DNA from: Mesorhizobium sp.
GTDB lineage: Bacteria; Pseudomonadota; Alphaproteobacteria; Rhizobiales; Rhizobiaceae
Reading direction: 5' to 3'
NCBI RefSeq assembly: GCF_016793485.1
Contig: NZ_JAEULZ010000016.1
Location: forward strand, 219,837-283,836
Length of the DNA: 64,000 nucleotides
A program made the translations under genes and the position numbers. Below, one piece after another: positions 1 to 64,000 of the stretch. Position 1 is the first letter of the stretch; each line of letters opens with the position of its first letter. The notes beneath the pieces are model-generated. The model had not been told where the DNA came from. It ran no database searches and saw only the letters and a list, made by a program, of their open reading frames with translations.

Positions 1-102
1 GCCGACCGCCATGTGCGTAGCCTCGTCCGCGCCAAGTATGGAGAGCGCATGCTCCAGCGCTTCGAGCCTGTGGCCGAGTTCATCGAGCTTGGCGAAAGAC
101 AT
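1..102 (-). CDS. N-terminal fragment, possible M32 carboxypeptidase
   Basis: The first 34 codons of a minus-strand gene run off the left edge. It starts at an ATG whose complement ends at 102, and a purine-rich AGGGAG lies about ten bases upstream of that start. The peptide begins MSFAKLDELGHRLEALEHAL and continues to DEATHMAVG. This resembles the opening helix and 'W/GxDEATxMPxG' region of carboxypeptidase Taq (M32 metallopeptidases), but the HExxH zinc site lies outside the window. The family call is inference from a short stretch. Confidence 0.4.
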   Translation of the reverse strand, partial: MSFAKLDELGHRLEALEHALSILGADEATHMAVG

Positions 103-207
103 GACGGGAACTCCCTGCGTGCAATCTATGGCTGGTTGAAGCTGAATGGATAAAGCACTTGCCGCAGGCGAGCCTGCCGATCAAGATCAAAGCGGGCGGA
201 GAAAGTT

Positions 208-561
208 ATGCTCTCGAATATCCTGATTGCGCTGGTAGCGGCGCTGCATGTCGGCTTCATGTATCTGGAAATGATCGCATGGGACCAGCCTCTCGGCCGC
301 AAGGTCTTCCGCACCACGCCGGAATTCGCGGCCGCGTCGAAGGCGCTTGCCGCCAATCAGGGCCTCTACAACGGCTTCCTCGTCGCAGGGCTGGTCTGGG
401 GTCTGTGGCTGGGCGACGATGGCTTTGCGGTGAAAGCCTTCTTCCTCGGCTGTGTGATCGTCGCGGGCCTGTTCGGCGCGGCGACCGTCAGCCCGCGCAT
501 CGCATGGGTTCAGGCCATGCCTGCCGCGATCGCGCTCATAGCCCTCAGGGCTGGACTCTAG
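208..561 (+). CDS. DUF1304 small membrane protein
   Basis: A 117-residue, almost entirely hydrophobic protein with about four predicted membrane segments. The N-terminal block with HVGFMYLEMIAW and the later FRTTPEF and NQGLYNGFLAAG-like segment are typical of DUF1304 inner-membrane proteins. Members are usually 115-125 residues, so this one is full length. The biochemical role of the family is unknown. It stands alone: the M32-like gene is divergent on its left, and a 240-base promoter region of the amidase gene follows. A longer frame covering the same DNA (159-674) has no family features. Confidence 0.8.
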   Translation: MLSNILIALVAALHVGFMYLEMIAWDQPLGRKVFRTTPEFAAASKALAANQGLYNGFLVAGLVWGLWLGDDGFAVKAFFLGCVIVAGLFGAATVSPRIAWVQAMPAAIALIALRAGL

Positions 562-625
562 ACGCCGCCGCACGCCGTACCGTTTTGGGCAGGCTTTTTG
601 GCGACGGCATTACCATTTGGCTGAC

Positions 626-645
626 ATATACCGAAAGGGGTATGT
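626..645. promoter_or_regulatory. Shared operator site A, upstream of the amidase gene
   Basis: On the minus strand this site reads ACATACCCCTTTCGGTATAT. It matches 18 of 20 bases of site C (9745-9764) and is clearly related to site B (5820-5839). The ATACC/GGTAT arms are inverted, as expected for a dimeric regulator. It lies about 160 bases before the start at 804, in a 240-base stretch (562-803) with no gene. The regulator is not proven; the LuxR-type protein at 5901-6758 is the nearest candidate. Confidence 0.6.
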
Positions 646-803
646 ACCCCCGGGTGACGACAGAGGCATCCTAGCGATAGATTTTGGGCAATCGAAGACA
701 TTGTGACCGGGCAGATCCGATAGCCGATATAAATCGAAATAAATTCAGGTGACTAAACACTTTGTTCGCAAGAATTCTGATGAAGTTTCAAGGAATGCGG
801 TGA

Positions 804-2855
804 ATGAGTCTGACCGGATATTTGGACGATATTTCCTATTTCCCGGGTGAGCGGCTTATCTGCCGCGTTTCCGGCAGGGGTAAGGCAACTGCTCGAATAG
901 CCAGGCTTGCGAAGGCAGGCGCATTCCATGTCGACAGCATTCCAATGCCCGATTCGGCGGAAACCGTGGCGGAGTTGGAGGAGCAGCCGCTCGATGCCGG
1001 AAGTGGTTTCTCTTTCGAACTTCCGCTGGATGTTGCTAGGTCCGCTTTCACCGTCGCGGTCCCTGTCTGCCTGACCTTCATCGACAACCAGCCGCGCATC
1101 GTGATCGCGCTCGAAGGCTCGGACTCGTTCGCAAGTCTCGTTGTCGATCCCCGTGGTCTCTCATGGCAAGTTGGCGACAGCCTAGCAGGTCAAGATGCCC
1201 TGCCGGTCGCTTTGAACGAATGGGACGATTTGTGCGTTTCCGTAGACCCTGCGGCAGGGACGATAACCGCACAACTCGCAGGGCAGATTTTAGCGACGCG
1301 CGCTATTCTCGGCGGGTCCGTGACTGTCACGCTAGGACGAAAGCTTCAGAGCTTCGGGTCCGGTTGCTACGGCCGGTTCGAAGGACCCATCATCTACGGC
1401 GCAGGTACATCAGCGCCCCTGGTTGCTTTCGACTTCTCCTCGAACTTCTCGGCCACGTCGATCGAAAGCGCCGGGATCGTCGGCAGCTTCATCAATCACC
1501 CCACCCGACGCGTGTTGGGGCGCCAACGCCCGGACATCCTTTCCGGCTTCCAGGACGGCGACCCGACGCCTTACAACGCCATCCATGTCCATGCCCTGGA
1601 TCTTACGGATGCGAAATGGCGTCCGACATTCGAGATCGAGTTGCCGGCGGAGTGTGCAAGCGGTGTTTATGCGGTCGACATTCTCGGCGAAAGCGGTGAA
1701 AGGCTTCGGCTTCCTTTCGTCATCAAGGCCAGACGGCCGACGGGCCAGGTGTTGTTCATCCTGCCGACGAACACCTACATCGCCTATGCCAATGAGCGCC
1801 TCGCCTTTTCGGATCGGGGTGCGGCAATCGCCTCGGATACAGACGGGATTCATCTGAATGCTCTCGACGAGGCGCTTGGCAATGAACCTTTGCTCGGCGC
1901 CTCGGTCTACGATCGCCACGCGGATGGGTCGGGCGTTCATTATTCTTCCCGCCGGCGCCCGGTGCTCAATCTGACCCCGGACTATCAGGGATGGTGGTGC
2001 ACGCAGGCTCCCCGTCACTTCCTGGCTGACCTGAACATTCCGCGTTGGCTCGACCATATCGGCCAGCAATACGACGTGGTGACGGACGAGGACGTCCATC
2101 GCCACGGCAGCGATCTACTCAAGGCGTACAAGGTGGTGATGACCGGGACACATCCCGAGTATCCCTCGCCCGAAAATCTCAAAGCCATGCATGAGTTCAG
2201 CGCCACCGGAAACCTGCTGTATCTCGGCGGCAACGGATTCTACTGGGTGACGGGTCACGATCCGCAGGACTTGGGTGTCATCGAAACCCGTCGAGGCTAC
2301 GCCGGACAGCGGAACTGGACGTCCGATCCCCTGGAGCTCAGGCTCTCCACGAACAACGAGCAGGGTGGTCTCTGGCGTCACCGGGGAATGGCTCCCAACC
2401 GCCTTACCGGCGTCGGAAGCGTCGCGGTCGGCTTCACCAAGGGATCCGGCTACGAGAGAACTCCGGAATCGTTCGAGGCGCGGTTTGCCGCGTTCTTCGA
2501 GGGTGTGGGCACGACGATCGGGGATGAAGGCGAGATTCTTGGAGGGGCGGCCAGCGATGAGCTTGACGCCAGCAACGTGGACCTCGGCACTCCAGCGAAC
2601 GCGGTTGTGCTCGCCAGGTCGCGTCACAACCGGACCTATCTTCCGTTCATCGAGGAGGAGGTCGAGATCCAGCATAATCTCGGTGGGGACTTGAACCCTA
2701 CCGTGAAGAGCGAGATCGTCTACTTCGAGCGGCCTACCGGCGGGAAGGTCTTCTCGGCCGGCGCCATCAATTTCTGTGGCGCTCTCGCCATCAACAATTT
2801 CGAAAACTCGGCCTCCCGCCTGGTGCGGAACGTCCTGACGAATTTTCTGTCGTAG
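804..2855 (+). CDS. N,N-dimethylformamidase large-subunit family protein
   Basis: A 683-residue protein, somewhat shorter than characterised N,N-dimethylformamidase large subunits (about 760). The N-terminal half looks like a beta-sandwich/lectin-like region. The C-terminal part carries the DMFA2-type core: FILPTNTYIAYAN, then ...TGTHPEYPS, YLGGNGFYWVTG and a later conserved Glu-rich segment. The characterised enzyme uses a mononuclear iron held by two Tyr and one Glu; candidate Tyr residues are visible in the NTYIAYAN and NGFYW motifs. No small (alpha) subunit gene is adjacent, so the substrate may be another amide. An AAGGA ribosome site precedes the ATG. The gene is followed after 39 bases by the DHDPS-family gene, probably in one operon driven from site A. 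Confidence 0.75.
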   Translation: MSLTGYLDDISYFPGERLICRVSGRGKATARIARLAKAGAFHVDSIPMPDSAETVAELEEQPLDAGSGFSFELPLDVARSAFTVAVPVCLTFIDNQPRIVIALEGSDSFASLVVDPRGLSWQVGDSLAGQDALPVALNEWDDLCVSVDPAAGTITAQLAGQILATRAILGGSVTVTLGRKLQSFGSGCYGRFEGPIIYGAGTSAPLVAFDFSSNFSATSIESAGIVGSFINHPTRRVLGRQRPDILSGFQDGDPTPYNAIHVHALDLTDAKWRPTFEIELPAECASGVYAVDILGESGERLRLPFVIKARRPTGQVLFILPTNTYIAYANERLAFSDRGAAIASDTDGIHLNALDEALGNEPLLGASVYDRHADGSGVHYSSRRRPVLNLTPDYQGWWCTQAPRHFLADLNIPRWLDHIGQQYDVVTDEDVHRHGSDLLKAYKVVMTGTHPEYPSPENLKAMHEFSATGNLLYLGGNGFYWVTGHDPQDLGVIETRRGYAGQRNWTSDPLELRLSTNNEQGGLWRHRGMAPNRLTGVGSVAVGFTKGSGYERTPESFEARFAAFFEGVGTTIGDEGEILGGAASDELDASNVDLGTPANAVVLARSRHNRTYLPFIEEEVEIQHNLGGDLNPTVKSEIVYFERPTGGKVFSAGAINFCGALAINNFENSASRLVRNVLTNFLS

Positions 2856-2894
2856 ACACGGCCGAGATAATCCGCAGCCATAAAGGGAATCTGA

Positions 2895-3854
2895 ATGAAC
2901 GCTTCGTTTTTTTCTGGCTGCATGCCAGCGCTGATGACGCCTTGCCGGCCGGATCGCACGCCTGACTTCGACGCCCTTGTTCGCAGGGGACAGGAGCTCA
3001 TCGCTACCGGCATGTCCGCCGTGATCTATTGCGGCTCGATGGGTGACTGGCCACTCCTGTCCGATGAGCAGAGGATGGAAGGTGTTGAACGCCTCGCCAA
3101 GGCCGGCGTGCCTGTTGTCGTCGGCACCGGTGCAATCAATTCAGCGTCTGCCACGGCACATGCCCGGCATGCGCAGAAGGTCGGCGCGAAAGGCCTGATG
3201 GTGATCCCCCGCGTGCTGTCGCGCGGTCCGGTCCTGGCTGCCCAACGTCATCATTTCAAGTCGATCCTGGCCGCCGCGCCGAATCTGCCAGCCGTGATCT
3301 ACAACAGCCCCTATTATGGCTTCTCGACACGCGCCGACCTCTTCTTCTCGCTGCGGGCCGAGCATCCTAACCTGGTCGGCTTCAAGGAGTTCGGTCGCGT
3401 TGAGGATCTTCGCTATGCGGGAGAATTCATCACCAGCGGCGGAGACGATGTGGCTCTGATGGTGGGCGTGGATACCTGCGTGGTGCACGGCTTTGTTAAC
3501 TGTGGGGCGTCCGGCGCCATCACGGGCATTGGCAACGTCCTGCCGAAGGAGGTTCTCAATCTGGTTGCCCTCAGCCAGGCCGCGGCTCGCGGCGACGTCC
3601 AGGCTCGCCAGAAGGCGCTGGAGTTGGAGCAGGCGCTGGCGGTGTTGTCGTCGTTCGACGAGGGTCCCGATCTCGTGCTCTATTTCAAGCATATGATGGT
3701 CCTGAGAGGCTTCCCTGAATACGAGCTCCACTTCAACGAAACGGATGCATTGTCGGAAAGCCAGCGCGGATATGTCGAGGCCCAGCTGAAGCTGTTCGAT
3801 GCTTGGTATGCTGACTGGTCGACGCAGCACGGCGCGATCAAGGCCGCCGCGTAG
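2895..3854 (+). CDS. DHDPS/NAL-family aldolase or dehydratase
   Basis: A 319-residue class I aldolase-fold protein of the dihydrodipicolinate synthase / N-acetylneuraminate lyase superfamily. The Schiff-base lysine is Lys164 in VGFKEFG and the partner tyrosine is about Tyr136 in YNSPYYGF, with the 28-residue spacing normal for the family. The substrate-binding G-S-M-G-D segment (residues 44-48) differs from the GTTGE of true DapA, so lysine biosynthesis is unlikely. Family members in catabolic clusters include 2-keto-3-deoxy-sugar-acid dehydratases and pyrroline-4-hydroxy-2-carboxylate deaminase. The latter fits the nearby proline-racemase-family and aldehyde dehydrogenase genes, but this is inference. 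It probably forms a two-gene operon with the upstream amidase-like gene and ends at a strong terminator. Confidence 0.75.
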   Translation: MNASFFSGCMPALMTPCRPDRTPDFDALVRRGQELIATGMSAVIYCGSMGDWPLLSDEQRMEGVERLAKAGVPVVVGTGAINSASATAHARHAQKVGAKGLMVIPRVLSRGPVLAAQRHHFKSILAAAPNLPAVIYNSPYYGFSTRADLFFSLRAEHPNLVGFKEFGRVEDLRYAGEFITSGGDDVALMVGVDTCVVHGFVNCGASGAITGIGNVLPKEVLNLVALSQAAARGDVQARQKALELEQALAVLSSFDEGPDLVLYFKHMMVLRGFPEYELHFNETDALSESQRGYVEAQLKLFDAWYADWSTQHGAIKAAA

Positions 3855-3925
3855 CCGGCGATAAAATCCCGGGCTTGGGGCACAGCACCCAGGCCCGGCT
3901 TTCTGGTGTCTCCCAAGACCACGCG

Positions 3926-3967
3926 AAACGCCGCTCCCGAATACTCTCCGGGGCGGCGTTTTTTCTT
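3926..3967 (+). terminator. Rho-independent terminator of the amidase/DHDPS operon
   Basis: An AAACGCCGC...GCGGCGTTT hairpin is followed by a T-rich run TTTTCTTTC. It lies 70 bases after the DHDPS-family stop and before the convergent GMC gene. A weaker CCGGGC/GCCCGG hairpin sits just upstream, near 3869-3898. Confidence 0.75.
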
Positions 3968-4048
3968 TCTGGAAAACGTCTCCGTTATCGGATGGCCGCG
4001 CTCCGGTTCACGGCGACGCTTGCAGCCGCCTAGTTCGACGGCCGCCAG

Positions 4049-5683
4049 TCAGTGCGCGTAAGGCGCGTCCTGCGGCGTTAGCGCCGGAACCCCGAGGACG
4101 GAATCCGACAGTTTTTCCGCGATCATCATGGTCGGGCAATGAAGATTTGCGTTGGTGACGCGAGGCATGACCGACGCGTCGATCACGCGCAGGCCCGTCG
4201 TTCCGTAGACACGACCCTCTTCGTCGACGACGGCCATGTCGTCGGTGCCCATGCGGCAGCTGGAGCATGGGTGATACTGGGTATTGGTGTTCTTTTTCAG
4301 CCAGGCCAGAAGTTCGGCGTCTTGCATCTTGTAGAGACCCGGCTGCAGCGACTCGCCCCTCAGCTTGTCCCAGGCCGGCTGCTGCACGATTTCGTCCGTG
4401 TGGCGAAGACCATCCATCAGGTCGCGCGCATCTTCCGGATCGGAAAGATAGTTCAGGACAATGCGGGGGGGCTTTCGCGGGTCCGCGGATGTGAGGGTAA
4501 TCTCGCCCCTGCTGCGCGGAAGCGCGAGACATGTCTGGTAGATGAAGCCGTCCTCGACGGTGACGCTGCCATGCGACAGCTCGCCGAGCACCGGCAGGAA
4601 TTCGTGCTGGATATTCGGATACGCGACACGATCGCTGCTTTTGAAGAAAGATCCCGTCTCCCAAAGATTTGTAGCGCCCAGCCCCGATCTCAGGAAGAGC
4701 CACTGCGCCCCGATCAGTCCCATCTTGAACATATTGAGGCCGACGCCCGGCGAGACTCCGCGACGCGAAGCTCGGTAGCTGACGGATACGGCGATATGAT
4801 CCTGCACGCCCTTTCCAACCCCGGGCAGGTCCACGACACTCCGGATGCCGTGCTGCTCGAGTTCCTGTTTGGGGCCTATGCCGGACAGCAGCAGCAGTTG
4901 GGGAGAATTGAAGGCGCCGCCGCTGACGATGACTTCTCGCTCCGCATACGCCTCACGTACAGTGCCCTTCTGTTCGTAACGCACACCAATGGCGCGCTTG
5001 CCATCAAAAAGAACGCTGTGAGCCAAAGCGTCCAGCTCCAGGTGGACGTTTCCTTGGCGCAGGGCCGGCTTCAGATACTGGCGTCCTCCGCTCGCACGAA
5101 TGCCGTGGTCGATGTTGGCTTGATATGCGTGAACGCCTTCCTGCTGGTAAGCGTTGTAGTCCTTGTTCAAGGGATGCCCAGCCTGCTGGCCCGCTTCGAG
5201 GAAAGCCTGGAAGGGCTCCAGTTCAGCCTTCATAGTCGTTATGGAGATCGGACCGTCACCGCCCCGATACTGGTTCGCGCCACCGTCATAGCTCTCCAGC
5301 CGTTTGAAATAGGGAAGACAGTGGGCGTAGCTCCAGTTCCGGAGGTTGAAATCCTCTGCCCATCGGTCAAAGTCACGCGGGTTGCCGCGGACATAGACCA
5401 TGCCGTTGAGCGACCCCGAGCCGCCCAACATCCTGCCGCGAACATGCGTGATCGAGCGACCATCGAGAGCCGGTTCCGGTCCCGTTTCAAATGACCAGGT
5501 GCGCGCCTTGTCAGTCAGCGGGTAGGACAGCGCTGCAGGCATACGCACGTATACGGAATTGTCGCTGGGACCGGCCTCCAGAACGAGAACGCGGGTGTTC
5601 TTGTCTGCCCCAAGGCGGGCGGCCACGATTGCTCCCGCCGCTCCGGAACCGATGATGATGTAGTCGTATTTCGAAGCTGGCAT
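4049..5683 (-). CDS. GMC-family FAD-dependent alcohol/choline dehydrogenase-like
   Basis: A 544-residue glucose-methanol-choline oxidoreductase. The ADP-binding Rossmann motif is at residues 8-20 (IIIGSGAAG...), with the expected GMC signature GSGSLNGMVYVRG. The C-terminal active-site pair is His471 in HPCSSCRMG and His515 in TNANLHCPTM; choline oxidase has Asn at the second place. The start is set at ATG 5683, where MPASKYDYIII begins, because the upstream in-frame extension to 5782 has no family similarity. It probably oxidises an alcohol with transfer of electrons to a quinone or oxygen. It is divergent from the LuxR-type regulator, with operator site B between them. Confidence 0.85.
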   Translation of the reverse strand: MPASKYDYIIIGSGAAGAIVAARLGADKNTRVLVLEAGPSDNSVYVRMPAALSYPLTDKARTWSFETGPEPALDGRSITHVRGRMLGGSGSLNGMVYVRGNPRDFDRWAEDFNLRNWSYAHCLPYFKRLESYDGGANQYRGGDGPISITTMKAELEPFQAFLEAGQQAGHPLNKDYNAYQQEGVHAYQANIDHGIRASGGRQYLKPALRQGNVHLELDALAHSVLFDGKRAIGVRYEQKGTVREAYAEREVIVSGGAFNSPQLLLLSGIGPKQELEQHGIRSVVDLPGVGKGVQDHIAVSVSYRASRRGVSPGVGLNMFKMGLIGAQWLFLRSGLGATNLWETGSFFKSSDRVAYPNIQHEFLPVLGELSHGSVTVEDGFIYQTCLALPRSRGEITLTSADPRKPPRIVLNYLSDPEDARDLMDGLRHTDEIVQQPAWDKLRGESLQPGLYKMQDAELLAWLKKNTNTQYHPCSSCRMGTDDMAVVDEEGRVYGTTGLRVIDASVMPRVTNANLHCPTMMIAEKLSDSVLGVPALTPQDAPYAH

Positions 5684-5819
5684 CTTTGGTTTCGTCCGAT
5701 CCGAAGCGTTCCATCGCCGATCAGCCGCATTCCAGCACAAGCACCTCGATGTCTCGACAGCCTGCAGCGACAGCTCTGACAATCTATCGCCTGCGTTTAG
5801 ACGGGATAGGGGTTCGACA

Positions 5820-5839
5820 GTATACCCCGTTTGGCATAT
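5820..5839. promoter_or_regulatory. Shared operator site B, between the GMC and regulator genes
   Basis: Plus-strand sequence GTATACCCCGTTTGGCATAT matches 16 of 20 bases of site C. It lies in the divergent intergenic region, about 137 bases from the GMC start and 62 from the regulator start, so one site could control both directions. Confidence 0.6.
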
Positions 5840-5900
5840 TGTTGCTGGAGTGATGCAATGTAACGCGTGAGGCCTGCAATCGGGGTGCTGGACCAGAGCC

Positions 5901-6758
5901 TTGCGTTCGGAGTTGATTGACGTTTTGATAGGGCCTGCGAAAACAATAGAAATCGCAACCCGCTTGCTGACTGCGGTTCGCTCTGAAGAGTTTCCGGGGC
6001 AGTTGATACAGGTGCTTCAACAGATCGCGCCTTTCGACATGCACTCGGCTACCATTTTCATGCCCGGCCGCCCTCCGGTCATGCTCGCCGGCAATCTGGA
6101 ACAATCCGTTCCCCCTCACGTCATCGAAAATTTCCTGACTGGCACCTATCTGCTTGATGCTGTCTATACGGCAACCTGCGCAGGCGTCGAACCAGGTCTG
6201 TTTCGCCTGTCCGACCTGGCACCCGACAATTACTTTTCGAGCGATTTCTACAATTCCGCGGACTTCCATCCTTGTGTCTCGGAAGAGGCAGGCTCGTTGG
6301 CGGAAGAGATCGTCTACATGGCGAGACCGACCGAGGGACTGTACTTGGTGCAGTCCCTGATGAGGACGAACAATACGCAACCCTTCAGCGATGCCGAATT
6401 CGACGACCTCAAGGTGGTTACGCCCCTGGTGCTGGAAACGATGAGCACCTATTGGCATGGAGCCGGCATGCAAGCGCTGCAATCGGGAGGGGTCCCAACC
6501 GCTTCCGTATTGGATCAGGCCTTCGCCACCTTCGCCAAGGACAAGCTGTCACCCCGCGAACAGACAATCGTGAGCCTTCTCCTGAGAGGCCACTCGACGC
6601 TGTCCGTCGCGCACAATCTGGACATTGCGGAAGGCACCGCCAAGGTCCACCGTCGCAACATCTATGAGAAGCTCGGCATCAGCAGCCAGGCACAACTCTT
6701 CCTGATGTTCTGCGCCCATATAATCGATCGAAGGGCCGGCAGCTTCGTGGCTCAGTGA
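5901..6758 (+). CDS. LuxR-family HTH transcriptional regulator
   Basis: A 285-residue regulator. The C-terminal LuxR/GerE helix-turn-helix begins near residue 214 with LSPREQTIVSLLLRGHS and continues through EGTAKVHRRNIYEKLGI, the DNA-recognition segment. The N-terminal 200 residues form a GAF-like sensor of a type seen beside rhizobial catabolic operons; no acyl-homoserine-lactone-binding signature is seen. The start is a TTG with a weak ribosome site, and no better in-frame ATG exists before residue 46, so the exact start is uncertain. Its position, divergent from the GMC gene and over site B, makes it the likely regulator of the three-site regulon (inference). Confidence 0.85.
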   Translation: MRSELIDVLIGPAKTIEIATRLLTAVRSEEFPGQLIQVLQQIAPFDMHSATIFMPGRPPVMLAGNLEQSVPPHVIENFLTGTYLLDAVYTATCAGVEPGLFRLSDLAPDNYFSSDFYNSADFHPCVSEEAGSLAEEIVYMARPTEGLYLVQSLMRTNNTQPFSDAEFDDLKVVTPLVLETMSTYWHGAGMQALQSGGVPTASVLDQAFATFAKDKLSPREQTIVSLLLRGHSTLSVAHNLDIAEGTAKVHRRNIYEKLGISSQAQLFLMFCAHIIDRRAGSFVAQ

Positions 6759-6791
6759 GGCCCAAGCGCGACGCTTTGTCGGAACTGGGGC

Positions 6792-6989
6792 TTAATCTCC
6801 GTTGCTGGCCAAGGAATAGAGCCTGCCGGCAACGGCCCAGTCGGATCGTTCGACTTCGACGAAGATCACGGTGGTATCCGTCGGAGGAATGCCGTCGACG
6901 GATTGAAGCACATTGGTGATGCCCTCGGCGAGCGCGGCCTTGGTTTCCGGACTCCGTCCCTTGAAAAGCTCGATCCTGACGATGGGCAT
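6792..6989 (-). CDS. 4-oxalocrotonate tautomerase-family protein
   Basis: A 65-residue protein beginning MPIVRIELFKGRSPETKAAL. Pro1 (exposed after Met removal) is the catalytic base of the 4-OT tautomerase family, whose members are 60-80 residues. An AGGAGG ribosome site lies 7-8 bases before the ATG. It is downstream of, and in the same direction as, the proline-racemase-family gene (73-base gap), and its C-terminus is convergent with the LuxR gene. It probably tautomerises a 2-hydroxydienoate or keto intermediate of the cluster's pathway. The substrate is not readable. Confidence 0.85.
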   Translation of the reverse strand: MPIVRIELFKGRSPETKAALAEGITNVLQSVDGIPPTDTTVIFVEVERSDWAVAGRLYSLASNGD

Positions 6990-7062
6990 CCTGGCCTCCT
7001 AGAGCAATTCCAGGAAAAGTGCGTAGCGGTTTCCCGTCCGGAATTGTGTAGAAACAAATACT

Positions 7063-8091
7063 CTAGAGCAGCGCCGGCCATGTGTCGGACAAGCGATACC
7101 CGGTCTGGAAGGGATCGGCCGGGTCGACCATCAACTGGGCCGTGCCGACAATCCATGCTCGACCGGAGATGAGCGGCCGGATCGCCTTCCTGCCGCTGAG
7201 GTCGACCTCGCTGTCGATCTTGCAATGGAATTCCGTATCGATGATCGAGACGCCGACAAATGGCTCGCCAACGCGCAGCCGGCCTTTCGCGTGCAACACC
7301 GCCATCCGGGCCGAACAGCCGGTACCGGTGGGCGATCGGTCGATCTTGCCCGGGCGGATCGCGACGGCGTTCTTTCCCGTCAGGACGCCATCCTTTTCGA
7401 CTACAGGGTTGGTGAATTGGCAGAAGGAGATGTGGTTCCAATCGGTTGTGGGATGGCTGAAGCCGAGCTGCTCATTGGCCGCCCGAGTGATTTTCATGCC
7501 CACCTGCGCGAGATCGCGGGCCTGGTCCGGCTCAAGGGTAAGTCCGAGCGACTGGGCATCGACAAGCACGAAGCTGTCGCCGCCATAGGCCGTATCGACG
7601 GTCAGCGTACCGAAACCCTCGACCTCGAGCTTGGCATCGAGCTTGTCGGCGAAGGATGCGACGTTGCGGACGCGAATGCGCTCGGCCTTGCCGCCGCTGC
7701 ACTCGGCCTGGACTTCGACGATGCCGCCCGGCGCCTCCAGCACCATTTCAGTTATCGGCTCCTGCATCGGGATGATGCCGGTGTCGAGGAGCACCGTCGC
7801 GACGCAGATCGAGTTGGAGCCCGACATGGGTGGGGTGTCGGCGGGCTCCATGATGATCCAGCCCATCTGCGCCTTCGGATTCTTCGGAGGGACCAGCAGG
7901 TTCACATGCCGGAACACGCCGCCCCGCGGTTCGTTCAAGACGAAATTACGAAGCGTATTGTCCTCGGCAATGAAGCGCGACTGTTCCCAGACCGTGTCCC
8001 CGGGCGGAGGAGCGACCCCGCCGACGATGACGTCGCCCACTTCCCCTTCTGCATGACAGGTCACCACATGTACGACTTTGGACGAGCGCAT
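7063..8091 (-). CDS. Proline racemase/hydroxyproline epimerase-family protein, catalytic Cys replaced
   Basis: A 342-residue member of the proline racemase superfamily. The characteristic blocks are present ([56 protein letters not shown]). At the first catalytic position, normally MCGH, the sequence has MSGS. At the second, normally SPCGTG, it has SPTGTG. The two-thiol racemisation chemistry is therefore missing. Family members with Thr at the second site include trans-3-hydroxyproline dehydratases, but those keep the first Cys. The true reaction is open. The start has a GGAG ribosome site 6-9 bases upstream. It lies 71 bases downstream of the aldehyde dehydrogenase gene and is likely co-transcribed with it. 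Confidence 0.8.
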
Positions 8092-8162
8092 TCTTGACTC
8101 CGTATCCGTTGGATAAAGACCAGTCTGAGCGACCGGACGACCTGTTTGAATTGCGCGGCTTA

Positions 8163-9623
8163 TCAGCCCGCCAGCTTCACGTAGATGGATTTCACTTCCA
8201 TGAACTCCAGGATTCCGTCCAAGCCATTTTCCCGGCCAAGGCCACTGTCCTTCATGCCGCCGAACGGCAATTGCGGCATCGTTTCGAGATAGGCATTCAC
8301 ATATACAGTTCCGCTTCTCAAACGGCGAGAAACGCTCATCGCGCGAGAGAGGTTTGTCGTCCAGACGCCATTGGCCAGGCCATAGGCGGTGTCGTTGACG
8401 AGATCCACCGCCTCCTCATCAGTTTCGAACGACGTGGCGGCTACCACGGGGCCGAATACCTCTTCGGCGAAGATTCGCATTTCGGGTTTCACGCCGGTCA
8501 GGATTGTCGGCTCGACAAAATAGCCGCTTGCAAGAGCCGTGTCGCTGAACCGGCCTCCCCCGGTGACAAGCTGGGCGCCTTGCTGCGTCGCATCCGTGAT
8601 GTAGCCCAGAACCTTATCAAGATGCTGCTCGTGGATGAGCGCACCGATATTCGCATCTGGATCATCCGGTGTCCCCGGACGCAGGTTGCGGGCCTTTTCC
8701 GCCAGCTTCTCGACAAACTCGTCGTAGACGGATGCCTGGACGAACAGGCGGCCGGCAGCGCAACACTCTTCACCCTGGTTGACCGTAAAGCCTGCAAGGG
8801 CGCCGTCGACCGCGGCATCCAGGTCGGCATCCGCGAACACCACATTGGCGCCTTTACCACCCAGCTCAAGCGCCACCTTCTTCAGGTTGGCTCCCGCATG
8901 AGCGGCAAGCCACTTGCCGACACGTGTCGAGCCCGTAAAAGAGATCATGTCCACGAAGGAACTCTCGCAGACAACCTTGCCGAAAGTCTCGCCCACCGCC
9001 GGCAGCACATTGAGGACTCCATCCGGCAGACCGGCCTGCTTGGCCAAAACGGCAATTTCCAGAGTCGTGCCGGCCGTAAGTTCCGACGGCTTGACCACGA
9101 CCGAGCAACCGGCCGCCAGGGCATAGGGCAGCTTTTGCGACAGCGTGACCATCGGATAATTCCAGGGAAGGATCAGGGCCACGACCGGATACGGTTGATA
9201 GCTGACCAACCCCATCTTTTCGACACCCTCGCCGTTGACGAGGCGCCCCGGCAGGTTGAACGCCAGTGACGCGGCATAGCGAATGAGTTCGACCGACCAT
9301 TCGATCTCGCCGGTGGCGCCTGAGATCACCTTGCCGGCCTCGTCGGCCTCGATGCGGGCGAGCCTCGGAACGTTCGCCTCTATCAGGTCAGCCCAACGAT
9401 TGAGTACCTTGGCTCTGGCGCTGCCCGGAAGTTCGCTCCATGCACCTTTAAGGAACGCAGAATGTGCCGCTGCGGCTGCATCTTCGATCTCGACGGCGCC
9501 AGCCAGTGTAAACTTGGCGACTGGTTTGGATGTGGCCGGGGAAACGCGGTCGACAACCGCACCACCGGCAGCTTCGACCCAGCTTCCCGCAATCCACAGG
9601 CCATAGTCACGCGTGCCGGACAT
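8163..9623 (-). CDS. NAD(P)-dependent aldehyde dehydrogenase
   Basis: A 486-residue ALDH-superfamily enzyme of full length. The general-base glutamate lies in [12 protein letters not shown] (about residue 254) and the nucleophilic cysteine in [11 protein letters not shown] (about residue 287). The C-terminal [15 protein letters not shown] motif is typical of betaine-aldehyde and semialdehyde-type dehydrogenases. The start is at ATG 9623 ([11 protein letters not shown]), preceded by AGAAGGTG; the longer frame to 9662 is not conserved-looking. It is the first gene of a minus-strand unit with the racemase-family and tautomerase genes, and operator site C lies about 120 bases upstream. It probably oxidises the aldehyde made by the GMC dehydrogenase or by amide cleavage (inference). 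Confidence 0.88.
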
Positions 9624-9744
9624 GAACAAACACCTTCTCGTAGCCCTGTGCTTCGCCGGCAAGGGAACAGCCGCGCGAAATGATCACAATTTCCGATTTC
9701 GTTAGTTGGTTGCCGCGACGCTACAATGGGCCTTGCCACGAGGA

Positions 9745-9764
9745 ACATACCCCGTTGGGTATAT
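9745..9764. promoter_or_regulatory. Shared operator site C, upstream of the aldehyde dehydrogenase gene
   Basis: ACATACCCCGTTGGGTATAT contains a perfect ATACCC-CGTT-GGGTAT dyad, the best copy of the three. It lies between the minus-strand aldehyde dehydrogenase unit and the plus-strand ABC transporter, so it could serve either. The wider gap 9624-10001 holds no gene. Confidence 0.65.
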
Positions 9765-10001
9765 GGCAGCCTTCCCGTTTCACCGCTTTTTTTGAGCGGT
9801 CACATGAACGGCGGCTAACATGCCACATGCGATGGCTGACACAGGCCAGCGAAAGAACTGGTCAAGCTTGGGCGCCGACATGCGATCGCGTAAACTTCAG
9901 AGCTCTCAACAGCTCTCCCGAACTGCGCTCGGCAGCGAAGCTGCATGGTGAAAATTCACATCAGGTCGATATTGCGACCTTATTCATATGGGAGAACGAC
10001 A

Positions 10002-10943
10002 ATGCACAAGTTTAAATTGATGGTCGCCGGCGCGGCGATGTTGGCCAGCGTGGCGCCGTCGCTGGCACAGGAAAAAACCATCGGGCTGGTGGTTGCCCGA
10101 ACAGGCGACCCTGTCTTCGCCATGATGGAGTGCGGCGCCCGCAAGGCCGCTCAGGAAGAAGGTTTCGAGCTCACCGTCAGCGGTCCCGCCGAATGGAATG
10201 CCCAACAGCAGATTCCAATTCTCCGCGCAATGATCGCCAGGAAGCCGCAGGCCATCGTGATCGACCCCACGGACTCTGTTGCGCTTCAGGAACCCCTCCG
10301 CGAGGCGCTTGCTGCCGGCATTAAGGTTGTGACGGTCGATTCCGAGCTCGGCGGAGACCTCGGCATCCCCCATATCGGAACGGACGGCGTTGAAGGCGGC
10401 CGTGAAGCCGCGCGTCAGCTCGCCAAGTTGATTGGGGAAAAGGGAACGGTGCTCGTAGTTGGCGTGGCGCCAGGCATCGCCATCACCGATCAGCGCCATC
10501 AGGGCTTTGTCGAAGTGATGAAGACTTATCCGAACATCACGGTGCTGGACAAGCAGTTCGCCGGCGACAGCCCCGACAAGGTTGCGTCTGCAATCAAGGG
10601 CGCACTGGCCGCGAATCCGGACCTCGCCGGCGTGCATGCCGACGCCACGCTGATCGGAGAGTTCACCGGCGCCACGTTGCGCAATCTTGGACGCGCCGAC
10701 ATCCCGGCGGTGACGTTTGACGCCAGCCCGATCGAAGTCGACTGGCTGAAGCAGGAGTATCTTGACGTTCTGCTGCCGTTCAATCCCGCCGAGCTCGGAT
10801 ATCTCGGTGTCAAGAACGCCGTCAAGCAGTTGGCGGGCGAGGCGGTCGAGCCGGTGGTTCTGAAGGGCTACACGCCAGTCACCCGCGAGAACCTCGACAC
10901 ACCCGAGGCGCAGGCTACGGTCTACACGTTCGATTGCAAATAA
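10002..10943 (+). CDS. Periplasmic sugar-binding protein of an ABC importer
   Basis: A 313-residue solute-binding protein of the ribose/fructose type (periplasmic-binding-protein/LacI fold). MHKFKLMVAGAAMLASVAPSLAQ is a signal peptide with an AxA-like cleavage site before EKTIGLVV. Typical blocks include the IDPTDS segment and HIGTDGVEGGREAARQL. The start at 10002 follows GGGAGA; the upstream in-frame ATG at 9945 would bury the signal peptide. It delivers substrate to the permease encoded at 11811. The cargo is probably a sugar or sugar-like compound, not determinable from sequence. Confidence 0.88.
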   Translation: MHKFKLMVAGAAMLASVAPSLAQEKTIGLVVARTGDPVFAMMECGARKAAQEEGFELTVSGPAEWNAQQQIPILRAMIARKPQAIVIDPTDSVALQEPLREALAAGIKVVTVDSELGGDLGIPHIGTDGVEGGREAARQLAKLIGEKGTVLVVGVAPGIAITDQRHQGFVEVMKTYPNITVLDKQFAGDSPDKVASAIKGALAANPDLAGVHADATLIGEFTGATLRNLGRADIPAVTFDASPIEVDWLKQEYLDVLLPFNPAELGYLGVKNAVKQLAGEAVEPVVLKGYTPVTRENLDTPEAQATVYTFDCK

Positions 10944-10954
10944 TAGCAACCCGA

Positions 10955-10983
10955 CGGCCGGCGCAGATAGCCTGCGCCGGCCG
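10955..10983 (+). promoter_or_regulatory. Strong hairpin between binding-protein and ATPase genes
   Basis: A perfect 12-bp stem (CGGCCGGCGCAG/CTGCGCCGGCCG) with a five-base loop lies just after the binding-protein stop. No T-run follows, so it is more likely a 3' stabilising or attenuating structure that keeps binding-protein mRNA above that of the downstream genes, as known for mal-type importers. The gap to the ATPase start is 121 bases. Confidence 0.6.
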
Positions 10984-11064
10984 CTTATCAGATGAACGCC
11001 TATCGCGGTGCACGAGTAGTGATAACCTCCTCGGCGACCGGATCCGCTGGGAGCTTCTAAAACC

Positions 11065-11814
11065 ATGACGGTAGCATTGCGTGCAAAAGGGATCGTGAAG
11101 CGATTTGGCGCCGTCGAGGCGCTCCGCAACGTCGATTTCGAGGTCCGGCTGGGCGAGGTGGTCGCGCTGGTAGGCGACAACGGCGCCGGCAAGAGCACGC
11201 TGACCAAGGTCTTGGTCGGCGCCTATCCGCCCGACGCCGGCACGATCGAATTTGGCGGTAAGGAAGTGCGTTTCTCCAGCCCATCTGATGCCCGTGCCTC
11301 GGGACTGGAGATCGTCTATCAGGATCTGGCGCTTGCCCCGCATCTTGAGCCCGCCGAGAATTTCTTCCTCGGTCGCGAATTGTATCGCGGCGGGCGACTG
11401 GGGACGGCCTTAGGCCTCCTGGATCGCCCGGCCATGCGGAAGATAGCCGAGGACAGTTTCAACGCGCTCAACGTCAACCTGAAGACCCAGACGTGCCGCG
11501 TTTCGGAACTCTCCGGCGGGCAGCAGCAGGGCGTCGCCGTCGCGCGAGCGGCCCATTGGGCCTCGCAGGTGCTGTTCCTCGACGAGCCGACGGCCGCGCT
11601 TGGCGTGCGCCAGAAGGTTGGCGTCGCCGATCTCATCAAGAGCGTGAGGGACAGGGGTCTAGGGATCGTTCTCATCAGCCACGACCTGCCGGAGGTGATC
11701 GAGATCGCGGACCGCATTCACGTCTTGCGGCGCGGCGAAACCGCCACGGTCTTCCAGCGCGGCGATACCGACACGATGGGGCTTGTAGCCGCCATTACAG
11801 GAGCCTCTCAATGA
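11065..11814 (+). CDS. ABC importer ATP-binding protein (single-domain, FrcA-like)
   Basis: A 249-residue ATPase with Walker A GDNGAGKST, signature LSGGQQQGVAVARA, and Walker B VLFLDEPTAAL followed by the switch His in LISHDL. Most ribose-type importers use a fused two-domain ATPase of about 500 residues. This one has a single domain, as in the rhizobial fructose importer FrcBCA, whose gene order (binding protein, permease, ATPase) differs slightly. The stop overlaps the permease start (ATGA), indicating translational coupling. Confidence 0.88.
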   Translation: MTVALRAKGIVKRFGAVEALRNVDFEVRLGEVVALVGDNGAGKSTLTKVLVGAYPPDAGTIEFGGKEVRFSSPSDARASGLEIVYQDLALAPHLEPAENFFLGRELYRGGRLGTALGLLDRPAMRKIAEDSFNALNVNLKTQTCRVSELSGGQQQGVAVARAAHWASQVLFLDEPTAALGVRQKVGVADLIKSVRDRGLGIVLISHDLPEVIEIADRIHVLRRGETATVFQRGDTDTMGLVAAITGASQ

Positions 11815-12797
11815 CCAGCCTGACATCGCGACTTCTGAACCCGGGGTCCGCGGGCAGCCGCAACTTTCGTGGCTGGTGGCTGATCGTTTGCCTGGTCGGC
11901 CTGTTCGCCATCTTCGCGGCCTGGAATCCGACTGCCGTCCTCTCGTCTTACAATATCCAGAACATCATCGGGGATGCCTCGACCCTGCTCATCATCGCCG
12001 TTGGGATGACATTCGTGATTGCAACGGCCGGCATCGATCTGTCTGTCGGCTCGATTCTGATCTTTTCGCAGATCGCGGCCGCACAGGCCATGATCCTCGC
12101 CGGAGGCGATGGCTGGACCGCCGTCGCCGTAGGAACCGTTGTCGCCGTCCTCTGCGGAGCGTTTTGGGGATATCTGAATGGAGTGATGGTGGCGCGCTTC
12201 CGGATACCGGCGCTCATCGCGACGCTTGGAACGCTCGGCGTGGCGGGAGGCGTTGCCTTGCTTATGACCAACGGCATCAACATCCGCAGCGGCATCCCCG
12301 ACCAGCTGACGCTGACGATCGGAGCTGGCCGCGCATTCGGGATCGTACCGATCGTCTCCCTCGTGGCGCTCGCGGTCGTGCTCGTTGCGGCGTTTACGTT
12401 CAGCAAGACCCGCTTCGGTCTCTATGTGATGGGCGTAGGCTCCAACTCAACCGCGCTGGCGCGAACCGGCATTGATGTCGCGGCTGTCCAGATCAGGGTC
12501 TATGTGATTTCGGGCGCCTGTGCCGGCCTGGGAGCGGTAGTCGATCTGGCGCGCTTCTCAACGACGACGATCGGCGCCTATTCGACGCTCAGCCTGGAAG
12601 CGATTGCGGCCGTCGTCATCGGCGGAACCAGCCTGTTTGGAGGCATCGCCTCTGTCGCCGGCGCCGTGATCGGCGTTTTCATCCCGGCCGTTCTGCGGAA
12701 TGGCTTCGTCATCATCGGCCTTCCGTCGTTCTGGCAGCAGATCGCCGTCGGCATCATCCTGGTCGTCGCCGTCTATCTGGATCAGCGACGTCGGTAG
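11811..12797 (+). CDS. ABC importer permease (ribose/FrcC family)
   Basis: A 328-residue BPD_transp_2-type permease with eight to ten predicted membrane segments. The family motif is visible as GMTFVIATAGIDLSVGSIL, and the C-terminal EAIAAVVIGGTSLFGG segment is the conserved coupling region. It starts at the ATG overlapping the ATPase stop; the longer frame from 11493 is only the shadow of the ATPase. It completes a three-gene importer and ends convergently with the DUF1254 gene, 33 bases away. Confidence 0.9.
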   Translation: MTSLTSRLLNPGSAGSRNFRGWWLIVCLVGLFAIFAAWNPTAVLSSYNIQNIIGDASTLLIIAVGMTFVIATAGIDLSVGSILIFSQIAAAQAMILAGGDGWTAVAVGTVVAVLCGAFWGYLNGVMVARFRIPALIATLGTLGVAGGVALLMTNGINIRSGIPDQLTLTIGAGRAFGIVPIVSLVALAVVLVAAFTFSKTRFGLYVMGVGSNSTALARTGIDVAAVQIRVYVISGACAGLGAVVDLARFSTTTIGAYSTLSLEAIAAVVIGGTSLFGGIASVAGAVIGVFIPAVLRNGFVIIGLPSFWQQIAVGIILVVAVYLDQRRR

Positions 12798-12830
12798 TTG
12801 GAGCGAATATCCGCCGCATTCATATCCTTC

Positions 12831-14198
12831 TCACGACAGTCTTTGGATCGCCGGCGGGGTCCATCGCTTGTCGAGTGCCTCGCGTTTGGGAAGGTAGAGG
12901 CGCATGACGGCGTAGAAGGTTTCGCTGGGAGCTGGCAGCCAGTTTGCTTCCAGCTCGGGGCCTGGACTGTCGTCCTGTAGGTAGATGACGATCTCGCCCT
13001 TTTCGTTCTTCTTGAGGCCGCCGAGCATCGGTGAATTGATGAGGTAGCGATCAAGTGGGTTGTCCACCAGAAACTGCTTGGGCCTGTCGTACATGGTGAT
13101 CGACCAGAATGCACCGACCGGAGGGAGCGTTTCCGGGGTAAAGGTCAGCGTGTATTTTCCTGACTTGCCATCGAGCGGTGCCATCGTCGCGTCGAACGCG
13201 TAGATGACGTAGAGGGCCTCTTCCACGGAATTGCCATAGATTCCGCCTTGCGCCGCTGCGGCGCGAAGCATGTACTTGCCTTGCATGAACTCCGGCGTAC
13301 CGAATATCTGCGACGAATCCGTCAGCTTGCCGGCGGTATCGCGGATTTCGGCATAAGTCTGGTCGCCCACGTCCTTGACCAGCTTGACCGTCTCGGCCGG
13401 CATGGCCGCCGGTGGCCAGGCTGCGCCCGACTTGACGTCAAGGTATTCGAGGATGGCGCGCATCGGCTCGTCGCCCGGCCATGGCGGCGCAAACTGAAGC
13501 AGGAAGCCAGCCAGTGACCAGAAATCCGTGACCATGAGTTCGTCGGAGATCTCTGGCCAGTCGACAGCGGGCGGCGCAGCCGGAGCGGGCGTGCCGGCAT
13601 AGGCGGAAAGCAGCTCTGCCTTATAGCCAGCCTGGATCGCCTTGACCTTTTCTAGATCGGAGGGATCGAAAAGCTGTGTCCTGACGATACCTATGGCGAG
13701 GGCGGTCGGCATCTCGATAACGCGCTTGATGCCGCTGGGTACATCGCCGGTCCAGCCAGGACCGATGATCAGGAAATCACCGCCGTCGTTTCCGTCGACG
13801 CGGGTGCCGGGATAATCCACGTTGTTGGTGTAGAGGTCGATGAGCTGAAGGGAATAATAGCGGTCTTTTTCGATCGCCGGCATTGTCACCACCACGGGCT
13901 CGGCGCGCAGATCGAAGACGATGAATGAATAGGGCGTGTCCGAGTTCGGCGTGATGATGGCCGTATCCTCGGGCGTATATACCCGGGCGATGCTGACCAT
14001 TGTGTTGAATGGCCCTTTGTATTGGCTACCGCCCGGCTCAAGCGCATATTGGTACATGGTGAGATAGTTCTTCACCATTGGGTAGGCGTAAATGTAGGCC
14101 TCGCGTACCAAGGGGTTCAGGTCGCCGAGCGCAAAAGCCGGGATTGCGGGAAGGACGGCAAACGCGGCAGCGCCTGCCAGAAGGGTTCGACGCTTCAT
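12831..14198 (-). CDS. Exported DUF1254/DUF1214 protein
   Basis: A 455-residue protein. The N-terminus MKRRTLLAGAAAFAVLPAIPAFALG has an RR pair and hydrophobic core like a Tat or Sec signal. The DUF1254 domain follows (YIYAYPMVKNYL..., TPNSDTPYSFIVFDLRAEPV), then a C-terminal DUF1214 domain (LPPVGAFWSITMYD...). Members are periplasmic proteins of unknown biochemical role, often found in tandem. It overlaps the upstream paralogue by four bases (ATGA), so the two are co-translated. Confidence 0.85.
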   Translation of the reverse strand: MKRRTLLAGAAAFAVLPAIPAFALGDLNPLVREAYIYAYPMVKNYLTMYQYALEPGGSQYKGPFNTMVSIARVYTPEDTAIITPNSDTPYSFIVFDLRAEPVVVTMPAIEKDRYYSLQLIDLYTNNVDYPGTRVDGNDGGDFLIIGPGWTGDVPSGIKRVIEMPTALAIGIVRTQLFDPSDLEKVKAIQAGYKAELLSAYAGTPAPAAPPAVDWPEISDELMVTDFWSLAGFLLQFAPPWPGDEPMRAILEYLDVKSGAAWPPAAMPAETVKLVKDVGDQTYAEIRDTAGKLTDSSQIFGTPEFMQGKYMLRAAAAQGGIYGNSVEEALYVIYAFDATMAPLDGKSGKYTLTFTPETLPPVGAFWSITMYDRPKQFLVDNPLDRYLINSPMLGGLKKNEKGEIVIYLQDDSPGPELEANWLPAPSETFYAVMRLYLPKREALDKRWTPPAIQRLS

Positions 14199-15229
14199 TT
14201 TACTTCCTCCGCAATGGGAAATTTCCAGCTTCCGTCGAGAATCTGCTTGTCGGGGCGATACAGGCGGACCATGTAGTTCCAGTTCTCGGGAACGGGCAGG
14301 CAGTTCACGGTATCGTCTGCACAGCCGCCGAACTGTAACGTATACGAACCGTCCTGCGACTTCTCGGCGGTTAGATTGTTCAGCGTATAGGCTTTGCGAT
14401 CATTGGCCTCGATGAAACCATCTGCGTTGTAGATCGTGACCGACCAGAAAGCCTGAACCGGTACATCCTTGACCGTCAGGCGATACATTTGTTTGCCGTC
14501 GTTGTTGGGCACAACGCGATTTAGATAAAGCGCTTCGCGTTCAGGATTGCCGCCCCATGCCATCGCCGAGCCGATGAAGAACAGGACGGGATCCACCTCG
14601 GACTTGGCTCCGAACATGCGGCGGGTATCAGGCAGGTCGTCCCCAAGCGCTACGATCTTGGCCCGGGTCTTGTTGCGGCTGTCGGCATCCCATTCCGGTA
14701 TTTCGAACACGCCGGGACCACCGGGCTGATCGACCCTGACCTTGTCCTGCAACTTGTGGACGGCCGCCATGTCGGCGGCATCCTCCGGATTCACCAGCGT
14801 ACGCAGCCCCAGCATGACGTATCGCGTGCCGATATCTGCGCGCGTCAGTGTATAGCTGCCGGGCTCATAGTAGACGCCGTGGGTGTACTGGTCCTCGTCG
14901 AAAACCTGCAGCGACATGAAGCGGCCTTCGGTCTCGGGCAAAGTTATTGTGACCGGACCCGCGTCTAGATCATAGACTCCCGAGGAATAGAGCGTATCCC
15001 TGTTCATGCGAATAATCGCCTGCTTGTCCAGCGGCGTCATCTCTCGGTCATGACCGAGGATGCCCACGCCACCTCGGGCTGCGACCACCGCGGAGAAGTA
15101 GAGATCGCTTTCCGATCGCGTGAAGTTCGTCGCATTGACGATGACAGGCTCGGCGACAGCCGGCAGGCATGCCGCAAGCAGCGCCGCTGCGGTTGCGGCG
15201 AGTAACCACGGTTTTGTTTTATGATACAT
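14195..15229 (-). CDS. Exported DUF1254/DUF1214 protein, paralogue
   Basis: A 344-residue protein with a signal peptide (MYHKTKPWLLAATAAALLAACLPAVAE; the Cys in LAAC may be a lipobox). It then shows the same DUF1254-DUF1214 layout as its neighbour, with NRDTLYSSGVYDLDAGPVTITLPE and VPVQAFWSVTIYNADGF. A very good AGGAGGG ribosome site lies just before ATG 15229, which rules against the longer frame to 15343. First gene of a two-gene operon, divergent from the Crp/Fnr gene, with a regulatory gap between. Confidence 0.85.
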   Translation of the reverse strand: MYHKTKPWLLAATAAALLAACLPAVAEPVIVNATNFTRSESDLYFSAVVAARGGVGILGHDREMTPLDKQAIIRMNRDTLYSSGVYDLDAGPVTITLPETEGRFMSLQVFDEDQYTHGVYYEPGSYTLTRADIGTRYVMLGLRTLVNPEDAADMAAVHKLQDKVRVDQPGGPGVFEIPEWDADSRNKTRAKIVALGDDLPDTRRMFGAKSEVDPVLFFIGSAMAWGGNPEREALYLNRVVPNNDGKQMYRLTVKDVPVQAFWSVTIYNADGFIEANDRKAYTLNNLTAEKSQDGSYTLQFGGCADDTVNCLPVPENWNYMVRLYRPDKQILDGSWKFPIAEEVK

Positions 15230-15343
15230 TACACCCTCCTTGCAGCAGACTTGAATGATGGAAGCACGATCGAAAAGATCACAAGCGGTTGCGCGCCGAC
15301 CACGTCGACTTGCGACATGTCTACCGCAGGAGCGAACGAGCAT

Positions 15344-15386
15344 GTTGCAAGACTAGGGAGTCCGCCTACCGCCGTCGTTGCAAGAC
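15344..15386. repeat. Direct repeat GTTGCAAGAC (x2) in a divergent promoter region
   Basis: GTTGCAAGAC occurs at 15344-15353 and again at 15377-15386, 33 bases apart (about three helical turns). It lies about 115 bases upstream of the DUF1254 operon start. It could be a regulator pair; function is not shown. Confidence 0.35.
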
Positions 15387-15450
15387 GTTTCATCCACTGT
15401 CTTTCATCAGTCGTCCGAAGGATCAAATTGCACATTCCGACGTGACAATC

Positions 15451-15466
15451 TGTCCGGATTCGGACA
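15451..15466. promoter_or_regulatory. Perfect dyad, candidate operator of the Crp/Fnr gene
   Basis: TGTCCG-GATT-CGGACA is a perfect inverted repeat in the 320-base gap between the DUF1254 operon and the Crp/Fnr gene, 84 bases before the latter's start. It differs from the Fnr (TTGAT-N4-ATCAA) and Crp (TGTGA-N6-TCACA) boxes, so the neighbouring regulator, if it binds here, has its own specificity. Confidence 0.45.
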
Positions 15467-15549
15467 ATATCTTAAATTCCTCGCCGCCAGCTTTACTTGT
15501 TTTTTAAGGGTTTGGGCGGCTTCTCGCGATCCGGGGCAGGTCAGGAATA

Positions 15550-16239
15550 ATGCTGGAATTGACGCGTGAGCAGGCGGATCGCGTCATGAGCCAGGGCCCC
15601 TGGCTTGAGAGCATGGCAGGTTCTTTGCGGGAAACCCTGTTACGCCACGCCCAGTTGCTAAAGTTTGCGCCCGGCCAGATCATCTATAGGTATGGAGAAA
15701 CAGGCGGGGGGATGTATGGGCTCGTGGCCGGTTCGCTCACGGTCAACGCAGCGCCACCCGACGCCGCTCCGCGCCTGATCCATCTTGGCAAACCAGGAAC
15801 GTGGACCGGAGAAGGGCCGTTCCTGACCGGCCAACCGCGCAGGATAGAGCTGCGCGCGCTCGGCGACTCCTGGCTGATGTATCTGCCGCTCGAGGCCATG
15901 GAACAGATGGCTGCGCGCGACCCCGCTTTTCCGCGCGCTATAGGCTTCAACACCGCGCTTACCATCGATCTTCTTGTCCGGATTGTGCATGACCTGCAGA
16001 AGCGCGACGTTGGTCACAGGATTGCGTCCATCCTCGATCGCGCCAGTTGGCTCGGAGACATGCCTGTCCCGCTGTCCCAGACGGACCTCGGAATCATGGC
16101 GAACGCTTCGCGCCAGCAGGTCAACGCTACAATGCAGCGTTTCGCCTCCCATGGCTGGGTGCGATATACCTACAAGTCCGTCACGATCATCGAGCCGCAG
16201 GCATTGCGGCGGTTTTCCGAGGGCGACAAGTCGGAATAG
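15550..16239 (+). CDS. Crp/Fnr-family transcriptional regulator
   Basis: A 229-residue regulator: an N-terminal cyclic-nucleotide-binding-like beta barrel (residues 25-130, GQIIYRYGETGGGMYGLVAGSL), a dimerisation helix, and a C-terminal winged helix (LSQTDLGIMANASRQQVNATMQRF). No N-terminal cysteine cluster for an Fnr-type iron-sulfur centre is seen, and the cAMP-contacting RxS segment of Crp is not obvious, so the signal is unknown. Divergent from the DUF1254 pair and 23 bases upstream of the MFS gene, which it may regulate together. Confidence 0.85.
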   Translation: MLELTREQADRVMSQGPWLESMAGSLRETLLRHAQLLKFAPGQIIYRYGETGGGMYGLVAGSLTVNAAPPDAAPRLIHLGKPGTWTGEGPFLTGQPRRIELRALGDSWLMYLPLEAMEQMAARDPAFPRAIGFNTALTIDLLVRIVHDLQKRDVGHRIASILDRASWLGDMPVPLSQTDLGIMANASRQQVNATMQRFASHGWVRYTYKSVTIIEPQALRRFSEGDKSE

Positions 16240-16262
16240 TCGGTCACCCGGGGGAGGGGCCC

Positions 16263-17486
16263 TTGGAACTTGAACCACATACTTCGAGAACGAAGGCCGC
16301 GTTGTTTCTGAGCCTCGTTGTTTTCACATGCGGACAATCGTTTCTTTTCGTTGTCCTGCCTCCACTGGGTCGACGTCTGGGTTTCTCCGACCTGCAGGTC
16401 GGGGGCATACTCAGCCTGTCCGCCCTGTTGGTCATGCTGTCGGCGCCGGCATGGGGATATCTAAGCGAGCGTGTCGGTCGACGCCCCATCCTGCTGTTCG
16501 CTCTGGCGGGCGCAATACTGAGTGCTCTCGGGTATGGCGCCATTGTCCAGTGGAGGCTTTCCGGAGCCTTGAACGTTGTCCCGGCCCTCGTCCTGATCGC
16601 CCTCGTCCGAATGGTCCAGGCGTTGGCCACGAGCGGCATCATTCCATCTGCGCAGGCCTATATGGCCGATATCACCACACCAACGCAGCGCGCCGGCGGC
16701 ATGGGGATACTCGGCGCGGCCGTAGGCATTGGCATGATAGCGGGATCGACGCTCGCCTGGCAGGTCGCAGGAACCAATCCGCCACTGGCTTTCGCAATTG
16801 TCGCTATATTGGCTGCTGGCGCGCTGTCCGCCATCTTCTGGCTGGCGCGGGAACCCCGTCGCGCCATATCGCTTGTGGCGTCTGATACCCGTCTGGCGTT
16901 CGATAGGATATGGCCCTTCCTGCTGATCACGCTGGTGGCAATCTCAGCCTTCAGCATCCTGCAACAGGTCATCGCGCTGCGCCTTCAGGATTCCTTGAGC
17001 TTCACCGTCGAAGAATCGATCTCTCGCGGCGGGGCGGTTGTGGTCGTCACGGCGCTGACGATGATCGTGATGCAGGCCGGCGCGGTTCGGGTCTTGCGCT
17101 GGAAGCCCGCTCGACTGCTCGGGATTGGAGCGATCGCTGCGGCGGTCGCTATGCTGGCCTGCACGCTGGTTACCACCTATCCCGCGATCATTGCGGCCGC
17201 AACACTGCTCGGCGCCGGCCTTGGCCTCATGCTGCCGGGGAATCTCGCTTTGCTCAGCCTGGCGACCGGACCCGGGGCGCAAGGCAAGGTGGCCGGGGTC
17301 AACGTATTCGCGCAGGGTTTGGCGCAAGCGATCGGGCCAATCACCGGAGCGAGTCTTCACCACATATCACCGCTGGCGCCTTTTTCGGCAGCGACGATCC
17401 TGCTGGCGCTAGCCTGCCTGATTTCGCTTTTTGTGTGGAGGCGTTCCCATCCTGAGCAGAACCAAACTGCGTTTATCGTCGGATGA
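16263..17486 (+). CDS. MFS transporter
   Basis: A 407-residue carrier with twelve predicted membrane segments. The MFS loop motif between helices 2 and 3 is visible as GYLSERVGRRPILL. The start is taken as TTG 16263, preceded by a GGGGGAGG ribosome site; the longer frame overlaps the regulator gene. It lies directly behind the Crp/Fnr regulator, probably in one transcript. The substrate is not readable. Confidence 0.82.
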   Translation: MELEPHTSRTKAALFLSLVVFTCGQSFLFVVLPPLGRRLGFSDLQVGGILSLSALLVMLSAPAWGYLSERVGRRPILLFALAGAILSALGYGAIVQWRLSGALNVVPALVLIALVRMVQALATSGIIPSAQAYMADITTPTQRAGGMGILGAAVGIGMIAGSTLAWQVAGTNPPLAFAIVAILAAGALSAIFWLAREPRRAISLVASDTRLAFDRIWPFLLITLVAISAFSILQQVIALRLQDSLSFTVEESISRGGAVVVVTALTMIVMQAGAVRVLRWKPARLLGIGAIAAAVAMLACTLVTTYPAIIAAATLLGAGLGLMLPGNLALLSLATGPGAQGKVAGVNVFAQGLAQAIGPITGASLHHISPLAPFSAATILLALACLISLFVWRRSHPEQNQTAFIVG

Positions 17487-17909
17487 ACCACACATTCGTG
17501 AAACGCATGTGCCGCTCCTGCCACTCAGAATTGTAAGTACAACGGCTTCTTGCTGACAGCGCCACCCGATCTCGTGACGCCTGTGAAAATCGTGTCCGTC
17601 CTGGCGTCAACGCCGAACAATTGGCATCGCGCCACTCTGGCGACGCTGATTCCGAGGCGTTGCCCAGGCAACGTGCAGTAGGTGCGTTGATGGTCTAGGC
17701 GAGGCCGATCTCAATCGCGTTAGGCAAAACCCAGCCCACCTCTCCGAACTCCAGCGACACCACGATTTCACACCGTCGAATCCACGAAGTGGTAACCGGC
17801 TATAACCCGAACTTCGACACGTTTCGAAATCCCGATTTTGCCTGCCCCGATTTCGCTGGTCCGGAAAACACGAAAGCCGCGGAAAACCGCGGCTTTTCGA
17901 TGTGGAGAT
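17487..17909. other. Gene-poor stretch between MFS gene and attL
   Basis: No frame in this 420-base stretch looks coding. It was originally the region downstream of the tRNA-Gly gene before the element inserted. Apart from the hairpin at 17873-17897, nothing recognisable is seen. Confidence 0.5.
17873..17897. terminator. Original tRNA-Gly terminator hairpin
   Basis: AAAGCCGCGG-AAAA-CCGCGGCTTT is a perfect 10-bp stem, 13 bases beyond the attL repeat. On the uninterrupted chromosome it would directly follow the minus-strand tRNA-Gly gene. Confidence 0.6.
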
Positions 17910-17957
17910 AATTGGAGCGGGTGAAGCGATTCGAACGCTCGACCCCAACCTTGGCAA
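17910..17957. repeat. attL, 48-bp direct repeat with attR
   Basis: Identical to 33043-33090. It contains CCA, the acceptor 3' strand, the T arm and part of the anticodon arm of tRNA-Gly on the minus strand. Identity stops exactly after TTGGCAA, the anticodon loop, consistent with a 7-bp crossover region there. Beyond it, element DNA forms a 10-bp inverted repeat with the core (TCGACCCCAA at 17939-17948 and TTGGGGTCGA at 17967-17976). Confidence 0.88.
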
Positions 17958-18080
17958 AGTTGAGCCTTGGGGTCGACACGAGTCACTTAGCGGCGACAAA
18001 ATCGCTTGAAAAGCCTTGATTTGCAAGAAATGCATGGTCTATTTTAGTAGACAGCGGGTGACGGCAGTCGACGACAATTG

Positions 18081-18100
18081 TGCTGCCCGCGTGCTGCCCG
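18081..18100. repeat. Left integrase arm-type repeats (tandem)
   Basis: TGCTGCCCG occurs twice, 11 bases apart, starting at 18081 and 18092. The same tandem arrangement recurs near the right end (32961-32980), matching at 18 of 20 bases. It lies 120 bases inside attL and just before the integrase start, so binding there could also repress the gene. Confidence 0.6.
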
Positions 18101-18110
18101 AGGAATCGAC

Positions 18111-19352
18111 GTGCCCCAATCCCGTGTGAAACTTACAGACGCTGCGGTCGAACGTGCCGCTCTGCCGGACGGCAAGACAGAGGCCGTCTTCTGGGATTCA
18201 GACGTGACAGGTTTCGGGCTGCGCCTGCGCGGCGGCGCCAAGACTTTCATTCTGTTCTACAGACCCGCCGGCGCCGGCCGATCGGCGGCAATGAAGCGCG
18301 TCCGCATCGGAACGCCGTCGACGATCAAAACGGCCGAGGCGCGGAAGGTCGCGCTTGGACTACTCGGCAAGGTCGCCGGCGGGGGAGATCCAGCGAAAGA
18401 CCGCGCTGAGCAGAAGCGACGTGACAAGGCCACCGTTTCTGACTTGCTCGACGCTTACGAGAAAGACCTGAAGCGCCGAAAATACGTCGCGTGGACGATG
18501 GTGATGTCGACGCTCCGCAGGCGATTGAAGAAGCATTTCGCGAAGGATATCGCGACGCTCCGCGGTGCGGACTTCGCGGCCATCATCGAAGGACTACACA
18601 ATGACGGTAAACCAGGGGCGGCTGAAGAGTTCCGATCGCGTTGCCGAGCGTTCCTGTCCTTCTGCCAGGTGAAGGCCAAAGTGATCGAGCACAATCCGCT
18701 GTTCGGCTTCCGCCGCCAGCGGGCGACGCGTGCGGATCGGCTTAAGAAGGCCGACCATGGCCGGGCTCTGTCGGACGAAGAGTTGGTGAAAGTCTGGCGC
18801 GCCGCGGATGCCGCTACTGTGTTTGGGCGCTTTGTCCGCTTCCTTATCCTGACAGGCTGCAGACGTGGCGAAGGAGCGCGCGTCACACGTAGCATGATCT
18901 TGAAGGAAGGCGGGACGGCCGTGATCGATTTCCCGGCCGCGTTCGTGAAGCAAGGCCGAGGGCACAAGGTACCGGTAACTGATACGCTTCAAGGGCTGCT
19001 CGATCGCTGCACGGTCGACGCCCGATCGGATCTGCTGTTCCCGTCTGTTCGTACCGGTGGCGAAATGTCCGGCTGGAATAAAATGCGAGCTGGCTTGGTG
19101 AAGGATTCCGGGGTCACGTTCACTTTCCACGACCTCCGTCGAACGTTCCGAACCGGGCTATCGCGGCTCGGCGTCAGTACGGAGATGTCCGAACTGGCGA
19201 TCGGCCATGCTCGAGAAAACCTGATCGAAATCTACGACCGCGACGACGGGTCGGCCCGCATGCGCGCGGCATTCGACTTGTGGTCAAAACACGTCGCGTC
19301 AGAGCTGGCGAAGGCCGAGGCCAAGGACATGACGAGCGGAGTGTTCGCATGA
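18111..19352 (+). CDS. Tyrosine integrase
   Basis: A 413-residue P4-type integrase. An N-terminal arm-binding domain (DUF4102-like, VKLTDAAVERAALPDGKTEAVFWDSDVTGFGLRLR...) is followed by a SAM-like core-binding domain and the catalytic domain. The catalytic residues lie in LTGCRRGE (Arg, near 251), FHDLRRTF (His and Arg, near 340) and IYDRDD (Tyr, near 375). The GTG at 18111 is preceded by GAGGAA. The longer frame from 18078 would run across the arm-type repeats and is rejected. The gene is adjacent to attL and is predicted to integrate and excise the element at tRNA-Gly. Confidence 0.93.
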   Translation: MPQSRVKLTDAAVERAALPDGKTEAVFWDSDVTGFGLRLRGGAKTFILFYRPAGAGRSAAMKRVRIGTPSTIKTAEARKVALGLLGKVAGGGDPAKDRAEQKRRDKATVSDLLDAYEKDLKRRKYVAWTMVMSTLRRRLKKHFAKDIATLRGADFAAIIEGLHNDGKPGAAEEFRSRCRAFLSFCQVKAKVIEHNPLFGFRRQRATRADRLKKADHGRALSDEELVKVWRAADAATVFGRFVRFLILTGCRRGEGARVTRSMILKEGGTAVIDFPAAFVKQGRGHKVPVTDTLQGLLDRCTVDARSDLLFPSVRTGGEMSGWNKMRAGLVKDSGVTFTFHDLRRTFRTGLSRLGVSTEMSELAIGHARENLIEIYDRDDGSARMRAAFDLWSKHVASELAKAEAKDMTSGVFA

Positions 19353-19762
19353 CGGAAGCGAGGCCTCCCGACGGCCATGATGGTTTCGATATCCTGGCGG
19401 CGCTGGCAGTCCGGTGTGGCGTCAGCGTGGACGCTCTCATCACAGACTTGTCCGGGCCCACAGCACTCGCGAAAGTCACGCGCGAGATTTTGGGGCTCCA
19501 GGTATTGGCGCCTGCAGGCAGAGGCCGTCAGGCTGATGAAGAAAGCAACTGGCACATGTTCACCCGTGTCAGAGTTTTTAGGGAAAGCGGTCAGTCGCTC
19601 GACGAGGCCATCAACTCCTATTTGTTGACCCTCGGCGACGACGATCCTGACGGCGTGCGCCATGAGAGCACAAAGCGGCAATACAATCGTCTGAAAAAGA
19701 AGTGGCCGGACAAGCCCCTGGAACTGGCGGACCTGTTTGTCGGCCCGCCGACCGGGACATAA
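19349..19762 (+). CDS. Hypothetical protein coupled to the integrase
   Basis: A 137-residue protein starting at the ATG that overlaps the integrase stop (ATGA), so it is translationally coupled. I recognise no family. The C-terminal half is basic and helical (STKRQYNRLKKKWPDKPLELADLF). Coupling to the integrase suggests a recombination or maintenance role, but this is inference only. Confidence 0.65.
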   Translation: MTEARPPDGHDGFDILAALAVRCGVSVDALITDLSGPTALAKVTREILGLQVLAPAGRGRQADEESNWHMFTRVRVFRESGQSLDEAINSYLLTLGDDDPDGVRHESTKRQYNRLKKKWPDKPLELADLFVGPPTGT

Positions 19763-19817
19763 ATCGCCAGCATTTGTGTCACTGTTACCCCCGGCGATTG
19801 TCCGTCACTGTGTTGCC

Positions 19818-20060
19818 ATGACAACCCAAACGGAGGCCGCAGTGACGCCACGTCGCGGAATACTCATCCCTGATATCGGCGCTCTTCCTGCCGACGCACT
19901 TCTCACCCGCCAACAAATGGTGGCGCTGTCCGGATACTCGGAAGCGGCCTTTAAAAAGTGGGGGCGTCAGCGCCGCGGCCCTGCCTTCGTCGTAGTCGAA
20001 GGACGGCCGCGCTATCGTGCCGCTGACGCCCGCGCCTGGCTCTCAGGTGGCGCGACGTGA
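19818..20060 (+). CDS. AlpA/excisionase-type small HTH protein
   Basis: An 80-residue protein with the layout of a MerR-like HTH_17/AlpA domain: LTRQQMVALSGYSEAAFKKWGRQRRGPAFVVVEGRPRYRAADARAWL, ending in the usual 'Y..ADV.AWL' helix. Such proteins act as excisionases or activators of integrase genes in P4-like elements. The start is ATG 19818; the in-frame upstream part from 19737 is not conserved. The stop overlaps the GTG of the next gene. Confidence 0.8.
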   Translation: MTTQTEAAVTPRRGILIPDIGALPADALLTRQQMVALSGYSEAAFKKWGRQRRGPAFVVVEGRPRYRAADARAWLSGGAT

Positions 20061-20449
20061 CCGCGGCGTCAGCGTCACGGCGGGCACGTCGACGTGAACG
20101 GAGGTCCCAGAGCGTATTGCTCGAAAAGCCGCCTCTATTCCTGGACATTCGCCCTTTGACGCTGGCCGAGCTGGCCGCCGGCGAAGTGTGGACGCCAGAT
20201 CAAATGGTGCTCGAGGCTCGCCGATGTGACGAGGCTGGTAATCGCCTGCCGCCCGAGACTCTGCGCCTCACCCTGCCGCCCGAATTGCGGGCGAACACGT
20301 ACGAGAATGTAGTCGAGGTCGTGCGGCGCTTCCGGCGAATTTCGGAAGAGATCAGGGCTTACGTTGATGGCTTCGCATTGTTTATGCCGAAGGCAGGCGG
20401 GCCGATCGACGGGCTACCTATGTGGGCGGCGCGAACGGTTCCTGGATAG
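20057..20449 (+). CDS. Hypothetical element protein
   Basis: A 130-residue protein beginning at a GTG that overlaps the stop of the AlpA-like gene (GTGA). The N-terminus is strongly basic (RRARRRERRSQS), followed by a soluble acidic region. No family is recognised. It lies between the AlpA-like gene and the replication gene in one apparent early operon. Confidence 0.6.
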   Translation: MTAASASRRARRRERRSQSVLLEKPPLFLDIRPLTLAELAAGEVWTPDQMVLEARRCDEAGNRLPPETLRLTLPPELRANTYENVVEVVRRFRRISEEIRAYVDGFALFMPKAGGPIDGLPMWAARTVPG

Positions 20450-20569
20450 CTATTTGCCCGCGCGGGAGAAATCGCGGGCCAACAATTTCACGACGGACGA
20501 CCAACCAGAGAAACAAAAAGGCCGAGTCGGCGGTAACCGGCTCGGCCCGAATGCAAGGATTTTGGTCGT

Positions 20570-22819
20570 ATGCAATCTACCGAAAAGGCGCAGTCCGCGC
20601 AACCGTTTGGCGACGTCGTCGCCCTATTTCCGAGCAAGGCCAAGCCAACCCCAAAGGCCTCCGATGAGGCCGTCGCATTCTTAAAGGCGCTCGACGCGGA
20701 CGGATGGCACAACCTCGTCGCGCTTGACCCCTCGCGGGATCATGGTGCGCCGGTCGACGCGCGAACGTTCGCACCAGGCCAGTTCGATCATATCGCGAAA
20801 TGGATCGATGATTACGACGGCCGGTTCAACATCTACTTCACGGCCAACGAGCCAAAGGCCGGCGCCCCACATAAGAAGCTCGCGAAGGAAGACATCGGTG
20901 GCATCCGCGCGATTTACGCCGACATAGACCTGCCGTCTGGCGTCGACGCCGATCGCGGGCTCCGCGATCTGCAGAAGCCACTTGCCGCGTTCGAGCTTGG
21001 CGCCGCGCCGCCCACGTTTCGCGTCGACTCCGGTGGCGGTATCCAGCTGTTCTGGCGGCTCGATAAAAAATATGCACCCGGCCAATTTAGAGAATGGGCT
21101 GAAGGTCAGGGCCGCGCACTTGCCACACTCGTCGACGGCGACGCTGTCCAAAACATTGATCGTCTGATGCGTCTGCCGGGCACGCTGAACATTCCCACTC
21201 CAGCGAAGGTTGCCAAGGGTCGAGTGCAGCGCCGCAGCTCGGTGATCGCCAGCCATCCCGACCGGCTCTATTCGAGCGCCTCGCTCTCGTCCGCATTCCC
21301 TCCGATCTCGGCGCCGACCTGCACCACTGACCTCGCAAGCGAAGTCGCCACGGCGGCCGAAGCAATCGACATGGCCGAAGTCGATACGCTTTCGATCTTT
21401 GACGATCTGCCCGACGATTTGCGCGAGCGTTTCGGATCCGCGCTTGCGGAGCGGCCAAAGCTTGCCGCATTGTGGAGCGGTGACGCTTCGGCGCTGCTCG
21501 GAACTGATCGCACAAGCTCTGCATGGCGTGCAGCATTGGCCGCTCATCTGTCGCGCGGCGGCGGTTTCGACGCACAAGATTACGCAAGTCTCGTTTCGGT
21601 GTGGGATCATGCCGACCGAGCAAAGATCGACCATCGACAGCTGGCAAGGGATTGGGCGCGGTTCGGCGCTCCGAACGTCGCGCAGCGCGAAAAGGTCGAA
21701 GGGTATTTCGAGCCTGCCGGCGAAACCGCCGGCGCGACTGGGTCCGTTTTTGGAGGTCCAACGACCGACGACGTGTTTGCAACGCTGACGCTGAGCGATC
21801 TGCTGACAATGCCGGATCCGGTGTTCGTCATCGACCGTCATATTCCGGAGCGCAGTCTAGGATTCCTGTACGGCGAGCCTGGCGCAAAGAAGTCCTTCAT
21901 CGCGCTAGACTGGGCTTTGCATCTCGCCTATGGCCGAGACAATTGGCACGGCGATCCCATCCGCACGAAGTCCGAAGGCCACGTGCTCTATCTGGCGGGC
22001 GAAGGTGCGGCAGGAATGAAGCGGCGGGCGCGTGCTTGGCTGCAGCATCGCGGGATAGATGAGACTGATCCGCATCAGTCCCATTTCCATCTCCTGCCTC
22101 ACTCCGTGAATCTGATGCGCCCGGAAGACGTCTCGAAGTTGGTGCGCACTTTGCGCAAGTCTATCGGTGGTCAGGTTGCGGCAGTGGTCGTCGACACGGT
22201 ATCGCGCTCGATGCCCGGAGCGGATGAAAACCTGCAGAAGGAGATGACCCGCTTCGTCCAGGCCTGCGACCTGATCAAGCAGCAGTTCGGTTGCGTCGTG
22301 CTCGGCGTCCATCACGCCTCCCGCAACGGTGTAATGCGCGGTTCGACTGTGCTGCAGGGCGCCGGCGATTTCGTGTTTCGGCTAGACTGTAAGAAGGGCA
22401 AGCTGGCCGGCCGCCTGCACTGTGAGAAACAAAAGGATGCGCCGGACGGCTGGAGCGACGCATACCAGTTTCAGGTCGTACATCTGGGCGATGGGGCTTC
22501 GTCGCTTGTTCCCGTCCGCTCCGTGAGTGGAGGATCGACGGCGTTCACGCCCGAACTAGAGGCCCAGATCCTAGATACCATCGCCGCTGACTGGGATGCA
22601 GGCAAGCCATGGGCCAAGGCGAAGCAGGCCAAAGCTAGGTGGGCGCCAATACGCGTGCACCGCGAGTTCGGCATTCCGGTCGACGAAGCCACCCGTATCA
22701 TCGATCAGATGGAAGAGTCCGGTGTGATCGAGCTGGCCGTAGTGGATCGGAACAGCAAGCTGGTCGGCTACCGGGTAACCCAGGACGATGATGATTCTGC
22801 GGACGGAGTTTTCTCGTGA
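20570..22819 (+). CDS. Primase-helicase replication protein
   Basis: A 749-residue replication protein with two parts. The N-terminal 250 residues look like a RepB-type archaeo-eukaryotic primase: the acidic motif YADIDLPSG at about residues 116-124, RVDSGGGIQLFWRL, and NIDRLMRLPGTLN. The C-terminal part is a RecA-fold RepA-type helicase (AAA_25), with Walker A GEPGAKKS near residues 435-442 and Walker B AAVVVDTVS. The extreme C-terminus carries a small winged-helix-like region (VDEATRIIDQMEESGVIEL). Plasmid RSF1010 has the same activities on separate proteins; phage satellites often use a fused form. An iteron array starts 60 bases after the stop, so the protein probably drives replication of the excised element. 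Confidence 0.85.
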   Translation: MQSTEKAQSAQPFGDVVALFPSKAKPTPKASDEAVAFLKALDADGWHNLVALDPSRDHGAPVDARTFAPGQFDHIAKWIDDYDGRFNIYFTANEPKAGAPHKKLAKEDIGGIRAIYADIDLPSGVDADRGLRDLQKPLAAFELGAAPPTFRVDSGGGIQLFWRLDKKYAPGQFREWAEGQGRALATLVDGDAVQNIDRLMRLPGTLNIPTPAKVAKGRVQRRSSVIASHPDRLYSSASLSSAFPPISAPTCTTDLASEVATAAEAIDMAEVDTLSIFDDLPDDLRERFGSALAERPKLAALWSGDASALLGTDRTSSAWRAALAAHLSRGGGFDAQDYASLVSVWDHADRAKIDHRQLARDWARFGAPNVAQREKVEGYFEPAGETAGATGSVFGGPTTDDVFATLTLSDLLTMPDPVFVIDRHIPERSLGFLYGEPGAKKSFIALDWALHLAYGRDNWHGDPIRTKSEGHVLYLAGEGAAGMKRRARAWLQHRGIDETDPHQSHFHLLPHSVNLMRPEDVSKLVRTLRKSIGGQVAAVVVDTVSRSMPGADENLQKEMTRFVQACDLIKQQFGCVVLGVHHASRNGVMRGSTVLQGAGDFVFRLDCKKGKLAGRLHCEKQKDAPDGWSDAYQFQVVHLGDGASSLVPVRSVSGGSTAFTPELEAQILDTIAADWDAGKPWAKAKQAKARWAPIRVHREFGIPVDEATRIIDQMEESGVIELAVVDRNSKLVGYRVTQDDDDSADGVFS

Positions 22820-22880
22820 GAGCGGCTGCGACGAATACCGTATGTCAAAATGTAAAAGCCTGTTTCGGTCGGAAATCCGT

Positions 22881-23043
22881 TGCGGAAGTCTATGCGGAAG
22901 TCTGTTTTGCGGAAGTCTGCGGAAATGCGGAAATGCATACCGTAAGCTATTGGAATCATTCGCGAAACAACTTTGCGGAAGTCTATGCGGAAGTCTGCGG
23001 AAGTGGGGTAGCTAAGTCATTGATTTCATTGGATGCGGAAGTC
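22881..23043. repeat. Iteron-like array, candidate replication origin
   Basis: TGCGGAAGTC occurs perfectly at 22881, 22893, 22908, 22974, 22986 and 23034. Near copies start at 22918, 22926 and 22996. The block 'TGCGGAAGTC-TA-TGCGGAAGTC-TG' is present twice. All copies are in the same orientation, with spacings of 8-15 bases inside the two clusters. It lies directly behind the replication gene, as iterons do in many plasmids. The whole gap 22820-23237 is otherwise without a convincing gene. Confidence 0.75.
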
Positions 23044-23237
23044 TCATCGCTCTTACATAGTAGTAGGCGGCGAGCTTCGCCCGCTCCGCTTCGCTTCGCC
23101 GCCCTCACTTACGATGTCGATCACAGTGGTCCCAATTCGTATGTCGAGAACGTCGACCCCATGGGAATGCTTTGCCTTGGCGCAGCTGCGCGCTCCGCAT
23201 GCGATACCTCACGCGCGCCTATCTTTGGAGATGCGCC

Positions 23238-23810
23238 GTGACGCGCCGGGCGGAACATTTGCTTCGATGGACCAAGTCGCCGGAATGGGCCGCGATATCA
23301 TCCGCGCAAGCTCGGGCAAACCTGCGCGAGTTCTCTCTCCGCCCTCGATGCGGCGCCCACTGTCGGACGACGGGACAGCCGTGCCGCAATCCGGTCGTCA
23401 CCGGACGCGATCGCTGCAGGCTGCATGGCGGATCAGTAGGGCGCGGCGACAATTGGCATAAGCCCTCCTGGCCGAACGGGAAAGCGCCGAACGCATCGAC
23501 AAAGCTCAACCGCAAACTGACCGATCTCCAGCGGGCCGCCGATAAGCGCGCTGAGCGTATCGCCGCCATGACGCCCGACGAGCGTGCCGAATACGAACGG
23601 TGGAAACGGGACCATCAACCCACGTCGACCGCAGATCGGAAACGTAAGCGCGCCCTCCGCGATCAGAACGCCTGGGCGCGGGCCTCGGTCGAACGCCACG
23701 CCGACGCGAAACCGAAGACGCCCGAGTTGCTCGAGATCGAGCAGCGGCTGGCGGAACTAAGGGCGGAACTCGAACAACGCCGCGCGTTTGACGAGGGGGT
23801 GTTTGGATGA
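23238..23810 (+). CDS. HGG-motif phage-type protein
   Basis: A 190-residue basic protein. Its core RCGAHCRTTGQPCRNPVVTG...CRLHGGSVG matches the small Cys/His motif (CGA.TR.G.PC..P...G.RC..HGG) of a common phage-associated family of unknown function. A long charged helix follows (KLNRKLTDLQRAADKRAERIAAMT) and then an acidic coiled-coil end. The GTG start at 23238 follows a GGAG at 23227-23230; the longer frame from 23172 is not supported. In phages such genes often lie near terminase genes. Here it is followed 41 bases later by another phage-type gene. Confidence 0.7.
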   Translation: MTRRAEHLLRWTKSPEWAAISSAQARANLREFSLRPRCGAHCRTTGQPCRNPVVTGRDRCRLHGGSVGRGDNWHKPSWPNGKAPNASTKLNRKLTDLQRAADKRAERIAAMTPDERAEYERWKRDHQPTSTADRKRKRALRDQNAWARASVERHADAKPKTPELLEIEQRLAELRAELEQRRAFDEGVFG

Positions 23811-23851
23811 CGTGAAGCCGTCTCAACCACTCGATAAACAGGAGATGCGAC

Positions 23852-24238
23852 GTGGGTAAACCTAGGAATAGTGCCAGCCGAGAGCTGCAGGAAATGGACG
23901 CCGTCGAGCGCGTCACACATCGGATCAGGACAGAAGGAATCGAAGCCGCGCTCGATGCGCTGCTCGGCGTCTGTCGCGATGAAAAGTCGGCGGCGCCGGC
24001 CAGGTCATCGGCAGGCACCGCGATTTTTCGTGCCGCGGGATTCTTCGACGCGAATCGAGAGGACGCGACGAAGAAAGCTCCGAGTGAGATGTCCCCGCAG
24101 GAACTGGCGGCCGCGCTCCAGAAGCTCAAACGTGAGCTTTCTGAGCGGTCGCCGCCCGACGAAGCCGAGGGCGAAGAGGACACCGACCTGGATGGCGAGC
24201 CCGGCGAAGGCGACAAAAAGGGCCAGCTTTTCGACTAA
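23852..24238 (+). CDS. Phage-type protein, possibly terminase-small-subunit-like
   Basis: A 128-residue protein starting at GTG 23852 behind AGGAG. The first 70 residues are helical (GKPRNSASRELQEMDAVERV, then ALLGVCRDEKSAAPARSSAG). The C-terminal third is very acidic (DEAEGEEDTDLDGEPGEGD). The pattern resembles short proteins encoded just before large terminase genes in alphaproteobacterial phages, but no large terminase follows. The functional call is weak. Confidence 0.5.
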   Translation: MGKPRNSASRELQEMDAVERVTHRIRTEGIEAALDALLGVCRDEKSAAPARSSAGTAIFRAAGFFDANREDATKKAPSEMSPQELAAALQKLKRELSERSPPDEAEGEEDTDLDGEPGEGDKKGQLFD

Positions 24239-24323
24239 TCGTTGCGCGCCGCGCGCGGTTCGTGCGCGGCGTCACCGAATTTGGGAACCGACCTAACGCT
24301 TCTGAAGTTGTTGGCCGCAGTGA

Positions 24324-25079
<756 letters not shown>

Positions 25080-25094
25080 CTGCCGTCTCCCAAT

Positions 25095-25159
25095 CTGCCA
25101 ATAGCATCTAGAAGCCAGATATAAACCCTGCCAAAAATAGAAGTCAACCCTATTGGCAG
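25095..25159. repeat. Inverted repeat at the recombinase promoter, candidate res site
   Basis: CTGCCAATAG (25095-25104) and CTATTGGCAG (25150-25159) are a perfect 10-bp inverted pair, 45 bases apart. A third related copy, CTGCCAAAAATAG, lies at 25128-25140. The array sits just upstream of the recombinase start, the usual place for a res site or operator. Confidence 0.55.
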
Positions 25160-25330
25160 CATATTTCGACGGGAAACCTGACAAGTGTTCGAAGCTGCCA
25201 GAACCATGCCCTAAAGGCAGGCCCACTCGAAGCCGGATAGAAGACGGTTCAAGGCCGCGGTGCTGGACAGACAAAAGGCGTTGCCGCCCAGGCCATGAAC
25301 GCGGGAGGCACGGAAGCCGACCGCCTCATA

Positions 25331-25639
25331 TCATTTGGATTGACGACGGGCTTCTCGCGCTGCTCTCTTTTCAGCGGCGCGGGCGTCCCATTCCGCTTTC
25401 CAGCGAGCGCTTTCGGCCTTTTCCTCGGCCTCGGCTGCTCGGAATTCTTCGACGTCTTTTCGATCGTACCGAGGCGGTCCCATCTTGTAGTAGGTGATTC
25501 TGCCCGTCGCCCGCAGGTACTCTAGGCGGCGGCGTGTGATACCCAGCAAATCCGCGGCCTCTTGTTCCGACATGAAATCGTAATCCCACGTCCCGCCGGT
25601 TGCGGTTGTCTCGGGGTCATCGTTTAGCCGATCGCCCAT
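25331..25639 (-). CDS. Helix-turn-helix protein, MerR/excisionase type
   Basis: A 102-residue protein. The HTH region EQEAADLLGITRRRLEYLRATGRITYYKMGPPRYDRKDVEEF is an excisionase-type winged helix, followed by a highly charged coiled tail (AEEKAESARWKAEWDARAAEKRAAREARRQSK). The ATG at 25639 has GGGGAG close by; a TTG 15 bases upstream is possible. Likely a small DNA-binding regulator of the element, perhaps tied to the recombinase upstream of which it is encoded. Confidence 0.7.
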   Translation of the reverse strand: MGDRLNDDPETTATGGTWDYDFMSEQEAADLLGITRRRLEYLRATGRITYYKMGPPRYDRKDVEEFRAAEAEEKAESARWKAEWDARAAEKRAAREARRQSK

Positions 25640-25985
25640 TAACTCCCCATTCAATTTTTGACCGCCAGTAATACGCCACAGCTATATTAATAATAGACGA
25701 TCTGTTTCGCGTAATTGTCAGTTTTGTCAGTTGACACGACTGACTAGATGCCATGCTTATAAAGTATACGGCAAAATAACACTTGACAATATTCTTGTGC
25801 GCGCCCCTAATCGTCGCAGCACGAAAAGCCGTAGTACGCTCTTCGCTGAGCGGTTTCGCAAATCAGTCCGGGGTCCGGTTGCGCATGTCCAAGGGGCAAC
25901 CCCAAAGGCAATCGGAGCTAATGTACCCTTGGCTTTTCGGCCCCGGCGCTGGCGCCGTTCGAAAGCGGCAGGAGGTACAAAAAAG
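25640..25985. other. AT-rich intergenic region with possible promoter
   Basis: This 346-base gap separates a divergent pair of genes and is richer in A+T than its surroundings around 25680-25800. A plausible sigma-70 promoter is TTGACA at 25783-25788, a 17-base spacer, then CCTAAT at 25806-25811, reading toward the gene at 25986. A frame open from 25731 crosses the region but lacks a start site of its own. Confidence 0.3.
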
Positions 25986-26345
25986 ATGGGCTTAGAGGTA
26001 GATTTAGATGACGCGTTGCGATCGTGGACTTTTCGATCGGGGCTGAAACCCCACTATGAAGACGAGCCGGTTATGCTGACCGCGTATGAATCAGGCTTTC
26101 CTGGGTACACAGAGGTGTCTGCCTTGGTCCCGGAGCACTTCGCTGTCGAAGGGCTGAGGGCATCGGTGTTTAATGACCGCGATAGTCTCAACCATAGCCG
26201 CAACGGTGCATGGTCAGGATTTACAATTGATTGGTCAACGGAGGGGCCTCGTAAGGTCGGAGTGGCGTGCCGCGTCCCTACAGAGTACGCGCCAGCGGTG
26301 TTTGAACGTTGGAGACGCATTCTCCAGCTGCCGGACCTAAAGTAG
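25986..26345 (+). CDS. Hypothetical element protein
   Basis: A 119-residue soluble, acidic protein with no recognised family. The start is set at ATG 25986, behind an excellent CAGGAGGT ribosome site nine bases upstream; the longer in-frame stretch from 25731 lacks one. It stands alone between two gene-poor gaps, which suggests an accessory (moron-type) gene with its own promoter. No function is claimed. Confidence 0.6.
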   Translation: MGLEVDLDDALRSWTFRSGLKPHYEDEPVMLTAYESGFPGYTEVSALVPEHFAVEGLRASVFNDRDSLNHSRNGAWSGFTIDWSTEGPRKVGVACRVPTEYAPAVFERWRRILQLPDLK

Positions 26346-26723
26346 CGAACCTGGCGTGGGCGGGGGCTTGGCCTTCATGGCCGGGCCCACCCCTGCCAAT
26401 ACCCCTTTCACACCGCCAAAACCCTCGTCGGCGCCAGCAGAAATTTCCGACGCGCTGGAACTTTTGAACATCCGTTCCGCACGCCACGGGAACGCCTCTG
26501 CCTCACGACTCCGGCCCGAGACGACGGCACTTCGTCGGCAGCGGCGAAACTTATAGGGGCTTGCACCACACCTTCGGATGTAATATTGTAACACTCTCTC
26601 TCGCCGGTAAATTTTGCGGAACTCGGGCGGCCGCTCTCGCGTCGGAAATTCCGACAGACTGCAATCGAAACCCTCATCACAGCAGCCGAGCTGCGCCGGG
26701 TTTCCTGCTGAGAGCGCCCCCTA
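26346..26723. other. Gene-poor stretch before the late block
   Basis: No convincing gene is seen in this 378-base stretch. An open frame from 26561 belongs to the reading frame of the 506-residue protein but starts far before its ribosome site. It probably holds the promoter of the following late-type operon. Confidence 0.4.
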
Positions 26724-27206
26724 ATGCAGCTTGCCCCCGTCATCCTTTCCAATCAAGAACTCGCCCGCGAACGCCTCGCTTGCGCCGCCCGCATGTTGCA
26801 GCCGGCCGAAGACGTGAGCGTCACGCACGCGACCGCGCTCGCGATCCAGCATCTGCTCGATGCTGCCTACATCACCAAAGGGAACATCGCCGCCGTAGCA
26901 CCGGAAGAGTCCCGCCAGGTTTCTGCGTTGCTGACCGCCGCTACGCCGCGCCTCGCCGCCGAACTCGAAGGCAAAATGGCCCCGGAAGTGGTCTATTTTC
27001 GAATGGGTACCGCCAAAGGCCTTCTCGCCGACGGCCACGACGAATTCTGGCCGGATCGCATCGACTACGCCGGCATGATGGCCGGCGATCTGGCGAGCAT
27101 CCACCATTCAGAAGCGATTGCAGCGCGCGGCTTTCCGATGCTGCGCGCAATCCGCATCAACCTGGCGACTGCGCAGAAGCGCGATCCCGACCAGCCGTTG
27201 CACTGA
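26724..27206 (+). CDS. Hypothetical protein, first gene of the late block
   Basis: A 160-residue, mainly helical soluble protein without a recognised family (start MQLAPVILSNQELARERLAC, later YFRMGTAKGLLADGHDEFWPD). It is followed 11 bases later by the 506-residue protein and so belongs to the block with the two large phage-type proteins. It could be a small virion or assembly protein; this is inference from position. Confidence 0.55.
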   Translation: MQLAPVILSNQELARERLACAARMLQPAEDVSVTHATALAIQHLLDAAYITKGNIAAVAPEESRQVSALLTAATPRLAAELEGKMAPEVVYFRMGTAKGLLADGHDEFWPDRIDYAGMMAGDLASIHHSEAIAARGFPMLRAIRINLATAQKRDPDQPLH

Positions 27207-27217
27207 GGTCAACCCCG

Positions 27218-28738
27218 ATGCCCAGCGTTCGCCGGAATTCATACTTCAACGATCCCGCCTTCGCGCAGGCTGCGTCGAACCTCTCCGCGCTCTTTGAGCC
27301 GCCAAGCGGCGCCGACGCAGCTGGCTGGGCGACAGCTAATGCCAAGCGCGAAGAAGCCAAGCGTCTACAGGACTACTACGATTATCAGCGCAATCCGGGA
27401 TGGGACCGCGAGACGTCCGACCGCATGGGCGTCGGCGCTGGCGCATTCCAGCCGAACCAATCCTATTACTCGGTCGACCAGGGCAATGCGACATCGCGAG
27501 CCAACAACGCCGCCGACAATGCCCGCGCCCTCCAGCAGACCGAAATCACGTCGCTTACCGATCTCTTCAAGCCGGTCAGTGAAGACGCCGTGCGCCCCGA
27601 AATTCCGGCCGATGTTGCGGGCCGTCTCGGCGTCGATCGCGCGCTGCCGGCTGTCCAGGGCAATCGCTCGCCGCTCTCGGAAACCGAGTGGAAAGCGGCG
27701 CAGGGCGATCGTCTCCTTTCTGACGACCAGATTCTGGATTTGATCGTCGGCGCCGAAACTCCGGTCCAGGCTATCGGCGAAGATGGCCGCGGGCGCTTCA
27801 TGTCGCCGGGCGCCGCCGTGCGCACCGGCGCGCAGCCCTACGAAAAGCCTTCCGATGCAAAGTTCGATAACTACCTCGCCGTTGGTCCTGACGGGAACGA
27901 GAAGCGATTTCTCGGCTACGTCGGCGATGATGGCAGGATTTTTGACGCCGATACGCGCCAACCCGTCCCACGTGTGGTCCGGAAAGAATCCACCGGTGGC
28001 GGCATGTCTTTCGAAACCGACGGGCAGGGCGGGATCAAGCTCAGCACCGGGAATGCAGCAGGCCTGACGACGTCGCGCGTTGGCGATCTGCAGCGCCAGG
28101 AAACGGAAAACACCCGCGCCGTCGCAGAACTTACAACGCTTTTTGACACCCTGCGTCCTGACGACTTGGGCGTAGCAGGCAACGTGAACGAACTGCTCAC
28201 CGACTACGGGGCCCAGATGTTCCCGACGCTGGCACGCCCTGACGTCGCCGGCACGCGTGCTCAGCTCGGCGCAACGACGCAGGGAATTGCCCGCGCCATC
28301 ATGCAAGACGAGCGACTTTCCGACAGCGACCGCCGCGCGGTCGAGCAGCTTATGGTCAGTCGCGGGTTCGACGAGTCGCTGGCCGGCGCGCGCGCCAAAC
28401 TTTCGACACTGATCGCTATGTCGGCGTATCGCGCCAAATATGCCAACACGGTTCGATCCGGCGGAGAGCGTCTGCCGCCGCTGGATCGCGCAATGCTGGG
28501 ACGTCTGGTCGATGAAAACGCGATCTCGCCTGCCGTCGCGCAGTCTTATGCAGAAACCGTCCTGTCCCGCACACCCCACTCACCAAATAGCGCGCTGCCG
28601 GGCGTCGATATTCAGCAAGGCGTGGACGCAGTCACTGGCGACGGCATTCGCAGCGTGGGCTCTGTCGACGAGGCGATGCAACTGCCGTCCGGCACCAAAT
28701 TTCGGACACCGGATGGTCGTGTGAAGGTGAGGCCGTAA
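27218..28738 (+). CDS. Phage-structural-type protein, 506 residues
   Basis: A hydrophilic protein of 506 residues with no membrane segment. It starts at ATG 27218 behind GAGG and ends immediately before the next ATG (TAAATG). Sequence features are short aromatic motifs near the N-terminus (SYFNDPAFAQAASNLSALF), a repeated QTEITSLTDLF / ELTTLFDTL type segment, and a helical C-terminal half. The composition and position before an ejection-type protein resemble internal virion proteins of podovirus-like phages, but I cannot name a family. Confidence 0.5.
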   Translation: MPSVRRNSYFNDPAFAQAASNLSALFEPPSGADAAGWATANAKREEAKRLQDYYDYQRNPGWDRETSDRMGVGAGAFQPNQSYYSVDQGNATSRANNAADNARALQQTEITSLTDLFKPVSEDAVRPEIPADVAGRLGVDRALPAVQGNRSPLSETEWKAAQGDRLLSDDQILDLIVGAETPVQAIGEDGRGRFMSPGAAVRTGAQPYEKPSDAKFDNYLAVGPDGNEKRFLGYVGDDGRIFDADTRQPVPRVVRKESTGGGMSFETDGQGGIKLSTGNAAGLTTSRVGDLQRQETENTRAVAELTTLFDTLRPDDLGVAGNVNELLTDYGAQMFPTLARPDVAGTRAQLGATTQGIARAIMQDERLSDSDRRAVEQLMVSRGFDESLAGARAKLSTLIAMSAYRAKYANTVRSGGERLPPLDRAMLGRLVDENAISPAVAQSYAETVLSRTPHSPNSALPGVDIQQGVDAVTGDGIRSVGSVDEAMQLPSGTKFRTPDGRVKVRP

Positions 28739-31700
28739 ATGGATACCCTCCCGACAACCTTCGGGCAGAAGCGACCACGCGACGCATGGGACCAGTTCCC
28801 CGACGCGCCGGCAAACGCGTCCGCCTCGCCGTCCGCCGGCGATGAGTGGTCGCGGTTCCCCGACGCGGCCCCCGTAGCTGCCGCTGCACAGTCGCCGGCA
28901 ATAGCGCAGCCAGCGCAGTCGGCGACGCCTCCCGCTGCGCGGCCGGCGCCCGTTGAGGACACGATCGGCGACAAGTCCATCCGCACATCTGCAGGAGTGC
29001 TCGGCGCGCCCGTCGACGCGATGAATTCAGTTCTGGACCTGATCGGCATTCCGACCAGCGAAGCCCCGCTTTTCGGTTCGAAGTCTATCGAAGGTATGAT
29101 GACGTCAGCATCCGGCTCGCGGGAAAGCCGCGATATCGCCGCAACCGCTCCCGGCGTCACCCAGGACGGCGGCGCGCCGCTGGGCCAGCGGGCGTATGAA
29201 TCGTTTCTCAACACGCCGAAAGCCACAGAGATTTTCTTTACCAAGAATTACGGGCCGGAAGGGCAGGGCTGGTATCGGCTGGCCGATCGCTTCGGCAATC
29301 CGACCGAGCGTTATGTTACGCGCGGCGAAGACGGCAGTGAAACGCTGTTCAATCCGCCCGGCATCGATCTTGGCGATATCGTCGGCATGATCGGCGGCGC
29401 GCCGGATCTCGCTGGCGCTGTCGCAGGCGGCGCAGCGTCTGTCCCGGCATACGCAGGCGGCCCGGTTACAGGCATTCCGGCATCTGCCGCCCTGTCATCG
29501 CTCGGCGCGCAGATGGTCGGCGAGAGTGTCGGTCGATTCTTCCCGGAGAATCGCGAGGCCGAACCAAGCATTGCCGACGATGTCTTGCCTCGAGCCGGCG
29601 GCGAAGCTCTGGCTGATACCGTGCTCGGCGTCGCCACTGGCGGCGCTGCGAAGCTCGGCACGGCCGTAGTAAACAAGGCTCGTGCGCCGTTCGCCCGTTC
29701 CGCATCTGATCCGATGGCGCGGGAGTTCCGCGCGGCTGCGGATCGGCTCGAGCAAGAGGGTTACGACATCGCGCCGTTGCCGTCCGAAAGCGGTGCTGGT
29801 GGTTTCGTGCCTCGCGCCGAGGGCTTTCTGGAAAAGCTGCCTGGTTCCGCGGAGAAGATGCGGCAATATCGCGAGGGCGGCGATCAGGCGATCGCGCGTT
29901 TCCAGGGCGATCTCGCTGGCGACGTTGACCCCACCGAAGTCGGTCGCAACGTTGTTGGTGAGCTGTCCACGCAGCGCAAGAATTTGACGATCGATCGCGA
30001 GCAGGCACTGCAGCGTTCCGACGAACTGATGCAAGCGCTGGAGCGAGGTTTAACCGAGCGCCAAGGCCCACGGATGAGCACGGAAGCGGCAGGCCAGCAG
30101 ACGCGGGCCGGGCTCGACCGTGCTCGCGGCGAATTCCAGAATGAAGCGCGCCGCCTGTACGATGCGGCCCGCGATTCGCCTGGCGGCCGCGATGCCATCG
30201 TAGACATGGGCCCGGTCCGCGAACAGGTCGACCGAATTCGCGCTGCGCTGCCCCCGTCCGCCGCCGGCGGACCGAGCACGCAGTTCGCGCCGGAAGGTCT
30301 GACTCGGCTGCTTGGCGGCGTTGATGAGATCGCCGATACGATGACGTTGGACCAGGCGCGCCAGATGCGCACGCTGGTTTCCGACGCGATCGACGATCGG
30401 AACATTCTGCCGGGCGTGCCAGAGCGCTATCTCGGCGAGCTGCGCCAGTCGCTCACGCGAGCCATAGACGGCAGTGTCGACCGCGTGCAGGATCCCACGC
30501 TGCGCGATGCGCTGGGCGCGGCCAACACCTACTATCGTGAAAACGTCGACCGCTTCAGCCGGAAAGGCGTCGCCGAAGCCTATCGGCCCGACACCAGCGC
30601 CGGCTTCGTAGAAGACAACAACCTCGTGGCGCGGCTGCTTTCCGGCCGTGGCAAGCCCGGTGTCATCCGCGAGACGCGCGATCTTATGGGCGCCAACAGC
30701 CCAGAATGGGCCGCGACGCGTCGCAATGCGATCGAGCAAATTCTTGACGCCGGCCGCGATCAGACGCGCTCTGGCCGCCGCGTCGTCAACGTTGATGGCC
30801 TAGTCGCGAAGCTGAACGCGCTCGATGACGAGGCTGTTTCCGAACTCTTCGGCGTCGGTGACGCGCAGCAACTCCGCAACCTTGCGGCCGACATATCTAA
30901 CCGTTCGAAATATCTCGATGCCGACGCGCTGTCGCAGAACGGCTCGCCGAACATCTTGCTGCAGCTTCAGGCAGCCGCACGCGCCGACGAACAGATCGCG
31001 CGGGACTTCCGCAACAATGTCGTGGCGCCGTTCCTGCGCGGCGAAGACGGAGCGGCGGCGAAAATGCAGTCGGCCGAGCTTGTGCCGTGGCTTTATCGCC
31101 GAGCGTCTCCAGATGAGGCAACCGCGGTCATGTCCCGTTTGCCTGCACCGATGCGCCAGGAAGTCGAGCGCGGCGTCGTTGCGGACATCATCGAAAGCGC
31201 GATTTCGAAGAACCGTGGCGATCTCGGCGCGGTGCGCCGGCTCGTGATCGAGGAAGCAAACCCGGCCGACAGCAATGGGATTGCTGAGCTACTCGGTGCC
31301 GGCAAGGACACCGCCAGCCGCCAGCAGGCCGCGCGGGTCAATGCGCTTCTGTCTCCCGAAAGCCGTCAGGCTCTGCGCGATCTGGCGCTGATCACGGCGA
31401 AGCGCCAGGAGCGCGACGCGACAACCGCGGCGATTGGCGGTCTGGCGGCCGGCGCCGCCGTCACCAACATCATCTCGAAACCGTCCACGGCGCTGCATGG
31501 CGCAATCATCGCACGCGGGCTTGCGCAGCTCATCACGACGCCCGCATTCCGCAACTGGGTGACGAACACGAAGCAGTTTCGCCCGAGCGTCGCCGGCCAG
31601 GCTCAGACAATCGCGGTTGCTCCCACGGTTGCCGGTATTGCCTCCGGCGCGCTCGGCGAAAACCAGGACGTACAGACGGCTTTACAGTGGCTGAACGAGG

Positions 31701-31819
31701 GGCTTTCCCAAGTCGACGAGGCCGGCAAACGCGTCTCTCGGCCTCCGTCTGGTGCAAAGTCCTGGGAAGATTATTTCGGCGGCGATGAGTTGATGGACGC
31801 GATCGGCGGCCGCAGATGA
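28739..31819 (+). CDS. Large internal-virion / DNA-ejection-type protein
   Basis: A 1026-residue protein. The N-terminus carries two 'W-x-x-FPDA' motifs (DAWDQFPDAP at residues 15-24 and DEWSRFPDAA at about 35-44) in an Ala/Pro-rich linker. This pattern is common at the start of phage internal-core and ejection proteins. A Gly/Ala-rich hydrophobic region follows (about residues 210-330: IVGMIGGAPDLAGAVAGGAAS...), which could insert in a membrane. Then come long amphipathic helices and, near residue 900, a second Ala/Gly-rich hydrophobic stretch. No lysozyme or transglycosylase active site is seen. It is the longest gene of the element. Its stop overlaps the next start (ATGA). Confidence 0.55.
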   Translation: MDTLPTTFGQKRPRDAWDQFPDAPANASASPSAGDEWSRFPDAAPVAAAAQSPAIAQPAQSATPPAARPAPVEDTIGDKSIRTSAGVLGAPVDAMNSVLDLIGIPTSEAPLFGSKSIEGMMTSASGSRESRDIAATAPGVTQDGGAPLGQRAYESFLNTPKATEIFFTKNYGPEGQGWYRLADRFGNPTERYVTRGEDGSETLFNPPGIDLGDIVGMIGGAPDLAGAVAGGAASVPAYAGGPVTGIPASAALSSLGAQMVGESVGRFFPENREAEPSIADDVLPRAGGEALADTVLGVATGGAAKLGTAVVNKARAPFARSASDPMAREFRAAADRLEQEGYDIAPLPSESGAGGFVPRAEGFLEKLPGSAEKMRQYREGGDQAIARFQGDLAGDVDPTEVGRNVVGELSTQRKNLTIDREQALQRSDELMQALERGLTERQGPRMSTEAAGQQTRAGLDRARGEFQNEARRLYDAARDSPGGRDAIVDMGPVREQVDRIRAALPPSAAGGPSTQFAPEGLTRLLGGVDEIADTMTLDQARQMRTLVSDAIDDRNILPGVPERYLGELRQSLTRAIDGSVDRVQDPTLRDALGAANTYYRENVDRFSRKGVAEAYRPDTSAGFVEDNNLVARLLSGRGKPGVIRETRDLMGANSPEWAATRRNAIEQILDAGRDQTRSGRRVVNVDGLVAKLNALDDEAVSELFGVGDAQQLRNLAADISNRSKYLDADALSQNGSPNILLQLQAAARADEQIARDFRNNVVAPFLRGEDGAAAKMQSAELVPWLYRRASPDEATAVMSRLPAPMRQEVERGVVADIIESAISKNRGDLGAVRRLVIEEANPADSNGIAELLGAGKDTASRQQAARVNALLSPESRQALRDLALITAKRQERDATTAAIGGLAAGAAVTNIISKPSTALHGAIIARGLAQLITTPAFRNWVTNTKQFRPSVAGQAQTIAVAPTVAGIASGALGENQDVQTALQWLNEGLSQVDEAGKRVSRPPSGAKSWEDYFGGDELMDAIGGRR

Positions 31820-32082
31820 CGGCGGTATATGAAGCTCGACCTGGCAAGGTCCGCGAATACAAGGGCCAGCGGTATCTCTGCACCGCAATTGAGCCCTACA
31901 CGCGCCGCGACGGCGCCGAAAGCGCAGTCGCAGTCTGGCGGTCAAACTGCGCCGAATGCGGCGCGAAGTTTCACTACAAGACCACGTGCCGCTTCATGCG
32001 GTTTCAGCCGAACAGGCGATGCACGAAGCACCGACGACCCGGCTCCGCAGTCTCAGTCGCTGCTCTCGCATCTCGACACTAA
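31816..32082 (+). CDS. Small putative zinc-ribbon protein
   Basis: An 88-residue protein with CAECGAKFHYKTTCRFMRFQPNRRCTKH: a CxxC pair followed by Cys and Cys-x-x-His that could bind one zinc. The start overlaps the stop of the large protein, so it is translationally coupled. The alternative frame from 31829 has no such pattern. Role unknown; probably the last gene of the late block. Confidence 0.55.
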   Translation: MTAVYEARPGKVREYKGQRYLCTAIEPYTRRDGAESAVAVWRSNCAECGAKFHYKTTCRFMRFQPNRRCTKHRRPGSAVSVAALASRH

Positions 32083-32133
32083 CTGCATGTTCTGATTTCC
32101 TTCCGATACGAACACATAAGGCCGGCTGATATT

Positions 32134-32955
32134 GTGAATCGCTACGTCGACAGTGGAATCCCAGTCATCCTGGGTTTGAACCTGGGCGAAGACATTGGGC
32201 ATGCCGTCGTGGCTTCGGGCCAAGTGTTCGGGGTTGCGCCGCAAGCCGACCAACTACCGACGAATCCTACAAGGGCCGAGTTTTGTTCCGCCTTCTACGT
32301 TAACGACGATCAGCAAGGGCCAAATCTTCGCATGCAATTGAAGGCGCCGGCGTCACATGGCGAGACGGACTACAGCGTCGAAGATGTAACATTTCTCATT
32401 ATCCCCCTCCCCGACAAAGTATTCGTGCCGGCAGAGAAGGCCGAAGCTTTCGCTTGGGATTTGCTACGCACACACGGAACACAATGGGAAAATCTGAAGG
32501 CCGATTACGCCAACGATTTGGGGACTTCAGTCGGCGTCGGTGACGTGTTCGTCGAAGCGCTCAATGACAACACGGTCATAGCTCGCACCTATTTGACCTA
32601 TGGCTGGAAGTACAAGCATAGACTTCTCCGCAATAGACTGAAAGATCCCGTTCACGAAGCGGCACGCGCAACCGAACTGCCTCGGTATGTGTGGGTCACC
32701 GAGTTCGGCACCCTTGCTTCTTTTTCCGAGCCAAAGTTCCAGCGACGGATCTTCGCTCACTGTGTTGTTGACGCGACGGCGAAAAGCATGGGCGACGACA
32801 GTCGCCTGTTCTTCCACGCGCCGGGAATCGTTATTTCCCGCGTGCACGATGCGGCGAACCCCAATGGGCCTTATACGCAGCACACGATCGTTATAGAGGA
32901 CGATCAGGCCTACTACCCGAAGCTTCGGGGAAATCTCGATTTCGCCGGATATTAA
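32134..32955 (+). CDS. Hypothetical protein, possible peptidase-like remnant
   Basis: A 273-residue frame starting at GTG 32134. Its N-terminus, YVDSGIPVILGLNLGEDIGHAVVASGQVFG, resembles the second half of a papain/C39-like fold (the 'GxPV...GHAV' His strand). The catalytic Cys that should come first is absent. Upstream, the same frame reads without stop only back to 32080, and no clear ribosome site is seen. The gene may be an N-terminally truncated copy. Cargo position beside attR is typical for accessory genes of such elements. I claim no function. Confidence 0.5.
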   Translation: MNRYVDSGIPVILGLNLGEDIGHAVVASGQVFGVAPQADQLPTNPTRAEFCSAFYVNDDQQGPNLRMQLKAPASHGETDYSVEDVTFLIIPLPDKVFVPAEKAEAFAWDLLRTHGTQWENLKADYANDLGTSVGVGDVFVEALNDNTVIARTYLTYGWKYKHRLLRNRLKDPVHEAARATELPRYVWVTEFGTLASFSEPKFQRRIFAHCVVDATAKSMGDDSRLFFHAPGIVISRVHDAANPNGPYTQHTIVIEDDQAYYPKLRGNLDFAGY

Positions 32956-32960
32956 TTCGC

Positions 32961-32980
32961 TGCTGCCCCGGTGCTGCCCG
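32961..32980. repeat. Right integrase arm-type repeats (tandem)
   Basis: TGCTGCCCC and TGCTGCCCG start at 32961 and 32972, the same 11-base spacing and orientation as at 18081-18100. They lie 63 bases inside attR. This placement on both arms matches P and P' arm sites of P4/lambda-type integrases. Confidence 0.6.
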
Positions 32981-32989
32981 CACAAAAGC

Positions 32990-33017
32990 AAAAGGCCGGA
33001 CGTTGATCCGGCCTTTT
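32990..33017. terminator. Terminator brought in by the element next to attR
   Basis: AAAAGGCCGGA / TCCGGCCTTTT, an 11-bp stem with a six-base loop. It ends transcripts of the element's last gene on the plus strand. On the minus strand it replaces the tRNA-Gly terminator that insertion displaced to 17873-17897. Confidence 0.7.
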
Positions 33018-33042
33018 CGCAACTGCTTAATTTCCTTGAGGA

Positions 33043-33090
33043 AATTGGAGCGGGTGAAGCGATTCGAACGCTCGACCCCAACCTTGGCAA
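33043..33090. repeat. attR, 48-bp direct repeat with attL
   Basis: Identical to 17910-17957. This copy restores the intact tRNA-Gly gene, with the 3' half supplied by the element. Confidence 0.88.
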
Positions 33091-33120
33091 GGTTGTGCTC
33101 TACCCCTGAGCTACACCCGC
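33046..33120 (-). tRNA. tRNA-Gly (GCC)
   Basis: On the minus strand the gene reads GCGGGTG for the acceptor, a D arm with AGCTCAGGGGTAGAGC, and an anticodon arm CAACC-TTGCCAA-GGTTG with anticodon GCC at 33088-33086. The T arm contains GTTCGAATC, followed by CACCCGC, a T discriminator and encoded CCA. All stems pair. The element is integrated in its 3' half and has kept the gene functional. Confidence 0.95.
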
Positions 33121-33317
33121 TCGCGCGGCCCTGACCAGACGTCGGGACCGCAAGCCGCGCCTATATGACCGAAGAGACTTGTGAATGCAACAGGGAAAAA
33201 TGAGGGTCGTTCGTGCTTCGAACAAGCCTTCATCAGGGTGAACTGACTGCTCGATCTTGTCCCGCGAGCAGGTTTCGCCTTAAAGGGATCGCCATCCTTG
33301 CAGGAACTTGGGCGGAT

Positions 33318-33815
33318 ATGCCGAAGACAACAGAAGAACTGCTCGACTATCTGGATGCGCTCGGCATCAGGACGACGACCGTCCGGCACGCGCCGCTCTT
33401 CACGGTGGCCGACTCCCAGGCGCTACGGGGCGAGATTCCTGGTGGGCACACGAAAAACCTGTTCCTCAAGGACAAGAAGGACAATTATTTCCTGGTGACG
33501 GTCGAGGAAGATGCCGAGATCGACCTGAAGCAAATCCATCACGTCATCGGGGCGGCGAGCCGCGTTTCCTTCGGCCGGCCGGAGGCGCTCATGGACCTTC
33601 TCGGCGTCATTCCGGGCGCGGTCACCGCCTTCGGTCTGGTCAATGACGACGCGGGGCGAGTAAGGTTCGTCATCGACGCGGCGCTGATGGAACACGGGAC
33701 GATCAACGCGCACCCGCTGACCAACGAGGCCACGACATCCATAGCCGCCGAGGACCTGATGGCGTTTGTCCGGGCGACCGGGCATGAGCCTGCCATCTTG
33801 AAAGTCTCGGCCTGA
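33318..33815 (+). CDS. Ala-tRNA(Pro) deacylase, ProXp-ala/YbaK family
   Basis: A 165-residue trans-editing protein of the YbaK/ProX fold. Motifs TTVRHAPLFTVADSQ, GGHTKNLFLKDKK (with the conserved Lys) and GAVTAFGLVNDD match the Caulobacter-type ProXp-ala, which removes alanine wrongly attached to tRNA-Pro. The start at ATG 33318 removes a non-conserved extension to 33213. It is the first chromosomal gene after the element and is followed 45 bases later by the thioredoxin-like gene. Confidence 0.85.
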   Translation: MPKTTEELLDYLDALGIRTTTVRHAPLFTVADSQALRGEIPGGHTKNLFLKDKKDNYFLVTVEEDAEIDLKQIHHVIGAASRVSFGRPEALMDLLGVIPGAVTAFGLVNDDAGRVRFVIDAALMEHGTINAHPLTNEATTSIAAEDLMAFVRATGHEPAILKVSA

Positions 33816-33860
33816 TCGCCACATGCTGGCCCATCGCGGCCCGATACTCGGAAGATTGAG

Positions 33861-34835
33861 ATGAGTGACAACGGAAATCCTTTCGGCGGCATGGGCGGCC
33901 AATATTCGACCAGCGTGAGCTATGGGGCGCCCGCGCCAGCAAATGGTGCTGCGCCATCCGCGCCGCTGGAGGTCAAGGACGTGACGACTGCGGGCTTTGC
34001 AGTCGACGTGATCCAGGAGTCACGCAAGCTTCCCGTGCTGGTCGATTTCTGGGCGCCGTGGTGCGGACCCTGCAAACAGCTGCAGCCGGCGCTTGAGCGC
34101 GTCGTGGCGGCCGCCAGGGGTGCGGTGAAGCTCGTCAAGATGAACATCGACGAGCATCCGGCGATCGCCGGCCAGCTCGGCATCCAATCCATCCCCGCGG
34201 TCATCGCCTTCCGCAACGGCCAGCCTGTCGACGGCTTCATGGGCGCTGTTCCGGAAAGCCAGATTCGCGATTTCATCGAAAAGCTGGTCGGGAAAGATGG
34301 GGGGGCGCCGCAGATCGCGGAGGCGATCGCTGCGGCTGGCGAGGCGCGCGCGGCGGGTGATCTGCAGACGGCAGCCGGAATCTTTGATGCAATCTTGCAG
34401 GAGCAGCCCGAAAACATCGATGCGCTGGCGGGCCTGGCCGACATTCTGTTCGAGGTCGGCGATTCCGCGGCAGCCGAAGAGGCGCTCGCGCGCGTTCCGG
34501 TAGACAAGCAGGATGCTCCGGCGATAGCGGCGGTACGCGCCAAAATCGATCTTGCCAAGGAGGCCGCCAGCCTCGGAGACGCCGCCGCATTTGAGCGCAG
34601 GCTTGCCGAAGATCCGAAAGACCATCAGGCGCGCTTCGACCTTGCCATGGTCTTGAACGCCCAGGGAAAGCGGGACGAAGCGGCGGACAACCTGCTCGCC
34701 ATTATCAAGGCTGATCGCACCTGGAATGACGATGGCGCGCGCGCGCAACTGCTGAAGTTCTTTGAGGCGTGGGGCATGACCGATGATGCAACGCTTGCGG
34801 CCCGCCGCAAGCTTTCGTCGGTTCTTTTCTCGTAG
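33861..34835 (+). CDS. Thioredoxin-TPR protein, CnoX/YbbN-like
   Basis: A 324-residue protein with an N-terminal disordered Gly/Ala segment, a thioredoxin domain (about residues 36-145) with the intact active site WCGPC near residue 70, and TPR-like C-terminal repeats. This is the CnoX (YbbN) layout: a holdase that protects proteins from oxidation and passes them to GroEL. Unlike E. coli CnoX (SxxC), the alphaproteobacterial form keeps both cysteines and can have redox activity. It forms a run with the LON-domain and Trm112-like genes in the same direction. Confidence 0.88.
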   Translation: MSDNGNPFGGMGGQYSTSVSYGAPAPANGAAPSAPLEVKDVTTAGFAVDVIQESRKLPVLVDFWAPWCGPCKQLQPALERVVAAARGAVKLVKMNIDEHPAIAGQLGIQSIPAVIAFRNGQPVDGFMGAVPESQIRDFIEKLVGKDGGAPQIAEAIAAAGEARAAGDLQTAAGIFDAILQEQPENIDALAGLADILFEVGDSAAAEEALARVPVDKQDAPAIAAVRAKIDLAKEAASLGDAAAFERRLAEDPKDHQARFDLAMVLNAQGKRDEAADNLLAIIKADRTWNDDGARAQLLKFFEAWGMTDDATLAARRKLSSVLFS

Positions 34836-34918
34836 GGACAGCCTAGGCCGTCTTGAGAAAGGGCGGAACAGGCCCAGATTAACCTGCGGGACAAGAGCGC
34901 CGAAGATCGGAGCAGCCA

Positions 34919-35587
34919 GTGCAGGCAGGAAATGTCAATTATCGGCGGCAGGCGGATCTGCCGGAGGCCATATCGGTCTTTCCGCTGTCAGGTGCGCTTC
35001 TGCTGCCGGGTGGGCGCCTTCCGCTCAATATCTTCGAGCCCCGCTATCTGCAGATGATCGACGAGGCCATGAGCGGCGCGCGGCTGCTCGGCATGATCCA
35101 GCCGGGCTTTGACGGTGCAACGCGCGAGGATGGCGAGCCGGAGATCGTCAATGTGGGCTGCCTCGGCCGCATTACCTCGCTGACCGAGACCGGAGACGGG
35201 CGTTATATGATCGCGCTCCAGGGCGTGTGTCGTTTTCGCGTCGTGGAGGAACTGACTGTAAGAACACCGTTCCGGCAATGCCGCATCGCGTCTTTGCTGG
35301 CTGACCTCGACGAGGACCCCTCCGGTGCGCAGGTGAATCGGCCGGCGCTGCTCAGGACATTCCGGTCCTATCTCGAGGCCAACGACCTCGACGCGGATTG
35401 GCAGAGCGTCAGCCGCGCCGACAACGGCGTGCTGGTGAATGCCCTGTCGATGATGGCCCCTTACGGTCCCGCCGAAAAGCAGGCGCTGCTGGAGGCGCCG
35501 GACCTGAGGACGCGGGCCGAGACGCTGATCGCGCTGACTGAAATGGCGCTCGCGCGCGACGAGGATTTTGGATCAAGCCTGCAATAG
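34919..35587 (+). CDS. LON substrate-binding-domain protein
   Basis: A 222-residue stand-alone Lon N-terminal domain protein. The domain opens with [34 protein letters not shown] and contains [26 protein letters not shown]. No ATPase or protease part is present, which is normal for this family. The start is a GTG. Conserved next to the CnoX-like gene in Rhizobiales; the function is unclear, perhaps substrate recognition in protein quality control. Confidence 0.88.
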
Positions 35588-35597
35588 GAGGATGGGC

Positions 35598-35819
35598 ATG
35601 AGCGAGACAGAGCGCGTTTCCGGCATCGATGTGAAGATGCTCGAACTTCTGTCGTGCCCCCTGACCAAGGGGCCGCTCACCTGGGACGCGGAGCGTTGCG
35701 AACTCGTCTCCAGGGTGGCGCGTCTCGCCTACCCAGTTCGTGACGGCATTCCGGTCCTGCTGCCGTCGGAAGCGCGCAGCATCGATGCCAGCGAGAGCAT
35801 ACCGCCTGCACGGGAATGA
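35598..35819 (+). CDS. Trm112/YcaR-family small protein
   Basis: A 73-residue protein with [20 protein letters not shown] and [16 protein letters not shown], the Trm112 (UPF0434) pattern. Only one of the usual zinc-binding cysteine pairs is visible (LSCP, and a lone Cys in AERCEL), so metal binding is probably lost. The ATG at 35598 follows TAGGAGG closely. Family members act as small partners of methyltransferases, but no partner is encoded nearby. Convergent with dnaE2. Confidence 0.85.
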
Positions 35820-35837
35820 GCCGTTAAGGCGTGCCGC

Positions 35838-38800
35838 CTACTGAAAGTTTCGTCCCTTGGGCATTACGCTGCTCGCCTCCGCATGCGCTTGGCTGTCATT
35901 TGCCGGTTGATGAACTGACGGCGGCCTGAGGCGCTGGTCGGTACCCGGGCGCTTGATTTCGTCGGCGCGTGCTAGTGTCTCGATCGACCGCGCCTTTTCG
36001 GACAGATCGGAGAGCCACGGGGTCAGATCCTCCATCGTCTGCGCAACGATGTGGATGACTCCGGACTCGCATTGCAGCCGCCCGGCGACGCGGATGAATT
36101 TCGATCCCATGATGACCGGCAGCAATCTTTCGAAATCACGCTGCCATACGATGATGTTGGCGATGCCGTTCTCATCTTCCAGCGTCAGGAAGATGGCGTT
36201 CCCCTTGCCCGGCCGCTGGCGCACCAGGACGAGCCCGGCAACGACGATGCGACTTCCGTTCCTGACGTCAGGAAGACGCTCGTTCGGCGTCACGCGCGAC
36301 GCGTTCAGCCTTCCACGCAGGAAGGAGAGCGGATGCGCCTTGAGCGACAGGCCGAGCGCTCGATAATCATGGATGACATGTTCGCCGGCCGGCATCACGG
36401 GCAGGCACGTTGCGGGTTCGTTGTCGCGCAGGCGCAGGTGGGGCCGATCGAAAAGCGGCATGGTCTCGGCCGCACTTTTCCGGTCGAGCGCGCGAACCTG
36501 CCAGAGCGCTGCGCGGCGATCGAGACCAATCGAGCGGAAGGCGTCCGCCTGCGCCAGCTTTTCGATCGCACCGACATCGAGGCCGGAACGCAGCCAGACA
36601 TCGCGCACTGATTCATAGCCGGCACCGCGCTTCTCTACGAAGGCTTCCATGTTTTCCAGGGACAGTCCCTTGATCTGGCGGAAGCCGAGCCGGACGGCAT
36701 GCGTCGTCCTGATGACACCGCGCATCTCCGCGTGCTTTTCCAGAATACGCTTGGGCACGAACTCCGCCTTCTCGAGCGTGCAGTCCCAGATCGAATGATT
36801 GATGTCGACCGCCCTGATTTCGACGCCGTGGTCGCGCGCATCTCGCACGAGTTGGGCCGGCGCATAAAAGCCCATCGGCTGTGAGTTCAGGATCGCCGCG
36901 CAGAAGACGTCGGGATAGAAGGTCTTGAACCAGCAGGACGCATAGACGAGCAGCGCGAAGGAGGCCGCGTGGCTTTCGGGAAACCCGTATTCGCCGAAGC
37001 CTTCGATCTGTGCGAAGCAGCGCTCAGCGAATTCGCGCTCATAGTCGTTATCAGTCATTCCCTTGATGAATTCGTCGCGAAGCTTGTGGATCGTACCAGT
37101 GCGCCTGAAGGTTGCCATCGCTCGGCGAAGTTTGTCTGCTTTCGCGGGGGCAAACCCCGCGCATTCAATGGCGATACGCATCGCCTGCTCTTGGAATAAG
37201 GGAACGCCGAGAGTGCGTTCCAGAATCTTTCCAAGGTTGCCAGGGGCTTCAATCTTTTCCTTTCCGGTTCGTCGTCGCAGGTAAGGATGCACCATGTTGC
37301 CTTGGATGGGACCAGGGCGGACGATCGCAACCTCAATGACCAGATCGTAGAACTTCTGGGGCCGGAGACGGGGCAACATCGACATCTGCGCACGCGACTC
37401 GATCTGGAAAACGCCGAGCGTGTCGGCACGACAGATCATGTCATAGACCTCGGGCAATCCCTCTTTGATGGTCGCAAGGCTGTGGGCGGGCTCTTCGGGA
37501 TAATGGTTCTTCACGAGCACGAAACAGCGCTTGAGGCAGGAAAGCATGCCGAGCGCCAGCACGTCGAACTTGAACAGGCCAGTGGCGTCGAGATCGTCCT
37601 TGTCCCACTCAACCATTTTCCGGTCGTCCATCGCCGTCTTGACGATCGGCACGATCTCGTCGAGCCGGTCCCTGGTGATGACAAAGCCACCGACATGCTG
37701 GGTCAGGTGACGAGGAAACTCGAGAATCTCGTTGGCAAGGGAAATGACATGGCTCGCCATCGGATCTGACTTTTTCAGCCCTCCGGCTACTGCCTCCTTT
37801 TCCCCCATCTTGGACGACCACCATCCCCAGACCGAGCCGGAAAGAGCACTCTGGACATCGTCCGACAGGCCCATAGCCTTGGAAACTTCGCGGAGGGCCG
37901 AGCGGCCTCGATAGCTGATGACGGCGGCAGCAAGCGACGTGTGCTTGTCGCTATATTTTTCATAAACGTATCGGAGCACCTCGGGTCGCCGCTCGTGCTC
38001 AAAGTCGACGTCGATATCCGGCGGCTCGCCACGCTCCTCGGAAATGAATCGTTCAAAAAGCGTGTCCATGCGATCGGGACCGATATCGGTGATGCACAAG
38101 CAATAGCAAATGAGGGAGTTCGCCGCCGACCCTCGCCCCTGGCAGAGGACTTTCAGTTCTTCGCGGGCATGGCGAACAATGTCGTGAACGATGAGGAAGT
38201 AACCGGCGTAGCCGAGTTTCCTCACAAGCATAAGTTCGTGTTCGAGGGTTTCCTTGTCCTTAGGCTTTATTCCTCCGGGCCAGCGAAAGGCTGCGCCTTC
38301 CCACGTCAGTCTTTCCAACTCTTCCTGCTGCGTGGCCCCATCGCGCGTTTTTTCGTCGGGAAGATTGTATTTGAGTTCCTCAAGCGAGAATTTCAGTTCG
38401 CCGGCAAACCTCACCGTTTCAGCGATAGCCCTCGGGTGATCGCGGAACAGCCGCGCCATCTCTTCGGGCGTCTTCATGTGGCGTTCGGCGTTCGCGTCGA
38501 GTTCGAAGCCGGCATTCATCACCGTCGTCTTGAGGCGGATCGCAGTGAGCACGTCCTGAAGCGGACGCCGTTCGGCTGCGTGATAAAGCACGTCGTTGGT
38601 CGCCATCATCGGCATGCCGGCAGCCCTGGCCAAGGCGGCCGCCTCGTCCAGCCGGAAGCGATCATTGCCTGAATAGGACGGCGAGACGGCGAGGCGGATC
38701 GCCTTGCCGAAGCGCTGTGTCAACTCGCGCAGGAGAACAAGGATTGCGTCGGCTTCGCCTTCGACATCGGGGAGCACGGCGAGCGACATGCAGTCACCCC

Positions 38801-39185
38801 ATTCCAGAAGGTCGGCCTTGTAGAGATGCGGGTCGCCCTTGGGGCTTTCATCGCGCATATTGGCCTGGGTCAGCAGGCGGCAGAGATTGCCCCAGCCCCT
38901 GCGGTCGCGTGGATAGGCGAGCACGTCGGGGGTACCGTCACAGAAGACCAGCCGCGCGCCTGGGTGATAGGGCAGCGAGACTGGCTTCCCGTCAGGACCG
39001 GTCCCGACATGTTTCGATTGGCTCCATGCGCGCACCACGCCGGCGACCGTGTTGCGATCTGCCAGCCCCATGCCGGCATGGCCGAGAAAGGCGGCGGCAA
39101 CGACCAGTTCCTCGGGTTTGGACGCGCCGCGCAGGAAGGAGAAATTCGATTGGACACCGAACTCGACATAGGCGGGATCACTCAT
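35838..39185 (-). CDS. dnaE2: Error-prone DNA polymerase DnaE2 (ImuC)
   Basis: A 1115-residue C-family polymerase of full length. The N-terminal PHP domain begins YVEFGVQSNFSFLRGASKPEELV. The polymerase core has the acidic catalytic motif PDIDVDFEHERR, then tandem HhH (GFPESHAASFALLVYAS) and a C-terminal OB fold (IVVAGLVLVRQRPGKGNAIFLTLEDE). It carries out translesion synthesis with ImuB and ImuA after SOS induction. The ATG overlaps the imuB stop (ATGA); it is the last gene of the mutasome operon. Confidence 0.95.
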   Translation of the reverse strand: MSDPAYVEFGVQSNFSFLRGASKPEELVVAAAFLGHAGMGLADRNTVAGVVRAWSQSKHVGTGPDGKPVSLPYHPGARLVFCDGTPDVLAYPRDRRGWGNLCRLLTQANMRDESPKGDPHLYKADLLEWGDCMSLAVLPDVEGEADAILVLLRELTQRFGKAIRLAVSPSYSGNDRFRLDEAAALARAAGMPMMATNDVLYHAAERRPLQDVLTAIRLKTTVMNAGFELDANAERHMKTPEEMARLFRDHPRAIAETVRFAGELKFSLEELKYNLPDEKTRDGATQQEELERLTWEGAAFRWPGGIKPKDKETLEHELMLVRKLGYAGYFLIVHDIVRHAREELKVLCQGRGSAANSLICYCLCITDIGPDRMDTLFERFISEERGEPPDIDVDFEHERRPEVLRYVYEKYSDKHTSLAAAVISYRGRSALREVSKAMGLSDDVQSALSGSVWGWWSSKMGEKEAVAGGLKKSDPMASHVISLANEILEFPRHLTQHVGGFVITRDRLDEIVPIVKTAMDDRKMVEWDKDDLDATGLFKFDVLALGMLSCLKRCFVLVKNHYPEEPAHSLATIKEGLPEVYDMICRADTLGVFQIESRAQMSMLPRLRPQKFYDLVIEVAIVRPGPIQGNMVHPYLRRRTGKEKIEAPGNLGKILERTLGVPLFQEQAMRIAIECAGFAPAKADKLRRAMATFRRTGTIHKLRDEFIKGMTDNDYEREFAERCFAQIEGFGEYGFPESHAASFALLVYASCWFKTFYPDVFCAAILNSQPMGFYAPAQLVRDARDHGVEIRAVDINHSIWDCTLEKAEFVPKRILEKHAEMRGVIRTTHAVRLGFRQIKGLSLENMEAFVEKRGAGYESVRDVWLRSGLDVGAIEKLAQADAFRSIGLDRRAALWQVRALDRKSAAETMPLFDRPHLRLRDNEPATCLPVMPAGEHVIHDYRALGLSLKAHPLSFLRGRLNASRVTPNERLPDVRNGSRIVVAGLVLVRQRPGKGNAIFLTLEDENGIANIIVWQRDFERLLPVIMGSKFIRVAGRLQCESGVIHIVAQTMEDLTPWLSDLSEKARSIETLARADEIKRPGTDQRLRPPSVHQPANDSQAHAEASSVMPKGRNFQ

Positions 39186-40855
39186 GCCGAGACGCCTTGC
39201 AGATACCAGCGCGGGACGACTTCCTGCCTGCCGTAGAGACCTTCGCGATAGAGCCAGAAACGGTGGCCCTCGCTATCCTCGACCCGAAAGTAATCGCGGG
39301 TCATCCGTGCCGTTTCGATGGCCACGGCCTCCTTTTGCGCTGCTTCCCGTTTCGCTTCCCTCTCGTCCTTGTCCATTTCGGTCTCGTCCGCCTCGACATC
39401 AGGGACACTCGTCAGCCACCATTCAGGCGAAATCCGCTCGGGCCCTTCCGCACGCGCCACGCGATGCACGCTGCGCCGCCAGCGGAAATTGCGCGGCGGC
39501 CCCTCCGGCACTTCCGTGAGAGGCACCTCAATGGGTTCCGGTCTTGCGAAAAGGCGCAGCGGACGCTCCGGGTTATGAACGGTTGGTGGTTGGCGTGGAC
39601 CCGCTCCGCCATCAAAGAGGACGAGGAGGGACGCACGTTCAGGCACATGACTTTGCGCCAGATGAGGCTGCAGCACGGAAGCCGTTCCGAGACGGGCCCG
39701 TACGCGGTCGGCAAAGAGCACGATGTCCTCGCCCTGCGTGCTGCCTGCGCCGGCAAGGTCCGCCTGCGGCATGTCCAGCCTGGCCGTCTCGAAAGCCGAG
39801 AGCCGCACGAGATCGAATCCGTAACCGGGCTCCAGTGTAGTCCCGAGCGCCGCAAGCCGCTCGTGGAAGAGCCTGCCGACGGGACCGGCTTCGCGCAGCG
39901 GCAGGGAAGAGCCGACGGAAATCCGGCTGACCGCGCCATCAACCCTGAAAAGCAGGAGTTCAAATACTCTCGCACCTTCGCCTCGGCGTTCGAGGTCGCG
40001 CCGAAGACTGCCGGAAAGCAGCAGAAGCAGTCGTTCTATATCCTCCACCAGGCCGATCGGCTCGGCGAGATGCCGCTCGACCGAGAGAGCCGCCACAGGC
40101 AGGCGTGGCGAGATCGACTCCTCTATCTCCCCCAGTGCCTGGTCGAGCCTCAGAAGCAGGAGACTGCCGAAACGGCGGGCAAGCGGCGCACGGGGCGCGG
40201 TCAGGATCATGCCGATCGCCCTCAGGCCCACACTTTCGAGGCCGGAAATGGTCCTGGCTTCGATCCTGAGCGCGGCGAGCGGCAGGTTTTCCAGAAAGGA
40301 GCGCTCGTCGCCTTCCTGAAGGATTGTTCCGGTGGCGGAAAAGCGCGCAGCCGCCCATGCAGCACCCGGCGTCGAGGCAAGTCCCGCACGAACGCGAAAG
40401 CCCTGCTCGGAAAAGCGTTCCAGCATGCCGGCCAGCATCGCCTTCTCGCCACCGAACAGATGGACACAGCCGGTGACGTCAAGAAAAAGCCCTTCCACTC
40501 CATCAAGCGCGACGAGCGGCGTATAGCGATCGCACCAGTCCGCCAGCGCTTCGAGCAGACGCCTGTCGGCTTCTGCGTCCTCGGCGATGACCTCGATACC
40601 CGGATGCATGGCGCGTGCGTCGGCGATGCCCATGCCGGGCTTCAGCCTGAGTCGCGCCGCTTCCTCATCCATGGCCGCGATGCGCTGGGTGTTGTTCTCC
40701 TGACGGCTGACCACCAGCGGGGGTCGACCCTGCCGGGGAAGAGAACGCCAGGATCGTCCCAGGCGCTGCCGCAGCAGTCGCTCGGTGCTGAGATGCGGGA
40801 ACCACAACGACAGGATCCGCCGCCGTTCTTTCGTGAAAGGCGTGTGCATGGGCAT
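39182..40855 (-). CDS. imuB: ImuB, Y-family polymerase-like mutasome hub
   Basis: A 557-residue protein with the Y-polymerase fold but without the usual catalytic DxD: the N-terminus reads RRILSLWFPHLSTERLLR in place of 'xHxDMDxFFAxVE'. Other family blocks are VALDGVEGLFLDVTGCVHLFGGE and the fingers/palm region. ImuB is catalytically inactive and bridges the beta clamp and DnaE2. The start at 40855 lies inside the 3' end of imuA, giving a 190-base overlap. The last bases overlap dnaE2. Confidence 0.92.
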   Translation of the reverse strand: MPMHTPFTKERRRILSLWFPHLSTERLLRQRLGRSWRSLPRQGRPPLVVSRQENNTQRIAAMDEEAARLRLKPGMGIADARAMHPGIEVIAEDAEADRRLLEALADWCDRYTPLVALDGVEGLFLDVTGCVHLFGGEKAMLAGMLERFSEQGFRVRAGLASTPGAAWAAARFSATGTILQEGDERSFLENLPLAALRIEARTISGLESVGLRAIGMILTAPRAPLARRFGSLLLLRLDQALGEIEESISPRLPVAALSVERHLAEPIGLVEDIERLLLLLSGSLRRDLERRGEGARVFELLLFRVDGAVSRISVGSSLPLREAGPVGRLFHERLAALGTTLEPGYGFDLVRLSAFETARLDMPQADLAGAGSTQGEDIVLFADRVRARLGTASVLQPHLAQSHVPERASLLVLFDGGAGPRQPPTVHNPERPLRLFARPEPIEVPLTEVPEGPPRNFRWRRSVHRVARAEGPERISPEWWLTSVPDVEADETEMDKDEREAKREAAQKEAVAIETARMTRDYFRVEDSEGHRFWLYREGLYGRQEVVPRWYLQGVSA

Positions 40856-41618
40856 TCCATTCGAGGATGAATTCGCTTGGTGGGTTGATGCGGTTCTTGG
40901 TTATGCGGACAAGGAAGGCCGGCGGTCCGATCGAGCGGGCGAGCGGTTTTCCCAACAGGTAGCGTGTCCCCGCCGGCGCTGACGTTATGACCATGCGGAA
41001 CGGCGCCGCGGTCGGTTCGCAAACGGCCATCTGGCGCAGGAGGAAAAGCGGGCGGCCGGCATCGAGCGCACGGCGGTGAAGCCGTCGCGTCGCGGTAAGG
41101 TCGAGATGGGCGGATGGACCTCGCGTCTCGAGGAGGATCGCTGCGAAGCCGTCGATGGAGGCGGCCTGTTCGGCAATCCACAAGGCGTCGTTCAGCTTCT
41201 GGGCCTGCGCGATCAAAAGCCGCGATGGATCGATGCCGTGAAGAAAGCGGATGCCCGGCGGATAGGGGTAGCCCGCCTCGCGAAAACTTTCCGACAGGCC
41301 GACCCACAGGAGCGGAGACGACGTTCGCTCGACCAGAAGATGCACAAGCCCCATGACGAAGCCCGCAGCGGCGCCTGCGTCGCGCATGCCGGTCGCATGG
41401 ATTTCGGTCAGCCCCGCGCCGGGCAGGCCGCCGCCAAGCGCAGCGTCGAACCTTTCTGCCCCGGTCGCGAGGAAGTCACCCTGCGGAAGGCCATCCTGCC
41501 GCCGCAGGTGCACGTCGCCATGCTCGCCATCGAATGTCTCGGCGAGGCGACCTTCAATCTTCGCGATCTGATGGCGCAGGGAAACAATGGTTTCCCGCGC
41601 CACGGCAGACGAGGCCAT
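40665..41618 (-). CDS. imuA: ImuA, RecA-like mutasome protein
   Basis: A 317-residue RecA/SulA-type protein: ATGAERFDAALGGGLPGAGLTEIHA at residues 50-75 replaces the RecA L1/Walker region, followed by LLWVGLSESFREAGYPYPPG and ATRRLHRRALDAGRPLFLLRQ. The C-terminal 60 residues, encoded in DNA also used by imuB, are Ala/Pro/Gly-rich and not conserved-looking. It is the first gene of imuA-imuB-dnaE2, with a perfect LexA box 23 bases upstream of its start. Confidence 0.9.
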   Translation of the reverse strand: MASSAVARETIVSLRHQIAKIEGRLAETFDGEHGDVHLRRQDGLPQGDFLATGAERFDAALGGGLPGAGLTEIHATGMRDAGAAAGFVMGLVHLLVERTSSPLLWVGLSESFREAGYPYPPGIRFLHGIDPSRLLIAQAQKLNDALWIAEQAASIDGFAAILLETRGPSAHLDLTATRRLHRRALDAGRPLFLLRQMAVCEPTAAPFRMVITSAPAGTRYLLGKPLARSIGPPAFLVRITKNRINPPSEFILEWNAHAHAFHERTAADPVVVVPASQHRATAAAAPGTILAFSSPAGSTPAGGQPSGEQHPAHRGHG

Positions 41619-41640
41619 GGCGACACTTCTTCCGAAATTT

Positions 41641-41655
41641 GTTCCTGTTATGTTC
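41641..41655. promoter_or_regulatory. LexA (SOS) box of the imuA-imuB-dnaE2 operon
   Basis: GTTC-CTGTTAT-GTTC is an exact match to the alphaproteobacterial LexA site GTTC-N7-GTTC. It lies 23 bases upstream of the imuA start, where it would cover the promoter. This predicts induction by DNA damage. Confidence 0.88.
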
Positions 41656-41812
41656 TAATAGATTCCAGAGCCATTTCGAAGAGTCAAGCGGGCCCGAAGA
41701 AGAATTTATTCCTCGCCTGTATACCTCTTCTGCTGGCCGGTTTTCCTTAATGCAGCCATCAGCCTCGAAACGCGGGGAGAGAACAGCTATATGGGCCCTC
41801 AAAGGATAAAGA

Positions 41813-42268
41813 ATGGCCCGCATCTATCAGACACGTTCCTGGCACGAGCACATGTCGCCTTCGATGGAGGAGATGGAACTGCTCGCGCTGGAAGCCTACG
41901 CACATCTGCCCGAGCAGTTCCGCTCCCTGACGGGGGAGATCGTCATCCAGGTCGCCGAGTTCCCGACCGACGAGATCATGGACGATCTGTCGCTCGAAAG
42001 CCCGTTCGACCTGCTCGGCCTGTTCGAGGGGCGCGGCATAGCCGAGCGCTGGAACCCCCAGACCGGCGAGGGCCCGAACCGCGTCACCCTCTACCGCCGC
42101 GCCATCCTCGACTACTGGGCGGAGAACGAGGAGACGCTGGGCTCCATCGTCACGCATGTGCTCATCCATGAGATCGGCCATCATTTCGGCCTCTCCGATG
42201 ACGACATGGAGAAGATCGAGGAGAACGCCGACCTCGAGCCGGACGAACAGCCCGTCCAGGCCTCCTGA
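41813..42268 (+). CDS. Small zincin-type metallopeptidase
   Basis: A 151-residue protein of the MMP/zincin family (DUF1025-type), with the zinc site HEIGHHFGLSDDDMEKIE (HExxH plus the following Asp/His-containing turn). The length is normal for the family (about 130-150). No signal peptide, so cytoplasmic. The natural substrate is unknown. Divergent from imuA and convergent with the DUF1737 gene. Confidence 0.85.
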   Translation: MARIYQTRSWHEHMSPSMEEMELLALEAYAHLPEQFRSLTGEIVIQVAEFPTDEIMDDLSLESPFDLLGLFEGRGIAERWNPQTGEGPNRVTLYRRAILDYWAENEETLGSIVTHVLIHEIGHHFGLSDDDMEKIEENADLEPDEQPVQAS

Positions 42269-42295
42269 CGACAGGCGTCCCGATCGGCAACCGGG

Positions 42296-42502
42296 TCAGT
42301 AGTCGGAAAGCTTCATCGCCGGATCGTAGTCGACCCCCTCGACGTCTTTCACCACGGCCTGGCCGCAGCGCATGGACTTCGTTTCGGCGTCGAAGGCATA
42401 GGTCGGCGACCCCTGAAGCTGCCAGCCCTTGTTCAGCGCCGCCGTCACCTTGTGGCAGAAGCTGGAATCGTCCGGTCCGGTCAGGAAGCGGTAAAGCCTC
42501 AT
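42296..42502 (-). CDS. DUF1737 small protein
   Basis: A 68-residue protein with RFLTGPDDSSFCHKVTAALNKGWQLQGSPTYAFD, the DUF1737 pattern ('W.LYGSP...'). It starts three bases after the stop of the CitE-like gene, so the two are one operon. Function unknown. Confidence 0.8.
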   Translation of the reverse strand: MRLYRFLTGPDDSSFCHKVTAALNKGWQLQGSPTYAFDAETKSMRCGQAVVKDVEGVDYDPAMKLSDY

Positions 42503-42505
42503 CGT

Positions 42506-43381
42506 CTAGCTCCTTCCCGCCCGTCCCAGCAGGCGCTCGGCCTGCGCGAGATGCAGCCGCTCGACCATCCTGCCATCGAGGGAGATGACGCCCTTGCCGG
42601 CGTTTTCGGGCAGCGCAAAGGCGGCGCGGATGGCCTCGGCTTCCGCGACTGCATCCGGCGACGGTGAAAAAGCCTTGAGCGCCGGCTCGATCTGGGCCGG
42701 ATGGATGAGCGTCTTGCCGTCAAAGCCCATCGCCGCGCCTTCCGCGCACTCACGCGCAAAGGCGTCCAGATCGCGAAAATCGTTGCTGACGCCGTCGAGT
42801 ACGTCTAGCCCGCCCGCGCAGGCGGCGAGCACCATCTGCATCAGCCATGGCGTGATGTAGCGGCGGTCGGGCGTGGCGAGCACACCCGTTTCCTTGACCA
42901 GGTCGTTGGTGCCGGCGACGAAACAATCGAGCCGGGCGGCGCGGTCGCGACCGAATTCCGCCAGCGCGCCGAGGTTCAGCATCGCCTTCGGCGTCTCGAT
43001 CATGATCCACAGCGCCATCCCCTCCGGCGCGTCGGTCTCGTCCAGCGCATCGTCGAAATCGTGGATGTCGCGCGGGGTGTTCACCTTCGGCAGGAGGACG
43101 GCGTCAGGTGCGCAGGCGCGAGCGGCGAGCAGATCCTCGGTGCCCCACTCGGTGGCGAGCGCGTTGACCCGGATAACCAGTTCAGGCGTCTTTTCCGGGC
43201 GGTTCGCAAACCAGCCGCGCAGACGTTCCCGTGCCGCGGCCTTCTCTGCCGGCGCAACCGCGTCCTCCAGGTCGAAGATCACGGCGTCGCAGGCAAGCGA
43301 CGCTGCCTTGGCGATCGCTTTTTCATTGGATGCCGGCACATAGAGGACCGCGCGTCGAGGTTGGTGGCTTCTTTCGCTCAT
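42506..43381 (-). CDS. HpcH/HpaI-family CoA ester lyase, CitE-like
   Basis: A 291-residue (beta/alpha)8 aldolase. RRAVLYVPASNEKAIAKA, ACDAVIFDLEDAVAPAEK (Asp/Glu for Mg), and VLLPKVNTPRDIHD followed by WIMIETPKAMLNL are the signature of CitE-like and malyl-CoA lyases. Probably cleaves a 3-hydroxyacyl-CoA such as (3S)-malyl-CoA or beta-methylmalyl-CoA. Divergent from the FAD oxidoreductase (115-base gap); followed by the DUF1737 gene. Confidence 0.88.
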   Translation of the reverse strand: MSERSHQPRRAVLYVPASNEKAIAKAASLACDAVIFDLEDAVAPAEKAAARERLRGWFANRPEKTPELVIRVNALATEWGTEDLLAARACAPDAVLLPKVNTPRDIHDFDDALDETDAPEGMALWIMIETPKAMLNLGALAEFGRDRAARLDCFVAGTNDLVKETGVLATPDRRYITPWLMQMVLAACAGGLDVLDGVSNDFRDLDAFARECAEGAAMGFDGKTLIHPAQIEPALKAFSPSPDAVAEAEAIRAAFALPENAGKGVISLDGRMVERLHLAQAERLLGRAGRS

Positions 43382-43496
43382 GGAATGGCCGGATGACAGG
43401 AATTCTGTGGCATTTGGCCTTCTTGCCCGGCAAAGTTGGCCCTTGCAAGGGTGTAGCCATGGGTGTTTCGCCCGGAAGAAGGTTCAGGAACGCGAC

Positions 43497-44666
43497 ATGA
43501 CGCAATACGACGTGGTCATCATCGGCGGTGCGATCGTCGGCAGCTCGGTCGCCTACTATCTGCGCGAGGAGGGCTTTACCGGCACGATCGCACTGGTCGA
43601 GCGCGATCCCCAATTCACGCATGCCGCCACCACGCTGTCCTGCGCCTCGATCCGCCAGCAATTCTCGATTCCGGAAAACATCCGGCTGTCGCAGTTCACG
43701 CTTGGGCTTTTCCGCAGGCTGAAGCAGGAGTTCGGCTCCGACGCCGATATCGGGTTCCGCGAAAACGGCTACCTGATCCTTGCGACCGAGGAAGGCCTGC
43801 CTGTCCTGAAAGCCAACAACGAGGCGCAGCAGGCGGAGGGCGCGGATATCGTCATCGAGGATGCGCAGGCGCTGGCAAGGCGCTTTCCGTGGCTGTCGCT
43901 CGACGGCATCGCGGCCGGCGCATTCGGGCGCACCGGCGAGGGCTGGTTCGACGCGCACGCCTATCTGCAGCTCTTCCGCAGGGCGCTGCGGACCAAAAAC
44001 ATCGACTTCGTGCAGGCCTCGGTCACCGGCATCGAGCGGCAGGGCGACCGCATCGTATCAGTGACGCTGGACAATGGCGAAAGGCTGGAGGCCGGCATCG
44101 TCGTCAACGCAGCCGGACCGAACGCCGGCAAGGTGTCGTCGCTTGCCGGCATTGCGCTGCCGGTGGAGCCGCGCAAGCGCTCGGTCTTCGTGTTCGAGGC
44201 GCGCGACAGGTTCGACGACATGCCTCTGGTCGTCGATCCCGGTGGCGTTTATGTCCGCCCGGAAGGCTCCGTCTACATAACTGGTGGCGCCGAGGACGAG
44301 GAACACGAGGGTGCTGCCGACCCGACCGACTTCGAGCCCGACTGGTCGCTGTTCGAGGAGAAGATTTGGCCAGTGCTGGCTACGCGCGTTCCTGCCTTCG
44401 AGGCGATCAAGGCGACGCGCGCCTGGGCCGGTCATTACGACTACAACGCGCTCGACCAGAACGCCGTCATCGGCCCGCATCCGGAAATGTCGAACTTCAT
44501 CTTCGCCAACGGCTTTTCGGGCCATGGGCTGCAGCAGGGCCCAGCCGTCGGACGCGCTATTGCCGAACTGATCGTCCATGGCGGCTATCGCACGATCGAT
44601 TGCACCGTCTTCGGCTACGAGCGCATTCGCGAAAACCGCCCTTATCGCGAGTTGAACGTGATCTGA
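43497..44666 (+). CDS. FAD-dependent oxidoreductase (DAO family)
   Basis: A 389-residue DadA/GlyOx-type flavoprotein with the N-terminal dinucleotide-binding motif YDVVIIGGAIVGSSVAYYL and a C-terminal ATRAWAGHYDYNALDQNAVIGPHPEMSNF...ANGFSGHGLQQGPAVGRAIAELI segment, the FAD-closing block of sarcosine- and glycine-oxidase-like enzymes. The start is ATG 43497; the longer frame from 43380 lacks similarity. Probably oxidises an N-methyl or D-amino acid. Substrate not readable. Confidence 0.85.
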   Translation: MTQYDVVIIGGAIVGSSVAYYLREEGFTGTIALVERDPQFTHAATTLSCASIRQQFSIPENIRLSQFTLGLFRRLKQEFGSDADIGFRENGYLILATEEGLPVLKANNEAQQAEGADIVIEDAQALARRFPWLSLDGIAAGAFGRTGEGWFDAHAYLQLFRRALRTKNIDFVQASVTGIERQGDRIVSVTLDNGERLEAGIVVNAAGPNAGKVSSLAGIALPVEPRKRSVFVFEARDRFDDMPLVVDPGGVYVRPEGSVYITGGAEDEEHEGAADPTDFEPDWSLFEEKIWPVLATRVPAFEAIKATRAWAGHYDYNALDQNAVIGPHPEMSNFIFANGFSGHGLQQGPAVGRAIAELIVHGGYRTIDCTVFGYERIRENRPYRELNVI

Positions 44667-44747
44667 CCTTAGCCCTTTGATTCAGGGGCGGCTTTTGTGT
44701 AAAGCGACCGCAGCGAAAACAGGCCGGAAAGGCAGGTCTAGAGAGCC

Positions 44748-45353
44748 ATGGACAAGTTCACCAAGCTGACGGGCGTCGCGGCGCCCTTGCCGATCGTCAA
44801 TGTCGACACCGACATGATCATCCCCAAGGATTACCTGAAGACGATCAAGCGCACGGGGTTGAGCGCCGGCCTCTTCGCCGAGATGCGTTTCAACGAGGAT
44901 GGCTTGGAGAACCCGGATTTCGTGCTCAACAAGCACGCCTACCGCAACGCGCAGATCCTCGTGGCGGGCGACAATTTCGGCTGCGGGTCGAGCCGCGAGC
45001 ATGCGCCGTGGGCGCTGCTCGACTTCGGCATACGCTGCGTTATCTCGACCAGCTTCGCCGACATCTTCTACAACAACTGCTTCAAGAACGGCATCCTGCC
45101 GGTCACCGTCAGCCCCGAAGATCTTGAGAAGCTGCTGGACGATGCCTCGCGCGGCGCCAACGCCACCATCACGGTCGACCTTGAAGCCAAGGAAATCCGC
45201 GGCCCGGACGGTGGCGTCATCACCTTCGACCTCGACGACTTCAAGCGTCATTGCCTGCTGAACGGTCTGGACGACATCGGACTGACCATGGAGAAGGCTT
45301 CGGACATCACGAGCTACGAACAGAAGCTCGCCGAGAACCGCCCGTGGGCATAG
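44748..45353 (+). CDS. leuD: 3-isopropylmalate dehydratase small subunit
   Basis: A 201-residue aconitase-swivel protein. The N-terminus [31 protein letters not shown] and the substrate-binding [16 protein letters not shown] motif identify LeuD. It forms with LeuC the enzyme that isomerises 2- to 3-isopropylmalate in leucine synthesis. leuC is not in this window; leuB is 2 kb downstream, separated by RidA and a dioxygenase-esterase fusion. Confidence 0.95.
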
Positions 45354-45363
45354 GCTGAAGCCC

Positions 45364-45753
45364 GTGTCACCTCGCAAGCTGATCTCCACCGGCTCGCCCT
45401 TCGAGAAGACCGCCGGCTATAGCCGAGCGGTCGTGCAGGGCGACTGGTGTTTCGTCGCCGGCACCACCGGCTACGACTACACAACCATGACGATGCCCGA
45501 CAGCGTCGAGGATCAGACGCGCAACTGCCTTGCCACGATCGGCAAGGCGCTGGCCGAAGGCGGCTTCTCTCTCGAGGACGTGGTGCGGGCGCATTACTAC
45601 ATCACCGACCAGTCCTATGCCGACATCGTGTTCCCGATTCTCGGCGAGACGTTCGGCGACATCCGGCCGGCCGCGACGATGATCGTGTGCCAGCTCAACA
45701 AGCCCGAGATGAAGATCGAGATCGAGGTCACGGCGCTGCGGCGCACGGCCTGA
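45364..45753 (+). CDS. RidA-family protein
   Basis: A 129-residue protein of the RidA/YjgF/YER057c family. GSPFEKTAGYSRAVVQGDWCFVAGTTGYD, EDQTRNCLATIGKALAEGGFSLEDVVRAHYYI and IRPAATMIVCQLNKPEMKIEIEVTALR are typical, with the Arg and Glu that hold the enamine/imine in RidA. The Cys in the barrel is also present. Starts at GTG, 10 bases after leuD, so probably in the leuD operon. Confidence 0.85.
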   Translation: MSPRKLISTGSPFEKTAGYSRAVVQGDWCFVAGTTGYDYTTMTMPDSVEDQTRNCLATIGKALAEGGFSLEDVVRAHYYITDQSYADIVFPILGETFGDIRPAATMIVCQLNKPEMKIEIEVTALRRTA

Positions 45754-45760
45754 TCGCGGC

Positions 45761-47314
45761 ATGGCGCACGGCATCCACCATGTCACGCTGATCACCCGCA
45801 AGGTGCAGGCGAACGTCGATTTCTACGCCGGCTTCCTTGGCCTCAGGCTCGTCAAGCGCACGGCGGGCTTCGAGGACGCCAACCAGCTCCATCTGATCTA
45901 TGGCGATGCGGCTGGCAGTCCCGGCACGCTCGTCACCTTCCTTGTCTGGGAGGACGGCGCACCGGGCCGTGTCGGTCTCGGCCAGATCAGTGAACTGTCG
46001 CTTGCCATCGACAAGGCGAGCATAGGTTTCTGGCTGACACGCGCGCTGTCATTCGGGGTTCAGGTCGAAGGGCCTGCCGACGAGTTCGGCGAACCCGTGC
46101 TGCGCCTGAAGGACCCTGATGGCATCATCGTGAAACTGGTCGGGACGGAGGGCATGCCTTCGCCGAATCCTTGGCCGGCTAAGGGTATCCCGGCGCAGGA
46201 TGTCGTCGGCCCCGTCCGCGCCGTGACAATCCTTGCCGAGGACGCCGACCTCACCGCGAGCTTCCTCAAGCGCCATTTTGGCTACCGTGACGGCGCACGC
46301 AATGAAGCCGCTACGCGGGTCGTTTCCCCGTCGGGCGATGCAATAGACCTCAGGCAGGCGGCCGGTTTCTGGACCAGCGCGCCTGGCACTGGAACCGTTG
46401 ATCACGTCGCCCTGCGCGCAACCCACATCGCCGAGGTCGAGGCCACGCAGGCGGAACTCTCCACATCGAATGCGTCCGCCACCAATGCCCACGACCGCAA
46501 ATATTTCTATTCGCTCTACGTCCGCGAACCCGGCGGTGCGCTGATCGAGCTCGCGACGGACGGGCCGGGCATGACGGTAGACGAACCTGCTGAAAGCCTT
46601 GGCGAGAAACTGTTCTTCCCGCCGGGATTGCCTGAACCCGAGGCCGACATGACGGCGCGCCTGCCGCAATTCGGCATGCCGGGCGAGCCGAGGACGATCT
46701 ATCGCAACCTTCCCTTCGTGCACCGCATTTTCGAACCCGAGCAACCGGATGGCTCGACGCTGATCCTGCTGCACGGCTCGGGCGGCAACGAAACAAGCCT
46801 GCTCGCCTTTGGCCGGCGGGTTGCTCCGCAGTCCACGCTGCTCGCATTGAGAGGCCGCAGCGTCGAAGAAGGGGCGCCGCGCTGGTTCCGTCGCTTCCCC
46901 AGCGGTTTCGACCAGGCCGACATTCGCGCCGAGGCTGATGCCTTTGCAGCGTTCATCGAAGGCGCGTTGGCCGCCTATGGGATCGATCTGCAAAAGACGC
47001 TCTTCATTGGCCAGTCGAACGGCGCGAACTTCATCGCGGCCTTCATGCAGCTTCATCCCGGCATTGTCCGGCTTGCGGCACTGCTGCGACCGGTGCAGGT
47101 GCTCGATGAAGCACCAACGCCGGACCTCGCCCAAGTGGAGGTTCTGGCAGCATTGGGCTCGACGGACCCCTTCCGCGACGGTGGCTCGGACCTTGCCGCC
47201 ACTCTTCGCGAGTGTGGTGCGGAGGTCGAGGAAGTCATCGTCGAGGCCGGCCACGATCTGGCCGATGCGGATGCTCCCGCCGTGGCGGAATGGTTGCGAC
47301 GCCGCAGGTTTTGA
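45761..47314 (+). CDS. Fusion of MhqO-type VOC dioxygenase and MhqD-type carboxylesterase
   Basis: A 517-residue two-domain protein. Residues 1-310 are two glyoxalase/VOC modules of the ring-cleaving dioxygenase MhqO type (GIHHVTLITRKVQANVDFYAGFLGLRLVKRT...; VDHVALRATHIAEVE...; YVREPGGALIELATD). Residues 315-517 are an alpha/beta hydrolase of the phospholipase/carboxylesterase type, with LILLHGSGGNETSLL, the nucleophile GQSNGAN (Ser at about 411) and the late Asp and His (VEAGHDL). In Bacillus, MhqO and MhqD are separate proteins that detoxify hydroquinones. Here they are one chain, after RidA and before leuB. Confidence 0.85.
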   Translation: MAHGIHHVTLITRKVQANVDFYAGFLGLRLVKRTAGFEDANQLHLIYGDAAGSPGTLVTFLVWEDGAPGRVGLGQISELSLAIDKASIGFWLTRALSFGVQVEGPADEFGEPVLRLKDPDGIIVKLVGTEGMPSPNPWPAKGIPAQDVVGPVRAVTILAEDADLTASFLKRHFGYRDGARNEAATRVVSPSGDAIDLRQAAGFWTSAPGTGTVDHVALRATHIAEVEATQAELSTSNASATNAHDRKYFYSLYVREPGGALIELATDGPGMTVDEPAESLGEKLFFPPGLPEPEADMTARLPQFGMPGEPRTIYRNLPFVHRIFEPEQPDGSTLILLHGSGGNETSLLAFGRRVAPQSTLLALRGRSVEEGAPRWFRRFPSGFDQADIRAEADAFAAFIEGALAAYGIDLQKTLFIGQSNGANFIAAFMQLHPGIVRLAALLRPVQVLDEAPTPDLAQVEVLAALGSTDPFRDGGSDLAATLRECGAEVEEVIVEAGHDLADADAPAVAEWLRRRRF

Positions 47315-47395
47315 CCCTTGCGCGTCCAACGCCGGGCGTTTAGCAAGGCACCGGTTTTGGCCACCCGTTCATTTTCAGACGCATAGGGGCGTTTC

Positions 47396-48499
47396 ATGGC
47401 ATCGAAGAAGCTTTTCCTCCTTCCCGGCGACGGCATCGGTCCCGAGGCCATGGGCGAGGTCAAGAAACTCATCGCCGCCATGAACGACAAGCTCGGGAGC
47501 GGTTTCGAAACAGAGGAAGGTCTGGTTGGCGGCTCGGCCTACGACGCGCACGGCCAGGCGATTTCCGAGAACGACATGGCTAAGGCGCTTGCCGCCGACG
47601 CGGTGCTGTTCGGCGCGGTCGGCGGCCCGAAATGGGACGGCGTTCCTTACGATGTCCGCCCCGAAGCCGGCCTGCTGCGCCTGCGCAAGGACCTTGAGCT
47701 GTTTGCGAACCTCCGTCCGGCCATCTGCTACCCGGCGCTCGCCGCGTCGTCGTCGCTGAAGCAGGACGTTGTCGAAGGCCTCGACATCCTCATCATCCGC
47801 GAACTGACCGGCGGCGTCTATTTCGGCGAGCCGAAGACGATCACCGATCTCGGCAACGGCCAGAAGCGCGCCATCGACACGCAGGTCTACGACACCTTCG
47901 AAATCGAGCGCATTTCGAGCGTCGCCTTCGAACTGGCCCGCACGCGCAAGAACCACGTCACCTCGATGGAAAAGCGCAACGTCATGAAATCGGGCGTGCT
48001 CTGGAACGAGGTGGTGACCGCCACGCACAAGGCGAAATATTCCGACGTGAAGCTCGACCACATGCTGGCCGACGCAGGCGGCATGCAGCTGGTGCGCTGG
48101 CCGAAGCAGTTCGACGTCATCGTCACCGACAATCTGTTCGGCGACATGCTTTCGGATATCGCCGCCATGCTCACAGGATCGATCGGCATGCTGCCATCGG
48201 CATCGCTTGGTGCACCCGACGCCAAGACCGGCAAGCGCAAGGCGCTCTACGAGCCGGTGCACGGCTCCGCGCCCGACATCGCCGGACAGGGCATCGCCAA
48301 TCCGATCGCCATGCTCGCTTCCTTTGGCATGTGCCTGCGCTATTCCTTCAACATGATCGAGGAGGCCGACCGGCTCGACGCCGCCATCGCATCGGTACTC
48401 GACGCCGGCCTGCGCACGAAGGACATCATGTCGGAGGGCATGACCGAGATCGGCACCGTGGCGATGGGCGACGCAATCATCGCGAAGTTTCTCGTCTGA
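47396..48499 (+). CDS. leuB: 3-isopropylmalate dehydrogenase
   Basis: A 367-residue NAD-dependent beta-decarboxylating dehydrogenase with [19 protein letters not shown] at the N-terminus, [17 protein letters not shown], and the NAD-site [28 protein letters not shown] ... [21 protein letters not shown]. Full length for LeuB. Catalyses oxidation and decarboxylation of 3-isopropylmalate in leucine synthesis. An imperfect hairpin without T-run follows at about 48530-48547. Confidence 0.95.
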
Positions 48500-48632
48500 A
48501 GCTTATCCCCGCGCCACTCACCTGACTGATCCGGCCATTCGGCCGGAACTCGGTCAGGCTACTGTCCATCTGGCCATCGCAAATGTCGCTTTTGCCGCTA
48601 CGCAAAACGCGCCGGACAGGCAATCTCGCCGG

Positions 48633-49919
48633 ATGGACGCCAAAGCCTTCGCCCAAATGAGTTCATCCGACGCCGCGAGGCAGTCGCCGCGCATGCTGGT
48701 GGCCGTGGTGTCCGTCATTCTCTCGACGACGCTCATCGCCATCGGCAACGGGCTGATGTTCGCATACATCCCCGTGCGTCTCGGCGCGGAAGGCTTTGAT
48801 CCGACGTGGGCCGGCAGCATCCTGACCGGCTTGTCTGCCGGCGGCATCGCTGGATGCCTGCTGACCGGCAAGCTTGTCAGCCGTATAGGACACGCCCGTG
48901 CCTACATGGTGATGTCCGCGCTGATCGTACTGTCCAATGCCGGCGTCGCGGCCGGCCCGTATCCGGTTGTCTGGATCGCCGCACGCGCACTCTACGGTTT
49001 TGGCATGTGCGCGCTGTTCATCGTGGCGCAAAGCTGGCTGAACGACGCCGTCGGCAATGCGATCCGCGGCCGCGTGATGGCCGTGTTCTACGTCAGCTAC
49101 ATCGTCGCGATGGGTCTCGGCTCGCTGATGATGGCGGTGCTCGACGTCAATTCTGCGCAGGCGCCACTGATCGGTATCGTCTTTACCGCGCTGTCCATGC
49201 TGCCTGTCGGAATGACCCGGCTTGCGCAGCCGCCAGCGCCACAGGCCGCGTCCGTTGCGCTCAGGCGATCGTGGCGGATTTCGCCGGTCGGCGTCACCGG
49301 CATGCTGGCCGTAGGCGGGCTTTCGATGATGATCGCGGGCTTTGCCCCGATCCACGCTACGACGAAAGGGTTCTCCCAACAGGAAGTGGCGGCGCTGATG
49401 TTCGCGATGCCGCTCGGCGCGCTGATCCTGCAGATTCCGTTCGGCTGGATTTCCGACCGGACCGACCGGCGCTATGTGTTGATCGCGGCTTCGCTGCTGG
49501 TGGGGGTGACAGGTATCGCCGCCGCCCGTTTCGATGCAGCGCCGCTTGTCGTTATCCTGGCGATCTATTTGATCTGGAGCGGCGCGTCGGAATCCATCTA
49601 CTCGCTCTCGACCGCCCATGCGAGCGACCGCGCTTCGCAGGAGGATCTGGTGGCGCTTTCCGCCACCCTTCTTTTCACCTGGTCGGTGGCCGGGTTCATC
49701 ACCCCTGCCGTCGGAACCGTGCTCACCGCCACCTTCGGCACCCAGTCCTTCATCTATGTGGCGATCTCGATCGCATTTGCCTATGCGCTCTTCGTTGTCT
49801 GGCGTGTCTCGACAACGCGTCCCGTTCCAGCCGAGGAGACCGGCAATTTCGCGCCGATGACGGCACAGGCGCCGGTGCCGGTCGATCTGGCGTTTCCGAC
49901 GGACCAGGACCCCCGATAG
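48633..49919 (+). CDS. MFS transporter
   Basis: A 428-residue carrier with twelve predicted membrane segments, N-terminus in the cytoplasm. GKLVSRIGHARAYMVM is the loop 2-3 motif, and GWISDRTDRRYVLIAASLL the matching loop 8-9 motif. The second half of the sequence (AMPLGALILQIPFGWISDR) resembles YcaD-type carriers. Substrate unknown. Convergent with the MscS-type channel gene. Confidence 0.82.
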   Translation: MDAKAFAQMSSSDAARQSPRMLVAVVSVILSTTLIAIGNGLMFAYIPVRLGAEGFDPTWAGSILTGLSAGGIAGCLLTGKLVSRIGHARAYMVMSALIVLSNAGVAAGPYPVVWIAARALYGFGMCALFIVAQSWLNDAVGNAIRGRVMAVFYVSYIVAMGLGSLMMAVLDVNSAQAPLIGIVFTALSMLPVGMTRLAQPPAPQAASVALRRSWRISPVGVTGMLAVGGLSMMIAGFAPIHATTKGFSQQEVAALMFAMPLGALILQIPFGWISDRTDRRYVLIAASLLVGVTGIAAARFDAAPLVVILAIYLIWSGASESIYSLSTAHASDRASQEDLVALSATLLFTWSVAGFITPAVGTVLTATFGTQSFIYVAISIAFAYALFVVWRVSTTRPVPAEETGNFAPMTAQAPVPVDLAFPTDQDPR

Positions 49920-49932
49920 CGAACCTCAGTCC

Positions 49933-50787
49933 CTACTGGGTTGGCATCGAGCCGCGGTAGACGACTTCCTGCTGCAGAAAAGGCATCGAGATGCCTTTTC
50001 TGTCGAAGGTCAGCTTTGCGAGCTTGGTCAGGTCCAGCTTGGTGCTGAAGAAGTCCTTGTCGTTGGTCCAGTAGCGCAACGTGATGGAAACGGCGCTGTC
50101 GCCGAGCTCGCTGACAAAGGCCACCGGCGCCGGCTGGTGGCTGACACGCCTGTCCGCGCGCGCAAGATCGATCATTGTCGCCTGGGCGAGGTCGATGTCA
50201 TCGCCGTAGCCAATGCCGACCGTTATGTCGTTTCGCCTGACACCGTTGCGGTTCATGTTGTAGACCGGCTCGTTCCAGAGTTTCGAGTTCGGCGCCAGGA
50301 TGTATGTACCGTCGACCGCCCGCAGGCGCGTCGCGAAAAGGCCGATCTCTTCCACCGTACCGTCTATCGCCCCGACCTTGATCGCCTCCCCTATTCGGAA
50401 CGGCCTCAGGAACAAGAGCATCATTCCGGCCGCGATGTTCTGCAGCGTTCCCTGCAGGGCGAGGCCGATGGCGAGGCCGATGGCGCCGATCGCGGCGATG
50501 ATCGATGCCGTCTGGACGCCGAACTGACCGAGCACCATCACGATTACGATGATGAGGATCGCGTAGCGTGCACCCGTTGATATGAAGCGCGAAAGCGTAG
50601 TGTCGAACCCTCGCACCTTGCCAAGTCCCGCAAAGATCGAACGCTCGACAAATCCCGCGACGATCCAACCGGCGACCAGCAGGATGACGGCGCCGATGAC
50701 CGAAAAAGAGTAGGAGATGGCCAGTCCGCTGACCTGTGCCACGCCGGCCTGGATGGCGATCCATGTGTTCTGGGGGTCGAGTTCCAT
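49933..50787 (-). CDS. MscS-family mechanosensitive channel
   Basis: A 284-residue small-conductance channel protein. Three N-terminal membrane helices are followed by the TM3 pore helix with Gly/Ala pattern (ASIIAAIGAIGLAIGLALQGTLQNIAAGMMLLFLRPF) and the beta domain (VGAIDGTVEEIGLFATRLR). ATG 50787 has GGAG upstream; the longer frame to 50886 is rejected. It relieves osmotic stress. Confidence 0.9.
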   Translation of the reverse strand: MELDPQNTWIAIQAGVAQVSGLAISYSFSVIGAVILLVAGWIVAGFVERSIFAGLGKVRGFDTTLSRFISTGARYAILIIVIVMVLGQFGVQTASIIAAIGAIGLAIGLALQGTLQNIAAGMMLLFLRPFRIGEAIKVGAIDGTVEEIGLFATRLRAVDGTYILAPNSKLWNEPVYNMNRNGVRRNDITVGIGYGDDIDLAQATMIDLARADRRVSHQPAPVAFVSELGDSAVSITLRYWTNDKDFFSTKLDLTKLAKLTFDRKGISMPFLQQEVVYRGSMPTQ

Positions 50788-50937
50788 GCTTGGCTCCGTC
50801 TTGTCTACCAAGCCATAACCCATTCTGCGCCGATGCGTTCCGGTCGGCAGTTGCTCGCGTGCAGCCGTCTTGAAACTGCAATGCAACTCTGCCTATCTTC
50901 ATGGTGCCGGCTGATTTGCGCCGGTGGTTGTTCTGTC

Positions 50938-51363
50938 GTGAAAGGAAAGACACTGAGAACAGCATTACGGAAGAAGGCGGACATTCTGCCTTCGCCGGCC
51001 GGGTTAGGCGGCAGTGACGCTTCGTCCCGCGCCCTACAAACAGTCCTTGCCAGTCTGGAAGACTCCAAGGCAGAAAACATCGTCTCCATCGACATTCAGG
51101 GCAAATCCAGTCTCGGCGACTATATGGTCGTCGCGTCAGGCCGTTCGCACCGCCATGTCGCCGCCGTCTCCGAGCACCTGCTGAAGGCGCTGAAGGAAGC
51201 CGGGCTGGGCAACGCGCGGGTCGAGGGTCTGTCCGGCGCGGACTGGGTCCTCATCGATGCAGGCGACGTGATCGTGCACGTCTTCCGCCCCGAAATCCGC
51301 GAGTTCTACAACATCGAGAAGATGTGGCAGGCTCCGGATCTCGAGGAAGAGACGATCCACTAG
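50938..51363 (+). CDS. rsfS: Ribosomal silencing factor RsfS
   Basis: A 141-residue protein of the RsfS/Iojap family: LEDSKAENIVSIDIQGKSSLGDYMVVASGRSHRHVAAVSEHLLKALKEAGL and GADWVLIDAGDVIVHVFRPEIREFYNIEKMW. It binds ribosomal protein L14 and blocks subunit joining in starvation. The GTG at 50938 gives the usual length; the ATG/GTG further upstream at 50833 would add a region not seen in the family. First gene of the conserved rsfS-rlmH-envC-ctpA run. Confidence 0.92.
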   Translation: MKGKTLRTALRKKADILPSPAGLGGSDASSRALQTVLASLEDSKAENIVSIDIQGKSSLGDYMVVASGRSHRHVAAVSEHLLKALKEAGLGNARVEGLSGADWVLIDAGDVIVHVFRPEIREFYNIEKMWQAPDLEEETIH

Positions 51364-51475
51364 GCAGGGAGGATCGGTCCGTCAGGATCGGTCGAACGTC
51401 CGGCCGTACGGGAATTCCGGAACCGGCGCGGTTTCGGTATACCCTTGTGCGGCGTGGAACGAGGCCCGTGGACGG

Positions 51476-51955
51476 ATGAAGATTTCCTTATTTGCCGTGG
51501 GCCGCATGAAGTCCGGCCCCGAGAAGGAACTTGCCGACCGCTACGTCGAGCGGTTCGCGAAGAGCGGTCCGCCCTTGGGCCTGGAATTTGCCGGCCTGAC
51601 CGAAATCCCGGAAAGCCGCGCGCATTCGACCGCCGAGCGCAAGCGTGAGGAAGGCGAGCGGCTAAGGCAGCACGTGGCCGGCGGTGCGCTCATCCTGCTC
51701 GACGAGCGCGGCAAGAACATCACCTCGCAGCATTTTGCCGATCGCATCGCTGCTTTTCGCGATGGCGGGCGGCGATCGCTGGTCGTCGCGATCGGCGGGC
51801 CTGATGGCCACGATCCGTCGCTGCGCGAGAGCGCCGATCTGGTCCTTTCCTTCGGCGCGCAGACATGGCCGCACCAGATGGTGCGCATCATGCTCGGCGA
51901 ACAGCTGTACCGTGCCGCCACGATCCTGTCCGGCCATCCCTATCACCGCGTTTGA
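51476..51955 (+). CDS. rlmH: 23S rRNA pseudouridine-1915 methyltransferase RlmH
   Basis: A 159-residue SPOUT methyltransferase. KISLFAVGRMKSGPEKELADRYVERF at the start and LDERGKNITSQHFADRIAAFRDGG ... VVAIGGPDGH ... LSFGAQTWPHQMVRIMLGEQLYRAATILSGHPYHR at the end form the trefoil-knot AdoMet site. Methylates m3-Psi1915 in helix 69 of the 50S subunit. Lies 112 bases after rsfS. Confidence 0.95.
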   Translation: MKISLFAVGRMKSGPEKELADRYVERFAKSGPPLGLEFAGLTEIPESRAHSTAERKREEGERLRQHVAGGALILLDERGKNITSQHFADRIAAFRDGGRRSLVVAIGGPDGHDPSLRESADLVLSFGAQTWPHQMVRIMLGEQLYRAATILSGHPYHRV

Positions 51956-52107
51956 TCTGTGGCCCGTCCAAGCCCTGCTGATTTCCGACAAAATCCGATG
52001 CCATGCGGATCGAACCGGCACGCATGGTTGATGCTTCGTTAACGAAGCGGCCGCTAGGATCGGTGTTTCGGCGCGCGGGCAGGCCGCGGTCGCGGATTTC
52101 GAGACGA

Positions 52108-53433
52108 ATGACGGTTTCGCCAGGGGAACGAACAGGGTGGTGGCGCGCGACGGCGATGGCGTTGTCGCTTGCCGCCGTGCCGTCCTTCCCCATTGCCGCC
52201 GAAGCGCAGTCCGCGACCCTCGAATGGCGCGAGATGAACGAGCGGCGCGCCGAATACGATCGCGTCGCCCGCGAAATCACCCTTTCCGAAGAGCGGCGCG
52301 CGTCGCTTGCGGCCGACATTGCCAAGATCAAGAAGGACAGCACATCGATCACCGCCGCGCTCATCCAGTCGGCCAAGACCGAGCGGAAGCTGAGTCAGGA
52401 CATCGAAGACATTACCGGCCGCGTCGAGGCGTTGAAGACGCAGGAGGACGGCATCAAGGCCTCGCTTGCCGCCCGGCGCGCGGTTCTCGCCGAAGTTCTG
52501 GGGGCGCTCCAGCGCATGGGGCTGAACCCGCCGCCTGCGATCCTCGTGACGCCGGACGACGCGTTGGCTTCCGTGCGCAGCGCCATCATGCTGGGCGCGG
52601 TGGTGCCGGGCCTGCGCAAGGAGACCGAGGCGCTGGTCGCCGACCTCACCGAGCTTTCGCGCATCGCAGCCTCGATCGAGGATGAGCGCGGTCGTCTGGC
52701 CGCGGCCTTCTCGGAGCAACTCGCGGAAAAGAACCGCCTGGAACTCCTCGTCCAGGAAAAGCAGCGCCTGCAAGCCGAGCAGGAAACGGCGCTTGTCTCG
52801 GAGAAGGACCGCGCTGCCGAACTCGCCGGCAAGGCGAGGACCCTGAAGGAGCTTGTCGCCGCACTCGAAAAACAGATGGACGAAGCGCAGAAGGCGCGGC
52901 TGGCGGAAGCCGAACGCAAGCGCCAGACCGACGAGTTCGCAACGCTGCCTGTTCCCGAGGAGAATCAACTGGCGCCGAGCGTCTCGTTCGCGTCCCTACG
53001 CGGCCGACTGGACCCGCCGGTTTCCGGGCGTTTCGTGCGCCGTTTCGCCGGCGACGACAATAACGGCGGCGTGATGCAGGGGGACATGCTTGCGACACAA
53101 TCGGGAGCAATCGTCACCTCACCGTCTGACGGGAGCGTTCTTTATGCGGGGCCATTCCGTTCTTATGGACAACTCTTGATCCTGAATGCCGGGGACGGCT
53201 ATCATATCGTCCTGGCCGGGATGAGCAGAATCAGTGTCGTGTCGGGGCAGGCCGTGCTGGCAGGCGAGCCGATCGGCGCGATGGGTGAGGCCAGGGTCGC
53301 GAGCGCCTCGGCGGAGACCCTTGGAAATGCTTCTGCGGAACTCTACGTGGAGTTCCGAAAAGATGGAAAACCCGTCGATCCAGCCCCGTGGTGGGCGGAC
53401 CGGCAGTCTGGAAGGACAGCAAATGGTACGTAA
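52108..53433 (+). CDS. Murein hydrolase activator, EnvC-like
   Basis: About 441 residues: a signal peptide (WWRATAMALSLAAVPSFPIAAEAQS), long coiled-coil (residues 40-270), then a degenerate LytM/M23 domain. At the usual HxGxD zinc site the sequence has GGVMQGDML, and at the HxH site YHIVLAGM, so the domain is not a peptidase. That is the EnvC pattern: it activates amidases at the division site. The start at 52108 fits the signal peptide; in-frame ATGs at 52003 and 52024 are possible. It overlaps ctpA by 11 bases, which suggests co-translation. Confidence 0.88.
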   Translation: MTVSPGERTGWWRATAMALSLAAVPSFPIAAEAQSATLEWREMNERRAEYDRVAREITLSEERRASLAADIAKIKKDSTSITAALIQSAKTERKLSQDIEDITGRVEALKTQEDGIKASLAARRAVLAEVLGALQRMGLNPPPAILVTPDDALASVRSAIMLGAVVPGLRKETEALVADLTELSRIAASIEDERGRLAAAFSEQLAEKNRLELLVQEKQRLQAEQETALVSEKDRAAELAGKARTLKELVAALEKQMDEAQKARLAEAERKRQTDEFATLPVPEENQLAPSVSFASLRGRLDPPVSGRFVRRFAGDDNNGGVMQGDMLATQSGAIVTSPSDGSVLYAGPFRSYGQLLILNAGDGYHIVLAGMSRISVVSGQAVLAGEPIGAMGEARVASASAETLGNASAELYVEFRKDGKPVDPAPWWADRQSGRTANGT

Positions 53434-54748
53434 AGTGTCGCTTCTGCTCGCAGGCGCCCTGATGGGAGCCTCGGCCATGAGCCTCGTCTACGGAGCGCCA
53501 GGTTCTACGGCCAACGCGGCAGGCTCCGATACATACAAGCAGCTTGCCATCTTCGGCGACATCTTCGAGCGGGTGCGCGCGCAGTACGTGACGCCGCCCG
53601 ACGAGAAGTCGCTGGTCGAGAACGCCATCAACGGCATGCTGACCTCGCTCGATCCCCATTCGTCCTACATGAATCCCGAAGCCGCCAAGGACATGCGGGT
53701 CCAGACCAAGGGTGAGTTCGGCGGGCTCGGCATCGAAGTGACGATGGAAAACGAACTCGTGAAGGTGATCACGCCGATCGACGATACGCCCGCCGCGAAG
53801 GCCGGTGTGCGCGCCGGCGATTACATCGCCCAGATCGATGGCGAGGAAGTGCGCGGCCTGACGCTCAATGACGCCGTCGAGAAGATGCGCGGCCTGGTCA
53901 ACACGCCGATCAAGCTGACGATCCTGCGCGAGGGCTCCGACAAGCCGATCGATATCACGGTGGTGCGCGACATCATCAAGGTGAAGGCGGTCAAGTACCG
54001 CGTCGAGGACGATGTCGGATACATGAAGATCACGTCCTTCACCGAAAAGACCTATGACGACCTCGAGGACGCGATAGCCAAGATCAAGGAACAGGTTCCG
54101 GACGACAAACTGAAGGGCTACGTGCTCGACCTGCGCCTCAACCCGGGCGGTCTGCTCGACCAGGCGGTCAGCGTCTCCGACGCCTTCCTCGACCGCGGCG
54201 AGATCGTCTCGACGCGTGGCCGCGACCCGAAGGACGTATCGCGCTTCGATGCGCGGGCGGGAGACGACATCGACGGCAAGCCGCTGATCGTGCTTGTCAA
54301 CGGCGGCTCCGCAAGCGCCTCCGAGATCGTCGCGGGGGCGCTGCAGGATCATCGCCGCGCGACGGTGGTGGGTACGACCTCATTCGGCAAGGGATCGGTG
54401 CAGACTATCATTCCGTTGTCGGAGAATGGCGCGCTGCGTCTGACGACGGCGCTCTACTACACGCCGGCCGGCAAATCGATCCAGGGCAAGGGCATCTCGC
54501 CTGACATCAAGGTCGAGCAGCCGCTGCCGGAGGATCTGGAGGGTCGTGACGTTACCCGTGGCGAGTCTGATCTGAAGGGCCATATCAAGGGTGCCGAGGA
54601 GAGCGACGAAGGCTCGGGTTCGGCTGCCTACGTGCCGCCGGATCCAAAGGACGACGTGCAGCTCGGCTATGCACTCGACCTGCTTCGCGGCATCAAGACC
54701 GATCCGGCGTTTCCGCCGAATCCCGACAAGGCCGTGATGAACCAGTAA
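53423..54748 (+). CDS. ctpA: Carboxy-terminal processing protease CtpA (S41)
   Basis: A 441-residue periplasmic protease. A signal peptide is followed by the N-terminal domain, a PDZ domain (about 90-170, GGLGIEVTMENELVKVITP) and the S41 catalytic core. The nucleophile Ser lies in NGGSASASEIVAGAL and the catalytic Lys in TTSFGKGSVQT; the GYVLDLRLNPGGLLDQ motif is also typical. It starts inside the EnvC-like gene (11-base overlap) with GAAGGA nearby. Rhizobial CtpA degrades envelope proteins and affects peptidoglycan hydrolases. Confidence 0.95.
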   Translation: MVRKVSLLLAGALMGASAMSLVYGAPGSTANAAGSDTYKQLAIFGDIFERVRAQYVTPPDEKSLVENAINGMLTSLDPHSSYMNPEAAKDMRVQTKGEFGGLGIEVTMENELVKVITPIDDTPAAKAGVRAGDYIAQIDGEEVRGLTLNDAVEKMRGLVNTPIKLTILREGSDKPIDITVVRDIIKVKAVKYRVEDDVGYMKITSFTEKTYDDLEDAIAKIKEQVPDDKLKGYVLDLRLNPGGLLDQAVSVSDAFLDRGEIVSTRGRDPKDVSRFDARAGDDIDGKPLIVLVNGGSASASEIVAGALQDHRRATVVGTTSFGKGSVQTIIPLSENGALRLTTALYYTPAGKSIQGKGISPDIKVEQPLPEDLEGRDVTRGESDLKGHIKGAEESDEGSGSAAYVPPDPKDDVQLGYALDLLRGIKTDPAFPPNPDKAVMNQ

Positions 54749-54846
54749 GGCTCGCGCCAGCCATAGGGTCTAGTGTGAATGCGTCCTGCCGGGACCGGAA
54801 GGTTCCGGCAGTTTGATTCAAGGACTTCCTATCAGGGAGTCGAACG

Positions 54847-56022
54847 GTGGGATCGAACGTGACGCATGTGACGAAGGACATCGAGCGTCCGCTGGGACAG
54901 ACGAGGCGGACATCCGCTTCGTCGCGAGGTTTCCTGCCATCGACGGGTACGATCGCGCTGGGCGCAGGCATTGCCGCGCTGTTGGCCGCCTCCGCGGCGG
55001 TAGCGCTTCGCGAGCAGCCTTTCCGCAGCCCGGCAGTCGCGGTGACGTCCGTGCCGGAACCGGTCGTAGCCCCGGCGCCTGTGGACGTCGCCGCCGCCAA
55101 GCCGTCTGCCGAACCAAAGAAAACTGGGCCTTCGATCATCCGCGTCAATCCCGAGGAGAACCAGACCGGAAGCGGTGTGATCATCATCCGCGACCCGTCC
55201 GCTGTCGGGCAGGACCTCCGAGTAGCCCACATGCCCGACCGCGCGCTGATCGAGGAGAGCCAGAACGGACCGCTACCGATCCGCGCAGCCGATGGACGCC
55301 GTCCGTTCGACGTCTACGCAAGGCCATGGTCGGGGGCACGCGGCGCGCGCGTGGCGATCGTGATCGGCGGCCTTGCCGTATCACAGACCGGCACGCAGGC
55401 GGCGATCGAGAAGCTGCCCGCCGAGGTGACGCTCGCCTTTGCCAGCCAGGGCAATTCAATCGGCCGCTGGATGCAGGCGGCGCGCCGCAAGGGTCACGAA
55501 ATCCTGATCCAGGCGCCGCTCGAACCCTTCGACTATCCGAACATCGATCCCGGCCGGAACACGCTGACGGTGGACGCCTCGGCGGAGGAAAACATCGAAC
55601 GCCTGCAGTGGACCCTGTCGAGGACGACCAACTACACCGGCATCATGAACTATATGGGCGCAAGGTTCGTCGGCGACGCCAATGCCATGGGTCCTGTCAT
55701 GGCCGAGCTCGGCCAGCGCGGACTGCTCTATCTCGACGACGGTTCGACCGCGCGGTCCGTCGCGCCCGACCTCGCCCTGAAGGACAAGGTGCCCTTCGCT
55801 GCCGGCGACGCGATCATTGATGGCGAACGCGAGCGTGGCGCCATCCTGAAGAAACTCGACCAGTTGGAAGCCACCGCAAGGGCCAAGGGCTTCGCGCTCG
55901 GCACAGGTTCGGCTTTCGACCTCACGGTCGATACCGTGACCTCCTGGGTCGCCGAAGCCAAGAAGCGCGGCATTGAGATCGTCCCTGTGTCGGCCATCGC
56001 GATGGACCCCGAGAAGGGTTGA
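54847..56022 (+). CDS. Divergent polysaccharide deacetylase (YibQ-like)
   Basis: A 391-residue protein with one N-terminal membrane segment (about residues 38-56), a Pro/Ala-rich periplasmic linker and a NodB-like fold: [79 protein letters not shown]. The metal-binding HxxxH of true NodB deacetylases is not evident. The GTG start gives the normal length. Neighbouring envC and ctpA suggest a role in envelope remodelling. Confidence 0.85.
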
Positions 56023-56024
56023 TC

Positions 56025-56546
56025 GTGTCGAAGAAGAAGCCCGTCGATCCGCAATCCCTACCCTATCGCCCCTGCGTCGGCATCATGGTGCTCAACCGGC
56101 AGAACCTCGTTTGGGTCGGCCATCGCATCGTCGAGCCGAAGGGAGAGATGGAAGGCGCAGAACATCTCTGGCAAATGCCTCAGGGCGGCATCGACAAGGG
56201 CGAGGATCCGCTTCCTGCCGCCCGTCGCGAGCTGTATGAGGAAACCGGCATGGAGAGCGTCGAGCTGATCGCCGAGGCCCCCGGCTGGATCAACTACGAC
56301 CTGCCCACCCACCTCATCGGGATCGCGCTCAAGGGAAAATATCGCGGCCAGACCCAGAAGTGGTTCGCCTTCCGATTTCTCGGCGATGTCTCGGAAATCA
56401 GGATCGACCCGCCTCCCGGCGGCCACACCGCCGAGTTCGATGGATGGGACTGGCGCGGAATGGGCGACTTGCCCGGCCTCGTCGTGCCGTTCAAGAAGAA
56501 GGTCTATGACGAGGTCGTCGCGGCATTCCGGCATTTGGCCGGTTGA
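56025..56546 (+). CDS. rppH: RNA pyrophosphohydrolase RppH
   Basis: A 173-residue Nudix hydrolase. The Nudix box is [23 protein letters not shown] (Gx5Ex7REuxEExGu). [20 protein letters not shown] and [11 protein letters not shown] are RppH-type. Removes pyrophosphate from the 5' end of mRNA and so starts decay. The GTG at 56025 follows the yibQ stop by two bases; a TTG at 56019 overlapping that stop is possible. Confidence 0.93.
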
Positions 56547-56893
56547 GTGCGCTGCCGCGTGCCCTCCCTGGCACGCAACCGCAATGGTTCGGTGCGATGA
56601 ACCACGTACCTATCGATGCATCGGCGATCGATCCGCGAATTTGGTCGCCTATTGGGCCTCGGCCTCGAGCGAAGTAAAGGAAACGCAGGGCGCGGTCGCG
56701 GCAGTCCATGAGAAGCACCCGGTCTTTTTTGCAAGGCATCGCCTTACCGCTTCGCGTAAACAGAAGACTCTACGCCTCTGAGTTCAATTTACAGTGATTT
56801 ATTGCATAATTGCCGTTTTCGGAGGTGATATGTTGCATAGTCAGCGGCTTCGATCTATTGATTGTTGCGAACAGGGACATTCGACGACAAGAA
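56547..56893. other. Promoter region of dadX-dadA, with SD-led short ORF
   Basis: No full gene is seen here. A small hairpin GCGTGCC/GGCACGC lies at 56557-56576. An exact GGAGGTGAT ribosome site at 56821-56829 is followed directly by ATG 56830, which opens a 44-codon frame ending at 56964, in a different frame from dadX and overlapping its start. It may be a leader peptide. Confidence 0.35.
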
Positions 56894-58039
56894 GTGGCCG
56901 CACATCAGACATTTCCGGATTGCGTCGGCGCCATTCTCACGATCGATCTGCAGGCCATCCGTGACAATTACCGGCGATTGAGCGCACGCCTGTCCGGCGC
57001 TGAATGTGCGGCGGTCGTAAAGGCCGATGGCTATGGACTGGGAGCTGCCGACATCTGCAATGCCCTCGCTTCCGAAGGCTGCCGCGCGTTTTTCGTCGCG
57101 CATCCCTCAGAAGCGCTGGAACTTCGCACGGCGCTCGGACCCCAGCCTGATATCTACATCCTGAACGGCGTCTATCCAGGAGCCGAGGAAGCATGTGCCC
57201 GGGCCGGGTTGATAGCGGTCGCCAACAGCACGGAGCAGCTTACGGCATGGCAGGCTGCTTCGCGTCGTCACGGCCCCCTGCCGGTGGCCATCCAGATCGA
57301 CAGCGGCATGTCGCGGCTCGGGATGGCTCCCTCGGAAGTGCGGGCTCTCGCGCCGGACGCCTTCGAAGGGCTCGACCTCAGGCTCGTGATGAGCCACCTC
57401 GCCTGTGCCGACGAACCCGACAATCCGATAAACGGCATGCAGCGATCCGCCTTCGAGGAGTTGCACCGTCTCCTACCGCCCGCTCCCGCTTCACTCGCCA
57501 ACTCATCCGGCATCTTTCTCGGCACGGATTTCCAGTACGACCTCGTACGGCCGGGTGCGGCGCTCTATGGCGTCAACCCGACGCCAGCGCGGGACAATCC
57601 GATGCGGCAGGTTGTCGGCCTGCAGGCGAAAGTCATCCAAAGCCGCGAACTGGCTGTCGACATCGGCATCGGCTACGGCCACGCCTACCGAACCACGGCT
57701 CCATTGCGGACGGCCACCATCGCGGTCGGCTATGCCGACGGCTGGCCGCGCAGGGCGGGTGCCGCGGCATGGCTGGACGGGATCAAGCTCCCGTTCGCCG
57801 GCCGTGTATCGATGGACTCCATCGTGCTCGACATCTCCGCTTTGCCGCCGGGAAGGCCGGAGCCGGGCGAGATGGTCGAACTCATTGGCCCGCATCAGAC
57901 GATCGACGATCTGGCGGCGATCGCGGGTACAATCGGCTACGAGATATTGACGGGCCTTGGGGGGCGATTCCACCGGGTCCTCAAAAATGGCGTCGTCGGT
58001 CAGGACGTGACGGCAAAGGCGTGGGGAACGGCGGGATGA
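56894..58039 (+). CDS. dadX: Alanine racemase (catabolic type)
   Basis: A 381-residue PLP-dependent fold-type III racemase. [15 protein letters not shown], the PLP Lys in [26 protein letters not shown], and [10 protein letters not shown] ... [13 protein letters not shown] with the conserved C-terminal Tyr region are all present. GTG 56894 gives the usual short leader before LTIDL; the frame can be extended to a TTG at 56810. The ATGA overlap with the D-amino acid dehydrogenase gene marks it as the catabolic racemase of a dadX-dadA operon. Confidence 0.92.
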
Positions 58040-59298
58040 AGGTCGTGGTGCTGGGGGCCGGGGTCATTGGGGTGACCACCGCCTATTATCTGAACGAGGC
58101 TGGCCACGACGTGACCGTCATCGACCGGCAGGTCGGTCCGGCCATGGAGACGAGCTTCGGCAATGCAGGCGAGATTTCGCCCGGCTATGCATCGCCCTGG
58201 GCCGGGCCCGGCGTGCCGTTGAAGGCCATCAAATGGCTGACGATGAAGCACGGCCCGCTGGTTGTGCGCCCGCGCCTGGAAAAGGCCATGTGGGTGTGGT
58301 TGTTCCAGATGCTGCGCAACTGCACCTCCGCCCGTTACGCTGTCAACAAGGCGCGCATGGTGCCCATCGCCGAATACAGCCGCGACTGCCTGCGGGCAAT
58401 GCGCGAGACGACCGGTATCACCTATGACGAGCGCAGCCAGGGTACGCTCCAGCTCTTTCGCTCGCAGGCGCAGCTCGACGGCACGGGCAAGGACATCGAG
58501 GTTCTGAAGCAGTTCGGCGTGCCCTTCGAACTGCTCGATGCCGCCGGTTGCATCGCGGCGGAACCGGCGCTTGCGCGGGTCAGCGGCAAGATCGCCGGCG
58601 GATTGCGCCTGCCGCAGGACGAGACGGGCGATTGCAAGCTCTTCACCGAACGGCTGGCGGAGATCTGCAAGAAGCGCGGTGTAACCTTCCGTTTCGGCGT
58701 AGAAAGCGCCCGGCTCTATCACAACACGAAGACGGACGCCGAAATCCGCAGCGTCAAGCTCGGCGACAAGCGGGAATCGTTCGATGCCTATGTGGTGGCG
58801 CTCGGCAGCTATTCGGCGCGATGGCTGCACAAGCGCAAGATCTGGGCTCCGGTCTATCCGGTAAAAGGCTATTCGATCACGGTCCCCGTAACCAACCCTG
58901 ATGCCGCGCCGGTGTCGACTGTCATGGACGAGACCTACAAGGTCGCGATCACACGGCTAGGCGACCGCATCAGGGTCGGCGGCACCGCCGAGATTTCGGG
59001 GTTCGACCTGACACTGCACGAATCGAGGCGTTCTACGCTCGAACAGTCGGTCCAGGACCTGTTTCCGGAAGGCGGCGACGTGTCGAAGGCGTCTTTCTGG
59101 TGCGGCCTGAGGCCGATGACGCCCGACGGGCCCCCGATCATCGGCAAGACCCGCTACCCCAACCTCTTCGTCAACACCGGCCACGGCACGCTCGGTTGGA
59201 CCATGGCCTGCGGCTCAGGCAAGATTCTGGCGGACATCATGAGCAACCGGACGCCCGATATCGACATCGCCGGGCTCGGCATGGAGCGATACGCTTAG
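58036..59298 (+). CDS. dadA: D-amino acid dehydrogenase
   Basis: A 420-residue FAD-dependent dehydrogenase. [32 protein letters not shown] is the FAD motif; [31 protein letters not shown] and [16 protein letters not shown]...[16 protein letters not shown] are DadA signatures. Oxidises D-alanine to pyruvate at the membrane with electron transfer to the quinone pool. Coupled by ATGA overlap to dadX; the longer frame from 57193 is only the shadow of dadX. Confidence 0.95.
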
Positions 59299-59396
59299 AC
59301 GTTTCGGGCGCGTCGCACAAAGGACCTGTCACATTGATGTGAAACCTAATTGGAACTGGCGCGTTCTTCACGGACCGAAACGACGGAGGAACCGCC

Positions 59397-59870
59397 ATGG
59401 CCAATCCTGCTCGCATGCCCGATCCGCGCGACGAGGCCCGTCACGCCGATCCACTCAATCCTATCCCGCCAGCCACTGACCCATTCACCCCCGAAGGTCG
59501 AAATCCGGCCAATGATCCTCGTATCGTGAACCGCGTCGAAACCCGCGGCGGCGGTAGCAGTGTCATGATCGCCGCGATCGTTCTTGTGCTTGCCGTCATT
59601 GCATATTTTGTCTTCGCACCGGGCTCCCAGAATGCCCCGCCGGCCCCCGGTGAGCCTGCGGTTACGACAACCGAACCTGCGACGCCCGCTCCGGCAGCCC
59701 CGGCGCCTGACGCAACCGCGCCGGCAGCGCCTGCTGATCCGGTTACCCCCGCGCCTGACGCGACGGCCCCCGCAGCACCGGCTGACCCAGCGGCTCCCGC
59801 GCCTGAATCGAGCGCTCCGGCTCCGGCTGAGCCTGCTCCTGCACCGGCTGAGCCCGCCCCGGCTCAGTAA
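59397..59870 (+). CDS. Single-pass membrane protein with Ala/Pro-rich tail
   Basis: A 157-residue protein: a hydrophilic N-terminus (54 residues), one membrane helix (MIAAIVLVLAVIAYFVFAP, about residues 57-75), and a tail of about 80 residues made of imperfect Ala/Pro repeats (two near copies of PAPDATAPAAPADP, then PAPAEPAPAPAEPAPAQ). The tail probably lies in the periplasm, where such spacers reach through peptidoglycan. Function unknown. Followed by a clear terminator. Confidence 0.72.
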   Translation: MANPARMPDPRDEARHADPLNPIPPATDPFTPEGRNPANDPRIVNRVETRGGGSSVMIAAIVLVLAVIAYFVFAPGSQNAPPAPGEPAVTTTEPATPAPAAPAPDATAPAAPADPVTPAPDATAPAAPADPAAPAPESSAPAPAEPAPAPAEPAPAQ

Positions 59871-59888
59871 ACACCTCAAACCTCTTTG

Positions 59889-59917
59889 GAAGGGCCCGCT
59901 TGTCGGGCCCTTCTTCT
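59889..59917 (+). terminator. Rho-independent terminator
   Basis: GAAGGGCCCG / CGGGCCCTTC, a perfect 10-bp stem with a five-base loop, followed by TTCTT. It lies 18 bases after the Ala/Pro-rich gene. Confidence 0.8.
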
Positions 59918-60004
59918 TGTGACCTTGCTGGGCATTGACAAGCGAGGCACGGTCCTCCACCTCATGCGCGAAACGTTCATGAGGCCGGCAGGACCGGATA
60001 GTTT

Positions 60005-61255
60005 ATGACCGGATATTTCTCCTCGCCCTTTCCGCGCAGGCGCTCGGTCGGTGTCGATGTCGGCGGCGTGATAGTCGGCGGGGACGCGCCCGTCGTCGTT
60101 CAGTCGATGACCAACACCGACACCGCCGACATCGACCAGACCGTGGCACAGGTTGCCGCCCTGCACAGGGCAGGGTCCGAGATCGTTCGCATTACCGTCG
60201 ACCGCGATGAATCTGCCGCAGCCGTGCCGCGTATCCGCGACAGGCTCGAACGGTTGGGCGTCCATGTCCCGCTGGTCGGCGACTTCCACTATATCGGCCA
60301 TAAGCTGCTTGCCGATCACCCTGATTGCGCCGAGGCGCTGGCGAAATACCGCATCAATCCCGGCAATGTCGGCTTCAGGGAAAAGCGCGACCGTCAGTTC
60401 GCCGACATCGTCGAAATGGCGATCCGCCACGACAAGCCGGTCCGCATCGGCGTCAATTGGGGCTCGCTCGACCAGGAGTTGCTCACCCGACTCATGGACG
60501 AGAACCAGAGCCAAGGCTCGCCGCTGACCGCCGTGCAGGTCATGTACGAGGCCATCGTGCAGTCGGCATTGCTTTCGGCCGAGATGGCCGAGCAGATCGG
60601 CCTGCCGCGAAACCGGATCATCCTGTCGGCAAAGGTCAGCGGCGTGCAGGATCTCGTCGCGGTCTACACCGAACTGGCACGGCGTTCGGATCACGCGCTG
60701 CATCTCGGCCTTACCGAGGCCGGCATGGGCTCCAAGGGCATCGTCGCCTCCTCTGCCGCCATGGGCATCCTGCTGCAGCAGGGTATCGGCGACACGATCC
60801 GCATCTCGCTGACGCCGGAGCCCGGCGGCGACCGGACGCGCGAAGTGCAGGTGTCGCAGGAACTGCTGCAGACGATGGGTTTCCGGCAGTTTGTGCCGAT
60901 CGTGGCGGCCTGCCCTGGCTGCGGGCGGACGACATCGACCGTCTTCCAGGAATTGGCCCAGACCATCCAGGATGACATCCGCCGCAGCATGCCAGTCTGG
61001 CGCGAGAAATATCCGGGTGTCGAGGTGCTGAAAGTCGCTGTGATGGGCTGCATCGTCAACGGCCCCGGCGAATCCAAGCATGCGGACATTGGCATCTCCC
61101 TGCCCGGCACGGGCGAGACGCCGAGCGCGCCCGTGTTCATCGACGGCAAGAAGGCAACGACGCTGCGCGGTCCCGCCATCGCCGCGGATTTCCAGAAGAT
61201 GGTGGCCGACTATATCGAGCAGCGCTTCGGGCGCGGCAGGGCGGCGGCCGAGTAG
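60005..61255 (+). CDS. ispG: 4-hydroxy-3-methylbut-2-enyl diphosphate synthase IspG
   Basis: A 416-residue GcpE enzyme of the MEP isoprenoid pathway. [16 protein letters not shown] and [17 protein letters not shown] begin the TIM barrel; the [4Fe-4S] cysteines are in [10 protein letters not shown] (two Cys) and [22 protein letters not shown] (third Cys), with the usual Glu as fourth ligand. Reduces MEcPP to HMBPP. Followed one base later by the transglycosylase gene. Confidence 0.96.
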
Positions 61256-61256
61256 G

Positions 61257-62129
61257 ATGCCGGTCGTCCGCAGGACGACTGCCGCCCTTACGGGGCTGGC
61301 GCTCGCCGGCTTGCAACTGATCACGGCCGCGCCGACGCTGGCCGATCCGCCCGGCCGCTCGCTCCCCGTTACCATCGGCCGGATTTGCACTTTGCTGGAG
61401 CGGGAGGCCGACAGGAATGGCATCCCGAAGGATTTTTTCGCTCGACTGATCTTCAAGGAAAGCCGCTTCGATCCCGGCGCTGTCAGCCCCGCTGGCGCGG
61501 AAGGCATCGCCCAGTTCATGCCCGGCACAGCCGCCATGCGCGGGCTCGACGATAGTTTCGACATCGAAAAGGCCCTTCCTGCCTCAGCGAAATATCTGGG
61601 CGAGTTGAAAGACCGCTTCGGCAATCTCGGTCTTGCCTCCGCTGCCTACAATGCAGGCGAGGGCCGCGTGTCGCGCTGGCTTTCCTCCGGTGGTTTCCTG
61701 CCGCTGGAAACCGAGAACTATGTGCTCGACATCATGGGCGAGCCGGCGGATGTCTTTGCCGAGCCATCCTACGCCGGCACCGTGCAGCCGCTGCATCCGA
61801 CTGTCGCCTTCGCCAAGGCCTGTCGCAACCTTCCCGTCACGATGAGCGCGGTCGTCGCCATGTCCTCCATTCACACCAAGCCTTGGGGCATACAGGTCGC
61901 GGGCAATGCGCGGCGCAACGCTGCCATCCGCCAGTGGGAGAGGGTGAAGGGGAGGTTTTCCGCGCTGCTGTCCGGACACGATCCGGTCGTCAGCCGGGTG
62001 CGGTCGGCCCGGGTGCCGCGCGGCATCTATGCCGTGCGCATCGGCGCGGAGTCGCGCAAGGAGGCCGACAAGATCTGCGACAGGCTGCGTCAGGCGGGCG
62101 GTGCCTGCGTGGTCATGCGCAACCGGTAA
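61257..62129 (+). CDS. Lytic transglycosylase (SLT) with SPOR-like tail
   Basis: A 290-residue secreted protein with signal peptide (TTAALTGLALAGLQLITAAPTLAD). The SLT catalytic domain lies at about residues 45-160, with the catalytic Glu in ARLIFKESRFDPGAVSPAGAEGIAQFMPGTA and the NAGEGRV motif. The last 40 residues (RGIYAVRIGAESRKEADKICDRLRQAGGACVVM) look like a SPOR peptidoglycan-binding module. Start ATG 61257 almost touches the ispG stop, an unusual but clear linkage. Confidence 0.88.
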   Translation: MPVVRRTTAALTGLALAGLQLITAAPTLADPPGRSLPVTIGRICTLLEREADRNGIPKDFFARLIFKESRFDPGAVSPAGAEGIAQFMPGTAAMRGLDDSFDIEKALPASAKYLGELKDRFGNLGLASAAYNAGEGRVSRWLSSGGFLPLETENYVLDIMGEPADVFAEPSYAGTVQPLHPTVAFAKACRNLPVTMSAVVAMSSIHTKPWGIQVAGNARRNAAIRQWERVKGRFSALLSGHDPVVSRVRSARVPRGIYAVRIGAESRKEADKICDRLRQAGGACVVMRNR

Positions 62130-62135
62130 AGTAGG

Positions 62136-64000
62136 TCAGGCCGTTCTGGCCATTTCCGCTTCGCCCAGCCAGGTGGCGATCTTGGCGCTCAGCCTGTTTG
62201 GCGAGATCGGTTTCGGCAAATAATCGTCCATCCCCGCCTCGATGCACTTTTCGCTGTCGCCTTTCAGCGCATGCGCGGTGACGCCGATGATCGGCGTGCG
62301 TTCGCCGGTGCCCTCCTCCGCCTTGCGGATGGCAATGGTCGCCTCGAGCCCGTTAAGCTCCGGCATCGAAACATCCATCAGCACGAGGCGCGGTTTGAAG
62401 GCGCGATGCATCTCCACGGCGGTCCGCCCGTTGGGCGCGATCCGGAAACTGAGACCCAACCCCGAAAGGATCTGTGCGAACACCATCTGGTTAACGTCGT
62501 TGTCCTCGGCAACCAGTATGTCCAGCTGTGCGGTGCTCGTCGCCAGCTCATTGGCGACTGTCCGTTCCGCCACGAGCGGCACGACATCGGCTGGCTCGCG
62601 CGTGAACTCCGAGCGAGCGGTCTGGCTTCGGGCCTTCTGGATTGCGCCCACCACCGTTCCAAGAAGGGCGGCCGAGCGGGCGGGTTTGGTCAGATGCGCT
62701 GCGATGCCGTAGTCGACCACCAGACGACTGAAGTCGATCTGGTCTACCGAAGTGAGCAGCACGACCGGGATCGTCGAGGTTCGCGCGTCCGAGGCGATCG
62801 CCTTGGCGACATCAGCGCCGCTCATGCCCGGCATCTGGTAGTCGAGCACGACGCAGTCGACCGACGCGCCCAGTTGCGCGGCGCGATCAAGGAAGGCGAG
62901 CCCGATTGCTCCGGACTCCGCCGCCGCGCAATCGAAGCCCCAGCTGCGAAGCTGCTCCAGCAGAATCTCGCGGTTGATCGCATTGTCGTCGATAACGAGG
63001 ACGCGCGCGCCCGTCACATCGACAGGAACAGGCGCTTGCGCTTCCGGAGCTTCGTGTATGGGGAGCGAGACAGTGAACCAGAAGGTCGAACCGTGACCGA
63101 ACTCGCTCTCGAGACCGATCTTGCCCCCCATGAGATCGACCAGCCGCGCGGCGATGGCTAACCCCAATCCGGTTCCTTCATGCCTGCGAGTAGAGGAACT
63201 GTCGACCTGTGCGAACTTCTCGAACACGTTTGAGAGCTTGTCGGCCGGGATACCGATGCCGGTGTCCTCGACGCGCACCTTGAGCTGGATGACGCCGGCG
63301 ACCGCTTCGCCCGACACATCGACCAGCACATGGCCCTTCTCGGTGAACTTTACCGCGTTGCCGACCATGTTGGTGATGATCTGCCGGAAGCGCCCGATGT
63401 CGCCAATCATGAAAGCGGGCAGGCGCGGGTCGATGCGCACGATAAGTTCGAGGTTCTTTTCCGCGACGCGCGCCGACATCAGCGCGGCGACATCCTCCAC
63501 CGCCTCGGTCAGCCTGAAGGGCTCGCGATCGAGCGTAAGCTGGCCGGCATTGATCTTCGAGAAATCCAGGATGTCGTTGATGATGGTCATCAGCGCATTG
63601 CCGGACTTGGTAATCACGTCTGTAAACGTCTTCTGTCGCGGCGTCAGGTCGGTTCGCGCGAGAAGCTCCGCCATGCCGAGCACGCCATTCATCGGCGTGC
63701 GGATTTCATGGCTCATATTGGCAAGGAATTCGGATTTGGCGCGGTCCGCCGCCTCGGCGCGGAACAGGGCCTGGGCGGATTGCGCGAATGCCTGCTGGAT
63801 CGCCCTTTCCATCGGACGGAACAGCCACCATGCGACGCCGGTCATGACGATCATCAAAGCCAGCGTGGACCAGCCGAGCAACGCGCCGGCATGGTTTTCC
63901 GCCCGCCTTCGTTCCTGCTCGAAGGCGTTGCGCGCACGCGTCAGCATCGGCTGGGCGAAGAGTTCGCTCTGATTACGGATTTCCCGGTAGGTCGAATCTC
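62136..64000 (-). CDS. Hybrid sensor histidine kinase, N-terminus outside window
   Basis: The frame is open to the right edge, so the protein is incomplete at its N-terminus. Visible parts, in order: the end of a periplasmic sensor region, one membrane helix ([18 protein letters not shown]), HisKA with [18 protein letters not shown], HATPase_c ([45 protein letters not shown]), and two receiver domains with Asp in [10 protein letters not shown] and [11 protein letters not shown]. No HPt domain is seen, so phosphotransfer to an external HPt protein is likely. Convergent with the transglycosylase gene. Confidence 0.92.

Follow-up and report, generated by a model that had tools for sequence, protein, structure and literature searches.

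The 15,133-bp element (repeat-to-repeat spacing) found in the 64-kb window, that is, in the whole stretch of DNA analysed here, is very probably an integrative satellite of short-tailed phages of the N65 type, and a member of a family scattered through the Alphaproteobacteria. Our best reading is that this satellite family is undescribed and does not consist of decayed prophages. The original prediction of a phage satellite is supported by a gene order conserved in 13 other genomes and by purifying selection in one pair of elements devoid of head genes.

Integration and replication functions

The element lies between two exact 48-nt att repeats (Table 1), the core of a longer repeat of 61 nt (93% identical, 17905-17965 / 33038-33098). 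Since the repeat corresponds to the 3′ part of an intact tRNA-Gly(GCC), the sole tRNA detected by ARAGORN in the window, the ends first proposed for this tRNA-Gly element are correct. Site-specific integration is borne out too, by the repeats and by the family matches of the integrase (PF13356, PF00589 and phrog_1; E 3.9e-45). This protein is 54-60% identical to the integrases of three related loci (L023, L025 and L026), and the Xis-like protein is 46-58% identical to its counterparts in the same loci. Alignment of the integrase against viral_contigs yielded six weak relatives only. One of them (L041) carries a recombinase approximately 40% like that of L026.

The element had also been credited with its own primase-helicase and iterons, and this holds: the helicase gene matches AAA_25 (E 5.8e-35), and directly 3′ of it lie seven copies of TGCGGAAGT. 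By repeat count, iterons are absent from L023, L061 and L066. A search with the helicase in 199 genomes of the order matched seven, including the window's own. Another of them, G230 (L045), holds a phage whose ORFs include TerS as well as TerL-like and capsid-like ones, and the other five (L034-L038) were viewed with 1.5 kb per side only. Among nine helicase loci, neither HGG nor TerS was matched in L028-L031, and TerL was matched in L031. Plasmids returned partial RepA-type matches only. Hence, of what is looked for in a phage satellite (a general definition is given in the accessible part of PMC13376191), we find integration between att repeats, a length within approximately 7-20 kb, an integrase and replication genes.

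Table 1. Features of the element and its integration target (positions in the window).
Feature	Position	Strand	Basis or remark
att repeat, integrase-side copy	17910..17957	.	48 nt exact; 3′ part of tRNA-Gly
Tyrosine integrase	18126..19352	+	PF13356, PF00589, phrog_1; ORF open from 18078
Small protein	19349..19762	+	No family match
Excisionase-like (Xis) protein	19818..20060	+	phrog_66, E 4e-4
Small protein	20117..20449	+	ORF open from 20057
RepA-type AAA_25 helicase (primase-helicase-like), phage type	20570..22819	+	Pfam, PHROGs
Iteron cluster, TGCGGAAGT x7, putative replication origin	22880..23045	.	Repeat search
CTAAGTCATTGATTTCATTG	23012..23031	+	Within iterons; common to N65 and some relatives
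HGG (CxLHGG) zinc-motif protein	23172..23810	+	NF041373, E 5e-8; start uncertain, aligned from 23244
Short TerS-like protein	23852..24238	+	TerS profile; without N-terminal HTH part of phage TerS
Serine recombinase (resolvase/invertase type)	24525..25079	-	Stands where morphogenesis genes would be; ORF open to 25274
HTH_17 small DNA-binding protein	25331..25639	-	Family match
Protein	25986..26345	+	No family match
g13, conserved small protein, predicted all-helical	26724..27206	+	Directly upstream of ejection genes
Ejection protein 1, homologue of N65 'putative injection protein'	27218..28738	+	Homology
Ejection protein 2, 1026 aa	28739..31819	+	Homology; DAWDQFPDA tag at the N terminus, also seen in podophage contigs
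Small protein	31816..32082	+	No family match
Gene at tRNA end	32134..32955	+	No family match; start possibly truncated
att repeat, tRNA-side copy	33043..33090	.	48 nt exact
tRNA-Gly(GCC), intact, integration target	33046..33120	-	ARAGORN

Head, packaging and transfer genes

Pfam and PHROGs revealed no TerL, portal, capsid or tail family among the 19 ORFs beyond weak or chance-level matches; in PHROGs, 23852-24238 had a chance-level match to a head-tail adaptor (E 0.023) and 23172-23810 one to a scaffolding protein (E 0.069). A tblastn search of the whole window at E 0.01 with 31 queries, of which 29 were structural or packaging proteins and 2 DNA polymerases, gave no match. The same queries, run against the 14 loci of the family, matched solely GTA-type portal and capsid genes that lie beyond the element, in the flanking DNA of L051. 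Nor was a relaxase or mating gene present among the 19 ORFs (Pfam). The earlier observation that large terminase, portal, capsid and tail genes are missing, and relaxase and mating genes with them, thus stands for these 19 ORFs and, as regards the phage genes, for the 29 queries. The element contains neither the TerL, portal and capsid genes that a cfPICI would have of its own, nor the complete head and tail module of an N65-type prophage.

Ejection genes

Phage-type late genes had been predicted, and two were found. They are not free of structural function, being homologues of podophage ejection proteins, that is, of virion proteins, and the element is therefore not wholly devoid of structural genes. 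For ejection protein 1, Rhizobium phage RHph_N65 (MN988536; N65 hereafter) was the sole match among 50,697 phage records (38% identity), and viral_contigs gave nothing of use. The second ejection gene found nothing useful in the 50,697 phages, and nothing in 101 whole genomes besides the window's own. Its type is absent from all relatives; the second ejection genes of the family members are of three types, with no detectable similarity among types.

Three ejection alignments, run as profiles against the PDB, found nothing credible, and the term 'ejection' therefore rests on the annotation of N65, gene position and motifs. The background of the tail motif was 0/148 without the early genes of the prophage of genome G393 (4/158 with them). 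PHROGs gave no name for gp8-gp11 of N65 or for its portal candidate. The AlphaFold model of g13 is confidently all-helical (pLDDT 89), and Foldseek and VIA-align found nothing above the usual helical-bundle level for it. A satellite in the strict sense would have zero structural genes and this element has two by homology; we therefore call it a satellite variant rather than a standard member.

The HGG protein and the short TerS

We assign the role of candidate TerS to 23852-24238 rather than to the HTH_17 gene, whose excisionase match (7.9e-6) exceeds its weak terminase-small-subunit match (4.3e-5). Of the own TerS expected of a PICI, a TerS-like gene is present, with the HTH part missing. The satellite TerS profile matches the TerS of the G393 prophage, of N65 and of four viral contigs, two of which encode the same protein (five E values at 4e-9 to 3e-11, one at 3e-4), and, in contrast to the short TerS, all of these phage TerS retain an HTH-like part at the N terminus.

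By called coordinates, the HGG and TerS genes overlap by 4 bp in 9/12 unfused pairs, the exceptions being the window, L024 and L064; in L061 both are fused in a single ORF. In two phage contigs, HGG stands before TerL. TerS appears to be divided between the HGG protein and the short TerS, and we propose the HGG protein as the part that recognizes DNA. Neither protein had a tblastn match in the 50,697 phage records (E 1e-3), and the short TerS found nothing of use in viral_contigs. The AlphaFold model of the short TerS (pLDDT 74) gave no informative match in a structure search.

A family with one gene order

Relatives were found in 13 other alphaproteobacterial genomes, eight via the helicase and five via TerS, with several members in the profile seeds. 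They share, with some gaps, the order helicase, HGG, TerS-like, serine recombinase, small helical protein (g13) and ejection gene(s). Counting the genes that each locus has, this order is the same in 14/14 loci including the window. The TerS profile and the serine recombinase were matched in all 14, the helicase in 13, HGG in 12 by profile (plus L052 by reading frame), an N65- or G393-type ejection gene in 12 and g13 in 10. In L024 and L027 gp11 is a short remnant, in L025 no ejection gene was seen and in L023 an LPD23-domain protein occupies its place; ejection genes are therefore not universal.

A satellite had been expected to recur at tRNA-Gly with conserved gene order and size. The order is indeed conserved in the 13 genomes, and the three relatives bounded by tRNA repeats (L023, L049 and L052) measure 10.7, 11.2 and 14.5 kb, but their targets are tRNA-Pro, tRNA-Thr and tRNA-Val, and none is tRNA-Gly. 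A search for att repeats in L024-L027, L051, L061, L062 and L064-L066 was negative. The fetched stretches of L065 and L066 contain no integrase, and the next integrase of L051 lies approximately 8 kb beyond the stretch fetched (L063).

To assess selection, dN/dS was calculated for 11 gene pairs of one pair of headless relatives, L062 and L064, the window's copy standing outside the comparison. Values were 0.07 for the integrase and TerS, 0.08 for ejection 2, 0.24 for ejection 1 and 0.29 for the helicase. This purifying selection between two headless elements speaks against decay.

N65-type phages and the origin of the element

Closely related elements with a full head and tail module would have pointed to a decayed prophage. 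N65-type phages do share the helicase (41% identity) and the first ejection gene, but the loci that also share HGG, short TerS, recombinase and the small gene yielded no match to head or tail genes. N65 and the prophage on G393:C20 resemble the element in that iterons follow the helicase, and the satellites in the place and C-terminal half of TerS, in gp8-gp11 and in a collinear map. Unlike the element, they have their own DNA polymerase, TerL, portal and capsid genes and an HTH-like part on TerS, with no HGG, g13 or recombinase by profile. Likewise, g13 and the recombinase were not detected in 21 phage contigs, many of them partial, or in the G393 prophage.

In genome G393, a satellite (L049) occurs alongside an N65-type prophage that seems complete and encodes TerS, TerL, portal, capsid and gp8-gp11. 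Between the two, the helicase is 71% identical and the ejection protein gp9 79%, as against 40% between the gp9 of L049 and that of N65. This fits a refinement of the satellite reading, for which we see even chances, namely that a deletion in an N65-type phage gave rise to the family, whose members repeatedly take up ejection and replication genes anew from local phages. The three dissimilar types of second ejection gene, the variable helicases and the recombinase type, which differs between the otherwise close L062 and L064, agree with it; on the other hand, the comparison covers just two complete N65-type genomes.

The element could instead be an N65-type prophage that decayed through an internal deletion from TerL to tail, the gap being filled by a recombinase gene, and that persists as an intact but idle remnant. 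Collinearity with N65 and the G393 prophage (int..hel..TerS..[missing]..gp8-gp11..att), the ejection genes broken or missing in L024, L025 and L027, and the lack of an N65-type helper in the window's genome would all suit such a history. We nevertheless consider it improbable: the same gap is filled by a serine recombinase in 14/14 loci, the N65-type phages examined yielded neither HGG with short TerS nor g13 nor the recombinase, and selection was purifying while two headless elements diverged. An IME or ICE (mobilisable or conjugative integrative element) with acquired phage genes is hardly credible: the tRNA integrase and replication gene would fit it too, but the 19 ORFs scanned with Pfam include no relaxase, for which reason this identity was dropped, and the TerS-like and ejection genes indicate phage packaging.

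Concerning helpers, a close N65-type TerL occurs in 1/14 satellite genomes and only distant ones in 2/14. The window's genome contains no close one; reading its ORFs gave a GTA-like cluster, a podovirus-type prophage of a different sort and a lone distant TerL. The GTA-like cluster was rejected as being the element itself, for it sits on another contig, C34.

Proposed life cycle and known satellites

We infer that the satellite uses a helper and is packaged by it. Upon growth of the helper phage, the element would be excised by its own integrase and Xis and would replicate from the iterons with its own helicase. The HGG protein and the short TerS might then act jointly as TerS, steering the helper TerL to satellite DNA, which would be packed into helper heads. 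Satellite ejection proteins would enter these heads, replacing the helper's or alongside them, so that the DNA and the pilot proteins delivered by the particles would both be those of the satellite. The serine recombinase may, as a guess, resolve multimers. It is conceivable, if somewhat short of probable, that the hallmark of the family is precisely this: helper particles re-equipped with satellite ejection (pilot) proteins, and packaging via a two-part TerS in which the CxLHGG zinc protein reads DNA and the short TerS docks on the helper motor.

SaPIs have their own replication gene and origin and a TerS, without TerL or capsid. The element resembles this PICI/SaPI type in size (10-15 kb), in having an integrase with an att site, a replication gene and origin of its own and a TerS-like gene, and in the absence of TerL and capsid. 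It differs in that its helicase and TerS-like protein are related to those of N65-type phages, TerS is apparently split, it carries virion ejection genes, and none of its proteins was assigned as a regulator of the AlpA or Stl type. cfPICIs carry genes for capsid and packaging; they are like the element in supplying some virion proteins themselves, whereas the element keeps ejection proteins alone. PICMI, PLE and P4-like satellites are set apart by their hosts and gene content, which differ from those of the element. They are small and integrative, as it is, and helper-dependent, as it would be (accessible parts of PMC11389934 and PMC10803314), and satellite families including cfPICI are named in the former. 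Compared with known satellites, the satellite-encoded ejection proteins and the apparently split TerS, fused in one relative, are unusual.

Within the literature open to us, most subscription papers being out of reach, no paper joined 'phage satellite' with 'ejection proteins' or 'phage satellites' with Methylobacterium, and no title described such satellites in Alphaproteobacteria or rhizobia. The accessible part of PMC7290940 reports that gp44, the ejection protein of phage 80alpha, is not needed for SaPI transfer, and its authors suggest that packaged concatemers may be the reason. Against this background, satellites in which purifying selection maintains ejection proteins would form a contrast. 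If our reading is true, a further satellite group would be on record in rhizobia, methylobacteria and related bacteria, its likely helper phages would be indicated, and the question of why a packaging parasite brings its own injected proteins could be put to the test. The HGG-TerS pair would also hint at what HGGxSTG-domain proteins do.

Possible regulators

PADLOC returned a single weak HTH match for 10 window proteins. Within the element, the HTH_17 and Xis-like proteins are the possible regulators.

An integrated element with a replication module and ejection-gene homologues

Two exact copies of a 48-nt repeat, the 3′ part of tRNA-Gly(GCC), enclose a 15,133-bp element, bearing out the original prediction of a tRNA-Gly element. 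Its own replication module (RepA-type helicase, with iterons behind the gene) was recovered as predicted, and searches of the element for TerL, portal, capsid, tail and relaxase genes came up empty, again as foreseen.

Features of the element, in left-to-right order in the window, and of comparison loci
Feature	Location	Strand	C-terminal end (position)
Repeat copy	17910-17957
Integrase			SGVFA (19352)
Small gene
Xis-like gene
Small gene
RepA-type helicase			DGVFS (22819)
Iterons, repeats around core	22880-23045
HGG (CxLHGG zinc-motif) protein			EGVFG (23810)
TerS-like protein			QLFD (24238)
Serine recombinase		minus
HTH_17 gene		minus
Unknown gene
g13 (small, predicted all-helical)
Ejection gene 1	27218-28738	+
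Gene 1 tail and gene 2 tag	28650-28870
Ejection gene 2	28739-31819	+
Two more genes
Repeat copy	33043-33090
tRNA-Gly(GCC)	33046-33120	minus
Serine recombinase, L062	10890-11573
Serine recombinase, L064	10938-11702
Gene with highest dN/dS, L062	5391-6242
HGG gene and TerL, viral contig L058	4739-6791

The predicted phage-type late genes are present and read, by homology and place, as virion ejection genes. Among 50,697 phage records, only that of Rhizobium phage RHph_N65 (N65) has a match to ejection gene 1 (38% over 42% of the query); there the gene is named 'putative injection protein' and sits in a run between a capsid (phrog_9953) and a gene named lysin. Furthermore, the window and five viral contigs have a common gene 1/gene 2 boundary, at which gene 1 has a C-terminal end like SGTxFxTPDGRxKVRP, and a repeated DxWxQFPDA-like tag stands at the start of gene 2; the whole ORF list of one of these contigs is podophage-like, as judged by eye. 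No PHROG or structure support was found for the ejection identity. The gene 1 tail and gene 2 tag are conserved in proteins otherwise little alike (window, loci L002-L006, relative L026), and are possibly virion loading signals.

A family with a conserved plan

Two peptide patterns from a helicase alignment, scanned against genome_contigs (84,980 species), yielded nine confirmed loci, five of them with the window's layout (L023-L027). In 198 genomes of one family, a helicase search gave five places in four genomes: members L049, L051 and L052, phage L045 and full prophage L050. A TerS profile added five members (L061, L062, L064-L066). In counts that include the window's own genome where sampled, this profile matched 3 of 199 genomes of the order, 1 of 190 of the class, and 4 of 18, 1 of 12 and 3 of 198 genomes of three families; in the last family it also matches a prophage TerS in one genome. 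The family is thin but wide in distribution. Six IMG/VR scans returned no locus that we recognised as a member.

Borders, integrases and ejection genes of the 14 members (gp8-gp11, ejection genes of N65 or of the N65-type prophage of genome G393)
Member	Genus	Border	Integrase	Ejection gene
Window	Mesorhizobium		first type	gp10; gene 2 of a third type, distinct from both gp11 types
L023	Tranquillimonas	tRNA-Pro, 39 nt exact repeat, 11,215 bp	first type	LPD23-domain protein at this place
L024	Methylobacterium		second type	gp8; pieces of N65-type gp11
L025	Methylobacterium		first type	none seen
L026	Alsobacter		first type	gp10; N65-type gp11
L027	Tardiphaga		second type (weakly)	gp9; pieces of N65-type gp11
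L049		tRNA-Thr, 50 nt exact repeat, 10,706 bp	second type	gp9
L051			not found in examined stretch	G393-type gp11
L052		tRNA-Val, 48 nt exact repeat, 14,476 bp	second type	G393-type gp11
L061			third kind, beside tRNA-Glu	G393-type gp11
L062			second type	gp10; N65-type gp11
L064			second type	gp10; N65-type gp11
L065			not found in examined stretch	gp9; gp10; N65-type gp11
L066			not found in examined stretch	gp10; N65-type gp11

Run over the 14 loci (309 called proteins), our own profiles, whose seeds include members, found TerS and a serine recombinase in all 14, the helicase in 13, HGG in 12 (13 counting L052) and g13 in 10. An N65- or G393-type ejection gene is present in 12, and gene order is identical in all 14 for the genes that each has. 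The expected recurrence at tRNA-Gly with conserved order and size thus held for order, but bounded relatives lie at tRNA-Pro, tRNA-Thr or tRNA-Val and span 10,706-14,476 bp. In these three and the window the integrase adjoins the repeat copy lacking an intact tRNA. Borders were sought in the other ten relatives and none was found, so sizes are given for the bounded members. L062 and L064, otherwise very similar, carry serine recombinases of different types at the same place.

Satellite or decayed prophage

We screened the 14 loci at E 0.01 with 29 structural or packaging proteins and 2 polymerases, 31 queries in all, taken from N65, two viral contigs, the G393 prophage, the G230 phage, and the C13 prophage and GTA-like cluster of the window's genome. 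Matches were confined to the flank of L051 and involved GTA-type portal and capsid; locus L063, beyond L051, gave none. Five control sequences recovered 22 queries, the GTA, C13 and Q_gp4 queries being without a control there. Selection was assessed with our own Nei-Gojobori script on 11 gene pairs of L062 and L064 (two genomes of one genus), the one pair on which this evidence is based, with the window's copy outside it. dN/dS ranged from 0.03 to 0.56: integrase 0.07, TerS 0.07, ejection gene 2 0.08, two small genes 0.20, ejection gene 1 0.24, helicase 0.29, g13-like gene 0.32, HGG 0.43, and 0.56 for one further gene. The head-gene screen had no match in L062 or L064, so at least part of this selection took place in the headless state. 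Of the two readings, a satellite has far stronger support than a decayed prophage.

The element shows all general satellite features tested except a strict absence of structural genes, which its ejection genes break; we therefore call it a satellite variant. It does not belong to the cfPICIs, and its genes do not establish it as a PICI. We infer that it uses a helper phage and that its DNA is packaged, in which its ejection proteins would have a role.

Candidate helper phages

Genome G393 carries satellite L049 and, on a separate contig, an apparently complete N65-type prophage (DNA polymerase 66%, TerL 52%, portal 61% and capsid 73% against N65) that also has TerS and gp8-gp11. The two share helicase (71% identity over 619 residues) and gp9 (79% over 178); their iterons differ. 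Three of the 14 member genomes match an N65-type TerL profile: G393 is a close match, the window's own genome and G191 are merely distant ones. The window's genome, read by eye, holds a GTA-like cluster (contig C34), a podovirus-type prophage of a different sort whose terminase gene is split into two pieces (C13) and, on C49, a lone TerL. The helper of the window's element, if any, would come from outside its genome. At 15.1 kb the element has about one third the length of the 48.7-kb N65, and the capsids of SaPI1 are one third the volume of those of the phage (PMC7290940), together a hint, no more, toward the satellite reading.

HGG and TerS

N65 gp56 is TerS by phrog_51 (E 1.9e-4). By eye, gp56 and the TerS of the G393 prophage and of viral contigs L007/L008, L010 and L017 have an N-terminal HTH-like part; the satellite TerS profile matches them at E 4e-9 to 3e-11 (L017, 3e-4). 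L026, in which no HGG gene was found, has a full-form TerS (PF03592 E 3.3e-5, slightly short of the Pfam cut-off); in the other 13 members an HGG gene is followed by a short TerS. Of the 12 unfused pairs of these two genes, 9 show a 4-bp overlap in the called coordinates (window, L024 and L064 lack the overlap), and in L061 they form a single 282-aa ORF. HGG is predicted to supply DNA recognition for the short TerS. HGG genes also lie upstream of TerL in viral contigs L058 (directly) and L059; the position before TerL is the usual place of TerS.

Repeats behind the helicase and a common protein tail

The helicases of the window and N65 share 41% identity. Behind the window's helicase gene TGCGGAAGT occurs seven times, and the iterons also hold a core near CTAAGTCATTGAAATCATTG. 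A repeat cluster (a 9-mer at least three times) lies behind the replication gene in N65 and 11 of the 14 members, its sequence differing from element to element; it is absent from members L023, L061 and L066. A pattern search recovered the core in N65, the window, L024, L025, L026 and L049, and inspection by eye added viral contigs L007/L008, L010 and L017; the remaining nine members gave no match. In all the elements with the core, it is surrounded 3′ of the helicase by element-specific repeats, an arrangement that may represent a distinct type of origin.

Early proteins of the window, N65 and the G393 prophage have a common C-terminal tail, [GDSN][VIL]F[DGASENRQ]. With early regions set after the matches were seen, it occurs in 10 of 39 early and 0 of 24 late proteins of N65, and in 10 of 28 and 0 of 23 of the G393 prophage; in other genes the count is 0 of 148. 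The tail resembles the SSB tip and may be a docking signal.
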